A stretch of 64,000 bases of DNA from Sistotremastrum niveocremeum HHB9708 (Eukaryota; Basidiomycota; Agaricomycetes; Sistotremastrales; Sistotremastraceae), in assembly GCA_001630475.1 (NCBI GenBank), contig KV419402.1, forward strand, positions 184,333-248,332, written 5' to 3'. The notes below the pieces were generated by a model, which did not search any database, was not told the DNA's origin, and was given only the letters and a program-made list of their open reading frames with translations. The translations under genes were made by a program, and so were the position numbers. This document shows positions 1-64,000 of this stretch, one piece after another; the first letter of the stretch is position 1, and each line of letters opens with the position of its first letter.

Positions 1-845
1 TTTCGCATTTCTACTCACGAATGGATTCGGCTGGATTCTGAGATCAGTGTATGACGGTCGATTTTCTTTCAGGGAATTACTGCGTGACGGTGTCAAATCC
101 AGCACCTAGTCTATCCGTTTCGGGGCCCACTGTGTTAGATCATTGACAGTGGAAAGCTTCATTTCGAATGCCAGAAACGTGGCGTCACGGTGGCGAGGGC
201 TAATTGAAGGCATCGGAGCTGGAATCGCCACGTTGCCGGCCGGCGCTCTTTCGAATTTACTGCTGTCGCAATGCGTGAAACTCGAGGGTTGTACTGATGG
301 AGCCTCCTCATCAGAGTTGACCATCAGCGGGGATCTATGCTATTTTGGGATATCTGGGTAGTACACTGGAAACGGGGTCCATCTTTCTGAGCCACATCTC
401 CGAGCTCGAACACCGACCGACGGTGACCGACCAAGCAACAGATGACATGGAACTCAGAAACGCCCGGCCAACATCCACGTTCTGTAACCCTAACACAATG
501 GTATAACCGTACAGAAGCCTGTGTTCTCAGCCGGACGCCTGATGCATGCCTTTTGCGCATGCGTGGAGGGAGAGCAAAGCGTGGAGTCGTTCATCGACCT
601 GTCTCTTGAAATTTCAGACCTTGATAGAACCCTCGCACTTGTATGTGTGCCACTTAATTGCGTCTCCTATACGTCATTGACGTTATATGTTCATTTTTAC
701 AGATTTACGCTACAGTAATATCTGGTCGCAGCCAGCGTGAAAATTTGCCAGCCATAGAGACTTGGTGTGTTTAGGAGTCCTTTTCATTGAGAGATTGGGT
801 TCTGAATCTGTGGGACTCAGATATACAAGATTCCATCAACATCTC
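1..845. other. Left edge: no firm gene, possible tail of an upstream gene
   Basis: A plus-strand frame is open from about 143 to a stop at 361. It is preceded by a pyrimidine tract and AG at 65-72, so it could be the last exon of a gene that begins outside the window. Around 75-110 the plus strand reads NYCVTVSNPAP, which resembles the end of a fungal LysM module, but the reading frames do not join cleanly and I do not claim the family. From 362 to 845 I see nothing beyond the presumed promoter and leader of the next gene. Confidence 0.2.
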
Positions 846-2653
846 ATGCCAGCCATATGTGCCGGCGACAATACCCTGGCCGTAGAGCAAGATAATTTCT
901 GGAAAACTCTCGTAAGCTCCTCATTACAGGCTGTCCCTGTTTGAGAGCTTACACGGCTGAAGTTAGATGGTGGAAAGCTTCAACCGCATCAGATAGGGTG
1001 GCTAGTATCTGGAATATGTGCTACTTTGTCAGTCATCATCACGACAGTGAATGCTGTTCGACACGCTAGGCACGCACTCCGTTATCTATCGGTTTGACCT
1101 GGGCTGTCTTTGCTTATCATGTCTCCGCAGAAATTATCATGTACCTCTCGAACAACGCCAAATGTATGTCTATCTTCTTACGGATTCATCGCATTCGTGC
1201 TCAATGTGAATGCCCAGCCTTCGGATACTTCAAATGCCGCCCATCTATGCCACCATCTCGTTCTTCTCATATCGTTATTTTCGCTCATACACCTACTTCG
1301 ATATCGTCCAAGTCATATATGAGTCCTTCACAGTCTGCGCTTTCTTGTACGAATTCGACTTTCACGCCTTCTATCCTAGCCCTAACTACCTTCCCTCCCA
1401 GCCTCCTCATCCTTCAATACGTTGCCAGAACTGCTGGGGACAATCATGCCGAAAATGCTTTGCGCCGTAAAGATAAACGCCGTCTCCCGTTTCCTTTCAT
1501 GTGCTTTCTCTACCGACCTACCAAAGTGTATTTCATGTACACTCTCAAGTGGTCTATTCTCCAATATGCGATCATCGGTCCGCTGGTAGCCATAGTCGGG
1601 GTGATCACAAACGTTTTCGGACTTTATTGTGAAAGCGGGCCTTTCAACCCTCACTTTGCCCACGTGTATCTCGAGGTTGTGAACTTCGTCAGCAATTCGT
1701 GTGTCTCGAATGTCTTTCAGCTTGACTCTCTCTAATGTGCCTTCGAATAGTATCACTTTTTACGCGCTTTCGGTATTCCAAGGTTTAACATCTCGCGAGC
1801 TGTCTGGTCTGCGACCGAAAGTGAAATTCTTTGCTATTCAATTCATCACATCGTACACCTTTTATCAATCTCTCCTCGTAAGCCCGGCTGCCTTTAGCCT
1901 CACATTATACTAACTATATACGGTCTTTAAGTTCTCCATTCTTGAGAAGACCGGGACCATTAAGTCGACCACTTTTTGGACGCAGGCAAATGTGGCCAAC
2001 GGGCTTAATTCTCTGTGTATCTGTGTAGAGGTAATTCCTTCACCTACTATGAGATCTGTTATCCTGAATCAATCTTCGTAGATGGTATTCATGTCCCTCT
2101 TCATGTTCTATGCATACCCAGCCGGTGATTACGTCGACAACCGGAAAGGCAAAACAGCGATATGGAGGCCCTTGGTTGACAGCTTCAATATCTGTGAGTT
2201 TCTTGTGATACTTTCATTGAACTTGACTAATCATGAACCTAAATAGCCGACTTCGTTATCGAAATATGGCGATGCATCCGCTTCTTCATTCACTTCTTGC
2301 TCGGACACTATACCCCGGCTTACAAACGCCCTCCTCCTTCACACAAGAAGCTTGGCTCAGACAATGACGGATTCATTGGAGGATTCCGACCTTTCTACGA
2401 CTTCGACACTGTCTTCGGACTGCGCGCTGTTAGCGATATGCATACGATTCCTGACATCCTTCGGAGAGCCTCCGACGCCGTCGGCGAGTCAGTGCGCCAA
2501 AGTTACGCCTTTCCAGTACCCAACCCACAAATACAGCAACATGTGCCGGCTTTACCGTTGCCACGGATCAGTGAAACCGTCACTGAGCGTACGGAGAGTC
2601 GGGAGACAGACAAGGAGGAAGATCCCATAATATTAAATCCCCTCTATAATTGA
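846..2653 (+). CDS. OSTalpha/TMEM184 (DUF300) membrane protein, copy 1
   Basis: A seven-helix organic-solute-transporter-alpha/TMEM184-type protein. Members of this family sit in plasma, vacuolar or endosomal membranes and have been linked to solute transport or vacuole integrity. Its fungal substrate is unknown. The start MPAICAGDNT at 846 is chosen because copy 2 begins MPAICADDNT. About ten exons are implied. Visible blocks in order are HQIGW with the first helix, NYHVPLEQRQ, LRILQMPPIYATISFFSYRYF, DNHAENALRRKDKRRLPFPF, KVYFMYTLKWSILQYAI, GLYCESG and AYPAGDYVDN. All junctions match copy 2: for example the first exon ends at ACTCTC before GTAAGC near 912, and the fourth resumes at CTTCGG near 1220. 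The C-terminal tail (2297-2653) is hydrophilic and proline-rich and unlike that of copy 2. Some introns are tiny, so a naive ORF at 1094-1735 runs through them and is misleading. Confidence 0.82.
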
Positions 2654-2767
2654 TGCCCATGGGACCACCGGCCCCAGTGTTTGACGACATATCATCACCC
2701 CTTGTAATCATCGTAGCTCTTGCACATGTAATCTAGACCCGGGGAGTAATCTTTATTTTGATGAACG

Positions 2768-3769
2768 ATGAACGATCGTAAAACGGTTAGGAAAGAGCGT
2801 CTCTCGCTTAGCGATTCCGATTCCCGCCAACATGAGACCCACAAAGCCAAATATTTGCACCCCCGCCTCAGGTCCACGAACATAGAAGCTCTGACCATGG
2901 AAATCCCAAAGAAGCCTTCCTATTGGTCCAGGCTGCGAAAACGTCGAGGTTCAGGCCCATTCCTGACCGGGGCTAGTGAGTAGTAAATTTGATTGTTCTC
3001 GAGTTCACTGTGACCTCTGACGGTCATAGTCTGACCCTCTGACCCGCCATTGACAGATGCTGTCGCGCTTCAGTCAAACAAAAGACCAATGGCTCCATTG
3101 CCTCGAAGGGACGAGAGAGTACTTTCCCCATTTCGTCCTCACGCGAGCAACAATTTAATGTTGCACCAGGTTTCGGTTTCCGACGGTCCAGTGAGTAGAG
3201 AAATTCGTCAAATGCCAGTACGTAATCCGTACTACTTATAGGCTTCACTGTAGGATATCCCTGACATTTGTTATCATATAGGGAGAATCCTCAATCATCA
3301 CTGCCAACTACTCTTCTCATAGGCTCAGTCGAGCGGATTCCATCCCTCCAGACTAGCCTTGCAACCTGTCAACTTCGACCTGTCCTTACCACTGAACTCG
3401 TCAAATGACGATCGTCTCGAAGGAGTACAACTCAACAGCAAAAGACTAAGGGTATCGGACGACGATTACGACGAGCTGCAGAACTCCCGCAAGCGACAGA
3501 GAATGGATCCCAGAGAAGAATCCGACAGCGAACGAGCTTTCAAGAAAGAGCAAGCAGAATTGAATCGTGTTCACGAATTGCAAAAGCTTCGCATCCAGAC
3601 TGAAAGCATGGTCGCGGTTGAAAGGCTCAAGATTGAGAAAGCCATTCAACTGGCTAGGCTAAAGCGGCGAGAAAAGTACAAGGCTGCATCGCGTGAATCT
3701 CATGTGCAGAAGTTGAAGTTGGAGATTGAATTAGCAAGGCTCAGGAGAGAACGCCGTCATCGCAGCTGA
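2768..3769 (+). CDS. Small basic protein with C-terminal coiled coil, unknown function
   Basis: Three exons fit in phase: 2768-2975, 3057-3217 and 3323-3769, giving about 271 residues. The N-terminus is polar and basic (NDRKTVRKERLS) with a motif WSRLRKRRGSGPF. The middle is rich in prolines and arginines. The last exon contains a nuclear-localisation-like run (NSRKRQRMDP) followed by about 80 residues of charged heptads rich in Glu, Lys, Leu and Arg, predicted coiled coil, ending RLRRERRHRS. No enzyme motif is visible and I do not recognise the family. The gene starts only 115 bases after OSTalpha copy 1 on the same strand. The third exon start rests on one AG at 3321-3322, and an extra intron in 3218-3322 is possible. 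The intron phases and the long final frame support a real gene. A nuclear role is only an inference. Confidence 0.55.
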
Positions 3770-4318
3770 AGTGCAGACCATCATTCCGAGAACTCTGCCC
3801 ATGCTTTTGGAATTGGGATCGGTTGATTGCTGCCTGAGTTATATCTCAGTGGTTTGCTCGGAGTAATACTGCTATCGCAGCTGCCGACGCATATTCTTGC
3901 CACCTCCACTAGAAATGTGCTGTGGTCCTCTCTGAAGACCTCTCATTAGCGGATTTTCTCGGAATAGGCATGCATCGGAACAAAGTTGCAATCAAGAGGG
4001 AGCGAGATATATACACGAGAATTTTTGTATCCATTTTTTGGCCCTTTTTCCTGTTCTTCCAGACCCTTCACGGTATCGCAAGCACCACTGAAACTCACGA
4101 GAAGCGCAATTGAAACTCCGAGTCTTTCCACCACTCCCTACCTTGCTCCTTGTACGACTCGGCCTGAGGCTTGAGGAGCTGTCGCTAGGCTCTCCCCTTT
4201 ACCAAGGCTCAACTTGGTCGTTATCGTTATTGCGATTACCGGCAAGAACAAGGTCGAGGACTCGAATGGAAATGGCACCTTGGACACGTGAGTCTACCAA
4301 ACGTGCTGCATAGCGTCG
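3770..4318. other. Intergenic region and presumed promoter of the zinc-finger gene
   Basis: No supportable gene. A TATATA run at 4008-4013 lies about 305 bases before the zinc-finger start and could be its core promoter, but nothing tests this. Short frames in both directions are pyrimidine-rich and look non-coding. Confidence 0.4.
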
Positions 4319-5766
4319 ATGGCTCTGGTACGAATCATGGAATTTGATTCAGTGGGATGGGCTAGGACACCAATCGTGTGCGGCATCGAAGGGTGCAGTG
4401 AGACCTTCACTACGGATGAGGCGGCAAAGCGCCATCGGACTACTGCTGTAAAGCACGCACCCATAAGAACGTACGTCACCGTTTCACTGGAACAGCTTCT
4501 CTCGGGTATCTGACTCCTATGTAACAATGTTCAGAGCAGAGTGCGATCTGTGTGACATGGCATTCACAAGAGTACGTCTGAAGATGCCCACAGCCTGAGT
4601 GCACTAGTTGTATAGCCTAACTGCGAGTTTTGGTGGATCTTTCACATAGAAAGATGCCTTATACAGACATAAAAAGCTGGAGTTAGTCTCTATGTGCGAC
4701 ATTCACTGGTATGAACTCACGCTACATCACAGACACGAGAATCCAAACCCGAATCGAAAAAAACGATCAGCAAAGAAGGCTCATAAGTCCTCAAGAAGAG
4801 TAGCAACAAGGACCGTGGTCGACATAGACGGAGAAGCGTACACGGAGTACTCAAAAGACGGAGAGTATCAAAGACCTCGGAGTACCATCGATGAACAAGC
4901 ACCGTCTGCGACGCCGTATCCTCGGCACGGAAAGGGTGGGTGATATAGCACTGATTCTGCTGTCGTTTCAGCTAAGTCTCGTCAGGTACTCGAAGTCAGA
5001 CCAAAGGGATAGCACAGAATAATCCAAGTGCCAATCATGAGTACCGAGACCACTATCGTCCGAGTGACGCTCCAGGGTCGGAATATTCCACAGGGAGAAT
5101 AAGCAGGTTGAAATCTGTAGAGAGGGACCCCAGAAGAGGTGCGAAGTTTCATCATTGTCTTTTCAACAATAATGAAGCCTGCGGGTTGCTAGACCGCTCA
5201 AGCAACATCGAAAAGACATATGACACAGACGACTCCCACCATGGCCAACAAAACTCCGAGGTATCTCGTATCTCCGCTGACCTCACCTCTAGGTTATCCG
5301 CCCCCGAGAGACCGATCAATCTCACAAAATATCCAAAAAGCGATGGCATGCTCACTGGCGGTGAGAGAATAATTTTGATATATTGTCCGACTCATCCTGA
5401 ACCCTGGAAATAGAGGACTCGAACCTCGCGGAAATGGGTGTCATCAGTGAACCAGGTTCATTGCTACCTAGTGCTCAAAACACCGTTACCGTATGTGGAC
5501 CACATCACAAACCGTACGCTCCTTTGCAGTGGAGCCCAACCGTCTATACGCCATTTCAAGTCGTGGACCAACAGCCATACCTCGAAGGATTTTGTACCCC
5601 CTCAGTCACTTTACAAAGACAGTATCAGATTGAGTCCCGCTTCGGATTCTTGGCACCTCAGTCCGGTCGAGTTCCAAAGACTTTCTCGTCTCCGAAAGCA
5701 CCTTCCAGTCTTGTCGACGAACATCTAGAGACGCCTTTCTTACTGTGCTCTGTTGAGTGGGACTGA
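4319..5766 (+). CDS. Two-finger C2H2 zinc-finger protein, putative DNA-binding regulator
   Basis: Six exons join in phase: 4319-4470, 4535-4571, 4650-4681, 4733-4935, 4986-5360 and 5414-5766 (1152 bases, 383 residues). Finger 1 is CGIEGCSETF...KRH...VKH, about residues 20-45 (C-x4-C, H-x6-H). Finger 2 is CDLCDMAF...LYRHKKLEH (C-x2-C-x12-H-x4-H). A basic stretch NRKKRSAKKAHKSSRR follows at once and may act in nuclear import or DNA contact. The remaining 270 residues are polar and low in complexity, rich in Ser, Pro and Tyr, as is common in fungal C2H2 regulators. Targets cannot be read from the sequence. The second finger is split over three exons, two of them only 37 and 32 bases long, and the zinc ligands appear intact only after splicing. 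The start is the first ATG in frame with finger 1. An additional upstream exon cannot be excluded. Confidence 0.78.
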
Positions 5767-6334
5767 TCGCGATGTCCACAATGCTTCGCGTTGTCGGAGC
5801 GATCCATTGGAATCATTCCATTTTCATGGACATGTATGACAAACCATTTGTACGTAGAATTATTCTCAGTCTCTGAAATTCATTCCATGAACCTACCTCG
5901 AGTAAGATACACGGGCACAGAATGATCTGGCGGAATTTTATCATCATTTCAAACGTCACGGTTCTCAACTTCTCCCCACTGTTCCCAGCGACAGGAAGTC
6001 AAGCCTGTTGAAAATGCGTATCAGAGACACTCCAGCTTTTCAAGTTGCATAAATTGAATTGGTATCTTCGAGTTCGCTTCTAGATTGCACGGAAGGGATG
6101 TTACGTCAAGCTTTACATTAGGTAAGTAAGCGTTCATGTTCAATTTGGAGGTTCGGGAGCCGGAGCGCTCCGATGGCTTTCCCTTGCGACGCTAGCACCC
6201 GGACAGCTTGTCAAGCAGCTGCCCATCCACGGTCGCCTTATGAAACGAGAGCCGTTGTACTACGAAGAAAGTGACTGAGTCTTACCCTGTGCCATTTCTC
6301 AGCTCCCAGAATACTCAATAGCCCGTAAACCGAC
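5767..6334. other. Intergenic region between the zinc-finger gene and F-box gene A
   Basis: Nothing coding is visible. The interval holds the 3' end of the zinc-finger gene and the upstream region of F-box gene A. No convincing TATA box or repeat was seen. Confidence 0.4.
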
Positions 6335-8067
6335 ATGAACGCGTCCGCGCGTGAAACGGTCTGGCGCCGTCATGATGTCGTCGATGCTATATTGAAATTC
6401 TGCTCGATAAACGATGTTTCCGCCTGCGCTCAGGTCTCGAAGTTCGTGCACACCCGTGCAATAAAATATCTCTACAGAGATATCAATGGCCTGGAGGATA
6501 TTCTGCATCTCTTAGCGCCCATGTCTGGTTCAAAAGAACGAGTAAGTGGACTTGTTATTCTGCGCCTCTACCCCATCACATCGCCTCTCTGTTTCTACAG
6601 TGGTTTATTCACCCATTGATGCCTTCCAATTGGGAGAAATTTATCCCCTACGCGCAACTCGTCCGTCACATTCGATACGACGAAACTCCATCTTCGTGCT
6701 ATGCTCCAATCGACGATGACTCCTTCAATGAAATTGCCGTGACGTGTCCCGAGCGTCCCATCTTCCCTGTGCTAGAATCAGCGCATTTCTCGTGGAACAC
6801 TCACGAAGGTTCTTCTCGAGCCCGATATTCCCTCATGTTCCTGAATAAAAAGCTCAAGACATTGTCTCTAGCGTCCGACTACGGGTTGGAGTATGTTCTA
6901 CGAAGCATCCCGAGGGCATCTCCGAGATTGGAGTGGGTCAAAGTGACATGTCCTGGCGTATCCGACTCCGAAACCCGCAGCGAACTGGTGGCCATGATAG
7001 ATGGCCTCTCACATTTGCAATCACTTACACTCTCAACACCGTTATTTTCTACCGAGATCATCTCATCATTATCGAGACATTCCAAACTAGTTTCTCTTTG
7101 CCAATATTCTGAGACGACTACACAGGAACAAGGAGACGATTATACGAGGGATCTCAAAATATCCGACTCCGCTTTCAAGTCCCTTCGAGATTTGCGATTG
7201 GATATTCATTTGGATGCCATTGCTCGTTGGTTTCCCTCGGCCAACGTCATGCCTTCATTAGTCACGCTACACCTCGAGCTGAGAGCAACCGAAGCGCAAA
7301 GCGCCATCAAGGACTGCTTTGCTCTTCTTGCCAAAGCCATTCCTCATGTGGTCGAACTCAAATTCGACCTCTACAAACACGCTAGCTCCACACTTACGAG
7401 AGCATCTGATATCTCTCTCGATACATTCGAACCTCTCCTAACTCGAATGGCGCCATCCACTTTCTCCTTTGATCATCCCGCTCCCCTACCATTAACCGAT
7501 AGCGACGTCGAAAAGATGGCCATAGCTTGGCCCAGTTTGAAGAACCTCTCCTTAGGGCATTCGTCCGCCGCTGGAGACACCAAATGCGTTCTGACTCTGA
7601 ACGTTCTCTCATCCCTTGCTCGACACTGCCCTAATCTCCAAACTCTGCACCTAAACATCAACTTGTGCTTCTCCCCCTACCGTCATCGCCTTCCGGCGGA
7701 AGTACCCGATGACGTACCATTCTCTCGTTCATTTGTTCGACTCAACCTCGGATACTCCTTGATACAGGATACTCAAAGCCTCGCATGGTTCCTGTCCTGC
7801 ATACTTCCCGAAAGCAGCGAGCTGAACCGCTGGCCGGAAATTATAAAGAAATCTGATCGCGATGCCAAGCCCCAGTGGTTTTCAGATGCACGAGAAAGAC
7901 GGTGGATTGAATTGCTAAGTTGGTTTGAAGCGTATAGCAAGTCCCGAAATCGGCAGGATAGTAGGATGAAACGCGCCCTTGATGCCGCACTCTCTGAATT
8001 GAACGAAGTCAAACGTGAAAATGCGAAGCTAAGGTTAAAAATTGACAGGCTTCGAAAGGCAAATTGA
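6335..8067 (+). CDS. F-box-like protein A with leucine-rich body and C-terminal coiled coil
   Basis: Two exons, 6335-6541 and 6601-8067, join in phase 0 across a 59-base GTAAGT...CAG intron, giving about 558 residues. Residues 10-60 (VDAILKFCSINDVSACAQVSKFVH, then LYRDING) form a degenerate F-box-like helix set. F-box proteins usually recruit substrates to SCF ubiquitin ligases through Skp1. The body holds irregular leucine-rich repeats (MPSLVTLHLELRA, LARHCPNLQTLHLNIN) typical of fungal F-box/LRR proteins. The last 45 residues (ALSELNEVKRENAKLRLKID) form a short coiled coil. Genes B and C share every one of these parts, the intron position, and conserved phrases such as FDHP and WP-L near the middle. 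The substrate is unknown. The weak F-box may mean reduced or lost Skp1 binding. Confidence 0.75.
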
Positions 8068-8088
8068 TTTTATGGGGACGTACTGTGG

Positions 8089-8160
8089 TATCTTGTGTAC
8101 TATCTTGTGTACTATCTTGTATCATATCTTGTGTCGCATCTTGTCTCGTATCTTGAAATG
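8089..8160 (+). repeat. 12-base minisatellite, about six copies
   Basis: Six consecutive 12-base units resembling TATCTTGTGTAC start at 8089, 8101, 8113, 8125, 8137 and 8149. The first two are identical and later ones drift. The block begins 21 bases after the F-box A stop, so it probably lies in the 3' untranslated region. Confidence 0.85.
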
Positions 8161-9560
8161 GCATCATAAATCACATCTCTCGCTTTCTCCGCTTTCTCAA
8201 CAACAAACTACATGCTTGACACAGGAATACCTGACATCCTTAAAAATCCCTCCGCCCGTGAAGAATTCTGAGCCCCAGAGATCCATTCCAAGTCCTGAGC
8301 CGCACACCACGAGCTAAATAAGTGCCAACGATTTCGATGACTTCTTGTCCCTCGGAGAATATTATCGGAAGGGCAAGAATAACCTATCAGCGATTTCATG
8401 CGACATCAAGACATAGATAACATGGTCTTCCATGAGTACCTTCGCTTCAGACCGCCTGAAGCCATCCGAATCGGTGTCGGTCTTCGGTCGCTCGGTCGAC
8501 AATCTTTGGAGATTTTGCCTTCTGACAGAAAAAGTATGACTAAAGAGTCATCGTCTCCATGTGTAAATACTATAGGTTATTGTCATTCTGCCGAGCCAGA
8601 CGCCCTACCTACATCCTACATTCCACGAAGTTCAAGTTACTGTGAGATCTCTGAAAGGTTCAAAAGCCGACCTTGAGCCAGTCAATAGCTCAATTCTCTA
8701 TGGCAGAAATTCTATTGGCGCTCGAAGCATAGCAGTCTATTAGCAGAAGCTCCAAGAAAGCGTCACCTCCGTGTCTCAACAGAGTTGCGACCTCCGTGGG
8801 GAAAGCGGATCAGTAGCAGGGCCATGATCTTCGCCACTGGTCCCTGAGTGTTTACGGTACGAAAATCCTCCTGCAGTGTAATCGGGTGCCGTGCTGCGGA
8901 AAACAAAATAAAGATGACGCACTGAGAATGGCTGAGGATCGTCAATCACTGCGTGAAGATCGCTGAATTTATTTCGAAAACTTGAAGAAAAAAGGCCGGT
9001 AGCAGGATTTTGGAGACTGGAAGAACCAAACTTTGAGATGTGCCGAAAGTCACCAGGATTCAATGACGACCATTCGAGTCCGAAGTCAAGTTTAGCCCAC
9101 GTCTATCATTGGCTCAAACCTTGTCAGCGCAATCTTGTCAGCAGTCTCGGCCCAGAGGCGGTTAAGCGCCGAGATGCCGACTTCGGCTGAGTCACGGAGT
9201 TGACTAAAAAGATGTTCGGCATCGGAAACGGAAGCATCCGGGAGCCGAGACGGCTGTGTAACCAAGGTTCGAGGCGACCGAGGCCGACCAACTTGGAAAC
9301 CGAGACATTCATCGCTTTCGAACGTCTGCTGCGCACTCATCATCTCGACTGTATATTGCTCCAGACACGACCTCAACAACGCACGAATTGTCTCTGGGAG
9401 ACGACGTTAACTCAGGTGAGCACCGTTGAGCCTCACCGATCCCATGTGGCGAACTCATGACGTCGGTTGGAGCAGTTCTTGTAATCTTCTGCTAAGCCGA
9501 CACTCGCAAGCTCGTCTTTCATCTTTAACGACGACCACCCATCTTTAACACGACACAACT
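8161..9560. other. Mostly non-coding; weak candidate small gene on the minus strand
   Basis: The best candidate is a minus-strand frame from an ATG at 9343 (MMSAQQTFESDECLGFQVG) to a stop at 9092, perhaps continued by an open frame at 9063-8776 after splicing. I find no clean donor-acceptor pair joining them and no recognisable domain, so it is not called as a gene. The last 200 bases are the leader and promoter of OSTalpha copy 2. Confidence 0.3.
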
Positions 9561-11514
9561 ATGCCTGCCATATGTGCAGATGATAATACCCAGGCGGTCG
9601 AACAGGACGACTTCTGGAGCACACTTGTGCGTCTTTACAATTAATGCCACGAGGGTTTCGTGACTAACGACTTTGGACTGGGCATCTTTAGGAACACGGT
9701 GGACACCTACAAGCTCATCAGATAGGATGGTTAATAGCTGGAGCGTGCACTGTCGTCGCCGTCGTTATAGCCCTCATCAACATCTTCCGCCATGCTCGGT
9801 TCGTCCCGTCGTTCTATTCTTAGCTGCACCCGCTCACCATGTTGTCCTCTCAGAAATTATCTCGTCCCCGCTGAACAGCGACAAATGTGCGTGTACACTC
9901 TCGTCCGAACTGAACAACGAACTGATTTCATCATCATTCTTCCTTGATTCCATCTACAGTCTCCGTATCCTATACATGCCCCCCATCTTCGGCATCATAT
10001 CATTCTTCTCCTACCGCTATTTCCGTGAATATGTCTACTACGAACTCATCCAAATCATCTATGAAGCAATCACCATCGCCGCTTTCTTGTACGTCCCCCT
10101 ATCTTTCCCCTTGATCCGTAATCCAACTGACGAACGTTCCTTTTTCTGTTCCTATAGCCTCCTAATTGTCGAATTCGTTGCTGCAACAGCCTCCGATAAT
10201 CGTGCCGAAATGGCTCTCATGCGGAAAGACAAGAAGGCTCTTCCGTTGCCTTTCTGTTGTTTCCGCTTCCGCCCTACGAAACCGTATTTCATGTACACTA
10301 TCAAGTGGGCGGTCCTGCAATATGTTATCGTGAGACCGCTTGTGAGTCTGGCTGGGATTATCACCAATGCGGAGGGCTTGTATTGCGAAAGCGGAGGCTA
10401 CAATATTCATTTCGCCTATGCCTATCTCGAAGGCGTCGACTTCATCAGTATTTCGTAAGTGCCTTGTTCGTTCTACTTCTGTGTTGGCAGTGGCTTATTC
10501 GTCTCTTAGCATCACGCTGTATGGTTTAATCGTCTTCTACGCTCTTACGCGTGAAGAGCTCAAGGGACGCCGACCGCTTGCCAAATTCATCGCCATCAAA
10601 TTAATTATCTTCTTCACCTTCTATCAATCTTTCGTCGTACGTACTCTCACAGCTACTACCGTCGATTGTGAGGCTTACTGCCGCCCGGATAGTTCTCTGT
10701 GTTGGAGAAGACTGGGAAGATCAAGGCGACTACCTATTGGACCCAAACGAACGTCGCCAACGGACTGAACGCGCTTTGTATATGTATTGAGGTATGATAA
10801 TCCTCTTACACCGTTGTGAGACCTTGAGGGCTTACACAATGTCTTCGTAGATGGTCTTCTTCTCTGCGTTCATGTTATGGGCATATCCCGCTTCTGATTA
10901 CGTCGACAAGACCAAAGGTCATACCTCAATCTGGCGTCCACTCCTAGACAGCGTTAACTTCTGTACGTCCTCCTTTCCTCTCATCTTCCTTCGGGCCTCA
11001 TAATAACGTTTCTCCAGCCGACTTCGCCATCGAAATCTGGAGATCCACAAAGTTCTTCATCGACTACTGGCGCAAGAAACCCTACACCCGTTCAACGTCC
11101 GCCTCACCTTCGGGCACGACATATACTAAAGAAACCGCCGGAGCATATAATAAAGAATCAACCGAAATTTCGAGAGGAGATGAGAACGATACGCGTCCCT
11201 TCGCCGCTCGACCGCCTTTGAAGAATGATTTCGATTCGGCATTTGGATTGAGACCTGAACGATATGGGCGGACTACGGCTGGGGCTTTCGCCCGAGGAGC
11301 TGGAGGCGGCGGAGCAGGAGGAATGAATGGAGGAAATATGGCGGGTGTTGGAGCTGGGGTTGGAGGGAGAAGAGGGGATTATGATGATGTTCCCTTAGTC
11401 GCTAATGCGAATGGACGAGGACACGGAGGTGGTGGTAGTATCGATAGTATGAGTGGGGAAGATGTGGAGATGAGACCTGTGGGCGGGGTGAATGGTGGAA
11501 GGAGAATGCGATGA
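9561..11514 (+). CDS. OSTalpha/TMEM184 (DUF300) membrane protein, copy 2
   Basis: A second seven-helix OSTalpha/TMEM184 protein with the exon pattern of copy 1. It starts MPAICADDNTQAVEQDDFW at 9561. Exons resume at about 9692 (EHGGHLQAHQIGW), 9854 (NYLVPAEQRQ), 9960 (RILYMPPIFGIISFFSYRYF), 10159, 10510, 10693, 10852 and 11019. Family blocks are better preserved here than in copy 1: DNRAEMALMRKDKKALPLPF, KPYFMYTIKWAVLQYVIV, GLYCESGGYN and ITLYGLIVFYALTREEL. The cytosolic tail (from about 11,080) differs sharply from copy 1. It is Ser/Thr-rich, then strongly glycine-rich (residues encoded at 11,287-11,470), ending GGVNGGRRMR. The membrane part is therefore conserved while the tail has been replaced or expanded, which may separate the two copies by localisation or partners. 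The transported substrate cannot be inferred. Confidence 0.87.
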
Positions 11515-11894
11515 TCGACCTCTGCATGATCTGTGTTTTTGGCGTCGACTTTAGGGTCGGCGGTGTATGTGTATACCCTCTTTCGAGTGCCAGTGGACGT
11601 TCTTTTGCGCTGTTCTCTAGTAATCTAGTAATGACTCGCTTTGTCTTGGGTTCGTTGTAGGACCCTCATTGATAAAAGTAGGATCGTATTTAATATAGTT
11701 TGAATTAAGCTTTGTAGTCTGAACACACTGGCTCGATCAAAGTTGTTGTCCTGCGCAGAAGTTGCTCGCCCAATGGCGCTGCAGATTGACTCGATTGCAC
11801 AATATTTAAATTTGTACGATAGCATTTTGGCTATAACCTTTGTGTAGTATACATTGGTAGTCGTTTGGTTTTTCTGCTGAGCGAAGACTGGATC
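11515..11894. other. Convergent 3' region
   Basis: OSTalpha copy 2 (+) and the hydrolase (-) end facing each other here. The sequence is AT-rich with no coding signal and presumably holds both 3' untranslated regions. Confidence 0.5.
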
Positions 11895-13185
11895 CTACAA
11901 CTGAACCTCAGCCTGTTCGATCGAATGGGAAAGAGATTGATTCGTCTCCGGGAAAAATTCTGCCAACCAAGCCTGTGTTCGCCTCGCAACTTCTTCAGGC
12001 TGCTCATTAACGAAGAAATGACCAGCATTATCAATCTGATAAGATCTAAACTTATCCTTCTCCACCAAACTTCCCCATATGCCATCGACATCATGACGAC
12101 TCCTCAGTCCGGCGGAAGCCAGGACAAGAACTGGGATGTTGAATATTGGCTTTTGGTGAGGGGAGGTAGGGTCGATGCCTGATTCGCGGTCGTGTTGGAT
12201 ATCGAATGTCGCTCCGGCACGATACTGAATATATGAAGAACATAAATAAGAGATTGATGAGTGAGGGGGGGAGAGTTTGGGGTAGACGCACGTCTTCGCA
12301 GCCGGCAGCGACTCGGGCGGGGCCTCGTTCGGGATCACAGTGAGGTTCAACCAAATCTGTAATCCAGCTTGGTTTTGCGGCGTCTGGTTTGTCTTTGGTG
12401 TAGCCGCTTAAAAGACTGGATACGATGCGACGCATGTCAATTAAGGAAGAGGAAGGGTGAGGGGAGGTGTAGGGTGAAGACGAACGTGTTGAAGTACCAT
12501 CGAGGATCATGACTGATCATCGTCTCCGGAATAGGACGCGGAGCAGCCAGATATACCTAACGTTCGCAATCAGTTCAACATCAATGTCATCCAGAAAACA
12601 CAATGATAGTACCCAGTGGAAATATATGAGAGTCTCCTTGTGATCGGTCTGAGGATTCATATTATGCCATTGCCACACGGTAGGAACGATATCTAGAAGA
12701 GCGGTCCCCACAACCCGATCCGGAAATGTAAGTGCCATAGTGTAGGACACTCTAGCGCCGCGATCATGCCCATACGCAATGACCTTCTTCGAGGCTTTAT
12801 GGACTTGATCGGCAGCTTCGAGGATATCCTTCGCCATAGCGCGCTTAGAGAACGGGTATGATGAAGCTGGATCGACTGCTTTGATGGAGTTTCCGTATCT
12901 ACAACTATTCAGCACTTATCGTAGCGAAATAATAGATTAAACGCACCCAGGTAGATCAGCAATGAATAGATCCCACTCGGTCGGAAGAAGATGAACGAAA
13001 TCGCGCCACATCAAATGCGTCTGTGGGTATCCATGGATTAGAATGATCAATGGACGGTCTGCCGCTGCCGCTGTATCCTTTCGCAACCCAGCACGATAGT
13101 ACGAGAAAATCTGAGCACCAGAGGTGACGGGGGTCAGATTCTGAGTGAACGCTGCGAAAGACATTGTCTTGATTGCGTCATCCAT
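11895..13185 (-). CDS. Alpha/beta hydrolase resembling haloacetate dehalogenases and epoxide hydrolases
   Basis: Five exons fit in phase on the minus strand: 13185-12947, 12904-12613, 12556-12486, 12415-12292 and 12224-11895 (1056 bases, 351 residues). The oxyanion-side motif HGYPQTHLMWRDF lies near residue 52. The nucleophile elbow GHDRGARVSYTMAL has Asp where lipases have Ser, as in haloacetate dehalogenases and soluble epoxide hydrolases. The catalytic His is in NAGHFFVNEQPEEVA near the C-terminus. The phrase YFHWVYLAAPRPIPETMI matches the cap region of the fluoroacetate-dehalogenase-like subgroup. The enzyme is probably cytosolic (no signal peptide) and would hydrolyse an activated carbon-halogen bond or an epoxide through an aspartyl ester; the true substrate is unknown. 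The exon 3 donor (GTTCGT at 12485) and the exon 4 acceptor are less typical than the others, so that junction is the least certain. At 351 residues it is longer than most bacterial relatives. Confidence 0.82.
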
Positions 13186-13412
13186 TTAGGGCCCTTCTAG
13201 AGAGGACTCCGTTTCAATGGAGCGCCTGGAGTCGGTCGGAGATCCATGGGCATCGGCTTTCGAGACGACTGGTGTCCGAGATGGAGGCCTCGGTGAGGCT
13301 TTGGACGAAGGCTCGCCCGAGGGAAGTGAGGCGAATGGAGATTTGTAGCAGCGGTAGCACCTTTTGTCGATTTAAACGATTAACAGAGCGAGGAACTCTC
13401 GGTGTGTGCGGT

Positions 13413-13426
13413 ACAGCTGCAGCTGT
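13413..13426. promoter_or_regulatory. 14-base perfect palindrome with two E-box cores, upstream of the hydrolase
   Basis: ACAGCTGCAGCTGT is its own reverse complement and holds two CAGCTG cores, which bHLH factors commonly bind. It lies about 230 bases before the hydrolase start, in a gene-free interval (13186-13671) that also takes the 3' end of F-box gene B. Function is unproven. Confidence 0.35.
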
Positions 13427-13671
13427 AAGCTGATCCTTATAGCGCTCGCTGATTACTGTAGTGATATGACGGCAGGAAACCCTGAAGCGCTCTCGGGTTT
13501 AACGGAAGTATATTTGAACCCTAACCCAGACTATATGATATACTAGTATATGTAGGTGAAAGACAAAACCTAAGCAGGTAGTACATTGGTATGAACTAAT
13601 ATCATATGCTGCTCCTGTCGTTTTTCTGCTGGCGAGGTCAAGTCGCGTATGTACAATAATATGAAGTGACT

Positions 13672-15480
13672 TCAGGGATAGCCAACTGACCATGGAAGTT
13701 TCGAAGCAAGAAACAAATCGCCGTGACCAGAAGGATGCCGCGTTCTGCTACATATCGTGCACGAGCACGAATTGGCCATCCGCAGCATCTCAACTTCTCG
13801 TCTCAATCTCATATTTTCCTGCTCAGATTCATTGAATCGCTCGGTGACGGAAGAAAGAGCCAATTTGTCAGTCTTGTTCTCAGAATGAGCGCAATGGAGA
13901 GCCATGAGCCAGATACTGGCCGCTTTCCAGTTTTCATGTCGGTTCATCAGTGATTCGAACATGCTCCCTGCTGCTGTCGAATTCGGCATCCCGGTATGCC
14001 AGAAAAGAAGCTCCGTGCCTTCCGGAACGACTCTTGAAAGGAAGTTAGCTACTGCACGTGGGTCTGATATGGGGGAACAGCCGACGTCCAGCTGTTTGAA
14101 GTTGTGACCAAATTGTGCTTGATTCGAAGGTGAAGGTGAGGGTACGGTCAATGCATTCATCACCAAGGCAAGGGTTTGTAATTTCGGACAGTGCTGGGCA
14201 AATGAGGATAGAACGCTCATGCTGAGGACAGCCTGCGCGTCCTTGTAAAGCGCAGATTTTCCTAAATAGAAGGTCGTCAAATTAGGCCATGCTTTTGCAA
14301 GCGATTCGACGTCTTCGTCGTTCATGCAAAGAGGGTCGGGATGATCGAAGACGAAACAAGTTAACGACAGGTGTTGTGTTAGTGGTTGAAAGCTGGCGGA
14401 GGACACATAGAGCGGCCTCCCTGTTGATCGTCGGTTATGCTTGTAGCTATCGACTGTGAGTTCGACGATATGGGGGATTGCTGTCGTGAGGAGAGTGAAG
14501 AGGTCTCGAATTCTGTGAGGTGGTTCCAAAGTTCTGAGCTCGACACCGAAGACGCGAAGAGAGGGGAGAACGTCTCGGTTGCTGAGCCATGGGAGTAGGC
14601 TGTCCATATCCGTGTCTAAATGTAACGACTTTAAGCTTTGAAAGTCGGTGTCGGATATCCTGCGCTCGTAGTGTATCCCTGGGTGTTTCAGGACAGTAAT
14701 GCCCGATGAATCTTGGGATATAGTGGTGATGTGCGGGTGCTTGGACAGAGAAGAAATGACGACGGCGCATAGCAGATGTGAGGAGAGGATTATTTCGCGT
14801 AGATTAGGAAGATCCTCGGCCAGCGCGACGAGATCACTGACGGTAGTTTGTATCGCGTCCGAACATGTCACCTTGAGGAATTCCAGTCCCGGTGACGCTT
14901 TCGGAATGCCTCGGAGGACATCTTTTAGGAATCTAGCATCACTAGCGATAGATAGTCTTCGGAGTCTCTCATGCGTAAACATAAGCATAAAACGCATATC
15001 ATCTTGCATGCGGAACTCTGCACTCTGAAGGAAAGGGAAAATAACACCCGTGGGATGAGTGTTTTGGAGTTCTTGGAACACAGTTGTTAACACGGGCTCA
15101 TCATCGGACAAGACGCTTTCAACATGGGTCAAATGTCGGACGCGTCTTGCGTACGGAAGAAATCTCTCCCAATCATCAGGCTGAATGGGTCGAGTGAACA
15201 CCTAATCGACATGAATCGTGACCTGCCAAAAAGAGTGGCATTGGAGAGGGCGTACTATGTTTGTGGTCCATTCGACGGTTTGACTCTCAGTTGGGGCTAG
15301 AAGATGCAGGATATCTGTCAATCCGCAGACGTTTCGGTATAGGAGGTCTAGCGCGTGGCTAGAGACAAAATGGGAAACTCGGGCACAACTGGCGAGTTCC
15401 TTTGGGAGCGAATATCCCAGTATGATGTCTACGATTTCGTGGAGGTGCCATGCGGTTTCAACCGCGGTTAACTTATTCAT
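13672..15480 (-). CDS. F-box-like protein B
   Basis: Two minus-strand exons, 15480-15256 and 15201-13672, join in phase 0 through a 54-base intron (donor GTACGC, acceptor TTAG), giving about 585 residues. The N-terminal helix set (IVDIILGYSLPKELASCARV, then LDLLYRNVCGL) aligns with residues 10-60 of gene A. The body carries leucine-rich blocks such as LPNLREIILSSHL and HCPKLQTLALVMNAL. Near the C-terminus a coiled coil (SEQENMRLRREVEMLRMAN) matches the end of gene A, but B continues for about 30 residues with CSCTICSRTRHPSG, a Cys-rich tail absent from A and C. The function is presumed to be substrate choice for an SCF ligase, by analogy only. It lies tail-first towards the hydrolase and in the same direction as gene C. 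Confidence 0.72.
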
Positions 15481-16061
15481 TGTCGTGATACTGATTCGCC
15501 GCGTTCAATACCCAATGGATATGATACGCTGGCAAGTGAGTGTGGATGCGGATGTACCACGCAACTCCTGGTGCTGCGAGCTCGAGATGTCGTGAGTCAC
15601 AGATCTGACGTAATCGGAATCGTGATCTTATCTCCGAGACTTCCTCGGCTCCGAAACCGACTTGACCTCAACTTAAAGAAAATAGTCTAAGAAAACAGCC
15701 CTCAAATATGTGCTCATGTCACTAATCTAGAGCTCATGCTGTCACTCTCTTGAAGCACCTCTATGAGACCGAGGGGATTGGTCAAGTTTTATGAATTAAT
15801 TACGCCAAAGACTTGATTATCATGGCCACAAAGAAGATTAATATGAGACTAATGCATAAGGGTGAAGGAATGTCGCTTTGAATAGCATTATATAGTAAGA
15901 AGTGATCCAACGGAATTCAACAACCGCCATCACGCTGAGCCAAGCGTCAATCAATTTGAACCAAAACCCAAACCTTTCAGGGCCCCAATTCCGAAGATTC
16001 CAATAGTGGATTTTTGCGATATTTTGCCACGTCTAACAACTAACGAGACCTGGACAAGGAG
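15481..16061. other. Intergenic region between F-box genes B and C
   Basis: A gene-free, AT-rich interval that must hold the promoter of B and the 3' end of C. No repeat or clear TATA box was seen. Confidence 0.4.
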
Positions 16062-17818
16062 TTAAATCCGAAGCAGTATACAATTTTTTTGGGATGACAA
16101 ACCTGAAGGCTCCTTATCGAGCACATGTCGCATTCGCCTATGATCGTTTCTCAAATTGTTCAACATCAAATCGGACGATGCACAAGCTTGCTTCAGCCTT
16201 CTCACTTCGCAGCGATCTCTAATCAAAATCTTAAGCCATGAGTTTGTTTCGTCCCATCGTTGGAGTCTAGAAGCGATTGACTTGTACAGCACGTCAGAGC
16301 CTGCGAACCAGCTAAACGGGCCATTCCAAAAATCCAGCTGAACACCCTCCGAGAGCAGTGTGCTCAAATAAATGGAAACCATACGAATCTCCTGAATAGG
16401 GGAACAGCCAAGATTTAATGCCTGAAATTGAGGGCCGAATGTCACTTCCTCTGAAAGTTCGCGTGAGGGCGCAACAGCCGCATCAAGCACCAACGAGAGG
16501 CTCTCGAGATGAGGTATATGCTCTGCAAAGAAGTGAAGGACGCTCAACGTGAGGGTGGCCTGGTTTTCATGGTAGAGGCCCGATTTCCCCAAGCTGAAGA
16601 TTCTCAACATTGGCCAGCTCACCGCTAGCTTTCCGACATCGCTATCAGACAGCGATAAAGGATCCGGATGGTCAAAGACGAACAAGGAAAGAGATAATGC
16701 CAGGAGTGGCTGGAACGTCTCAATGGAAACATCGCATACTTTCCCTGACGGGGTATCAGTGTGCGTGAACATATCGAAAGTAAGTTCGACAATCCTGGGC
16801 CATGCCTTTGCCAGCAAAGCGAAACACTTTCGTAACTTCTCCTTAGGCTCTAATGCTCTCAATGCAACGTGCAACGAGGTCAGGGAAGAAAGCATGCCTC
16901 CCGAGGTGATCCATTGGGTCAAATATTCCATCTCCACATCGAGCTTCAGTTTACCCAAATTTGTGAAATCGCTCGCAGGGAAGATGACCTTATAATCGAT
17001 CCCGGGAGTCATTGCTATCGTGATGTTTTGTGAATTCTGCGAAAGAGTGACGAGTTGGGGAAGTTTAGAGAGTGATGAGACAACGACGGAGGAGAAAAGC
17101 GGTGTTGAAAGGCTTATGTCTTTCAATTTCGGAAGCCCTCCAATCATCTCCACCAATTCCGCACTGACAGCATCGCACATATTATCCTCGCATTCATGGC
17201 CCATCAAGCTGAGATATTCCAATCCCGGCGATGATTTCGGAATGCTCGTTAGAATAAGCCTCAATCCTTCCAAAGTCGTGGATATAGATAACCGTTTGAG
17301 GTTCTCATGCATGAACACGAATGAGAAACGAGTTCGTAGAGACGATCCTGCGATGTTCCACGAAAGATTCACGGATTGGAGAAATGGGAAGATCGAGCTC
17401 TGTGGACAACTGAGCGCGATAGCATGGAACGCGTCATCACCTATGCGTGAGGAATTTTCTGAATACTCGTTGTATTCAAGATGTCGAACACATCGGGTAT
17501 AAGGGATTAGTTTATCCCAGTTAGCTGGCAAGATTGGATCCTGGAAATTCTACACGTACATTAATATTCATTGGGGAATCAGGGAGAATGGCATGTACGT
17601 ACGAAATGTCCTGGTTCCACGCCTGCCATAGGTGCTAACATATTGAGAAGGCTCGACAAGCTATTAACTTGTCTGTAGAGATGCTCGACGGCGCGAACAT
17701 GCAGGGATTTCGAGACTTGGGTACAGGCAGCGAGCTCACGTCGAGGACAGAAACGCAAGATTGCGCTTACGAGTTCATGTTGGCTCCAAACTGTACTGGT
17801 GGATGAGCGTCTTTTCAT
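16062..17818 (-). CDS. F-box-like protein C
   Basis: Two minus-strand exons, 17818-17603 and 17549-16062, join in phase 0 across a 53-base intron (donor GTACGT, acceptor GTAG), giving about 567 residues. The first exon encodes the F-box-like start (LVSAILRFCPRRELAACTQV, then HLYRQVNSL). The second has leucine-rich blocks (LPKLKDISLSTPLFSSVVVS, HIPHLESLSLVLDA) and the shared FDHPDPLSLSDSDVGKLAVSWP segment that also occurs in A and B. The C-terminal helical region (RRLKQACASSDLMLNNLRND) replaces the clearer coiled coil of A and B. The intron sits at the same codon in all three genes, so they are duplicates of one two-exon ancestor. B and C are in tandem; A is inverted about 5.6 kb away from B. 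Confidence 0.73.
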
Positions 17819-18178
17819 ATTCTGCTGAAGGCCTGTGTCGCTGCGGTTGTCGTGGTGGTACCTTCAACCAGGTTGCTTTGAGTGCGTCACGTGTGACACG
17901 ACGTGGTCATGGCCGATTAGCCAGCTCGACTTTGAGCAGCTACTTGAGCTCGACGTGAAGTCTGCCCGTCCATCTCAATCAACAGGGAACATGCACCAGC
18001 AGCATTTGTACAAAGGTACAGAAGAATATATGAATATCCGAGTGCGACTAATTATACAAAGAAAACAAGACAGAAAGAAGCGTAAAGAAACACCCGCGAT
18101 GAAAGAAGCGGAAAGACAGACACAACTAATAACATTACACATGGCATACTCGTTATCGTTTTGAAACACAGATCATAT
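17819..18178. other. Intergenic region between F-box gene C and the MFS transporter
   Basis: Upstream region of F-box gene C and 3' region of the transporter. Nothing coding is supported. Confidence 0.4.
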
Positions 18179-20135
18179 TTACACCTTTTCAGGATGATCG
18201 GACATGTTGGAGCCTTGGTCGTGGTTGATGAGTTCGTGATCGATGACTGAAAGATGAAATCAGTAAGACGCGGGACATGAGGGAGAATGGGGGTACCTTT
18301 CTGGGCATCTGCGATGTGAGTTCTGCGCTCTTCGGCGGTGATGGAACCGAAGATGATATCCATCTCTTCCAAAGATCGGCCCTTGGTCTCCGGAAGAAGA
18401 AGTGAGAAGACGAACATGCCGCCAATCTGGAGATAAGCGTTAGGGGAAGGTATACAATGTATGAAGAAGAAGACACACGTTAATAGTAGCGAACATGAAG
18501 AAAAGCTTCGCAACGAGATCGGCCTCCAAAGTAGGAGTAACCTTCGATACTACGAAGTTGAACAACCATTGCGTAGCAGAAGCGAAAGCAAGACCGTAAT
18601 GTCTGGTTCGCGTGGGGAAGATATCGGAGACGTAGATCCATGGAGTAGGGCCCCATCCAAATGAGTAGAAGCAGACGTAAATATAGAGCATGGCGGCCAT
18701 AGCTCGTTGAGGGGAGCCAACGGATGCTCCGGCAGTCGTAGGGTGTGTGATAAGGATAGCGCCGACGATGAAGAAGAGGATGCCCATGCCCAAAGCCGAT
18801 ACTGACAAGGAGACTTTACGACCGAAGCGTTCGATGAAGAAGAAGACGAAGATGGTGGTCGCGACGACTTTGACGATGCCGTAGATTCCGGATGCGAGGA
18901 GGGAGTTGGTGGTGCCGCTGTATCCGATCGCGGTGAAGATCTGAGGGGCGTAGTAACTGATGACGATAATAAATTCGACCGAAGATGCAAAGATGAAAGA
19001 CTACACACCTGACGGAGTTCTGTCCCGACCACTGCTGGAACAAGAACATAACGAAGGCGATGAGGAATCGAGGCCAATTGCCTTTGCCTAAGAATGCCTC
19101 CCTGTAACCAAGACCCGTACGAGCGGCTCGTTCTTCCTCGATAGAAGCCTCAATCTCAGCAAACTCCAAACGAACTTCCTCGTGCTCCGGGTGCAATTTC
19201 CGGAGATACGCGAGATTGGCCAGGGCCTCTGCAGCTCGACCTTTCGACGCTAACCAACGAGGGGACTCCTTGACGAATAACAAACCGATGCACATGATAC
19301 CAGCAGGGACGAGTTGGAAGCCAAAACCGATTCTCCAGATTCTGGGGCCTTCCTTGATATGTAAACTGACGCCCACTAATACAAATACGCGTGAGACCGA
19401 GGACAGCGGATGAATTGTAGGAAGCACGAACGATTCAGGAAATAAGAGATCATCACGCCGATAGCCACCATGATCTGGAATAATCCGGTGATACGTCCAC
19501 GTACTTGCTTAGGCGAACATTCTGAAACGTAGGCAGGCGCCACGGCCGAGATAGCGCCAACACCAACACCAGCGACGACACGGCCAGCGTAGATGTAAGA
19601 CAGCTGACCGGGACCTGCAGCGGTCTGGATTGCAGCACCGACGGAGAAAAGGAGGGTCCAAATGACGAGTGACCATCGACGACCAATTGCAGCTGCGAAG
19701 AGAAGTCAGCATCGGAGCAAGTTCGATGAAAATATGATACGCACCTGAAAGAGGTGCGCTGCCAAGAGCTCCAAAGAAGGCGCCAGCTTGCAACACAGAG
19801 ACCACATTACTCGAGATGACCGTCGACTTGTGCTTGTCCGCTGCGCTCGTCGAACCAAATCCGAACGCGTTCTTGAATCCCGGTTGCGAGACGATACCAC
19901 CAGCTATACCAGTATCATAACTAGAGCCTCATTAGCCCAACGCTTTCGTTCCAGATAATCGCGATACGTACCCAAAGAGAACGATGCCCCTAGAAAATTT
20001 AAAGCGTCAATGACGCAGCCTAACACATCCAAACAAGACATTTTAAACGCACCAATAAGCCATAAACGCGAGGAAATAGACCCGACTGTTTTGCGTGAAT
20101 CGGTCAGAACGTCCATACTTGTCCAAGGTCGACAT
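18179..20135 (-). CDS. MFS sugar porter (hexose/quinate-type permease)
   Basis: A twelve-helix major facilitator of the sugar-porter family, expected at the plasma membrane as a proton symporter or facilitator for a monosaccharide or quinate-like acid. Translation starts at 20135 (MSTLDKYGRSDRF). Diagnostic motifs appear in order: FGYDTGIAGGIVSQPGF, IGRRWSLVIW, GRVVAGVGVGAISAVAPAY, SPKQVRGRITG, KESPRWLASKGR, QQWSGQN, IERFGRKVS, WGPTPWIYVSDIFPTRTRHY and LLPETKGRSLEEMDIIFG. The last exon ends DHPEKV with a stop at 18179-18181. Exon 2 (19972-19989) is only 18 bases and encodes most of GIVLFG; without it the first helix would be broken. The WIYVSDIFPTRTRHY phrase and long size are typical of fungal quinate-permease-like sugar porters. 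The substrate cannot be told apart from sequence alone. Confidence 0.88.
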
Positions 20136-20188
20136 GATGGAGGGAGCGAGGGGGAGATGACCGCGAAACACTCTGCGGGAGTAGGCTT

Positions 20189-20198
20189 CTATTATATG
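20189..20198 (-). promoter_or_regulatory. Possible TATA box of the MFS transporter
   Basis: On the minus strand the sequence reads ATATAATAGA about 55 bases before the transporter start codon. Spacing suits a short leader. A GC-rich block follows upstream at about 20,228-20,285. Confidence 0.3.
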
Positions 20199-23100
20199 GA
20201 GAGAAGCCAAGCGCGTGACAAGAAGATCCAAGTGCCGCTCCCGGCCCGCCGGCTCCGCTTCCCTCTACCCCGCTCAAGGCCCATGGGGTCCCCAGACCGA
20301 GTGTCATAAATTTAGCAACAGCGGCAACAAAAATGAACGAGTGTCTTCATATTCTGAGCTAACAGTTCGCTGGCTGTGTCCCAGAATATTTTATCGTATA
20401 TTGTATTCAACGCCCGAACTCACAATGAGCGAATTTGCTGTCATCTCCTAATGGAAAGTTCAATGTAGTCGTGTCAAGTCCCTCGAAGATGATCGAAACA
20501 TTCATTATAAGAGTGTGGGGAAAGACAGAACCGGCGATCAAAGGTGATCACATCACACACGAGATTCTACCGCAATCCGCACACACTTCCTCTCCATCCG
20601 AGTCTCAGCATCTTCGCGGCCCCGGCAGCCGCCTCTTTCTCCTGAAACTGCTTTAATCCATCCCCCCCATCAAATCCAGTAATAATCACCAGGCACGAGA
20701 CGAAGACCGGAATGCAAGAACCCGTACGCAATCTGACTCAGGCAGTTGACTCTCTCACTGCAAGGGGTATACCTATTCAAAGTCCATCGACAAGAGCAAC
20801 GAGCGGTCCGGCCGGGTCCGCCATAGGCTGAACGAAATGGAGACAGAATAATTAGGGGTTTGAGCAACTTTATGATCCAAGAAGCCGCATCTGAGGCTCC
20901 CAGGCTGTTCCCGAAAGTAATGCGGAAGTTTCTCGGAAATAATATAATACTCTGAGGTTCTGAGCGAAATCTAGAATGGCTTCGTGATCGATATCGAATC
21001 AGGCTTTTCGGATCTTCCGAAACGCTCAAGTCGAAAGTTGTCAATCCCACTTCATTTAGAGGAGTATTAAAGCCTGATTTGCGTACCTGAAAATGGCGTA
21101 GGTACAGGGAGAAAGCCAGGCACACGGACGAGCAGGGCCGTAACGGCAGGAGGCAGGGGCGCTCCAACAGAATCCTGAGCTGTTGCCGGTCCTGAAGAAC
21201 TCTGAAAGAGACATTGTCTGACGTCACGAGCCAAGGGAGATCCGCGGCCCGAGAGCGACAGTCGCGTCCTGGATAGCCACTCAGGTTAGGTCCTCACGCG
21301 ACAGAAATGGTCCGAGGATGTACCTGGATGCATGCTGTGCGATAGATATAGGTGAGGCTGAAGATTTCTCTTTCGAAATGTCTTGGGGAGAGTCGTTGAC
21401 GAGTTCAATGGTCGGTTACCGAGGACTTCCGATGCTTCTTTCGAAGGAGAGTAGTGCATCGTGATAAACCCAAGAAAGGCATGAAACCGAGGGAAGAGAC
21501 GAACTACCACACTCTCAGCGAGGTGCTTTTTTATAGCTGCCTCGAGCTGAGTGATTCTGCAGACCCGATATCTTCCGCTGCTTCTCGCCAGTAGCTGTCT
21601 TCTATGTAGCGATCCTGAAGGGAGAATAGGGGAGATCTGGCATCAGAAATGGAGGCAGCGCGGTCTCACCGTATGCGCCTGAATTCTGCAATAAAATAGA
21701 CAGCATAGACCCTGCTCTGAAAGGGTTTAAAAATCGCGTAGGTACTCCGTTAGCTTCCCTTCTTTGCATAGAAGACGAGGAGTTTGACAAGCGCAGAGTA
21801 TCTATGTAGAAATAATATTCTGACAATATCGAGGAGCCGATAAGGTGGCCTAAAACATAGCTGAGCCATCCTTCACTCGAGAATTGATTACCGCCGCAAC
21901 GCACCAAGAAATTGCCAAGGGCCGCCGCAGGAAAATCTCAGGCTGAGTGAGGCTGAAAATATTATATGATTCGGTCAAAGCAGATCGCAATTATCTAGAA
22001 GTGCGAATAATACGCTGGAGAGCGCAACCGTAATCGAGGACTTGATCGTGGATCAGACGGAGTTTAGCGCGCTGACAAATCAGCTCTAGACGCTTCCGAC
22101 AGCTTGGTCATGTTTGGATCAACACCTCAACAACGACCAACGTCAACTCCTTCAGCCTGATCAGCTTCCCTCAAAACTCGTCCAGCTTCGATAGTCACTC
22201 TTTCAAAGGCAGTCGATACAGCTGAAGTTCGGCTGCTGACGCTGGTGGAATACTCTTCGGTCTGGTCTTGACTTCGTTGCCATCGTCTTTGCTTAATCTG
22301 AGCTCTAACACGTTTCTCACATCTGAAAAGGGTGACCATGAACCTGCCCATCTCCAATTCACCGGTCCGTATCATCATGCTTGAGCACACGTACTCATAT
22401 CTTCAAACCGACAATCTCATCCTCAATTTCCACCTTACCTCACCAAATCTCCCAACACATCAAGCACAATAGCATCCCACAACCCCAAATCCTCCTCCCC
22501 GGGGCTCCCCCGGCTTCTTTCTATCCAGCCGTTTGAAGACATATGAAAGCTATACTCGTTCCTTCAATTGACGTCCAACTCGAAGATCCTCCGGCATCTC
22601 GGCATCTCGGCCGGCATTCCCATCTCTGCGCAGTGCAATGCCGAATGCCGAGTCTTGGCCACGTTTCACGTTTGCTGCCAAGCCCGACTTCTTTCATGGC
22701 CATGGCTTTGATGAGTTTTGAACTCACTTGCACGATCCTGGATTATGAACCCGGAAGGACCTTCTCAGGATCTCGTTCATCTCGTTCATCAATCGTTGGC
22801 TGACTGTCAATCCATTTCTCGATGATTGGCTCTCAATATTGTTCGATAGGAAGTTAGGAACTGGCGACTTTTCGAGAGAATGGGTCAACTACGAGTCTGC
22901 GACACCTCAATGACAACCTTGATCCAGCTTGATCGAGGTCCGAAATGAACGTGTTATATTGCGTTGATGACTTTGGATGTCCCTGATCGAACAGACACGC
23001 TCTTCAAGCTTCAAGTTGCGGACACGACTAGGCGACTGCGCAGGTGATGATCTGATGGGCTCAACTATCCTGATTGTTCACGGTTTAGGATGGACTGGAG

Positions 23101-24218
23101 GGTCCGAATCGTGTCGGTGGTATCACTTTGGCGCTTGACTTGTAAAGAACCATATTCGGGCGCTACGAAGACGAACTTATAAATCCACAACTACAACCCC
23201 ACAATGCATCTTTTTTACATAGCGACGCCAAAATTGACATTGATTGTCCAACCTTGTCGGTACCGAAACGCTCGGAGCAGGACACTCCAACACACTCAAA
23301 AATAAAGCTCCACACCTCGTTGACATCTCGACAATCACCAAAAATGACAACAATTCGGATACTATTAGTACTCCAGCCAGGGTTCATAGATGATAGAACA
23401 AGGGGCATGCGATCGGGTCACGAGGGCACTTCTTACACCCCGCGATGCAAGTTTGTCAAATTGAACGAGGGTGCGCGGAAACTCATGTTTTGCTCCAACC
23501 ACGATGAATACACACGGAAGGGACCCTTGCGAAGGCCCCTACGTTGGAATAGACTAGTTTACACAGCAGAAGGACGGGGAAGGTGCGAGTAAAAGCATGT
23601 AAAGTGGCGTAGGAACGTAATCTTGAATTTCGGCAGTATGATAAGATATCATTGATCTTGGAACGAGATAGAAGATGAAGACATCCAAATGCGGAGAGAT
23701 TCCTGAATCCTGAACGTATGAGTAGCTTGAGGGGTCGTCCCAAGATGAGAATTTTGACCGAGAGAGGAGGAAAGGAAGGAAAGATGGATATATGTAGGTT
23801 GACTATCGACTGGATTTGGACTGGAAAGTGTGGAGTTGGCGGCGCGAAAAGGAAATGAGCGTTGAAGACTGGGGTGCACATGATGAAGATGTGACGTCAT
23901 GGGTGGAGCGGGAGAAGCAAGGGGCTCGGCACGCGATTTCGTGCATTTTGGGATAAAACTCGTCCGAATTGGGGAGAGGATCAGCTCAGAATCTCGATAG
24001 TGTGCAAGTCTCAGCGGTATCCATCGCATCTTTGACCCGTATCATTGTGAGATTTATTCTCGTGAACACTGCGATCTGGAAATATTCACGAAGAGGTTAA
24101 CGGAGATAGCCGAGAGAAGCACGCGTCGATATTCATCCCCTTGAAACTCCGCAGAGCTTACTCGTTCCCGCCGTGACCGTCTCGTCTGCACTCGCCGTTC
24201 TCTAATGCACCGCTCGAC
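20199..24218. other. Four-kilobase gene-poor region upstream of the histidine kinase
   Basis: No gene with a domain or a convincing exon chain was found. The longest frame (21227-20670, minus, 185 codons) has no recognisable domain and shows no sign of splicing. A frame at 22390-22127 (minus) is Arg-rich and equally unsupported. Around 22,572-22,650 there are short interspersed repeats of CGGCATCT and GCCGAATGCC. The part nearest 24,218 must contain the kinase promoter and leader. Confidence 0.4.
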
Positions 24219-27200
24219 ATGACCGCCATCGTCAACATGTCCCCGCCGCACCCTTTCTTCACCCACCTCGTCGCCATCTTGTCGTGTTACGAGCTCGGCC
24301 CCTCGTCGACCCCGGTCCCCAAATATAATGGTCCACATGACTGGCAGACAGAAGCCATCGAAAGATCACTCGCGAGCATCGCAAAGAGGATGTATTCAGC
24401 CGAAGACGAGCTGGCGTCGTGGAGACATCCCGAACGACGGAAAAAGCGCAGAAATTCAGACGAGACAGAGACAGAGACGTCGTCGTCGTCGTCTACACCG
24501 AGGACCGAATCAGAGGACTGTTATCCACCTACACCCACTCTGATAAACGGCATAAACGGCAATGGTAATGCCAATCCCTCCCATCCTGTGTCTCCTAAAA
24601 AAGGAGTCAACGGCTCACTCAAACGTTCTCTCGTAGTCGCGCCCATGTCAATCGATCTCGACGGTCTCAAAAATTTACCTCCTCTTCCTCCTCATCGTAC
24701 CGACTCTGGGACACTCTCTGCACCCCCTACATCGCACGCAGACCATCTCTGTCCAGTCTGTGGTCGTGCACTTCCCTCTTCCATCGAACGGCTCGGCATG
24801 ATCAATCAGTCGCCTAATGGTTCACCCTTGGTCGTTCCACCCGGTCCATTAGCTGCTGCTGCTTTCGAGAGTGGCATGAGTGCAGTGGAAGAACTTCGAT
24901 TGCTCAAAGCCCAAGTCCAAGATGTCGCTCGCGTCTGTAACGTTCGTACCCTCCTTCTAATCCCTTATCTCCGCGTGCGCCCACATCGAAAATCCCATCA
25001 CACTCAAATATGTTCCGATAACTGACATTTTTCGTTTGACGAACAGGCCGTAGCAGCAGGTGATCTATCTCAGAAGATCACAGTCCCCGTCCAAGGCGTC
25101 GTCATGGTCCAGCTCAAAGACGTCATCAACGCAATGGTCGACAAACTCGGTCAATTCGCTCGAGAAGTCACACGCGTCTCTCTCGAAGTCGGTACAGAAG
25201 GCAAATTGGGCGCCCAAGCCCAAGTCTACGGCGTCGAAGGCACCTGGGCCGAGTTGACATCCGAAGTGAACAAATTGGCTGAGAACCTCACTATCCAAGT
25301 TCGGTCGATCGCAATGGTCACTAAAGCCGTCGCACGGGGCGATCTATCGCAGAAGATCGACGTGGAAGCTCGAGGCGAGATCCTGGAATTGAAGAATACA
25401 GTCAACGGAATGGTCGTTCGTCTCCGTGCCCTCGCAGCAGAAGTCACCCGCGTAACCGAAGAAGTCGGTTCACACGGAATCCTAGGCGGCGAAGCTATCG
25501 TCCCAGACGTCGAAGGAGTCTGGTATCAACTAACAGTAAACGTCAACAAGATGTGTCAAAATCTCACCAATCAAGTGCGGAGTATCGCATCCGTAACGAC
25601 AGCAGTGGCAATGGGTGATCTGGGACAGAAGGTTGATATTGAGGTGGCGGGGGAGATTGCGACGTTGAAGGATACTGTTAATTCGATGGTGGATCAGTTG
25701 AGGACTTTTGCGAGTGAGGTGACGAGGGTTGCGCTTGAGGTGGGGACGCAGGGGATTTTGGGGGGACAGGCGCAGGTTGAGGGTGTTGAAGGTACATGGA
25801 AAGCATTGACTGAGAACGTTAACGTACGTCCCCCCCTTTCCTCCAAATTTATCAATATCTCATATTTATTCTATCTATGATCGCAGAAAATGGCCAGCAA
25901 TCTAACCAATCAAGTCCGCTCCATAGCCTCCGTCACAAAAGCCGTAGCAGCAGGCGACCTCTCCCAAAAAGTCGACGTGGACGTCCAAGGCGAGATGTTA
26001 GATCTTAAAGTGACTGTGAACAATATGGTCGATCAACTTTGGACGCTTGCGAATGAGGTGACGAGGGTTAGTTTGGAGGTGGGGACGGAGGGGATTTTAG
26101 GGGGGCAGGCTACTGTTGAGGGTGTTAAGGGGATGTGGAAAGTTTTGACTGATAATGTGCGTTTCATTCCTATTATCTGGGTATTGGGTATTAACCGCGT
26201 TGTGTAGGTCAATACTATGGCAAGTGATTCTCGATGTTGGGAGATCGTAATGCTAACGTGAGGCTTAGGCTGAGAATTTGACGAATCAAGTCCGCTCGAT
26301 AGCAGACGTCACCAAAGCCGTAGCCAACGGCGATCTAACCAAGATGATAGAAGCCGAAGCACGGGGTGAGATACGCGAACTCAAGGTACGTGCTCCTTCT
26401 CTTCCTCTCTATATCTCAATTACAGAGCGCTGATTGGCGGTGTAGGAAACGGTCAATAATATGACGGCGAGTTTGAGTATCTTTGCTGATGAAGTTACGA
26501 GGTATGTGCACTTTTCTGGCGCAATTGGTCGTTTGGGAGTGGTGTTGATAGTGTTGTGTAGGTTGGCAAGGGAGGTGGGGACTGAAGGTCGATTGGGTGG
26601 ACAGGCGAATGTGAAGAATGTCGCTGGCACTTGGAAGGTACGCGACTCTAGTTTCAGCATATGATCGTAGCTGATGAGGAGCGAACTTTGTAGGATCTGA
26701 CCGAGAATGTCAACACGATGGCTAACAACGTACGTTGCTACCCTCGTCTATTTGGCCGCATCATACTTATCTTTTATGTAGTTGACGTTACAAGTACGAA
26801 CGATCGCGGTGGCTACTGTACGTCCTCCTCACCCTCCTTATCGTCCTCCCATAGCGCTCACGACTATCCCAGACCGCCGTCGCCCGAGGAGACCTAACAC
26901 AGAAAGTCACCGGTGTACCCGTATCAGGAGAGATCCTCGCTCTCGTAAACACCATCAACGACATGATCGACCAATTGGCCATCTTCGCTGCAGAAGTGAA
27001 AAAGGTCGCTCGGGAAGTGGGTACGGAGGGTAAATTGGGTGTACAGGCGAATGTGGGGAATGTTCAGGGCACCTGGCAAGAAATTACGTGAGCCTCCTTC
27101 CAAGTATCCCGCTGGAGGAGATTGCTTACGCGTATATTAGCATGTCGGTGAACACGATGGCAGGAAACTTGACGACCCAAGTACGAGGATTCGCACAGAT

Positions 27201-29410
27201 CTCCGCAGCTGCAATGGACGGCGATTTCACGCGATTCATCACTGTCGAAGCGAGCGGTGAAATGGACTCGTTGAAGACTCAGATCAATCAGATGGTGTAT
27301 AATTTGCGAGAGAGTATTCAGAAGAATACGGCTGCGAGGGAAGCTGCCGAACTTGCTAATAGGAGTAAGAGTGAGTTCTTGGCGAATATGTCTCATGAGA
27401 TTAGGTATGATATCTTTGTTGGATTTGGATTGGATTGGGAGGGATTTACTGATGATGGGGTAGGACGCCGATGAACGGTATTATTGGGATGACGGAGTTG
27501 ACGCTTGATAGCGATTTGAACCGATCGCAGCGAGAGAGCTTGTTGCTCGTGCACAGTTTGGCACGGTCGTTATTATTGATCATCGATGATATCTTGGATA
27601 TCTCAAAGAGTACGCCCCTTCATTCTTATGATTATATACCCCTCTGACGGTTATCTAGTCGAAGCCGGTCGCATGACGATGGAACAAGTATCATATTCGC
27701 TCCGTCATACTGTATTCGGTATCCTCAAGACGCTCGTCGTTCGTGCCTCCCAGAACAGTCTGGATCTCACATACGACGTCGACCCCGATATTCCGGATCA
27801 GCTTATCGGCGATTCTCTGCGCTTACGACAAGTTATCACCAATCTGGTCGGTAATGCGATCAAGTTCACGCCTTCGAGGTCGAAGCATGGCGGTCATGTC
27901 GCTATGAGTTGTAGGCTTGTTGCGTTGGATGATGAACTTTGCACGATTGAGTTCTGTGTGGCGGATACTGGTATTGGTATTGCTAAGGATAAGCTGAATA
28001 TGATCTTCGACACGTTCTGTCAAGCTGATGGATCAACGACTCGAGTCAGTCTCTTCGCTATCACCTGCGTACACCTTCATCTTGCTGACCCCTCAATTAG
28101 GAATACGGTGGCACTGGTCTCGGCTTATCGATATCAAAGCGCCTCGTCAACCTCATGAACGGTCAAATGTGGGTAGAGAGCGAAGTCGGCAAGGGCTCCC
28201 GCTTCTACTTCACCATCACCTCCCAACTCGGCCGTCTCTCCATCGAGCACGTCCATTCCAAACTACAGCCCTTCCAAGGCCGAACCATCCTCTTCGTCGA
28301 TACTCTCCGAGATCGGACAGGCGTTGCTCAAAGGATTGCTACGATCGGTCTTCGGCCGTATGTCGTGCATGATGTGGATGATGTGTCGGATAAGGATACT
28401 TGTCCTCATGTTGACACGATCTTGGTTGATTCGCTGAGCGTTGTAAGTACCGTCGTCCCTTTTAGACACGCTCAGCTTCTCATCCACCATCAGACTGAGC
28501 TCTTACGCGAATTCGAGCACCTCCGATACATCCCCATCGTCCTCCTCTCTCCCGTGAGTCATTTCTTGAATGGTTTGATCTCGTGCTGACTTTTCTCCGC
28601 CAGTCATTACCTCGACTGAACTGTGAGTACCAGGATAAAAATTCACGTGATGACGTCACTAATTTCGTTCGCAGTGAAATGGTGTCTCGACAACAGCATA
28701 ACCTCGCAAGTCAATCTCCCCTGTAGTGCCCAAGACCTCTCATCCGCCCTCATCGCCGCCCTCGAATCCAACGCCGTCGGACCAGTCTCGACGACAAATG
28801 ACGTATCATACCTCATCCTCCTCGCCGAAGATAATCACGTGAATCAGAAGCTCGCGCTGAAGATTCTGGAGAAGTACGGACACCGAGTGGAAGTTGCTGA
28901 GAACGGAGCGGTAGCAGTGGACAAGTATAAGAAAGCTATTGCTGAACGAACGCCGTTTGATATTGTCTTGGTATGCCTTGTCTTCTTTCGTTTGAAGGAT
29001 GATAAGGTTCTTACACTTATGAATGCAGATGGACGTGTCGATGCCTATTATGGGCGGTATGGAAGCTACGGAGTTGATTCGAGCGCATGAATTGGGATCG
29101 AATTTGGGCCGGACACCTATCATTGCTCTAACAGCACACGCTAGTACGTCCCTCCTTCGTTTTGATGGATGAAGATGCTTATGTGCTCTAGTGATCGGCG
29201 ACCGAGAAAGATGTTTAGAAGCGGGCATGGATGATCATATCACCAGTACGTCCCTCCCTCTCTTCATGACTGGATGGTAACTGATGGTGGTGCAATGTAG
29301 AACCTCTCCGACGAACAGACCTCCTCAATGCCATCCACAAATTGACCGATCCGAAGACACGCATACGGTATGGTATACCCGGATTCTCAAGATCGATGAT
29401 CAGAACGTAG
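24219..29410 (+). CDS. nik1: Group III hybrid histidine kinase with HAMP repeats (NIK1/Os-1/DIC1 type)
   Basis: A cytosolic osmosensing hybrid kinase of the group that controls the HOG MAP-kinase pathway and is the known target of dicarboximide and phenylpyrrole fungicides. The first exon (24219-24941) encodes a polar N-terminus. From 25047 come seven HAMP-type units, each with an A-V-A-x-G-D-L-x-Q-K-like start: [66 protein letters not shown] and a final [11 protein letters not shown]. The HisKA H-box is [19 protein letters not shown] (His conserved, split by an intron near 27,404). The ATPase domain has [24 protein letters not shown] and [12 protein letters not shown]. The receiver has [11 protein letters not shown], phospho-acceptor Asp in [17 protein letters not shown] and ITKPL. 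It ends GFSRSMIRT at 29410. The receiver is cut by three introns. Exons at 26208-26219, 26694-26729 and 26782-26817 are only 12, 36 and 36 bases. Confidence 0.92.
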
Positions 29411-29637
29411 TACTTGATCCATTGCTCGTTCATTCGTTCATTCGTTGATCCGAGTTCCACCGCATGACAGGAGATATACCTTACCCTCGTGTCGTTGATT
29501 CCCCTTCGTCTTTACTTTCCCCTACCTTTGCCTTACCTTTGCCTTCTTTATTTTCTTGATTTCGCTGCATATCATCATCTAGCTCGCAATCGTCAATGTT
29601 TCTCTTACCTCACGATCATACATCGCTCATTCCCTAT

Positions 29638-29660
29638 CGTCTCGTCTCGTCTCGTCTCGT
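29638..29660 (+). repeat. CTCGT microsatellite
   Basis: Four full copies of CTCGT plus a partial one lie about 230 bases after the histidine-kinase stop, in probable 3' untranslated or intergenic DNA. Confidence 0.85.
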
Positions 29661-30036
29661 CACGGTCTCCTATTCTCCTATTGTCCATTTCCGTATTCCT
29701 CTATTCTCGATCATGCCTCTTTTATGCACGTGTACACTGTATTACCTCCCAGTACCCAGTATCTACATTACATACAAACATACAACGTTGAGGCTGGTTC
29801 CTCGTAGATGGAAGCAAACAACACTATGCTCCGATATTGATGATGACGAACAAGAAAAGACAGACGGTTGGAGAGAGACGGCCGATGAAAATACTACTAT
29901 TATAGTAGGTGGATGCTACGTGAATGATTGAATTACATGAATAATGAATGAAGCATGGCAAGATTGGGGTATGGATGTAGCCATGAGGCGATCTATGACG
30001 ATCTATGCGATGCAGTATCCTGATGACTTCGAGCGC

Positions 30037-31760
30037 CTACTGATATTCCCAGCTGAAACAATCCTATAAACACGTAAGCATTCGTTATCGTATCAAAGAC
30101 ATAAGACAAGTTGCATACCACACAATCGTCCTCTGGTAAAGCCAGAGGCAACTCGCCCTTACTCCCCCCTTCGTCTTTATCCTTACCCGGATCCTTGCTA
30201 GGATCGGGATTGGGATCGGTACTATTATCCGTCCAAGTCCCCTTCTCCCACTCCTGCGAAAGCAATCTATCGATGATCGCCACTATTCCATGTGTACGTA
30301 CGTCGACTGACCAGCCGAGTTTAGTGACGGTGTCGAATACTGCTGAACGGCCCAGATGACATCTATACCTCAATCAGCATTCGGTTCACACTCTCGTGAA
30401 ATGGAGGACAGGGGGCAGGAGGAGAGAAATGGGGAATACGGGGAGAGGGGGAGGAAGGAGGACGTACCGCGATTCCATAGCGTACCCTCCGAGCCAACAG
30501 CTTGATAGGGGACCGGTGCATACGCCCATTGGTATGGGGTCGGCTGTATGATAGAAATGTGTTACGTGCTGCGTTGAAGGCTACGTTCATCGTTCATCAG
30601 TTTCTTTGTAATGATCCCGAGGGCCGGGGAGGAAGGACGTACGGGAGATGGAAGGTGCAGTCTACGAGCTGCCATTCGTTCGCCTGGGGCTTCGAATGTG
30701 ACTACGGGTGCACCGAATGTGACGCCTATTAATGAGGCTAGAGCGCCTCCTAGGGAATGTCCTGGAATACGGTATACATTAATAAATCGTGCCCATGAGA
30801 TAAGGGATGGAGACGTACCGATCACCCAGATATTAGCATGGGGATAGATATAAGTTAAGTTATTATACAAATTCTGCCATCCAATCAGCCACACCAACCA
30901 ATAAAGAAGCGAAAGAAGGACATACAATTCCAATCGGATAAAAAAGACTCTCCTCCGCCAACGCACCCTCCAAGCACGTCTGATCGCACGAATACCCTCC
31001 TCCTCTATAACAATCACACACTGTCGTCCACTGCCAGCTAATCCTCGCACAGCAACACGAGAATAATAAATTATCGTTCAATTTATCTTTCTTCGCCGTT
31101 GGACCACCGCCGCCGAATAGACCAGCCGACGTGCCCTTTATCGAAAGGATAACCGTCGAGTTATCGGTAGAGGCGAATACGTGGCCTCTGAATCCGTCGG
31201 CGTCAGGCTCCCACCCAAATCGCGTATGCTGCGCGTCCTAATTAGCTTTCTCTTCTCTGATGCCACATAAATGAAAGACAACGTACATTCCACCCATCCC
31301 CAATATTATACCACTCCTTATTCTTATCATCCTCCACATACGCATTATTCGTCATCTTCGCAAGCTCCAATACAGTCCCCCGATCCGTCACGTCCGGACC
31401 ATCCACATCCTCCTCTATCCACTCCAAAATCGCACTCTCCCCCAAATCCCTCGACCTCCTCCTAGCTCTCGCAAACTCTCTCAAATCCTTCGGCCGATGT
31501 CTCTTCGTAACACTCGTTCGCACAGGTAAAGACCACGTTAAATCAGATGAAGGCGATGAAGGCGCCAGGGGGGCGAACGATGACGTATGCACATCTTTGA
31601 ATATTATGCGCGAATTGTTTCCTGTCGCATGGAGGTGCCGGAGTTGAAATTGGAGGTGCGAGGATTTTGGAGTATTTAATGGATGTTGGGTGGGTGAGGA
31701 GTGGGTTCCGAGGCTTAGGAGGAGAATTGATAGGAACGACTGGAGGGAGGAGGGCAGCAT
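30037..31760 (-). CDS. atg15: Autophagic lipase ATG15
   Basis: A vacuolar class 3 lipase that breaks down autophagic-body and multivesicular-body membranes. Seven exons fit in phase on the minus strand: 31760-31287, 31237-30926, 30873-30819, 30761-30643, 30580-30468, 30362-30119 and 30063-30037 (1344 bases, 447 residues). The N-terminal [14 protein letters not shown] is a membrane anchor. The lipase elbow [13 protein letters not shown] holds the nucleophilic Ser. Characteristic ATG15 stretches are [46 protein letters not shown] and [10 protein letters not shown]. The C-terminus [12 protein letters not shown] is typical of the family and is carried by a last exon of 27 bases. The start at 31760 is chosen because the anchor follows at once; an in-frame ATG at 31823 would add 21 residues. 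The Q1 transcription unit ends about 130 bases upstream on the same strand. Confidence 0.93.
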
Positions 31761-31889
31761 GAGGTGGATTGGCGTGTTTGAGACTCCGATAGGAAGCCGC
31801 GTGTGCCAAACAGGGACAAGCAAACTCGTTGCCGGGGAGTGTTGACGAGAGTCGTTATGTGTGAAGGGTGGATTAATGTTCTCTTATAT

Positions 31890-32790
31890 GGCACCAAGAC
31901 GTCGAATCAAACAAATATTATTATCTTATCCAAGCTCTGAATATCCAAATAGTTAGGACCTTCGTCGGCATATCTTGCCTCCCCGACGAAGACACGACAC
32001 ATTCTCTCGCATATCTAGGCTTCGAGCATCGTGATTGCGTACTTAACTCGAAGGCAAGCGACAGACGCTTCTTATTCTAATGACGGAAATGACTGCGGAA
32101 CCAAGCTTGATCAGTTGACTTCAGCGATTTGAACTTGAGACAAAGGGATCGCTTCCGACTCGTGTTCCAAAGATCTGTTCATAGTCAGTATACGAAGATT
32201 CGACTGATACAGATACATACTTCAGGTGCCCTCGATCAGGTTCGAGCCCGTAAACTCGGTGGAACCCTGGCTGGCACAGACCAGAAATGATTGTCTGACG
32301 ATCAGAAAAGGGACGCCAAACATGAGAGACGCTGCACTTGCCTCGGTTTACTGTCCAACTCTGCAAGTCAAGTGACCCCATCTGTATGACAACCGATATC
32401 TAATCCACAGTGTTAGATACCGGAATATTCCATCCCTCAAAGAGATAACGAAAACACACCTTAAGCGTTGAACAAAGCCAGTACCGGGGTACGGATTCAG
32501 CGGCTAAGGGATACCCTTGAAATCGTCAGATTAAATTTATCATATATAACAAAGATCTCAAATTCGGACGTACATGTGAACGAATGAGCGTAAAGCACTG
32601 GGAATCATGATCGTACAGGAAGACGGGGAATGTTTAGTAGGCGGCGAGTAGCAGGGGCTCAAGACCAGGCGAGATAGGAGTAAATGTGGGCGAAATAGAT
32701 GAACAGCCAGTGACGAGCTCTAGATAGAGATAGATAAGAGAGAGATGGGGAAAAGTCGACCGACCATTCGCTCTTTATATACTCCCCCAA
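31890..32790 (-). other. Q1 transcription unit (spliced, coding capacity uncertain)
   Basis: The TATA box TATATAAAG reads leftward at 32,782-32,774, followed by a leader with CCCCATCTCTCTCTTATCTA. A first short exon ends at a GTACGT donor near 32,575. An intron ending TTTCAAG near 32,520 precedes an exon whose best frame reads YPLAAESVPRYWLCSTLK, then a GTGTGT donor near 32,461. The same exon in Q3 reads YSSASLSLLHHWLCSIDK and in Q2 YSHANNSVALHWLRSMAL, so a W-L-C/R-S block is shared. The downstream frame 32,381-32,121 (SLDLQSWTVNRGKCSV) is open for 86 codons. The end motif TTGGATAAGATAATAAT is at about 31,940-31,920. No family is recognised. Q1 is the copy next to ATG15. Confidence 0.5.
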
Positions 32791-33061
32791 GGGAGAAGCA
32801 TTCGGGAAGACCGGAGAGGACGAGAAGACACGGGGGCGGGATCGACTCTATTCTCGGAACGGAGGTCTTGGCGTCGAAGACCCGGAGTACGATCTGAGAT
32901 GGGGGCTCGACAGAACGGAAGGACGCGGAAGCAAGTGCGAATGTGTGTCAAGAAAGCCCTTCCGAAGATCTCGCATCGAGCAACTTCGAAGATCTGACAA
33001 GCTGTCAATCGACCTGTCAATCGATCAGTTTCAGCGTCTTCGTGATCCCGCGATCCCCTTG

Positions 33062-34025
33062 TTAGTATCTTCCGACCAAGTCACTCACGCCCGATAGTTT
33101 CGAGTTCACCGGGCCGTATTGATACTCATCCACCGACGGCACATTTCGAACAAAAACTCTCGTATTTTGTATCCAATAATAACATACATAGACTCGAGAT
33201 CGAAAATCTCCGCAACGCTCCACATGAGAAGAATAGTACCGCACTGGTTTCCCGACTTGTACGCACTGTCATCAGCGACACCCCACACAACCCTCCGTTC
33301 CACATAGTCTTGCATCATGCTGACGAGAAGTCGTAATCGAGCTGTAGCGGCCTCGGCAATCCAAGCCAGAAAGAAATTGCTTCGGTGATGGATTGCTATG
33401 GTCTACGAGATAGTCGTTAATGATGGCATGTGAATGAACATAGCATATATGGACTTACGCCATTTCATTCCTGCAAAAACATTTTCGGTCGAAGATTGCA
33501 GACCCAGACCTCGGATGTGGTTGCACATGATTGACCTGGAGATGTATCAATATAAGACGAAAAAATTCAATATGATCAACGTACACCGATGATGACTAGA
33601 GCTTTGCTGGGAATGCAACAGCGCCACCAATGAGGACCCAATCCTGAATAAATCAGAAATATTAGTGAGATTTGTGGCGTACGAAGTGAGATAGAATTAC
33701 TTACGCCACATTACGCAGCCAGCTCTACACCCAAACAGACCAATTGAGCAGAGGTGCTACAACGCACGGTTATCACGACAAGTTCAGCTCTGATCGGAAG
33801 ACGAGACATTACCCAGAGCTACTATGAGACGCCGGATCCAACGCTCTTCAACCCTCGCTACCAATAAGCTACATAGTGAATGGCGAGTTTGGTTGGGGTG
33901 TGAGATGGCTTTTCGTAGGACCGCGCGAAGACAAGGAACAAATAAGGCAAAGATATTCAAGAAGGCAGACGTAGATGGGGGAGAGATGAGGATTTCTTGT
34001 TCAGATGGCCTGTATTTATACTCCA
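33062..34025 (-). CDS. P1 gene of the array, best-preserved last exon (protein of unknown family)
   Basis: A TATA box (GGAGTATAAATAC) lies at 34,024-34,012, then the leader CCCCCATCTACGTCTGCCTT. Four introns are suggested: donors GTAAGT near 33,703, GTGTAC near 33,580, GTAAGTCCATATATG at 33,458, and a less certain one near 33,810. The long last exon runs from about 33,405 to a stop near 33,107. It is open and reads NFFLAWIAEAATARLRLLVS, then QDYVERRVVWG, then LESMYVIIGYKIREFLFEMC, with amphipathic or membrane-like helices. P3 retains a clear relative of this end (FESMYVLIGYYIQNFLFQ), which supports coding. Upstream exons have competing frames and one in-frame stop in the third exon, so a complete protein cannot be assembled with confidence. 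No known domain is visible. Expression, if any, would start divergently from R1. Confidence 0.45.
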
Positions 34026-34440
34026 GCTTCCCGCGCTTCACGATCTGTCCAATCAGTTCTCGGGAGGAAAAGCTTGGCGTATCGATTGACAACTCCACGA
34101 TCGTCACCTTGATCGATGACAGGAAGACTTCGGAAGAAGCTGAGTATCTTGTGATCAAGAGGCTTTCCGTAAACAGTGAGCGCGGAGAAGTTCTCGAGTC
34201 CCGGGAGGATCGGCGGTTCAAGACGAAGAAGGATAGCTTGATCGTCGAGTGATCGATCGACGGAGGATCCGAAAAGATTTTCAGCAGTGGAGAGATCGAG
34301 ATATATTTAGACCTTTAGGGAACAGAAACGAATGCAATCAACTTCCCGATTGTTTCTGGCGCTCGAGCGTCATCCGAGTCATTGGCGCCCAAGTCCATGG
34401 ATTGCAGCGAGCCGATAAAATCGATAAAACCGGCGCGATA
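34025..34440. promoter_or_regulatory. Shared upstream region between P1 and R1
   Basis: About 400 bases between the P1 TATA box and R1 keep blocks seen in other units: AAAAGCTTGGCGTATCGATT then GACAACTCCACGATCGT (34,068-34,105) and the palindromic run CGATCGATCGACGG (about 34,250-34,264). Equivalent blocks occur near 41.28 and 41.45, 46.74 and 46.93, 50.78 and 50.96, and 54.61 and 54.80 kb. They look like binding sites of a bidirectional promoter; no factor is assigned. Confidence 0.45.
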
Positions 34441-34449
34441 ACAGAATTA

Positions 34450-34809
34450 TCTCTCTATATTTAGGGACGACGAGTCGTCAATTTCAGCGAGTCATAGAAG
34501 ATCGCAAAGAGTGGAACAATCGAGCAAAGAGTTGCACCAAACACGACCATCGCATGTACTGTAAATCGTCTGAAATAATCTTCTTCAAACTCCGCCACAT
34601 CCTCGTCGTCGACGCTGTTCCTTGCGCTGTTCTCAAAGCTCTGTCATGTCTTTGCCTCCTCGTCGCGTCGTGTAGGCAGTCGCAGCCTCAGCGTTGTTTT
34701 CCGACGTCTTGAAGCCTTTCAATGGCCTCTGTTGAGAGTAAGACGCGTTTATAGACATCTGAATCGTGGCTTGTGCTTACCTCAGTTCTAGGTAGCTTCG
34801 CCCTTACAA
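34450..34809 (+). pseudogene. R1, interrupted by a TIR element
   Basis: The plus-strand exon reads EDRKEWNNRAKSCTKHD at about 34,490-34,550, which aligns with R5 EYRKELKNGQEVSTKHD. After KHD the frame shifts relative to R5 and the conserved TPPHPR segment is lost. A donor GTAAGACGCGT at about 34,751 and acceptor TTCTAG near 34,791 match those of R3 and R5. The next exon (TAGCTTCGCCCTT) is cut after about 15 bases by the transposon at 34810. The copy looks inactive. Confidence 0.45.
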
Positions 34810-35958
34810 CATCAGGAAACGCGCAAAATTGCCATCACGCGTGGACGGGTTTGGACGGGTTTGGACGTATTTGAGCCCGCCAAGCGAGGGACTTAGCCAT
34901 TTTTCGCGACGCGTCTTGCTCTTTCTCCTCATAGCGCTGGTTTCCAGACCCGTGACTGGGTGTGACATGTTCGTCTTCAACCGCCACGTCAGTCTTGCAC
35001 CAGTTGCGCTCACTCAACATTACTCAACTCTCAAACCCTCAAGGCCGCTGTCAACGCCAGCCCTCGAGAGCGCGTCAATGATATGTGATTTTGCTCTCAG
35101 GCTCACTAGTACTCTCAACCCAGTCCCCCCATTTGCCTTCGATTTATCATCATCTCTTTGTTCAGTCCCTTAATTGTCGATCCATGGCAAATGGGTCAGC
35201 CGTATGCCATCCTCGTTTGTATTCTGTGATTGTCGTATTGACATAGTGTATCTTGTTTTCGTAGCTCAACTGAAGCTGTCCGCAAAGTTGTGGTAAGTCA
35301 TGTTTAATTTTGACTTGTTCTCCAAGTTCACTCGCTACTCGCAGGCAATCCTCCAGTTTTGAAGCACGCTAATCTTGAAAACTAGGTTGCAAGATCAGTA
35401 GCGATGTCGACACGAGGTTGAGCCCCATTTACTGTAAGTCAGGCAATGTTTCTAGTCTCCATATCATGTTCTGATATGATTGCGCAGGATTGTCTCGCAA
35501 AACATTGTCCGCATCTGTCTAGAACGTAGATCTCCTCATTAGGATGAACATTCATTTTTCCGTCAACACGCAAGGGAACAGACGAGGGATGAAAGTGAGT
35601 TTCTTCTTGAAATATGTTCTTCTGTGTTTCTGTATAGTAAGTCATTGGCAAATGGTAGTACGAGCTGGGTTTATAGCCACTCTACTGTAGTTTTGTTTAG
35701 TTGATTGTATCAGTGTTGTATTCCAAGATGTCAATATATATGTATTGGTTTTATTCTATGATTTTCCGATTATATGTCTGAGTGCGATCCTGGATGAACG
35801 AGCCTGATCTAGGCTGCTAGACCGATTCACAGAGCCTGTCACGCTCTCTCCGTGGTCGAGCGTGATTCTGACTACCCCCTCCATCGAGCGTGGATGGCCT
35901 CGATTGCGCTTGAGCGGCCGTGATTGACCTCGATCGGCGTTTTGCGGGTTTCCTGATG
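34810..35958. mobile_element. Non-autonomous TIR DNA transposon, copy 1
   Basis: The left end CATCAGGAAACGCGCAAAAT and the right end, read in reverse complement as CATCAGGAAACCCGCAAAAC, form an inverted repeat of about 20 bases with few mismatches. The 1149-base interior has no transposase. It carries a doubled GGACGGGTTT near the left end. Copy 2 (41750-42896) is nearly collinear. A clear target-site duplication was not identified; AA flanks both sides of this copy. The superfamily is undetermined. Confidence 0.7.
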
Positions 35959-36390
35959 AACTAGGCTCCGCTTTGATATATGTCTGCTGGCCCTCATCCC
36001 GATTGAGTATTTCGCTCTGAATTTATGCGACCATACTGTTTCTACAAGAATCCGGATGCGATGTGTGCTGTCGTCTTGGTGCTCTGGTGAACGTGCTGTT
36101 GACGAATGGGGATCTGGAAGCCTCATCAAGTAGACCTCAAAGGCCTTGGAGTCCGACGAAGCTCCTCATCAGATATTCCAAAAATTCGTCTGTGCTTCAG
36201 TCAGTATTTTCGGTTTGATCGCTGGAGATCTTTCTTATGCGTGGCACCTTCTCTAGCACATATCTGATTCAAGTTCACCTGACACCTTCCGCACACGGAT
36301 GTCACAATGCCTGTGATTATCGTACTCTCTCAGCGTTCTCTGCCACTTCTTTCACAGGACCAGAGTTTGAGTCTCCCTCGCCTTCTCTAT
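35959..36390 (+). other. Right-hand remnant of R1 and unassigned sequence
   Basis: This follows the transposon and should hold the rest of the R1 body, but little similarity to other R copies can be seen by eye. No coding region is supported. Confidence 0.25.
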
Positions 36391-36499
36391 TAGATGCATG
36401 ATTCGTATGTTCCTCGCCGTAACGGCCTCATTGATCCGCTGATACCCAGGCCTTCCAGTCAATATCCCTGTACCGCGATTGGGCCGGCGCCTTCGGGTT

Positions 36500-36690
36500 G
36501 GCTGAAATCAAATCCCGAGCCGTCGAGGATCATGAATGGGTGGTCTCTGGCGTCGTATACGGTCGCCCTCGAGTCTGTAGTAGGTTTTCTCCGATTTTTT
36601 TTTCTTACGTCGATTTTGAACTTCGATTCCCAGGGTAGTTTCACCGAGACCGATCTGTCGGTTCAGGGTTCGAGGAAAAGGAAGCGAGGA
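36500..36690 (-). pseudogene. Fragment of an unidentified coding sequence, arm 1
   Basis: On the minus strand the fragment reads GETTLGIEVQ, then after a poly-A-rich gap TYYRLEGDR, then in another frame DHPFMILDGSGFDFSQPEGA. The same words GETTLGI and TYYRLEGDR occur on the plus strand at 38,020-38,110. I do not recognise the protein. Frames change and no start is visible, so it is a relic. Confidence 0.4.
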
Positions 36691-36829
36691 AGCCGGCCGA
36701 GGGCGCTTAGTTCGGGGAGGACATGCTCGAAAGCTAAATGCTGTTACATGTACTATACGGGACAGCGCAGTACAGATCTCATGTACAAAATCAGGTATGC
36801 TGTTGCCATCATAAGATGAACACATGTGC

Positions 36830-37840
36830 TAGATGGTCCGCAGCTACGTCACCGTGCTCACGACGTCCTCAGCCAAATTCAAATTCCGCTCGTGACGTGA
36901 CTCCTTCTCTAGTACTTATCGTCGATTTCGCCTCTCGCGCAATTTTCTACCTTTGTACCTCTACATGATCATATGGAATAGTCATGTGCATGTTGGCATG
37001 TGGTATTGAAGCACCGAAGGTCTTGTTATGTATTTTTTTCCAATTAATCTTGGTGTTTTCAGCTAAAGTTTTGCCCATCTTTCTATCGTACTTTCTCCCA
37101 TTCGCTCTTGCTGTAGGGAACCATTGGGGCCAATACTATCATTTTTTGGTATCGAAAGTCTCACCCGCATGCCTTATTTTCTAGTATTCATAGTGCAATC
37201 GTGTAGTAGTAGTCCCCACATAATACTACACTCGGATTCTCCCTCAAAACTTTTCCGAACGTCGGGAACGCTCCCGATTGATTGCTGCGACTAATAGCAG
37301 ATTTTATACGACCCTTGGTCGTGTTTGAGTCCGGCTTATCGCTCTCAACAATCCCATTCTCGTACACCGGAAAATTTCAAACTCAGCCACATCTCTCGCA
37401 AGCTCTCCTGCGTGCTCTAGCTTCGCGATAAAGGTGCAAAAAAATACAAATGGATTATTAAACCTATCTTACAGTACATTAAGGCGCTATAGCACCTTCG
37501 AAATCCTCAGAGACCTCCATAGGTCCGTCTGATTTCTCTTTGATGGTACCAAAAGCAGAATTAATGAGAAACATGGAAAAAAAGTCGCAATCGATGCAAT
37601 ATTGAAGACTCCATTATCTTCAAACGGATATCTCAAACCGTGGCTTGTACCCGAGTGGCTAGCCGTACTAAGTATGATGGCATGCACTCGACCAACACTC
37701 GACCACGCTGTAGTTGGCCGAAAGGAACCGAATCGGTCACGGCTATCATCGGGCTATGTCTTCCGGCAGGCTCTGACCAAACCAAACGCCGGCAGTGAAC
37801 TTTGAAATGAATATTCTCTGCAGTCCTCAAAAAAATTGCA
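36830..37840. other. Unassigned spacer between two inverted relic arms
   Basis: No gene, TIR or repeat is supported. Because the flanking relics are inverted copies, this could be the interior of a broken element, but its own ends were not found. Confidence 0.25.
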
Positions 37841-37989
37841 TCTGTGTACCTGATTGTACCTATCATCAACGAGAACAAAAGGCAAATGCACAGATTTTGG
37901 AAGTCTATTCGTAGTGACTCTCCCAGTATTCCGGATGCGAAAGCCGGTAATTGCAGCTCCGATTTCATGTGCCTTAGTTGGATTGAGTC

Positions 37990-38180
37990 GGATGCGTTCC
38001 CAGATTTTGGCTTCGGCGAAACTACCCTGGGGATCCAGGCCAAAGGTCCCGAGTCAGAATTTCATTTCGGGCGAAACCTACTACAGACTGGAGGGCGACC
38101 GTAGTCGTATACGTTATTACAAGACCAATCATCCAAGACCCTACCAGTCCACCTTTCAGATCGAGGTGCAAGACTATTAC
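37990..38180 (+). pseudogene. Fragment of an unidentified coding sequence, arm 2 (inverted relative to arm 1)
   Basis: The plus strand reads GETTLGIQAKGPESEFHFG, then, with a frame change, GETYYRLEGDRSRIRYYK and HPRPYQSTFQIEVQDYYSGG. The shared words with 36,500-36,690 show that both come from one gene or element. It is broken by frame changes. Family unknown. Confidence 0.4.
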
Positions 38181-38761
38181 TCAGGTGGCTCTTCGCTGTT
38201 CGGATGGCATCCACTCTGTATCATGTCCCTTCTTCCAATCTTGGCGATTGGTGGTTTTCGATACGACCTAGCAAGCAATGTGGTCCTACCATGGCCGGTG
38301 TCAATCTAGCGTTCATCTTCGCATGGCTTCTACGATTTTGCCCGGCTCGCAAACCGTACTCCATTCTGCTTGAGATATGCCTCTTTCGTGATCGCCTATC
38401 TTGGGCAACTCGACGTTCAACGACGGACAGCAAAATATATCCGCCGTTGTGAGTCACCAAGAGTGATTGCCTGTCTATTTCTTAAGAGTTATGTCCACCT
38501 GAGCACTGCACAGCAAGACAATCATGATGCCTGAGGTTCTTCAGACACGTCGCAACCGACATGTATATTCGCGAATGTGCTATTGAGCCGTCCAAGTTGC
38601 TCAAAAGGTGTTGTTATTATTAGTAATCACGCGTCCTTCTCCGAGTATCCCCGGGATTACCCCGAAGATACGAGAACATCGTACTGACTCGAGCTATGCT
38701 CGCAGTCTCTCGCGGACAGTAGAATTAGAATAATATATTGATCTAGAACGAATGTACAAGT

Positions 38762-38772
38762 AGTATAAAAGG
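38762..38772 (+). promoter_or_regulatory. Orphan TATA box
   Basis: AGTATAAAAGG is a textbook TATA match on the plus strand, followed by a pyrimidine-rich stretch. No convincing plus-strand gene follows before Q2 on the other strand, so it may be a relic promoter. Confidence 0.3.
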
Positions 38773-38989
38773 TCTCTTGTCGACCGCACTAATATACATC
38801 GTCTATTCTCTACTTGTTTGCTTCTATTTGCGCTCATAATCGACAAAAGGTCGTACGCAGTTCTTTCAGCGTGATGGTCGAATTGAGAGCGCGCCACGTG
38901 TGCCAAACAGGACCAAGCAAACTCGTTGCGTTGGAGTGTTGACGGGAGTCGTTATGCGTGAAGTGTGAATGATGGTTCTCTTATATGGC

Positions 38990-39880
38990 ACCCAGATGTC
39001 GGATCAAACAATTCTTCTCAATTTATCCAAAATCCGTACCTACAGACATGATCCAAGCCGACTTCACACATTCTTCAAGACTGACCATAGCATACTTCAC
39101 GATGACACCACGGTACCGCATCCTTCCTTCAAAGACCATGCACTTCAAAGTCACAGCCTTGACCACAGTCGAGGGTCATCAAGCCACATAGAATAGGAAG
39201 GCTACATGCAAATAAAGTCAAGAAGATAGCTCAGATGAGAAGAAGGCATCACTCACAACGTCGGCCGACACACCTGCTCATATTCAGCGGACGAAGACTC
39301 AAGTGCTCTGGCAACATACCAATTTTCCCGCCAGTTGGCGCTGTGAAGTCCCAGCGCGTACTATAATAGCTGGAGGGAGGATACGAAGATCGGAAGAGGG
39401 ATAATGGATGGAGACGCTGAACGCACATTTTCCCATTGACCTCCAAACCTCTTCGAAGTCGTGACCGAAACGAGCAAACTAGCAAGGTCTAATCGCCCAG
39501 TTTAGAGACAGGCATACTATTGCCGTGAAAGAAAATGAAGGAGACACACCAAAGCCATTGAGCGAAGCCAATGCAGAGCAACGGAGTTATTGGCATGAGA
39601 ATAGCCTGTAGATCGTCAGTTGAAAACCCATCGCTACCCTCACAGGCATCAGGTAAGGGCTTACATCTTAATGAACCCTTATATGCGCTCCCCAGTCATG
39701 ACTGCAAGTCGTAACGAAAATCGTTCTGCGTGCGGCGAGTAAAAGGTCCGGATCGACGAGAGCAGGATACAAGAAAATATGTGGGAAATATATGGACGGA
39801 GAATCGATAGCGATAGATAGAGATAGATGAGAGCGAGATGGGGGAAAGTCGACCCCTGCTTGAGCTCTTTATATACTTGA
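38990..39880 (-). other. Q2 transcription unit
   Basis: The leftward TATA box reads AAGTATATAAAGAG at about 39,879-39,866. The leader CCCCATCTCGCTCTCATCTA is close to that of Q1. The exon after the CTACAG acceptor near 39,605 reads YSHANNSVALHWLRSMAL before a GTGTGT donor near 39,551. The end motif TTTTGGATAAATTG sits at about 39,030-39,015. It is followed by the block GTTCGATT-like and GTGCCAAAC shared with the ATG15 promoter. Coding beyond these exons is uncertain. Confidence 0.45.
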
Positions 39881-40239
39881 CGAGCAGAAGCATTCGGGAA
39901 GACCGGAACGGAGAGAACGGGAAGGACGAAGAGATGTGGGAGAGGGATCGAAGTTATTTTTCGGAACGGCGGTCTTGGCGTCGAAGACTTAGGGCACGAT
40001 CTGAGATTGGGGATCGACAGAACGGAAGGATGCGGAAGTAAGTGCGAAGTGAATGAATGCCATGGAAGTCCTTCCGAAGATCGCGGATCGAGACGCCGTC
40101 GAGATCTGACATGCTCTGACAGGTGGTCGATCTGTCCGATATAGCTGATGCGGGATCAAGTGATCCCCCTTGTTCCTCTTCTCCAAGAAGCTCTCGCGCT
40201 CAAAAGGTAGTTTCGATATCACCCGGCCATCTAGATCAT

Positions 40240-41200
40240 TCCCCGACGACAGATTTCGAACAATAAATTCTGTATTTTCTATCCAATAACTAACTACATA
40301 TACTCAAAACATTCGCTCTCTCGAAATACGAACAAAGGAACATGCGCTCCTCCGTGCCTTGCAGGGACAGCCTGATCTAAGAAACGGGATCGACACTCTA
40401 GGGACAGGAAACAGCGACAGCATGGACCGACAACTGCTTACTGGGACGGAGCGGTTGATGAGACGACATGAGATAGGGAGGCACATATATGGACTCACCT
40501 CGACCATTTGAAACCGGCTTACCCTCTCCGTCGGGAAGTGCTGATACAGCCCTCGCTCACCGTTACACACGAATCCTCTGGTAACATATGAACATGGGCG
40601 GAGGAAAAAAGATATAATTGACGCACCGGAAAGATGCCAACAAGCCTTGATGTGAGTTCAACATCACAAGTGACAGTCACAAGATACTGAGTGCATGAGA
40701 AAGGTTAGTGGGATTGATGGTATACTAAGCGGAGCAAAATGGGACGTACCATGCCCTGGGATATTCGCTCGGACTCCACGATAGGCCAACTGAGTCGAGT
40801 GGACCGAAATCATCGATATCCGGCGAAGAGCGCATACACGACAGCCGCAGGCAGTCGCACGCATTATGATGCATCTCATCTAGAAACCATGTCATGAGTC
40901 AACATTTGAGAACTGCAATTCGGAAGCACTGGGACGTACAACAATGACAACAATCGTAAACGCCGCTGGTACTATGCCAGAGTATTGAGCCATCCCAGGC
41001 AAGGCTATCAGATGGAATGATGAGCCAATAGCCTAAAGGTTCAAGACTATGGATCATGGCGTTGATGGGCGCAAAGTGATGAAGATGGAAGGACTGCAAA
41101 AGGAGATGCTCATATGTGTGAGGGATAACCAAGAAGGCAGACGTAGATGGGGGTGAGATGGGGATTTTCGATGCAGATGGGCTCTCTTTATACCACAGCT
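40240..41200 (-). other. P2 transcription unit
   Basis: A TATA-like GGTATAAAGAG lies at 41,194-41,184 with leader CCCCCATCTACGTCTGCCTT. Exon 2 (about 40,879-40,750) is fully open in one frame, reading YEMHHNACDCLRLSCM, then DDFGPLDSVGLSWSPSEYPR. P4 carries the related DFDPID...IGLF stretch. The next exon reads YLVTVTCDVELTSRLVGIFP before a GTGCGT donor near 40,625, but the two frames do not join with the splice sites I can see. The donor matching GTAAGTCCATATATG is GTGAGTCCATATATG here (40,498-40,484). The last part has several stops and the end motif reads TTGGATAGAAAATACAG. Probably a decayed copy. Confidence 0.42.
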
Positions 41201-41204
41201 TAAC

Positions 41205-41749
41205 GGGCTTTGCAATTCGTCCGATCAGATCCCGAACATCGAAGGCATGGAATGAGTTGGAAGAGATGTCGGGAGGAAAAGCTTGGCGTAGCGATTGACA
41301 GTTTCACGATCGCAGCCGTGATCAGAAGTCTTCAAAACAAGAGGGATCTTCAAGAAGTCTACTGAAGAGATTCAGAAATCGGACCGGAGACGTTCTGTCA
41401 TCCCGAGAGGATCGGGTTTGTAGATTCGAAGAGAGACAGCTTGAGCGCCGATCGATCGACAGTTCCGAAAGAAGCACAGCGGGAGAGATTTGAGAGCGTC
41501 CCATGACAGATCGGAAGCAGGAATGAATACAATCAATCACGCAGGACCTCTCAACTTCGACTTCGGCTTCAAGCTTTATCCGAGTTGTTGCTGAGTTTCT
41601 GGTGGGTAATTATAAGCCAACACCCCAGCAAGAAATCGAATTCATCAAACTAGACGAACCAGGATCCTACTCCGATGTTGTATCAGAATGTTGACGAGTC
41701 GATGAATCTCGTAGAGGATTGAAGATTTGAGCGAAGGTTGACACCAAAG
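41205..41749. promoter_or_regulatory. Shared upstream region between P2 and R2
   Basis: Contains AAAAGCTTGGCGTAGCGATT then GACAGTTTCACGATCG near 41,278-41,313 and GATCGATCGACAG near 41,450, matching the P1/R1 interval. CATCGAAGGC-like and GGAGGAAAAGC blocks flank them. The rightmost part is the start of R2, ending ACACCAAAG where the transposon entered. Confidence 0.45.
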
Positions 41750-42896
41750 CATCAGGAAACGCGCAAAATTGCAATCACGCGTGGACGGGTTTGGACGGGT
41801 TTGAGCGTATTTGAGCCCGCCAAGCGAGGGACTTGGCCATTTTCCGCGACGCGTCTTGCTCTCCCTCCTCATAGCGCTGGCTTTCAAGCCTGTGACTGGG
41901 TGTGACATGTTCGTCTTCAACCGCCACGTCAACGTTATTCAAGGCTCAAGGCTCAAGGCCGCCGACACTGTCAGCCCTCAAGAGCGTGTGAATGCTATAA
42001 TGAAGTCTTTTCTACTCGCAAGCTCACCCGTACTCTCGACCCAATCCTCCGACTCGCCTTCGATTTATCACTATCTTTTCGTTCGGTCAATTGATTGTCG
42101 ATTCATGGGCAAGGTGTCAGCGGTATGCCATCTTCAGTTGCATCTGTGAATCCTCGCATTGACATGGTGTATCTTATACTCTTAGCTGGATTGAAGCTGC
42201 CCGCAATCTACTCGTGAAAAGCATACGTAAGTCATGTTTCATTCTGTCTTTTCTTCAACTTCACTTTTCGCAGGCAATCATCCAGTTCTGGAGCGCGCTG
42301 ATTCTAGAGATTCCGCTTCAAGATCAGTAGCGATGTTGACGAGAGGTTGAACCTGATTCAATGTAAGTCAGGCAACGTTTCTAGGCTCCATGTCATTTTC
42401 TGATATGATCGCGCAGGATTCTCTCGCAAAATACTGTCACATCGATCTTGAACATCAAACCGCCCATTAGCAAGAACGTCGGTGTTTCCGTCAACGCGCA
42501 AGGGAACAGACGAGGGATGAAAGTGAGCTTCTTCTCGAAATGTGTTATTGCGGGTTCCTGTAGTAAGTCACTGGCCAAATAGTAGTATTACGAGCTGGAT
42601 TTATATCTACTCTAGTTTCGTTTAATTGGTTGTACTAGTGTTGTATTCCATAGATGACAATATATGTGTATTGGTTTTATTCTATAATTTTCTGACTATC
42701 TGTCTGAGCGCAATCGTGGACGAATGAGCCTGATCTAGGCTGCCAGACCCATTTACAGAGCCTGTCACGCTCTCTCCGTGGTCGAGCGTGATTCTGACTA
42801 CCCCCTCCATCGAGCGTGGATGCGCCAAGGGATGCGCTTGAGCGGCCGTGATTGACCTCGATCGGCGTTTTGCGGGTTTCCTGATGAACATGACCA
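41750..42896. mobile_element. Non-autonomous TIR DNA transposon, copy 2, inside R2
   Basis: 1147 bases with the same terminal inverted repeats as copy 1 (CATCAGGAAACGCGCAAAAT at left, TTTTGCGGGTTTCCTGATG at right). The interior is collinear with copy 1 with scattered differences, including a changed stretch near 41,938-41,970. It splits the R motif ACCAAACACGACCAAAG: the left flank ends ACACCAAAG and the right flank begins AACATGACCAAAG. It therefore entered after R2 had been formed. Confidence 0.72.
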
Positions 42897-43950
42897 AAGC
42901 CGAGAAACTCACCGAAAATAATCAACTTGAAACTCCGCCTCATCCTCGCCGCCGCCGTCCTCGAAGCCATGTCCTCTTGTCTACTTCTTGTATGATTTCT
43001 CTCGTCATATTCTCAGTGATGCCAAGCTATGCCGTGAAGCCTCGCCATGGATATTAAGGTAAGTGAGACGCGTCAGTAAAAATTGAGTAGTGGACTAATG
43101 ATTCCGCCATTCAAGGTTTCAATGGCTTCTCAGTGCTGCTTCAGTTGTTTGCTAGCTTCGCCCTTGCGATCTGGTTCTTTTCTCTCCAATTATCATGTGG
43201 GAGACTCTGCTACATGTGTGTATATCCCTCCGAGTCATTGATGTAAGCACGTTGGTGCTAAAGGGAATATTTGATAGGGTGTCTGCTGCTATCTGGATAT
43301 TGTCTAGATCGTGGCGGGTCAATCAACCAAGTCTCAAAGTGCTTCGGAGCGGACGAGAAACTCCAAGGAAAGGCCGTCATTCGTTAGACGAGGACCGGTG
43401 AGTCTTGGACTCGCGTGGTACGGCAGAACCGGTTTTCTGACTCACGGCAGACTCAAAACATATATCCTGCGACTAATTCGGGTCATTTGTTGCCTTTCAT
43501 ATGCGGCGTCACCCTCATCCGTGAGTCCCCTAGTCTCCCAGCTCTCGCTTCCTCATCGCTCGCCGAATAGAAATGCCGACCTGTTCTTCGTAGTCGTCCT
43601 CTCCAAGATAGAAACCCCATTCGCACGCTCCTCATCATACGCTCGTCAATCTGTTTTGCTGATCTTCCCTTGCTCCCAGCGTCCACGTGCCTTGCTTACG
43701 AAACCGAATCTCCATACGACTGAAACCGGATGCCAAGCTCGCTGCTCCAAAAGCAGTCTGTTGCGATTCGCTCACAAGAATATCAACGTTGACAAGACTT
43801 CTCTCTCGAACCTACACTACAACTTCGAAGGAGTAGTCAATCATCCACCAATGCACCGTCACGTTCTTATGTCGATGAGACTTGCTCCGTCCCTCCGTCA
43901 AATATCCACGAAGACGATTGCCATGATACTCTAATGCAATTACGTGGCCT
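42897..43950 (+). pseudogene. R2, first exon cut by a transposon
   Basis: Downstream of the insertion the frame reads TKAEKLTENNQLETPPHPRRR then RSHVLLSTS, matching the TPPHPR frame of R4 and R5. It reaches a stop at 43,055-43,057, just before the donor GTAAGTGAGACGCGT at 43,059. The acceptor near 43,144 and exon text TTGTTTGCTAGCTTCGCCC match R1. Further right, a long plus frame (43,311-43,934) is open for 207 codons, with intron-like GTGAGTCCC near 43,522. Whether that frame is coding is unclear. A new start inside the transposon (about 42,848) would be in frame with TPPHPR, making a transposon-R fusion possible. Confidence 0.42.
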
Positions 43951-44079
43951 TTCTGTAAAGAAGATCAAAGCACCAGAAGAGCACGAATGAGCGGCCCCTA
44001 CCGCCTGGTCTAGTCTAGCAAGATCCACTAGCTATGCAAGTCCCAGCGAAAGGAACGCGTTCAGCAAGGAAATAATATT

Positions 44080-44430
44080 GCTTGAAGACTCTTCCGACAA
44101 GTTCCAATCAATATATCTTCAATATGTTGTGCCGTCTGAGTCGATTGATGTAGTCTACGCAGTGTTACGTATGTCTCGAGAAAATCTTCGTGAACAGAAG
44201 GCATGTGCCGATTCGGGTGCGGATAATGCGTGTTGGTCCAGTGAAGAGTTGGTTCCAAGTCTTTGAGAGGAACGACTGAAGTGAGGAGGGCAGTTTGATG
44301 TCAATGGATTTGTTGGGGCTCCCATAGGTAGCCACGTGTGCCAAACACAGCCAAGCGAATTCTTTGCAACAGAGTGTTGATTGGGAGACGTCGTATAGTT
44401 AGCAAGCGAGAGCAAACCTTAGCTGAGACC
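44080..44430 (-). pseudogene. Decayed copy of the ATG15 promoter and 5' coding end
   Basis: On the minus strand the segment reads VWHTWLPMGAPTNPLTSN, then HFSRSSQRLGTNSSLDQHAL. The true ATG15 upstream and first exon read [18 protein letters not shown] and [16 protein letters not shown] at the corresponding place. DNA words such as GGAACGACTG, GAGGAGGGCAG and CGTGTGCCAAACA are shared in order. The ATG15 start codon is not kept. It lies just beyond the 3' end of Q3, as real ATG15 lies beyond Q1. Confidence 0.65.
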
Positions 44431-45330
44431 CAGATTTCGAAACAAACATATACTATTGTGTTATCCAAGCTCTGTATATACAAAGATCTTGGCGATAATG
44501 CCAAACACTGCTTCTGGATAACAGGATCACACTTTTGTACTCAACCTGGCGACGGCCACCTGCCTCTAAAATCCGTTGCAGCGACAGACCTCCTACCTCA
44601 CACCATTGAACTTTAAAAGCTGACAATGATAAACCTCACTGACTTCAGGCCAGCGCATCGAATCTGAGAGAAGGGATCACTTACAACCCGGGTTCGACAC
44701 ATCTGTTTGAGTTCCAAGTAAGCATTTGGAAATTCCAACGTTCTCACCACATACCGCGGAAGTCGTCTCTCGACTTATGGTCCAGGAATTGCAGGGCATT
44801 TCCAAACCGCACTGGACAGAAATAATGTACGAGGATCAGAATAGGCATGATAGATGGAAGACACCGAACTTACTTCGTTCAACTGAGAATGTCAGCCACA
44901 GATGTGACCGATTAATCCAAGTCGACCACATCTAATTTCAAATATCAAAGACGGGAACATTCTAACAATCTGGAAATAAAGCAGCGTACCTTGTCAATCG
45001 AACAAAGCCAGTGGTGAAGCAGGGATAGCGATGCTGACGAATAGCCTTGAAACGTTGTCGGTTTAAAATTAGTTATTTACTGGAGGGTAGAGATCTCAGG
45101 AATGCGCTTACACATGAGCGATGGCCCATCCATTTTGCCAGACCATCAGCTGCGTCGGACCGCAGTGATGTCGCTCGGTCATCAGAAGGCGGGACGACAC
45201 CGGGGTCGAGGGTAGAAGGGAATGTGGGGCGGATAGATGGACGTGTGTTCAAGCTGGGGTAGATCGAAACAGATAAGAGAGAGATGGGGAAATGAGACCT
45301 GTGTCTGAGCTCTTTATATACTCCCCCAGG
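44430..45330 (-). other. Q3 transcription unit
   Basis: TATA box GAGTATATAAAGA at about 45,323-45,311 and leader CCCCATCTCTCTCTTATCTG. A first exon ends ATGGGCCATCGCTCATGT before GTAAGC (about 45,112). After a CAAG acceptor near 45,053 the exon reads YSSASLSLLHHWLCSIDK and ends at a GTACGC donor near 44,994. These two exons join in phase (MDGPSLMCYSSASL...), making Q3 the best test of a Q protein. The end motif TTGGATAACACAATAG is at about 44,475-44,460. Confidence 0.5.
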
Positions 45331-45649
45331 ATAGAAGCATTCGGAAAGACCGGAGAGAACGGAACGATCGAAGGGAGGGATCGAGGTGATTCTCGGAGCG
45401 GAGGACTTGGCATGAGGATCTTTGGGTAGATTTGAGATTGGGGCTCAACAGGACGGAAGGAAGCGGAAGCAAACGCGGATGTGTGCCATGGAAGTCCTTC
45501 CGAAGATCTCGGATCGAGAAGTTTCGAGATCTGACCTGCTGTCAATCGGTCCAATTCGGCGTCTCCATGAACCAAAGATTGTCGAAACTCTCCGACGAAG
45601 CCATTCACGTTCCGAGAAGAGTCACTTCAAATTCCGTCGTCATCTAGCT

Positions 45650-46662
45650 CATTCGCGGACAGCATATTGGAACAAAAAATTCTGTATATAGTATCCAATA
45701 AGAACATACATAGACTCGAAATCCAGATCCGACGGAACGCTCATCATGAGAACATTTGCACCGCAATCCTCGTTCGACCTGGATACGCCCGTTCGACCTG
45801 AAGACACACAATACTTCGTCCCAGAGAGTTCTACAAGAATTGCAAAGAAGGGCCTTGGGGTACGAAAGTAGCCCACAGTCCAAGCGACAAGGAAAATTCA
45901 TAAGGACGGAAAGGTATGGTCTGTGAGCGAGCGGTTAATTAATCGATAGGTATCAACACGGCGCATATATGGACTTACGGCGCACCAGCTGATGCCCAGA
46001 TACCTTCTTCATGAGCGATGCTAGATCAGGGAACCGCCTTCCACGACACTCGATCTCTGTTGAACCGTATCAGTATACCTTAGGAAGGAAAAAGGGTGGA
46101 CATACCAGGGTGACCATCGAAGCATCGGTGAATGAAATGCGATCACAACGAGAGACACCGGTCTGAATTCAGACCAAACTGTCAGCAATGCTTCATGGAC
46201 AGAAGTAAAAGACAAATATGCATACATCGATGTTGCGAGTTTCTTCCACAGCTCGAACCCAAGACGGACTGACAGTGTTGACATGAAGTGAGTTGAGATA
46301 CGATCAACGGCACGTATACAACGGTGAGAGGAAGGGGTGGGTATAAAGTGAGGACATAGCACAAAACTATCTGACATTAACAGTGAACATGGTAGCATAG
46401 GAGGCGCGAAGGACTGGGACATACGGCGTCCCTCATGACTCTAGCTGCTAGTAAGAGAAAGCGAGGTCGACATCATCTTCCAGGACAGGTGTTCAAGAGC
46501 GCTTAATGATCGAAGCCACAAAAACTCCCAGCTCATGCAGCTTGAGCATGGAAAGGACCAACGAAAGGCAGTGGAAAAAATGAGCGAGAGCACTTCAAGA
46601 AGGAGGACGTAGATGGGGAAGAGATGAGGAGCATCGATGCAGTTCGTCTCCTTATATACTCC
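45650..46662 (-). other. P3 transcription unit
   Basis: TATA box GGAGTATATAAGG at 46,662-46,650 with leader CCCCATCTACGTCCTCCTTC. The conserved donor GTAAGTCCATATATGCGCC is at 45,979-45,961. The last exon is open to the end motif and reads CGANVLMMSVPSDLDFESMY then VLIGYYIQNFLFQYAVRE with a stop near 45,649. This agrees with P1 (CGTILLMWSVAEIFDLESMY then VIIGYKIREFLFEM). That these ends match in amino acids argues that they are translated. Earlier exons diverge strongly from P1. Confidence 0.48.
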
Positions 46663-46664
46663 GA

Positions 46665-47110
46665 TTTCACGAGCTTTTGAGATCGGTTCCCGAACGTCGA
46701 AGACAAGGAAGGACTCGGACGAGATGTCGAGATGAAGCGCTTGGCAGTGCGATCGACAGCTTTCCGATCGTGGCCACTGTGAATGAAGAGGAGGGCTTCG
46801 GAGGATGGTGCACATGGCTGACAAGTCTTCTGAGGAGGTGCAGAGGCGCCGGAGAAATTCTGTCTTGCGGGAGAATCGGAGATCGTCGTCAGATCGAGAA
46901 CGGGAAGTCCAAGACAGGCAGCTTGATCATCGATCACTCGATCGATCGGAGAGGACTCCGAGCGCCAAAGATATCGGAACGTTTCGAGATCTATAGGGAG
47001 CAGAAACGAGTGTGATGGAAGATACTTGATCCGCTACTCCGAGTAGCGCTCCAGTGTTTTGAAGTGAGAGAGGTTGCCGCCAAGTCCGGATCGAAGAGTT
47101 GCAAGGCAAT
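46665..47110. promoter_or_regulatory. Shared upstream region between P3 and R3
   Basis: Blocks GCGCTTGGCAGTGCGATCGA then CAGCTTTCCGATCGTGG (about 46,737-46,775) and GATCATCGATCACTCGATCG (about 46,925-46,945) correspond to those of the other units. Confidence 0.4.
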
Positions 47111-47159
47111 ATTCTCTCTGAAAAGAAGAACCGCCATGTAAGTGAGACTCTACGATGTT

Positions 47160-48305
47160 CTTGAGAGTTGAACTGCAGCTCTTGGCGAACCGGTCAATAT
47201 CGCAACAAATTGAAGAATGAGCAACAAGAAAGCACCAAACACGACCAAAGCTTCGGTAAAAACTGCAGGCAACATTCGATTTTGAACTCCGCCTCCGCCT
47301 CATCCTCATCGTCGCTGCCGTTCTCGAAACCATGGCGTGTCCATGTGTGCTCGTCGCGCTCTTTGTTCTGCCACGTCCTTGGATGCTCTTTAAGATGCAT
47401 TGATCCCTCTCAATGGTGTCAATGGTGAGTTAGACGCGTTCATAAGTGTTTAAAAATTGGCGTGTCCTAACGACATCCGTCCGTCCAGTTTTCTCATGAC
47501 CTCGCCTGACCATCTGGGTCATTGTCCTCCGAAGGTCTCTTTTAGTCATCTTCTATATGTATGTCACGCGTTATCTGGCATGATTGGCTGGATAGGGCCT
47601 TGACGCGAGCTTTTTAGTTAGATCTTACGACACCGTCTGGCTGTTCAATTGGATGTTACGATGCCAAATTCTTCAGAATCGTCGACTAGATCTCATGGAC
47701 TGTGTTTAACGAACGAGCTTATGATGGAGCAGCCATACTTCCCACCCTCGATTCTGTCAGTCTTTCTTGTTTTCATCACTGCGAAGCAGCTTTTCTTATT
47801 TATGGCAAGGCCACCGCATTGCCGCTTCCCGTAAGGAATGTCCAGAATTACCCTCGTTGGTGAGTATACTACTCTCCCAAAGTTCTCCGTCTCATTCCTT
47901 CAAGCTGCCGGCCAAGAGGTTGCGAGGTAGCCGTCCTCGCCCCACCGGATAAGCGCTATTTGTACGTTCCTCCTCCTCCTCCTCAGCTCTTATTCTTCCA
48001 TTGACACACTCTCATCTCAGTGTCTATGTTCCTTCGCTTCATCGGTCACTTCTCATACTATTAAAGACAGAATCGTATGTCAAGAGCCATCGCCCCCGCC
48101 TCGCTCACACCATCGCAATCCATGGATTCTTCCTTTCTCACGTACCCGCAAATCCACCGCGAAGATACCTTGCAACAGCTACATACCACGATCCTCGAAT
48201 CCCTCACTCAAGTTTATTCTCTTTGACTAAGGCAAAAGTCTCGTTGCATCTCCATATGACACAAGGTCCTGTTTCTGCTCTTGAAAGCTCTACATCCGAT
48301 TAGAT
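47160..48305 (+). other. R3 transcription unit
   Basis: The first exon reads QYRNKLKNEQQESTKHDQSF (about 47,187-47,250), close to R5. It stays open to a donor GTGAGTTAGACGCGT at 47,425. The acceptor CGTCCAG ends at 47,488, followed by TTTTCTCATGACCTCGCC, which aligns with R5 TTTTGTGGTAGCCTCCCCC. Relative to R4 and R5 the TPPHPR segment is read in another frame, giving a serine-rich run instead. No ATG is in frame close upstream, so an upstream exon or a non-AUG start would be needed. Further exons to about 48,300 are not resolved. Confidence 0.42.
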
Positions 48306-48469
48306 GAGAGGTTCCTTCGATCGTGTGACAATTCCAAGACCGCGTTTCCTCGCCGTATGCGATAATCCACGACCTGATGTCCCAGAGAGAGGAGCAAACA
48401 AAGCCAAGCAAACTCAGCGAAGTCGATTTGTTGACTGGAATGTCTATTGATTCTTTTCTGTTGGGGAGC

Positions 48470-49372
48470 CAGACAGTCGAACAAAACATTGTTTATTATC
48501 ATATCCAAGATCGACTTATACAAGACTCAAGCAGCAGGGCGATCAACACTCTCAACTCTCGAACCAATATACAGCCCCTCTACATTCAACCTGAACATGC
48601 TTGTTCTCCGATCGGACATATAAATGCGGAGAGATGCCGTATACGCTGGACCTGATCGTCAATAAATAGTGGCACGATGCTAGGATATTTGAATCAATGA
48701 TTGAATTACGAGAGCGGGATTACTCACTGCACACAGTCCCGCGCATACCACGACGGTATCGATAGCGTTCCTCTGCAAGCGGCATTACATGCTCATAAGC
48801 GCTTCCTGGAGTGTTTCCTCCCAAGTGCTGTAGACCATGTTGCTAGATGGTTGAGCGTCGATCAGGCATTCAGAAATATAGTGTGGAAATAATGACATAC
48901 CTCGTGCGACTGCGAAAGGATACGAAATCGCGGAACTTATAATCATCCCGCGCTACATGTATATGCTATCTTCGCCATGAGTAATCTTATTTCCACGGGC
49001 CAAAAAGCCAAAACGACGTACCTTTCTTGAAAAGCGAACTGAATCCAGAGTCCAGTATCTGAGGGGTTCCAGCAGTCTTAAAAAGAGGAACTTCAGAAAT
49101 CGCATGGCAAATAGAGGGATCAAACCGGACTTACCTAGGGCAGCGGCAGAACGAGCCCCCAAGGATAGAGCATGTCACCCGTCAATTCATTCACCCCAGT
49201 AGTGCCAGATGTAACACGTGATGAATGGGGGGCATATCTATAGTCGACCGAGAGAGGAGAGGATAGAGGGGAATAGATGGGCAAGAAGTGTATGAACGAT
49301 AGATTGAGAAATATCAGAGTGAGATGGGGGAATTCGCCCTCTGCTTGCACTCCTTATATACCCCCAACAGAG
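48470..49372 (-). other. Q4 transcription unit
   Basis: TATA box GGGTATATAAGGAG at about 49,363-49,350 with leader CCCCCATCTCACTCTGATAT. A long first frame reads FIHFLPIYSPLSS...VTSGTTGVNELTGDMLYPWG and stops one codon before a clean GTAAGT donor near 49,135. A second exon is bounded by CAG near 49,042 and GTACGT near 49,020. The end motif TTGGATATGATAATAAAC (about 48,507-48,490) holds an exact AATAAA. Confidence 0.42.
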
Positions 49373-49689
49373 AAGCATTCGGAAAGACCGGGAAGGACGG
49401 GGCGATTGAGGGGAGGGGTCAAGATTGTTTTCGGAACGGAGGTCTTGGCGCTGGGATCTGTGAGCGGGATCTGAGATCGGGACGGAGAGAACGGGGAGAC
49501 GCGGAAGCAAAAAGTATACATGCCATGGAGTTCTTCCGCAGATCTCGGAGGAAGGTTTTACGATCTAACTGACTGTCGATCGATCGGGTTCGGCGTATCC
49601 GCGATCCGTCGATCCCCTTGACAATGTTTTGTAGTAAAGTCTCTCGGAAACATGAAGTAGTTCCGTTCTCAGCGACCTAATTCATCGGC

Positions 49690-50695
49690 CGACCTGTGCC
49701 TTTCGATCAAAAATGTCTGTATATTGTATCCAAACACTGACTACATAGACTCAAAGATTAATTACCTCAGCATGCAGCACACGAGGACAGGGACACCGCC
49801 GTTCTCTTGTTAGCGAGATCCGGAATCCAGGACGAGCGGCTATATAATCTCTATTCTAGACAGCCTTACGTCCAACAAGTAAATCCTCACCCCAAGCGAT
49901 GACCATTGGCCAGATCAGGTACGGATTGTTTCGATCTGCAAGCGAATAGTCAATCAGCTGGGATGGTCAGAAAGGCGCATATATGGACTTACGACACTCT
50001 TCTGCCACACGATAACATGTGCTGTCGAAGCTTGTAGTTCCAGGGCTCGGCCTCAGCTCTGCGCTATCTCACTGGAAAATGTCAATATGTATATGGAAAG
50101 AAAGAAAGAAATATGGTCAACGCACCGGAGAAATGGATACACGCTCCCTGGCGATGAAAGCAGAGCGATATATGATCGTCGGATTCTGAGAGTGTTTTTA
50201 TCGTCGGCGGGAGTTGTGGCTTATGAAGCAGATAGAGTGTACTCACGCCACTTCGACTTCCCGGGGGTAACCCGAAACAGACCGATTTAGTCGATGGGGT
50301 CGAAATCTTCCGAATTCGGCTCAAACCGACTATACGGCGGCATCAAAAAGCAGAAGCCGATAGGAAGAATCCAGCTATTGTATTCGCATGATGAGTATAG
50401 GCATGACAACTGGAATAGCGACGCTCAGGACGTACTTGAAACGCAACGACCACATCTTCTGCGAGCAAAAGATCAACGGAGGAGAGCGTTTAGATGACGG
50501 AATCGCTAGGGGCACGCCTTCGCGTCCGTGGAGGAGCTGGCAAATTACATCGTGGTGGCGTTGGAACTTTCAATGGTATATCGTAGGAACCGACTCTCGA
50601 GGAGCGTAAATGACTGAGCGATATTCAAGAAGGGCGAAGTAGATGGGGGAGAGATGAAGATATTTGATGCAACTCGTCGCTTATTATACTCCGGC
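49690..50695 (-). other. P4 transcription unit, probably decayed
   Basis: TATA-like GGAGTATAATAAG at about 50,692-50,680 with leader CCCCCATCTACTTCGCCCTT. Introns are recognisable at donors GTACGT near 50,432, GTGAGT near 50,246, GTGCGT near 50,124 and GTAAGTCCATATATGCGCC at 49,993. The exon matching P2 reads DFDPID, a stop, then IGLFRVTPGKSKW, so one in-frame stop interrupts it. The following exon reads SDDHISLCFHRQGACIHFSG, which parallels P1 GPHWWRCCIPSKALVIIG in spacing. The last exon has stops and the end motif reads TTGGATACAATATACAG. Confidence 0.42.
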
Positions 50696-50699
50696 TTCA

Positions 50700-51150
50700 C
50701 TAGGTCGACAATGTGTCCGGCACAAAAGATCCCGACGATCGAAGAAGTGGAACGATTCGGAGGAGAGACCGGGACAAAAGGCTTGGCGATGCGATTGACA
50801 GTTCCACTCTCGTAGCGCTGAACGATCTACAAGAGGTTGACAGAACAAGGGGGAACTGAAAGAAGCTCTCTGAGGAGATTCAGAGTTCGGACCGGAGAAG
50901 TTGTGTCATTCCGGGAGGATCGGCGTTTCAAAATGGAAGGCAGACTGTTGAATGTCGATCGATCGATGAGTCCGAAGATCTTTAGCGGAAGAGATCTCGA
51001 CACACGTGCGGAACTATCAGAGATGAGACCGAATCGAATTCACAAGTCAATTCAACTGCCCCAAGCGGGGCCAAGCGTCATCCGTGCCCAACTGTTGCTT
51101 CCGGAGTCGTTGGTATAATTCCGAGCCAAAGGTCGCGCGTATTATAGAAC
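50700..51150. promoter_or_regulatory. Shared upstream region between P4 and R4
   Basis: Holds AAAAGGCTTGGCGATGCGAT then TGACAGTTCCACTCTCG (about 50,778-50,815) and GTCGATCGATCGATGAG (about 50,955-50,972), the same blocks in the same order as in the other P/R intervals. Confidence 0.42.
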
Positions 51151-51189
51151 ACAAGTATTGCCTGAAGATGATTAGCAACAAATTGTCTT

Positions 51190-52090
51190 GAGCGAAATTG
51201 AGGATTGAGAAGGGTAAAGAGCCAAACACGACCAAACCTCAGAAATTGGGCGAAATATTCGGCTTCAAACTCCGCCTCATCCTTGCCGACACCGCTATCC
51301 TCGCAGCATGTCGTGTCCTTGTCTACATTCCGCGTCGTTCATTTGGTCAAAGTGTCCACGAGGTGGCAAGCTATCTGAAGCCTTGAATTTTATGCCCCGA
51401 TAAGTAAAAGGCGTACGAGAAGTTTTTACGACAAAGCTCTCCACCCTGCGATGTACCTCCTTCGGAGCTCTTGCCTTGATCTACCGTCCTGTCATCTCGC
51501 TCTCTGTGATCTCTATGCGTACACGCATCTTTATGGACTTCTGCATTCGGTAGCCTTTCACGCACGCGTCATCTCTTCATCTGGGGTTCGGTGAGTCGTT
51601 GCATTTTCAACTGCTGCACATTCGCGTTTCTCAACCACATCAGCTCGTCCGTGCTTTTATAGCTTGCTACTCGTCCACCCCTTGATTGATAGGTATCTGC
51701 GGAAACAGTATCATGGGTGCGTATCGTCATTATTGCCGTATACGAATTAAGAGCCAATGCAATAACAGAGCCTCGGCGCTGACTCTTCTCCTCGGACCGT
51801 CTCCATCGCACGTGTGTTCCCCTCGAAGGCTTTTGCATGCGTCCAACGATGCACCGTCCTCGACAAGCCATTTTCTTTCCAGCCAGCGCTCTCCTCGAGA
51901 TCACTTATAGCCAAAATCCCGGTCGCAGTGCATCGTTCAATTCAAGACGGACCCCGGATAAACTTTTTTCACGAACAGTGAGTGCAACAGTCGTTCTCGT
52001 TGATATCTTGAGTCACCTACTGGATGCTGTCACCGTCTTCGTGTGCTCAGAGTCTGTCTTCAATCATACCCATCAATCAACAACGTAAAA
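51190..52090 (+). other. R4 transcription unit
   Basis: The frame AKHDQTSEIGRNIRLQTPPH then PCRHRYPRSMSCPC is open from about 51,217 to a stop near 51,400 and matches R2 and R5. A stop stands directly before AKHDQ, so this copy lacks the N-terminal part in frame. A competing frame starts at 51,198 (MRIEKGKEPNTTKP). A GTAAG-like donor near 51,402 (GATAAGTAAAAGGCGTACG) is weaker than in other copies. At about 51,845 the words CCAACGATGCACCGTC recall CCACCAATGCACCGTC of R2 (43,847). Confidence 0.4.
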
Positions 52091-52209
52091 TTACCTATTG
52101 ATACGACAAAACAATATGGAACCCCTTGAATCAATATGAAAGGCTACCTTTTGTCTTGTACATTCAGAGGGAGAGCGGCTTGCGCATACTACTCACAGAA
52201 AGACTTCTT

Positions 52210-53175
52210 TCCATGCCACGTCGAATAAAAATTGGTTTATTATCCTATCCAATATCTGCTTATACAAGACGTCTTCGGGTCAACTCGACACGTCTCCATG
52301 TCAAACAAGCGTATAATCCCTGCCACTACTCAAAAATCGCGCTCGTTCCGACACCGACTATACAAGTGAGGGCTGTAACTCGCTCGCTACTCATTGGAAC
52401 CGAAAAAAATACAAGCTTCCAAGTATATTCAGCAACGCTCAATAAATTTTGAAATGCTGAAAGAGCGAGATCACTTACAAGTTGTATCTGTTCCAACCAA
52501 TACTTCAGGTTGTCCGTCAATCAAGGACCTCACAGTCGGGGAACACGACACGATAATACTCACATTCAAACACTCTCACAGCGGGATTCTTCTACGACAC
52601 CGCGAACCTCACTAACGCGGACGACAACAATCAGCAGCTGAGAATCAGTCCAATTCTGAACGGAACACACCCTGTGGATCAACGATGTCTTCGAGACGCA
52701 TTATGGTGGGAAGTTGGTAGGAAGCCGTCTTCGGGTCGTTGACGCCTTCCTGATTTTCGCATCAGCAACTCGTCGAGTCTTCACTTGCCAGCGACAAAGG
52801 AAACGAATTCGACGCACCTGTGTGAAAGAACTATCATAGCTCCCTGTGGAATTGGTGGCGGTTGTAGCACTAAGTGTTCCGCGTGATCGATGACTTTCAA
52901 ACTACAAAATGTTCGGTCTCAGGGACAAGATGAAAAGATAGTCAATGAAATTTGACATACTCATCGGGGCTCGACATCGTCCAGCACTGGTCCAATCAGA
53001 GTAATGGAGGAAGATATAAGTTCTTAAGGAGGAGCCTCAGGGCGTAGCGTCCGCAAGAAAGGGAGGGTAGAGGTGGGCATAGTGAGTGGCCGTGAGATGA
53101 ATGATGACCTAGATGGGGGTAGATTCAAACGAGATGGGGAAAAGTCATCGTTTACTCGCTCCCTTTATACTCCCC
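52210..53175 (-). other. Q5 transcription unit
   Basis: TATA-like GGAGTATAAAGGGAG at about 53,173-53,158 with leader CCCCATCTCGTTTGAATCTA. The conserved W-L-C-S exon could not be found, so the body has diverged more than in Q1-Q3. The end motif GGATAATAAACCAATTTTTA (about 52,245-52,225) has an exact AATAAA. Exons are not assigned. Confidence 0.35.
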
Positions 53176-53509
53176 AACGCACGCCAAAGAGAAAAGCATC
53201 CGGAAGATCAGATCGAGTTGCTCGATCGACGGAACGCCCGAGGAGGGGATCGAATGTTGCGCTCGGAGTGGAGTTCTTGGCATCATGATCTACATGTTGG
53301 ATCTGAGATCGGGATGGAGGGCACGGGAGGGAACGGAAGCACCTGTACAAATAGAAAGCCTTCCGATGATCGCGGTTCTTGACACGCGATCGCTCCGCCC
53401 GATTCATGCACTCCACAACCCAGCCTTTCCACTTCTCAATATTTTGAATCGATTCACTCACGCCTTGAGCCACCATGAAATTCAAGTTCAATATCGGGCA
53501 TCTGATTCA

Positions 53510-54532
53510 TCGGCTGCCGGCATATTTCGACCAAACAATTCCTTTTATTGTATCCAATAACTAAACATATAGACTCACGCATACAGCGACGCTCTACACC
53601 AGACCAGAAAGCCCTATCACTTGATCCGCTCTCCTCCCCACCTAGCGCTTCCCACTACTCGCGTACCCCGTTCCTCGATTGAGATGATAGTCGGCGGTAG
53701 GCAAGATGGGATCGCACTCCGATCGCGGTGCTCCACAATGCGTACATGCACCAAACTAGATTTGATTTCAAGGAGCCTCCCTCTACGAGTGAGCTTACAG
53801 TCAGATGACGTGAATCTAAAGGGCATATATGAGTACTTACGCCATGCCTCTACTGGATAGACACTTTCCTGATCAGCATATACGTATCCACGACATGATC
53901 AACAGTTTGAGTACGGAGTACTGTGCAATATTAATGAGAGTGTAAAAAACAATAAAAGCCATCGACATACGAGGTCAAGGCGTGACGCGACGGCATTGAC
54001 GGCGCCGGAGGGTTCGATACTGCATAAGTTCTTGGCGTCAGCGGGATTTATGGTTTAAAGAACGAGGTAGACTATACGTACCCCGGTCTCGATTTCGATG
54101 CTTGGCAAGGTGGACTGGCTATATCAATTGCTTGCCAGTCAAGCAGATTCAGTTGGATGGATGAGCGACGATACGGCGGCATTGCAAGCACTCCCAACCA
54201 AGAGCCCAGACCGCTATCGTAGTCCATGCTGAGTATACGTCTGACGACTGGAATAGGGAAGACCTGAGACTTACGAATGTTATAATGCCGTGCGAGCCTA
54301 GACTTTCAACAGAAGAGCGGCGAAGCCTTCAAGTGACGATGACGTAGAGTCCCCTTCACGAAGAGTAGCGGAGACAAAGAACTTGCATCGTTGTGGTGGT
54401 GGGATTACGCTGAAGACGAGAGTAAGAACGCCTGAAGAGACTGAGCAAATAAGGGAGGAATATCCAAGAAGGTAAACGTAGATGGGAAACAGATGGAGAT
54501 TTCCCTTGAAAGTCTCCTGTATTTATACTCCA
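53510..54532 (-). other. P5 transcription unit
   Basis: TATA box GGAGTATAAATAC at about 54,532-54,519, as in P1, with leader CCCATCTACGTTTACCTTCT. Splice sites are conserved: GTAAGT near 54,275, GTACGT near 54,080, GTATGT near 53,967 and GTAAGTACTCATATATG at 53,840. One short ORF begins MQVLCLRYSS and ends almost at once. The third exon reads VSNPPAPSMPSRHALTS or IEPSGAVNAVASRLDL in alternative frames. The end motif TTGGATACAATAAAAGG (about 53,558-53,540) has an exact AATAAA. Coding is doubtful. Confidence 0.4.
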
Positions 54533-54534
54533 GC

Positions 54535-54970
54535 TTCACGACCCGGACGATCTCTCCAACCGAAGCCTTCCAAATATCAAAGAAGGGTAAACGACTCGGA
54601 GAAGAGAAAGAGCTTGGCAGCCGATCGACGGCTCTACGATCGTGGCCCGTTCGATGAAGAGGAAGGCTTCGGATGATGAAGAGTCCATCGGGGTCAAGAA
54701 CGTTTTCCCAGGAGAGTCAGAGCTCCGGCAGTAGAAGTCCTGTCATTCCGCGACGATCGGGGATCTGGAGTCGAAGATAGACAACTCCAATGTGATCGAC
54801 GATCGATCGACAGATCGATCTGTATGACAGAGTCTCCCGCACCATAGAAGATCTCAAAACATACGAAAATTCATCCGGAATGAAGATCGATAGCCCCACA
54901 CTTTCCGAATTCAACAATTTCAAGCTTCAAGCTTCATCCGAGTTCTTGCCAAGAAATCGCTGACGAGTGA
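54535..54970. promoter_or_regulatory. Shared upstream region between P5 and R5
   Basis: Has AGAGCTTGGCAGCCGATCGA then CGGCTCTACGATCGTGG (about 54,608-54,648) and ATCGACGATCGATCGACAG (about 54,796-54,815). The CTTCAAGCTTCATCCGAG block near 54,925 also occurs before R2 (about 41,570). Confidence 0.42.
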
Positions 54971-55019
54971 CGTGCACCGTGCGGCCCATGATCATCTGGA
55001 GAATCGTGGCGAAAGGAGG

Positions 55020-56285
55020 ATGCTTCAGGAATATTTTGAGATAATTGAGTGTCGATTCTGGGAAGCCAGCGAATATCGCAAAGAATTGAAGAATGGACAA
55101 GAGGTCAGCACCAAACACGACCAAAGCTTAGAAACGCAACGAAATAATCGAGTTCAAACTCCGCCACATCCTCGCCATCTCAGCCGTTCTCGACGACACG
55201 TCGTACTCTGGTCTAATCGACGCGGCATTGCTTTCAATACAGTTCAATACAGTGCCAACGGCGTATTATGATGCTCGGAACCACGAAACAGACTGTCAAA
55301 ATGAGTAAGACGCGTTCATCCTGCCAGTCAGTCGAGTCGTATAATTACGTCGCAATCTGCTCTTCCAGTTTTGTGGTAGCCTCCCCCTTAAGACATGGCT
55401 CTGGTCGACGGGTGTACGTCTATGTGATCTTGTCCCAGGTCCGTCTCGGTCTGTGGAATTTTATGCGCACAGTGATGCTGACGGGGTTGTTAGACGCGTT
55501 GGATCGGCTGCCGTCAGGGCGCTCTGTCGAACGTGACGAACGTGGACTTAGCAGGATGACCAGGCAGATCTGCTAGAGCTCCGTAGACGTGGAGCCCGTC
55601 CGTGTAAATTCTGACATTCTCAAATGTGAACCGGTTAGTCAGAATCTCCTGGGCTGAAGCGAATTGGGTCCTCATTCGTGGCAGGATCACCCCATCCCCT
55701 GAAAAGCATACACTGGCAAGACACTCGCCGCGTTTCGTATACGGGCCCCCCTCATCAGTAAGCCTCTTCATCTTCCGGCGTTTGATGTCATCTATCACAG
55801 ACGGGATCCGTTGTTCGCTTAGTCTCCTCGCTTCATGAGCTATAATGCGTCAATGGTACGTTCCTCACTATACTCACTTCATGTTCTTCCGCTTGTCTAC
55901 TGTCCCTCTCAGTGTCCACCTGTTACCCCTCTGTGCTCGACTTTCCTTTCGACTAGAACCGCCCGATCTCAAACTCCAGAGACAGCCACCTTCGATTTGC
56001 TCATTCGATTTCAGCACCGAAGATGCTTCCATCACGAAGCGCCACCGCAACCACCGAGACATACACCACAATCCATTAGCACAGCGTCCCGAACTCGTCA
56101 TGATCAGACTCCCTCTTCTCTTCGAGAGCTTCCCACGAAGACGAATGCTACGGTCAACTGGAGCATCGATACGAACCTTCTGTGAAGATGCTCAAATTTT
56201 CGAAGACAACGAACGGGCTCCTTCTGCGATATTGCCATACAAGTCACTCAAGAAGCTCAAGTCTGCGCGTTGGATCAGTGACTGA
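55020..56285 (+). CDS. R5 gene, clearest R copy (protein of unknown family)
   Basis: An ATG at 55,020 opens a frame reading MLQEYFEIIECRFWEASEYR, KELKNGQEVSTKHDQSLETQ and then RVQTPPHPRHLSRSRRHVV. Exon 1 runs to about 55,290, where a donor GTAAGACGCGT follows; the unspliced frame meets a stop at 55,269-55,271. The acceptor CTTCCAG ends near 55,369 and the next exon begins TTTTGTGGTAGCCTCCCCC. Later parts contain two overlapping open frames (55,835-56,185 and 55,845-56,285) whose status is unclear. The N-terminal half is charged and helical. The TPPHPR-R-rich half is basic. No domain is recognised. It diverges from P5 over the shared interval and converges on Q6. Confidence 0.42.
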
Positions 56286-56634
56286 AGTCCGAGTTTCGCA
56301 TGCGTGAACGCAATTTACTCTGAAATGCTATCTTGGTCTTACTATCTTGACGACCGGCGGTGGATACTGCAAGATTTACGACTGTGACCACGGAGTAAAC
56401 TAGAGCGCTGTGAATGAGAGAGCGAACGCGCGTGCAAGTCTGAATAATGTCCTTCGAACATAATTGCTTATTTGACTGGGAAAACAATTTCTCTCAGTGC
56501 CGCAGCGCTGAAGTCTCTATTTGGCTACTATGAAACTTGAATTTTGGGGGATTGCGAAACAAGCTGAAGCAAGTTCTCTGTACGAGCTGTGTCGAGTTGG
56601 ATGTGCACCTCGCTTCTCGGCTTATTGGTAGGAC

Positions 56635-57545
56635 CGAGACGTCGAATAACATTTGTGTATTATAAAAATCAATGTCTACATATACAATAGGTTACGAAGC
56701 AAGAATACAAAGCCACCACTCTCGTCTGACTCCAAAGGACAATTTCCCCTTCAAAGTCGCACTCTTCCTTTGATGGAGTACCAAGATACCGAGGGGGAAT
56801 CTTACCCGTCCCTCTCCGTACGAACCAGCATACTCAGTCTAAGTCGATTATTTAATAATTAGCAACAAAGATATTGCCCGAGGATATAATCACTTACTGC
56901 TTAGATTCAACACAGCTGTTCTCCAAGCTTGTCAGTCGGGATTCTCGAGATCGCGTATCATCAGAACTGAAACGTACTCAAAACGCTAACGCCGAACTCA
57001 TGCTTCTTGATTCTCGCCATGGTCCCAGTCGAGACTGATGATAAGAGGTCGACGCTCGGGGATGAGAAATGATAATGAGAGTGAAAGAATGGACGCACAT
57101 TGTTTGACTCGCCTCGGCTCAGGCTCTGGGACCGACGTCCTCTGTGAACCCATCCCTGGTTTCATCGTCAGCACTACGAATCCGTCATCGACAAACCAAA
57201 CAAAAAGGACTTACAGGACATCATGACTGAAGAAAGTACGATGCGTTGAACGACGCGGCTGAGGAAAAATCTCGAGGACATTAGTTCATAGACGTTCATA
57301 TTGACACAACGCAAGATGAGGCATACCTGAGAGAGATTGAAGATCTCCAGAACGGACCCATGACTTGCGAGCAATCACATAGAACGTCGTGCGATCGGAC
57401 AGACGTAGGAGCACGTCACAGATCCGACTAGAGGACAATATGTGTGGATAGATTGAACGGACACTGCGCACCTCTAGATAGAGATAGATGGGGGTAAGAT
57501 GGGGGAAACTCGACCTTTTCCCTCCTCTCTTTATACTCCCCCAAA
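56635..57545 (-). other. Q6 transcription unit
   Basis: TATA-like GGAGTATAAAGAGAGG at about 57,540-57,526 and leader CCCCATCTTACCCCCATCTA. The downstream body shows no clear W-L-C-S exon. The end motif has decayed to TTTTTATAATACACAAAT (about 56,672-56,655), but GTTATTCGACGTC follows as in Q5. Upstream of the TATA box the Q promoter block is well kept (57,545-57,800). Confidence 0.38.
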
Positions 57546-57954
57546 CTCAGAAGCATCCGAGAAGAACGGACCGATCTGCCCGATCTCCGGAACATCTTCA
57601 TACGTCCAGGGAAGGGATCGGGAGTCGATCTCGGAGTGGGGATCTTGGCATTCAGATCTTCGCCTCGAATCTGAGATTGGGAAGGAGGAAGCGGAGGGAT
57701 TCGGGTCGAAAATATGCGCATATAGACCCTTGGCGCAAGCTCGCAAAGTCTTCTTCCCGTCCGACGATCTCGGATCTCCTAGCAGATCTCGATACGAGGG
57801 GTCACCTCCGTTGATCTAGGATATAACAAAGACCTTCCAAGGCAGCTTTTTTGACGGTTCAGGCATTATTTGTCGTTCAGAATGAAAGGTGAGGTTGTGC
57901 ATAGGGTTAGTAATTGGAGGCTGACAGATAGACAGTGACCTTGAAGTTGTGCTA

Positions 57955-58970
57955 GGGACCTGTCATTCGAGCAAAATAGTTTATATATTCTAGCCAAGGA
58001 GTCCCAAAATTACAACAATCTACCAGTGCGAAGAGACCCGAACACAGAAAAACTCTCAAATTTATTCCAGCTCACAGGGTATTTCCACGACAATTGGCAA
58101 CGCTCACTCAGCCCCGCAATCTTGTCGGATACCCTTCGCGCTGGCTGAAGCATGTAGTCCATGGAGATCCTCGAGATGGAGAACTCTCAACAGCGCACTA
58201 CCTATCCGGAAGCGACTTTATGACGCACCTGTCAAACTGAATCAGCCCGGACATATCACAATTCGAATCAAGACTCACCGACAAAATTCGTCTCAACAGC
58301 TCTCTAGCCAGCGCCAACACCCTTCACCACGTTCACTAGGCTCTCTCATTATTGAAAATTTTTCAAAAGACGAAGAACAGACTTACTTGACAGGATTCCG
58401 CGACTGCCAGGACGTTCGCAGTGTCATCGACTGGTCCAAGTGTCTAAGCTTTCTTGAAGACGTCTAGCTGACTGACCCTGACAGGGAAGTGAAGGGTCAG
58501 CGAGTGTAGACAATGAAACACCAAAAGAACATACTACTTCCCGGCATTCTTACTCAGGCTGACCCTTCATGTCGACTCCGATTCATCAGTTCCACGGTTT
58601 CTAGACTTGTTGGAACACTAGTTCCCCACGGGAGGGAGAGGTGATCGAGACCTAATTTAACCATCAGCCAGGCGCATATACACGGTGTAGAACAAAACGA
58701 CCGACCGATGATGAAGGAATGCGGGCTCTTCTGGATAAATTTAAAGTATTGCTGACTTCTGACAGTTGTATGTGTCGATCAAAGCGTGACAACCGAAACA
58801 GCGAAGGGAACAGAGGAGGAATTTAAAGGGCAAAGAGGGAAAGAAACCAGGGGTCAAGAAGAGTTTGGGACGAAAGACAAGATGGTGCGGTTTTCATTCA
58901 AGATGATGGGCGTAGATGAAAGGTAGATGGGGATTTTCGACGGCTCTTCGCAGCCTTATATACTCCATCG
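57955..58970 (-). other. P6 transcription unit, degenerate
   Basis: TATA box GGAGTATATAAGG at about 58,965-58,953 with leader CCCATCTACCTTTCATCTAC. The conserved donor has decayed (plus-strand GCGCATATACACGG near 58,673). The end motif reads TGGCTAGAATATATAAAC. No R copy follows; P7 comes next directly. Confidence 0.35.
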
Positions 58971-59274
58971 CCCCGATGCATCGGATGAGCCGGAAGAGGT
59001 TGAGAGACGATCGGCTCCCCGTTGAGATTGACATCTGGACGATCGGGGACGGACTCGATCCTCGGGAGAAAATCATATTCAAGAAGCGCTGGGATATCCG
59101 TCGATCGAGAGATCTCCCGGAAGCTTCGGACGATCGAAGAAGAGGGATCCTCGATCTACGCATACCGTAAACCCACAGCGTTGCAATCGAGAAGCAATGG
59201 AATCGATCTAGCCATTGCTTCCGACGATCGAGTTGCAGTACGTCCCTGAGCTATGTTCTGACGTTCCGAAATTC

Positions 59275-60165
59275 GGAGGGACATCTTTCGATCAAAAAGT
59301 AGCATATATTCTATCCAAGACGTACAAATATATGTCATGAGAAGAAGCGGTTCAAAGATCACCAGATAGATTGAAACGAAACCAATGCTTCGGCGCACTA
59401 CTATCTGAATGACTGGTCGTCATCAGAGTCTGATGATCTCGGAATGAGGATCTGAGATATTTGATGAGGTGGCTACGACTCACTTGTGGGATTGAAAAAA
59501 CCGTCATATTGTGGTGGCCAATTTGATCGTAATATTCCGGATTTTGCGATCGGGGACCAATGGATGGATGAATGATGCTGGAACGTATAAGCAACAAAGA
59601 AGAGCAAATCCTAAATAATGCACGCACAGCACTGGGAAAGATTGGCGCATGAAGCATAGGGCCTTGAGCATAGCACACGGGGAGAGAGGGGGAGCTGGCA
59701 TTTCAGTTAGGTCTTCGGGGTCCATCGCGAAGGAAGAGGAACTCACTATCCGTGTGCATAGGCTAGCGCCCGCACCTGAACTGGTGCCTATCAATAAGAT
59801 ATCTCTTGTTTCCAGTACATCCACCGGTACCCTGGTGGCGAGCGATCACTTGTCCTTAGATCAGTAAGGCGGAAATACACAGATAATCAAATACATTACT
59901 ATGCGATGGTATGAACAAGCGAGGTCGAGATACGACATGACCACCTCGCCTGATCGTTCATTTGCGGATTGACGTCGTAAGCCTCCCCGTTCGGGGGCGA
60001 AGTATGAGGCACTCTACGAATTATCGCCTAGGACCCCTAGTCTTATGAGATGATGCGGAGGACAATGATCGGCAGAAGAGCAAGAAAGGTAGATAGAGGA
60101 GATGGGGATAGATGGAATTAGATGAAGAATCTCGAGGTGTGATGCGTCCTTTTATACAGCAGACT
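59275..60165 (-). other. P7 transcription unit, degenerate
   Basis: A TATA-like GCTGTATAAAAGGACG lies at about 60,162-60,148, followed by repeated CCATCT in the leader. The end part reads TSWIEYMLLFDRKMSLRISE on the minus strand, which lines up with P1 IIGYKIREFLFEMCRR. The end motif is TTGGATAGAATATATG (about 59,323-59,308). No full exon chain can be drawn. Confidence 0.35.
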
Positions 60166-60689
60166 TCAAGTTGTCGGAAGACATGACCGGGGACAATCGC
60201 GATCGTTGGCAGAGATCGAAGAAAAACTAGAACAAGGGGAGGAGCAAACCGCGAACAATCGAAGCTGAGATTGGGGAATCCGAGAGCATCGGGACGGCGG
60301 GAAGGAGTCGGAAGCAGAAAATTCCAGCGCTCCGAATACTGATCGTAGGGTAAAGATCGAGATCTGACTGAACCGTCGATCCGAAGATTCGGGAGTATGA
60401 ATGCCATTTCGAGGTGAGATCGCAGGAATTGGAAGACTCGATCGACAGCTTGTTCTTCGATCGTCGGAATAGGTCCTCTTCTTCTTCAGTTGATCGCTCG
60501 ATTCAATGCGCTGAGTTCGCCAAGAGAGCCTTATGAGATCGAGCAGACACGAGATGGATGTCGAAGTCAGAGTCGTCTTGTATGGGAGAAAATCTAGTCA
60601 GCCACGTGTTCAGCACCCGTCCCTGAGCGAGAACTTGAAGAACTTTGAAAGAATGCGAGTCGCGAATCCGAAAGTACATCGCGGCACCC

Positions 60690-60910
60690 AATAGTGTTCT
60701 TTGATGAGCCCCTGAATATCTAGAAAATTGGCCAAGTCAAGGACGGAGAGCACAGCCAAACACGAACAAAGCTCAAAGACGGTGGGAGATTCTGGTTTCA
60801 AACTCAGCTTTCTTCTACACAACATCGTTCGATTACAAAACGCATTGATATCTACATTACTAGTAGTATTATTGAGCCTGATGCTCTGTTTTGAAGCTAG
60901 CTAGAAAATC
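60690..60910 (+). pseudogene. R7 fragment
   Basis: The plus strand reads ISRKLAKSRTESTAKHEQSS, which aligns with R5 YRKELKNGQEVSTKHDQSL, then GDSGFKLSFLLHNIVRL to a stop near 60,903. A stop stands just before ISRKL and the TPPHPR segment is lost. No donor was found. Confidence 0.4.
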
Positions 60911-61054
60911 GAAAACTCGCATCTCTCACCTCGTCAACCTGAAATCGATCGACTCAATGCACATCTTCTCCGTTTTGGATCCGACAATCTAAAGCGATCT
61001 GGAACAGAGTGCCGAATGTTATGATGAAGTGAGTTCACAGGCCATACAAAACTG

Positions 61055-61915
61055 TTCGCTGAGACAATTGTTCGATCACAAAATAGGATTTATTCTATCC
61101 AAGATATACATAGGTGCCACAGCACAGTCTTCCCCCACCAGATCCCTGAGAAACCAATGTAGAGTATACTAGAGGATTGCTTCGACAGCGTTATGAATGG
61201 GATTAGTGAATAGATCTGATGATTTGAGAATGAAGAAGGGCGATATAACAATGTATTTGCTACTCACTTGTGGGGGTCGGAAAGTGGTGATGCTGGGATG
61301 CTGGAAGCGGACATCCCGTTCTAAAGCTCTGTATCAGCTATCAATGGGTCGAGAAATCACGCTTGAATGAATCAGCGAGAGAGGGAAATCCAGGACGATG
61401 CACTCACAAGCCCTTGAAAGTCCAGCATATACGGAGTTTAGTATGTGAACGAGGATGCCCTAGAGTTCATTTGGAGCTGTGTAGTCGAACGCGAGAGAAA
61501 ATAAACTCACTGTTTGCTAGTCGGTGCTGACGAAGCAACGACTAGGGCTCATACAGATGGAATGCTCCGCGGGCTATCTCCTGTCGCTCGCACGTCCATC
61601 ACTCGGGAATATGGAAAGCCAGCACTCGAATTCAAAATCAGTAAGGCTCCATCAACAAAAGATTATGACTTACTCGCATTTACTACAGCATCACCATACA
61701 CCGCTCGAGTGAATCTCCTAGATGACGCTGAGAGTATTGTGAAGTACGAAGGGCTTTGGTGATAAGTTGAGCTGGGAAATCAAGAGAAAGATTCTTCTTG
61801 GACGATGCTTCGGGACGGAGTTGACAAGAAATAACGAGAATGTAGATGATGGAGATCCGGAGAGATGGGAGGAGATGAGGGATTTCGAGTTGTCGCTGAT
61901 CCTTTTATACCGCAG
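61055..61915 (-). other. P8 transcription unit, degenerate
   Basis: TATA-like CGGTATAAAAGGATC at about 61,911-61,897. The leader again holds CATCT repeats. The end motif TTGGATAGAATAAATCC at about 61,107-61,091 has an exact AATAAA. A plus-strand frame at 61,514-61,762 is open but is antisense to P8 and has no domain. Confidence 0.35.
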
Positions 61916-62424
61916 TCCTGATGGGCCCGGAACAATCGCGATCGTTGGGAAAAATCGAGGAATCGTGCAGTAAAGAAGGGATTGATCGGAGCGCTCGAGG
62001 TTGAGGTTCCAGAGACTGAGTTCGTGACGCTGAGGGGAAGGACTCGGAGGCAAAATATCCTAGCGCTCCGAGGATTGAATGCGAAGTACAGATCTCGATC
62101 ATCATGCGAAAGGATTCGGGAGGTTGAATGGCGTTCGGGAGGGACGATCGACGGCTTGAGCCTCGATCATCGGAACGAAATTCCTCTTCTTTGTGGATCA
62201 TCCGACTCAACCGGCTTTCCATCGCCAAGAGACTCTTTCAATATCCGAAGAAGACGAGACAAAAGAGAAAGTCGTCATGTACACGAGACATTCTTCAGAT
62301 CGAGAGTCTGATGTGTCACCATGATTGGAGCCGTAACGAGAGCCGCCCATACGCGGTAGCTCCGAGAAAATTTAGACAGATCAGCTAAACTTGTTTCCCT
62401 AACCTATGTTATCAAATTGCGAAT

Positions 62425-62760
62425 TTTGAGCTGTATTTGAATATCCAGAAAAATAGCAAGGAGGAGAAGAGCGCAGAGCCAAACACGACCAAAGCTTGGA
62501 AAATACGCGAGATATTCCAATTTTGAACTCCGCCTCCCTTCGACACCCCGTCGTTCTGGTCACCCCAAAACGCGCCGTGGAGGCTGTCGCTTTATCTCGA
62601 TGCAGGATGAAGACTTTGAAGCGATCTATAGGTCTATCAGGAGATCTCTCGTAGGTGCAAAGCGTTTGCTGCGGCACCACTTAGCTCTGGACGCTGACGT
62701 CTGTCGGCTCCAGCCGATCTACCATTCCAAGTTCTCTCTCGATCGTAGTACAAGCCTCTA
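62425..62760 (+). pseudogene. R8 copy, right end of the array
   Basis: The frame FEYPEK, a stop, then QGGEERRAKHDQSLENTRD aligns with R3 and R5 around KHDQS. It continues IPILNSASLRHPVVLVTPKR to a stop, paralleling R3 (HSILNSASASSSSSLP) rather than R5. It therefore shares the R3 reading-frame state. No recognisable unit follows. Confidence 0.4.
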
Positions 62761-64000
62761 GGCCATCTTCCATACCTTGGTATGTCATCGCAAAGCCTTT
62801 ACATGCGTTTGTTGTCACTGACGGAATCATTCGTTGCGACAGCGCAATTTTTTCTATGAGGCGCTTGTATCCGATCAAGCCTTCGACGGACGATGAAGGC
62901 AAGGGACGATGACCTGAATGCTATCACCACAACCATGACGCGATTGAGCTCGCCAGAGGTTCCGTTATCTGCGTTAGTATTCCTCTTGTTGCGCCGATTT
63001 GATTTTCTCATGAGCCACAGGTCGCGACGCCTTTTCCTCACGCAATGGATCAGTGGATTTTCATCAGCATTCACGAACTTCCTCTTGAGTGCGTATTTGT
63101 ATTCTAATCCCGCGTGTCTCTCATGAAGTGCTGTGTAGGAAGTCAATAGTTGTAGTTGTCATTCACCCGTACGTGTCTCCAACGATTGGATCGTCCCAGT
63201 GCGCTAAGCCATAGCTTTCAACAGCATCCTTTATCCTTGCATTTTCTGCATCGTCAGTCGGCCGGCGACAATAACGTCCTCGCGCACCTCGCGCGTCTAA
63301 CGTCGACTACAGCGTACCATTATTCAATGATAGCCGTCAAAATCCGGAGAAGCCTTCATTCCGTGTCGAAGCGATATCTACGTGCTCTGCCCGATCAAAT
63401 AAAGTGCACTTTTACCATACGACTATAATGGTGCCATGTGAGTATTTCCCGATCTCGTCGGCGAATGCTTTCTGAGCTCTAGCGAACCACAGTGAATTCT
63501 TTTCTCGCAGGACTAGGTGTCCGAAGTGCCTCGCATTCGACTTTGCGACGAGTCTCTGAACTGGAACCACGTGGGCAATGGCACCCCCGGGTACTGTGTT
63601 TCACTAGGATGACGACAGTCATGGCCGCGGAAGGAGAAGGAGGGGTGGAAGATGACTAGCGGACATTCAGGGTTATTGTTGATGGTCAAGGTCACTATTC
63701 GTTGCGCTCCTTCCTTGCTCAGGCTAAATTGTCATTTAGTTCATGCTCTCTGTTACCTTATCTCGTGATCCTCGGGCCTACGCATCTCGCAACGTGAATA
63801 ACGCAAGTCACCATGAAGACGCTTTCCATCAAGGAGGCACAGCAAGAGTATCGTGTACGAAAGCTACAGCAAACGCAGGGTGAAGGCTGATCGAAGATTG
63901 TGACCCACAAGTCGAGAGCAAGTTTCATTCTTGTCGTTCTGTGTGAATCAACCGTGTGATATCGCGCCGTCGCCCCAAGTGATCCTTGCGATGGGCGATC
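62761..64000. other. Right edge, no supported gene
   Basis: Short frames on both strands (for example 62,893-63,126 plus and 63,146-62,799 minus) overlap each other and have no domain. The left part may be the rest of R8. I found no RNA gene or repeat that I could defend. Confidence 0.3.

Follow-up and report, generated by a model that had tools for sequence, protein, structure and literature searches.

The window analysed here, 64,000 nucleotides of contig C9 from the 34.7 Mb genome of the wood-rotting fungus Sistotremastrum niveocremeum HHB9708, contains part of a long array that is probably a family of non-coding RNA genes, clustered, co-regulated and transcribed by RNA polymerase II. The architecture of the units, their repetition, their strand bias, the relative conservation of their parts and the lack of a clear coding signal can be read directly from the sequence. 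From them we infer transcription and splicing of the units, possible control by one common factor, and selection that would maintain the production of a spliced and cleanly terminated transcript, not the text of the RNA.

Comparison of the window with itself by blastn gives direct-repeat HSPs throughout 31.7-62.6 kb, for example 31677-33459 versus 44224-45979 (E 2e-145), 31796-33195 versus 38893-40305 (E 1e-121) and 39772-41489 versus 49258-50995 (E 4e-98). When both strands were scanned, C9:217113-327130 showed 39 promoters, every one of them on the minus strand. Promoters are mostly spaced by about 1.1-1.4 kb alternating with 2.5-3 kb. Exceptions aside, this spacing agrees with the period of about 4 kb proposed in an earlier note on this DNA. 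That note had ended the array at 62.76 kb, which falls short, as it continues about 79 kb past the window, to C9:327130 (window position 142,798). The promoter pattern requires a TATA box and CATCT, so that both are kept by construction, which does not apply to the GATC enrichment, introns, ends and ORFs. Three promoters missed by the pattern (218352, 238859 and 249505) were added by hand and 235020 was shifted to 235024; overlapping duplicates are omitted, as are C9:289630 and 311633, each with a single CATCT, and three matches that fall outside the array (177627, 204528 and 204729).

An end element lies 568-1072 nt downstream of the promoter in 36 of the 39 units. The three promoters devoid of one speak against non-coding genes, and the end element at 257583 has no promoter paired with it. 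The 37 end elements used for pairing come from a matrix scan (34) or from alignment (228800, 232840 and 241010); the scan gave 35 hits, of which 204742 was left out, and its matrix derives from 23 of the ends, which score by construction. Among other possible identities of the array, that of a centromere is disfavoured by an eIF3a gene located inside it at C9:273.8-275.3 kb (a histidine kinase gene is another neighbour of the units); with regard to a subtelomere repeat, (TTAGGG)4 had no match in the assembly. tRNAs were rejected as the content of the array, and so were short tandem repeats, of which three small ones were found, one within the transposon-like copy at 34842.

In the window, the three-gene outline (P, Q and R) of the earlier note is right. 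The 14 minus-strand units that it had given as a minimum (eight P and six Q) were all recovered, each with its TATA box, its CATCT leader and an end element; the distance between TATA box and end element is 807-970 nt (Table 1). P and Q have one promoter design in common, resemble each other at their ends and give the impression of a single class in two phases, while R is the weakest part of the outline. Q units end in a variant of the P-type element: on the P-type matrix, three of the six score 12.2-14.5 and three score below 9. The donor GTAAGTCCATATATG had been over-stated in the earlier note. The genome has exactly three exact copies of it, in P1, P3 and P4; P2 and P5 carry close variants, and none of the Q units has it in exact form.

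Table 1. Units, R segments and inserted elements, in window positions
Feature	Position	Strand	Description
P1 unit	33132..34320	-	GATC-rich upstream region, TATA 34020, CATCT leader, introns, end element 33176
P2 unit	40242..41492	-	TATA 41192, end element 40286
P3 unit	45654..46958	-	TATA 46658, end element 45698
P4 unit	49689..50992	-	TATA ~50690, end element 49733
P5 unit	53513..54827	-	TATA 54527, end element 53557
P6 unit	57953..59262	-	TATA 58962, end element 57997
P7 unit	59274..60456	-	TATA 60156, end element 59318
P8 unit	61058..62209	-	TATA 61909, end element 61102
Q1 unit	31889..33195	-	TATA 32781, end element 31933; ~400 nt upstream also conserved
Q2 unit	38986..40305	-	TATA 39875, end element 39030
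Q3 unit	44424..45720	-	TATA 45320, end element 44468
Q4 unit	48464..49806	-	TATA 49360, end element 48508
Q5 unit	52208..53469	-	TATA 53169, end element 52252
Q6 unit	56631..57835	-	TATA 57535, weak end element ~56675
R1 head	34497..34616	+	conserved element CCAAACACGACC...TTCAAACTCCGCC, 516 nt upstream of P1 TATA
R2 head and body	42887..43992	+	head split by transposon-like element; plus-strand intron-like segments
R3 head and body	47195..48226	+	three plus-strand intron-like segments
R4 head	51182..51414	+	R head element
R5 head and body	55071..56285	+	58% to R2 over 1147 columns
R6 head	60690..60860	+	short, weak
R7 head and body	62439..63138	+	three plus-strand intron-like segments
Transposon-like insertion in R1	34810..35961	.	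inverted ends; separate from P/Q/R unit
Second copy, inside R2 head	41750..42889	.	separate from P/Q/R unit

The features kept from unit to unit are a GATC-rich upstream region, the TATA box, the CATCT leader, short intron signals and the end element. Pairwise identity, computed for 16 pairs from nine of the 14 window units, is 0.56-0.75 in the core promoter, 0.43-0.64 in the 400 nt upstream and 0.52-0.77 in the end element, versus 0.37-0.48 in the bodies (0.27-0.38 for shuffled bodies). The earlier description of a fixed expression frame around diverged bodies is therefore borne out. GATC reaches 29 per kb at -300 to -30, while the bodies and the left flank have about 5 per kb; GATCGATC is found 32 times in the upstream region versus 0, and TCGATCGA 50 times versus 2. 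The end-element pattern has 30 matches in the genome, of which 26 are on C9:217-326 kb, all 26 on the minus strand (reversed control: one match). The leader pattern has 60 genome matches, 20 of them within the C9 array, versus 3 in the control.

Intron-like segments number 1.72 per unit on the sense strand, 0.03 on the antisense strand and 0.22 in shuffled sequence (p 1.6e-7, n=39), the rule (44-74 nt) and the shuffles being of our own design and not a trained splice model. Of the words that recur among the 39 bodies, the donor GTAAGT is the strongest (present in 27, versus 7.0 expected). Some observations run against the reading as non-coding RNA genes: four of the 39 units have no intron under the strict rule, upstream regions also carry intron-like segments (per 850 nt, 0.40 on the sense strand and 0.00 on the antisense strand), and a few other body words exceed the shuffles (CCCTCG, AGTGCT, TGGCTTT and CCGTTCAA). 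The longest spliced ORF averages 61.7 aa versus 60.0 aa in shuffles over the C9 array, where a single unit out of 39 falls below 0.05, and the mean first-ATG ORF has 26 codons.

The earlier note had proposed either fast-evolving proteins or spliced non-coding RNAs, and the latter option fits the intron and ORF tests, both in the C9 array and in the related clusters described below. The former, in which small effector- or recognition-type proteins would evolve under diversifying selection with ORFs missed by wrong intron or start models, is unlikely. It could account for the exons of P1-P5 being less conserved than intron interiors (0.47-0.485 versus 0.51-0.61), a contrast that counts against non-coding genes and is a lead only, as it comes from five related units with short intron interiors. 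Exons less conserved than introns are also the pattern of positively selected proteins. Furthermore, when introns are freely chosen, ORFs are slightly above controls (77.7 aa versus 63.8 aa shuffled and 65.4 aa in reverse complement), with three units reaching 138-174 aa, and one frame of P1 is open across both internal exons. However, this is the only open frame among the 15 of P1-P5, and the lengths of exons AB (59, 60, 57, 60 and 49 nt) and BC (77, 79, 78, 79 and 80 nt) do not keep the frame; spliced ORFs are at chance in the 39 units and in 19 further ones. In a Pfam search of the ORFs of the window part, all 11 of at least 150 aa stay below every cut-off (best Transposase_21, E 0.012). 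Neither the 174-aa predicted product nor the 208-aa R2 ORF has a match at E 1 in a protein database, although this database contains a protein of the genus Sistotremastrum. An array of prenylated pheromone precursors, as at the basidiomycete B locus, was rejected, CaaX-ending ORFs in the 39 unspliced bodies not being enriched (3 versus 5 in shuffles).

On the plus strand, six places in the window carry the R head element CCAAACACGACCAAAGC...TTCAAACTCCGCC, and a transposon-like insert interrupts a further head near 42.89 kb, in keeping with the seven R segments announced previously. A scan of N-free intergenic stretches from 400 nt to 6 kb gave 18 plus-strand versus 2 minus-strand intron-like segments in R, 3 of the 18 inside transposon-like copies. 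One R head past the window is separated by 1117 nt from the TATA box listed nearest to it, unlike the other R heads. Predicted R ORFs reach 236 aa (R2), 146 aa (R5) and 177 aa (an R copy past the window). R was rejected as a conserved protein gene in a comparison of R2 with R5, no R2/R5 protein pair appearing among the best 90 of 144 window ORF pairs.

The two blocks located in R1 and in the R2 head are 80% identical. They were rejected as a component of R or of the unit, being a transposon-like insertion with more full copies on C4 and C35. That the whole unit is itself a transposon or another mobile family is hardly credible. Clusters do exist on several contigs, with transposon insertions nearby, but the C9 array keeps a single strand throughout and no inverted pair flanks the units among HSPs at E 1e-6, a scope that leaves out short terminal repeats. 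Moreover, the inverted-end element is a separate insertion, and so is a Plavaka transposase, found apart from the units.

Promoters of similar type are carried by contigs other than C9. Among 21 units chosen there, 19 were tested, two being cut by the end of the sequence piece; they have 1.21 intron-like segments on the sense strand, 0 antisense and 0.22 in shuffles (p 4e-4), and GATC at 25.5 per kb. Their spliced ORFs average 63.8 aa versus 61.9 aa shuffled, none of the 19 units falling below 0.05. Against the reading as non-coding RNA genes, four of these 19 units lack an intron, the loose end pattern is found in only 11, and the C27 cluster has promoters on both strands. In addition, two pairs of units from C27 and C42 match each other from end to end (61-65%), which indicates that bodies can be kept. 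The genome could hold about 100 units in total, an estimate to be read with the leader pattern recovering 20 of the 39 C9 array promoters.

These clusters also bear on the possibility that the array is a graveyard in which the members of a tandem gene family have become pseudogenes while gene conversion preserved their promoters. The bodies are indeed homologous in places (HSPs of 56-71%) and no ORF stands out. Nevertheless, such an origin is very unlikely: decay would also cost splice sites and promoters, whereas promoter, donor and end element are retained together in most of the 39 units, intron signals recur at the other clusters, and most matches between C9 units and other-cluster units stop just past the leader, about 50-70 nt after the TATA box.

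If the units are non-coding RNA genes, the TCGATCGA-type palindromes that crowd the region from -300 to -30 are probably bound by a common factor. The TATA box would then direct initiation to the vicinity of the first CCCCATCT, which follows it by about 30-45 nt; one to several short introns would be spliced out, and the transcript would end at TTGGATAGAATATA...TTTTGTGATCGAA. R, whose head lies 516-599 nt upstream of P, is probably a plus-strand transcript that is divergent and spliced. The function kept could be transcription at the locus itself, or the supply of feedstock to chromatin or small-RNA pathways.

A more specific role as small-RNA precursor clusters is conceivable, though not likely. 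Spliced transcripts would feed Dicer and Argonaute, or stalled splicing would trigger silencing, and the diverged exons would yield small RNAs of varied specificity. Piwi-domain matches at five genome loci, the clustering on one strand with transposon insertions, and the kept splice donors are consistent with such a role. By contrast, the P3 body has no second DNA match in the genome at the search sensitivity used, which argues that this body is not built of repeated transposon pieces. Hairpin precursors were rejected, folding showing no excess (mean z +0.22) over the 20 units examined of the 39. Known structured RNAs such as snoRNAs and snRNAs were also rejected, Rfam giving no match at gathering scores over the window and none up to E 0.5 over 31000-63500.

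It is also imaginable, if improbable, that the differing sequences are the point, with about 100 variable non-coding RNAs under one switch acting as guides, decoys or recognition tags. Exons would then outpace introns in diversification around a fixed promoter, fixed splice donors and a fixed end element, and a large set of interchangeable spliced RNAs would form a variable-repertoire system made of RNA instead of protein.

Some known systems resemble the array in part. The PHAS precursor clusters of grasses comprise many clustered non-coding loci that have a short signal in common, a small-RNA target site, the rest being diverged; here, the shared signal consists of promoter, splice donors and end element. 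The class I RNA genes of Dictyostelium are clustered non-coding RNA genes recognised by a common upstream element, as the present units would be, but their RNAs are short and unspliced whereas the present ones are predicted to be spliced. The lincRNAs of Ganoderma lucidum are, like those predicted here, non-coding transcripts of a mushroom-forming fungus, treated, in passages of that paper, as single lincRNAs with their neighbouring protein genes (PMC4059649); the words tandem and TATA are absent from its text, while about 40 units of one promoter, splice and end design are found here. The tandem odorant-receptor arrays of ants have bidirectional promoters and antisense lncRNAs (PMC12393541). 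The likeness lies in the tandem arrangement, the repeated promoters and a divergent antisense transcript from the promoter region, here predicted; yet the ant units encode receptors, whereas no coding signal is seen here and most units have their own end element. Among the open-literature titles and abstracts in the matches listed, no such array is described.

Functional non-coding genes are usually argued from a conserved transcript sequence or structure. In the present array, conservation concerns the signals for making, splicing and ending a transcript, not the transcript, over about 40 units at one locus and more elsewhere. If the units are transcribed, they would let nature's own replicates test whether producing a spliced RNA can itself be the function under selection.

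Direct repeats extend across 31.7-62.6 kb of the window when it is compared with itself (E-values to 2e-145), which bears out the tandem array described in the earlier note, and its eight P and six Q units each span 807-970 nt from TATA box to end element, all on the minus strand. The array lies where it was proposed but is larger than the bounds then given. The window covers C9:184333-248332 in a genome with 34,710,156 bases on 111 contigs. On the same contig, at C9:217113-327130, lie 39 promoters (pooled from a matrix scan and a promoter pattern, with three manual additions), and 36 of them have an end element 568-1072 nt downstream. The end-element pattern (up to 3 mismatches) has 30 genome matches, of which 26 fall on C9:217-326 kb, 26/26 on the minus strand, versus a single genome match for the reversed control. 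A run of N breaks this stretch, and two other genes lie inside it beyond the window (see table).

Similar promoters also occur elsewhere. The leader pattern is found at 60 places in the genome (control: 3), 20 of them in the C9 array; the remaining 40 are mostly grouped on contigs C54, C80, C45, C68, C74, C96 and the left part of C9; C27, C42, C33 and C83 hold one or two each. The design of TATA box plus leader is the same at the six places inspected (C54, C80, C45, C9 left, C27 and C42), and in the C27 cluster such promoters are present on both strands. Since units of C27 and C42 pair as whole-length homologs (C27:438289 with C42:20896, 65%; C27:442245 with C42:12382, 61%), both clusters appear to be copies of a single block, and the pairs would suit a test of divergence.

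The consensus of the promoters is ctGg..GTATA.Aaggag, followed after about 20 nt by tCccCATCT and after about 4 nt more by cccATCTa. From -300 to -30, GATC reaches 29 per kb versus about 5 per kb in the bodies and left flank, and TCGATCGA and GATCGATC are enriched about 17-22-fold; in 19 units of the other clusters, GATC stands at 25.5 per kb. Pairwise identity (six pairs among Q1-Q4 and ten among P1-P5) is 0.56-0.75 for the core promoter, 0.43-0.64 upstream of it and 0.52-0.77 for the end element. The bodies are indeed diverged, at 0.37-0.48 versus 0.27-0.38 for shuffled bodies. Furthermore, matches between C9 units and those of other clusters mostly stop 50-70 nt past the TATA box.

Splicing signals are also kept. 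The full donor string, previously thought recognisable in most P and Q copies, is exact in P1, P3 and P4 only. Per unit, the sense strand has 1.72 intron-like segments, the antisense strand 0.03 and shuffled sequence 0.22, and at least one is present in 35/39 units; in the upstream regions, the count per 850 nt is 0.40 on the sense strand and 0.00 on the antisense strand. In the same way, other clusters have 1.21 sense, 0 antisense and 0.22 shuffled segments per unit, with at least one in 15/19 units. With no intron model used, GTAAGT is the top word common to the 39 bodies (27/39, 7.0 expected); some weaker words also exceed shuffles. In P1-P5, intron interiors without their splice signals are 0.57, 0.51 and 0.61 identical, and exons 0.47-0.485 (shuffles: 0.43-0.46); in this small sample of non-independent pairs, the exons are near-unrelated while the introns are still recognisable.

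Two readings had been offered, fast-evolving proteins or spliced non-coding RNAs. On balance, the units lack a coding signal. The longest spliced ORFs average 61.7 aa versus 60.0 aa in shuffles, with 1/39 units below 0.05, and 63.8 versus 61.9 aa in the other clusters, with 0/19. The first ATG of the 39 spliced units opens 26 codons on average. Exon lengths of P1-P5 do not preserve frame, and 1/15 frames, in P1, is open across both internal exons. In favour of proteins, ORFs built with freely chosen introns reach 77.7 versus 63.8 and 65.4 in controls; we take this small excess as an effect of real splice sites. A protein database search finds no relative at E 1 for a 174-aa predicted product. 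As first supposed, no known family is recognised: 0/11 ORFs of at least 150 aa from the portion of the array inside the window reach a Pfam cut-off. As for RNA, Rfam gives zero matches, and folding strength in 20 units is not above chance.

In the window, six heads of the plus-strand R segments are intact, and each lies upstream of a TATA box at a distance of 516-599 nt. The 15 inter-unit stretches have 18 intron-like segments on the plus strand (3/18 within transposon-like copies) and 2 on the minus strand, so R probably represents a spliced transcript that runs divergently. Neither R ORF comparison nor a protein search with the 208-aa R2 ORF (no relative at E 1) finds a conserved R protein.

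The element with inverted ends CATCAGGAAAC has four full copies, 80-100% identical to the query copy. The window copies have no stop-free stretch of at least 150 aa, and the second interrupts the R2 head; the element looks like a non-autonomous DNA transposon. An inverted repeat pair between R1 and Q2 (69% over 131 columns) is perhaps another insertion. Left of the array, the window carries a transporter gene with its tandem duplicate, a local family of ORFs and a histidine kinase gene. Judged by one protein, the product of the first of these ORFs, the genome is probably that of the agaricomycete S. suecicum or of a very near relative. The telomere repeat (TTAGGG)4, with up to 1 mismatch, has 0 genome matches versus 7 for the backwards control (GGGATT)4; the assembly may lack telomeres, they may have been passed over as simple repeats, or their type may be different.

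Location of features in and around the array
Feature	Location	Remark
Element with inverted ends CATCAGGAAAC...	window 34810-35961, 41750-42889; C4:1197909-1199051; C35:194518-195686	1.14 kb
Inverted repeat pair	window 36526-36647 / 38013-38142	
Ost-alpha-type (Solute_trans_a) transporter gene, tandem duplicate	window 839-2336, 9555-11105	DNA 62%
Long single-exon ORFs	window 6376-8067, 13672-15201, 16062-17549	both orientations; first: 95% over 489 residues to a Sistotremastrum suecicum HHB10207 protein, source name beginning F-box
Histidine kinase gene with HAMP repeats	window 24177-29090	adjoins array on left
Plavaka transposase, adjoining DUF6830 ORF	C9:268375-271067	inside array, beyond window
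eIF3a gene	C9:273791-275287	inside array, beyond window

Because the signals for start, splice donor and end are conserved, what counts seems to be that a spliced and ended transcript is made, whereas the text of the units seems to matter little or may vary freely. That the units are transcribed is itself inferred. Among the literature matches listed, no title or abstract describes a comparable array. We read the array as a battery of RNA genes under the joint control of a factor that would recognise TCGATCGA-type sites. The benefit might come from transcription at the locus itself, from a pathway of chromatin or small RNAs (the genome has Piwi-domain matches at five loci), or from a repertoire of variable RNAs.
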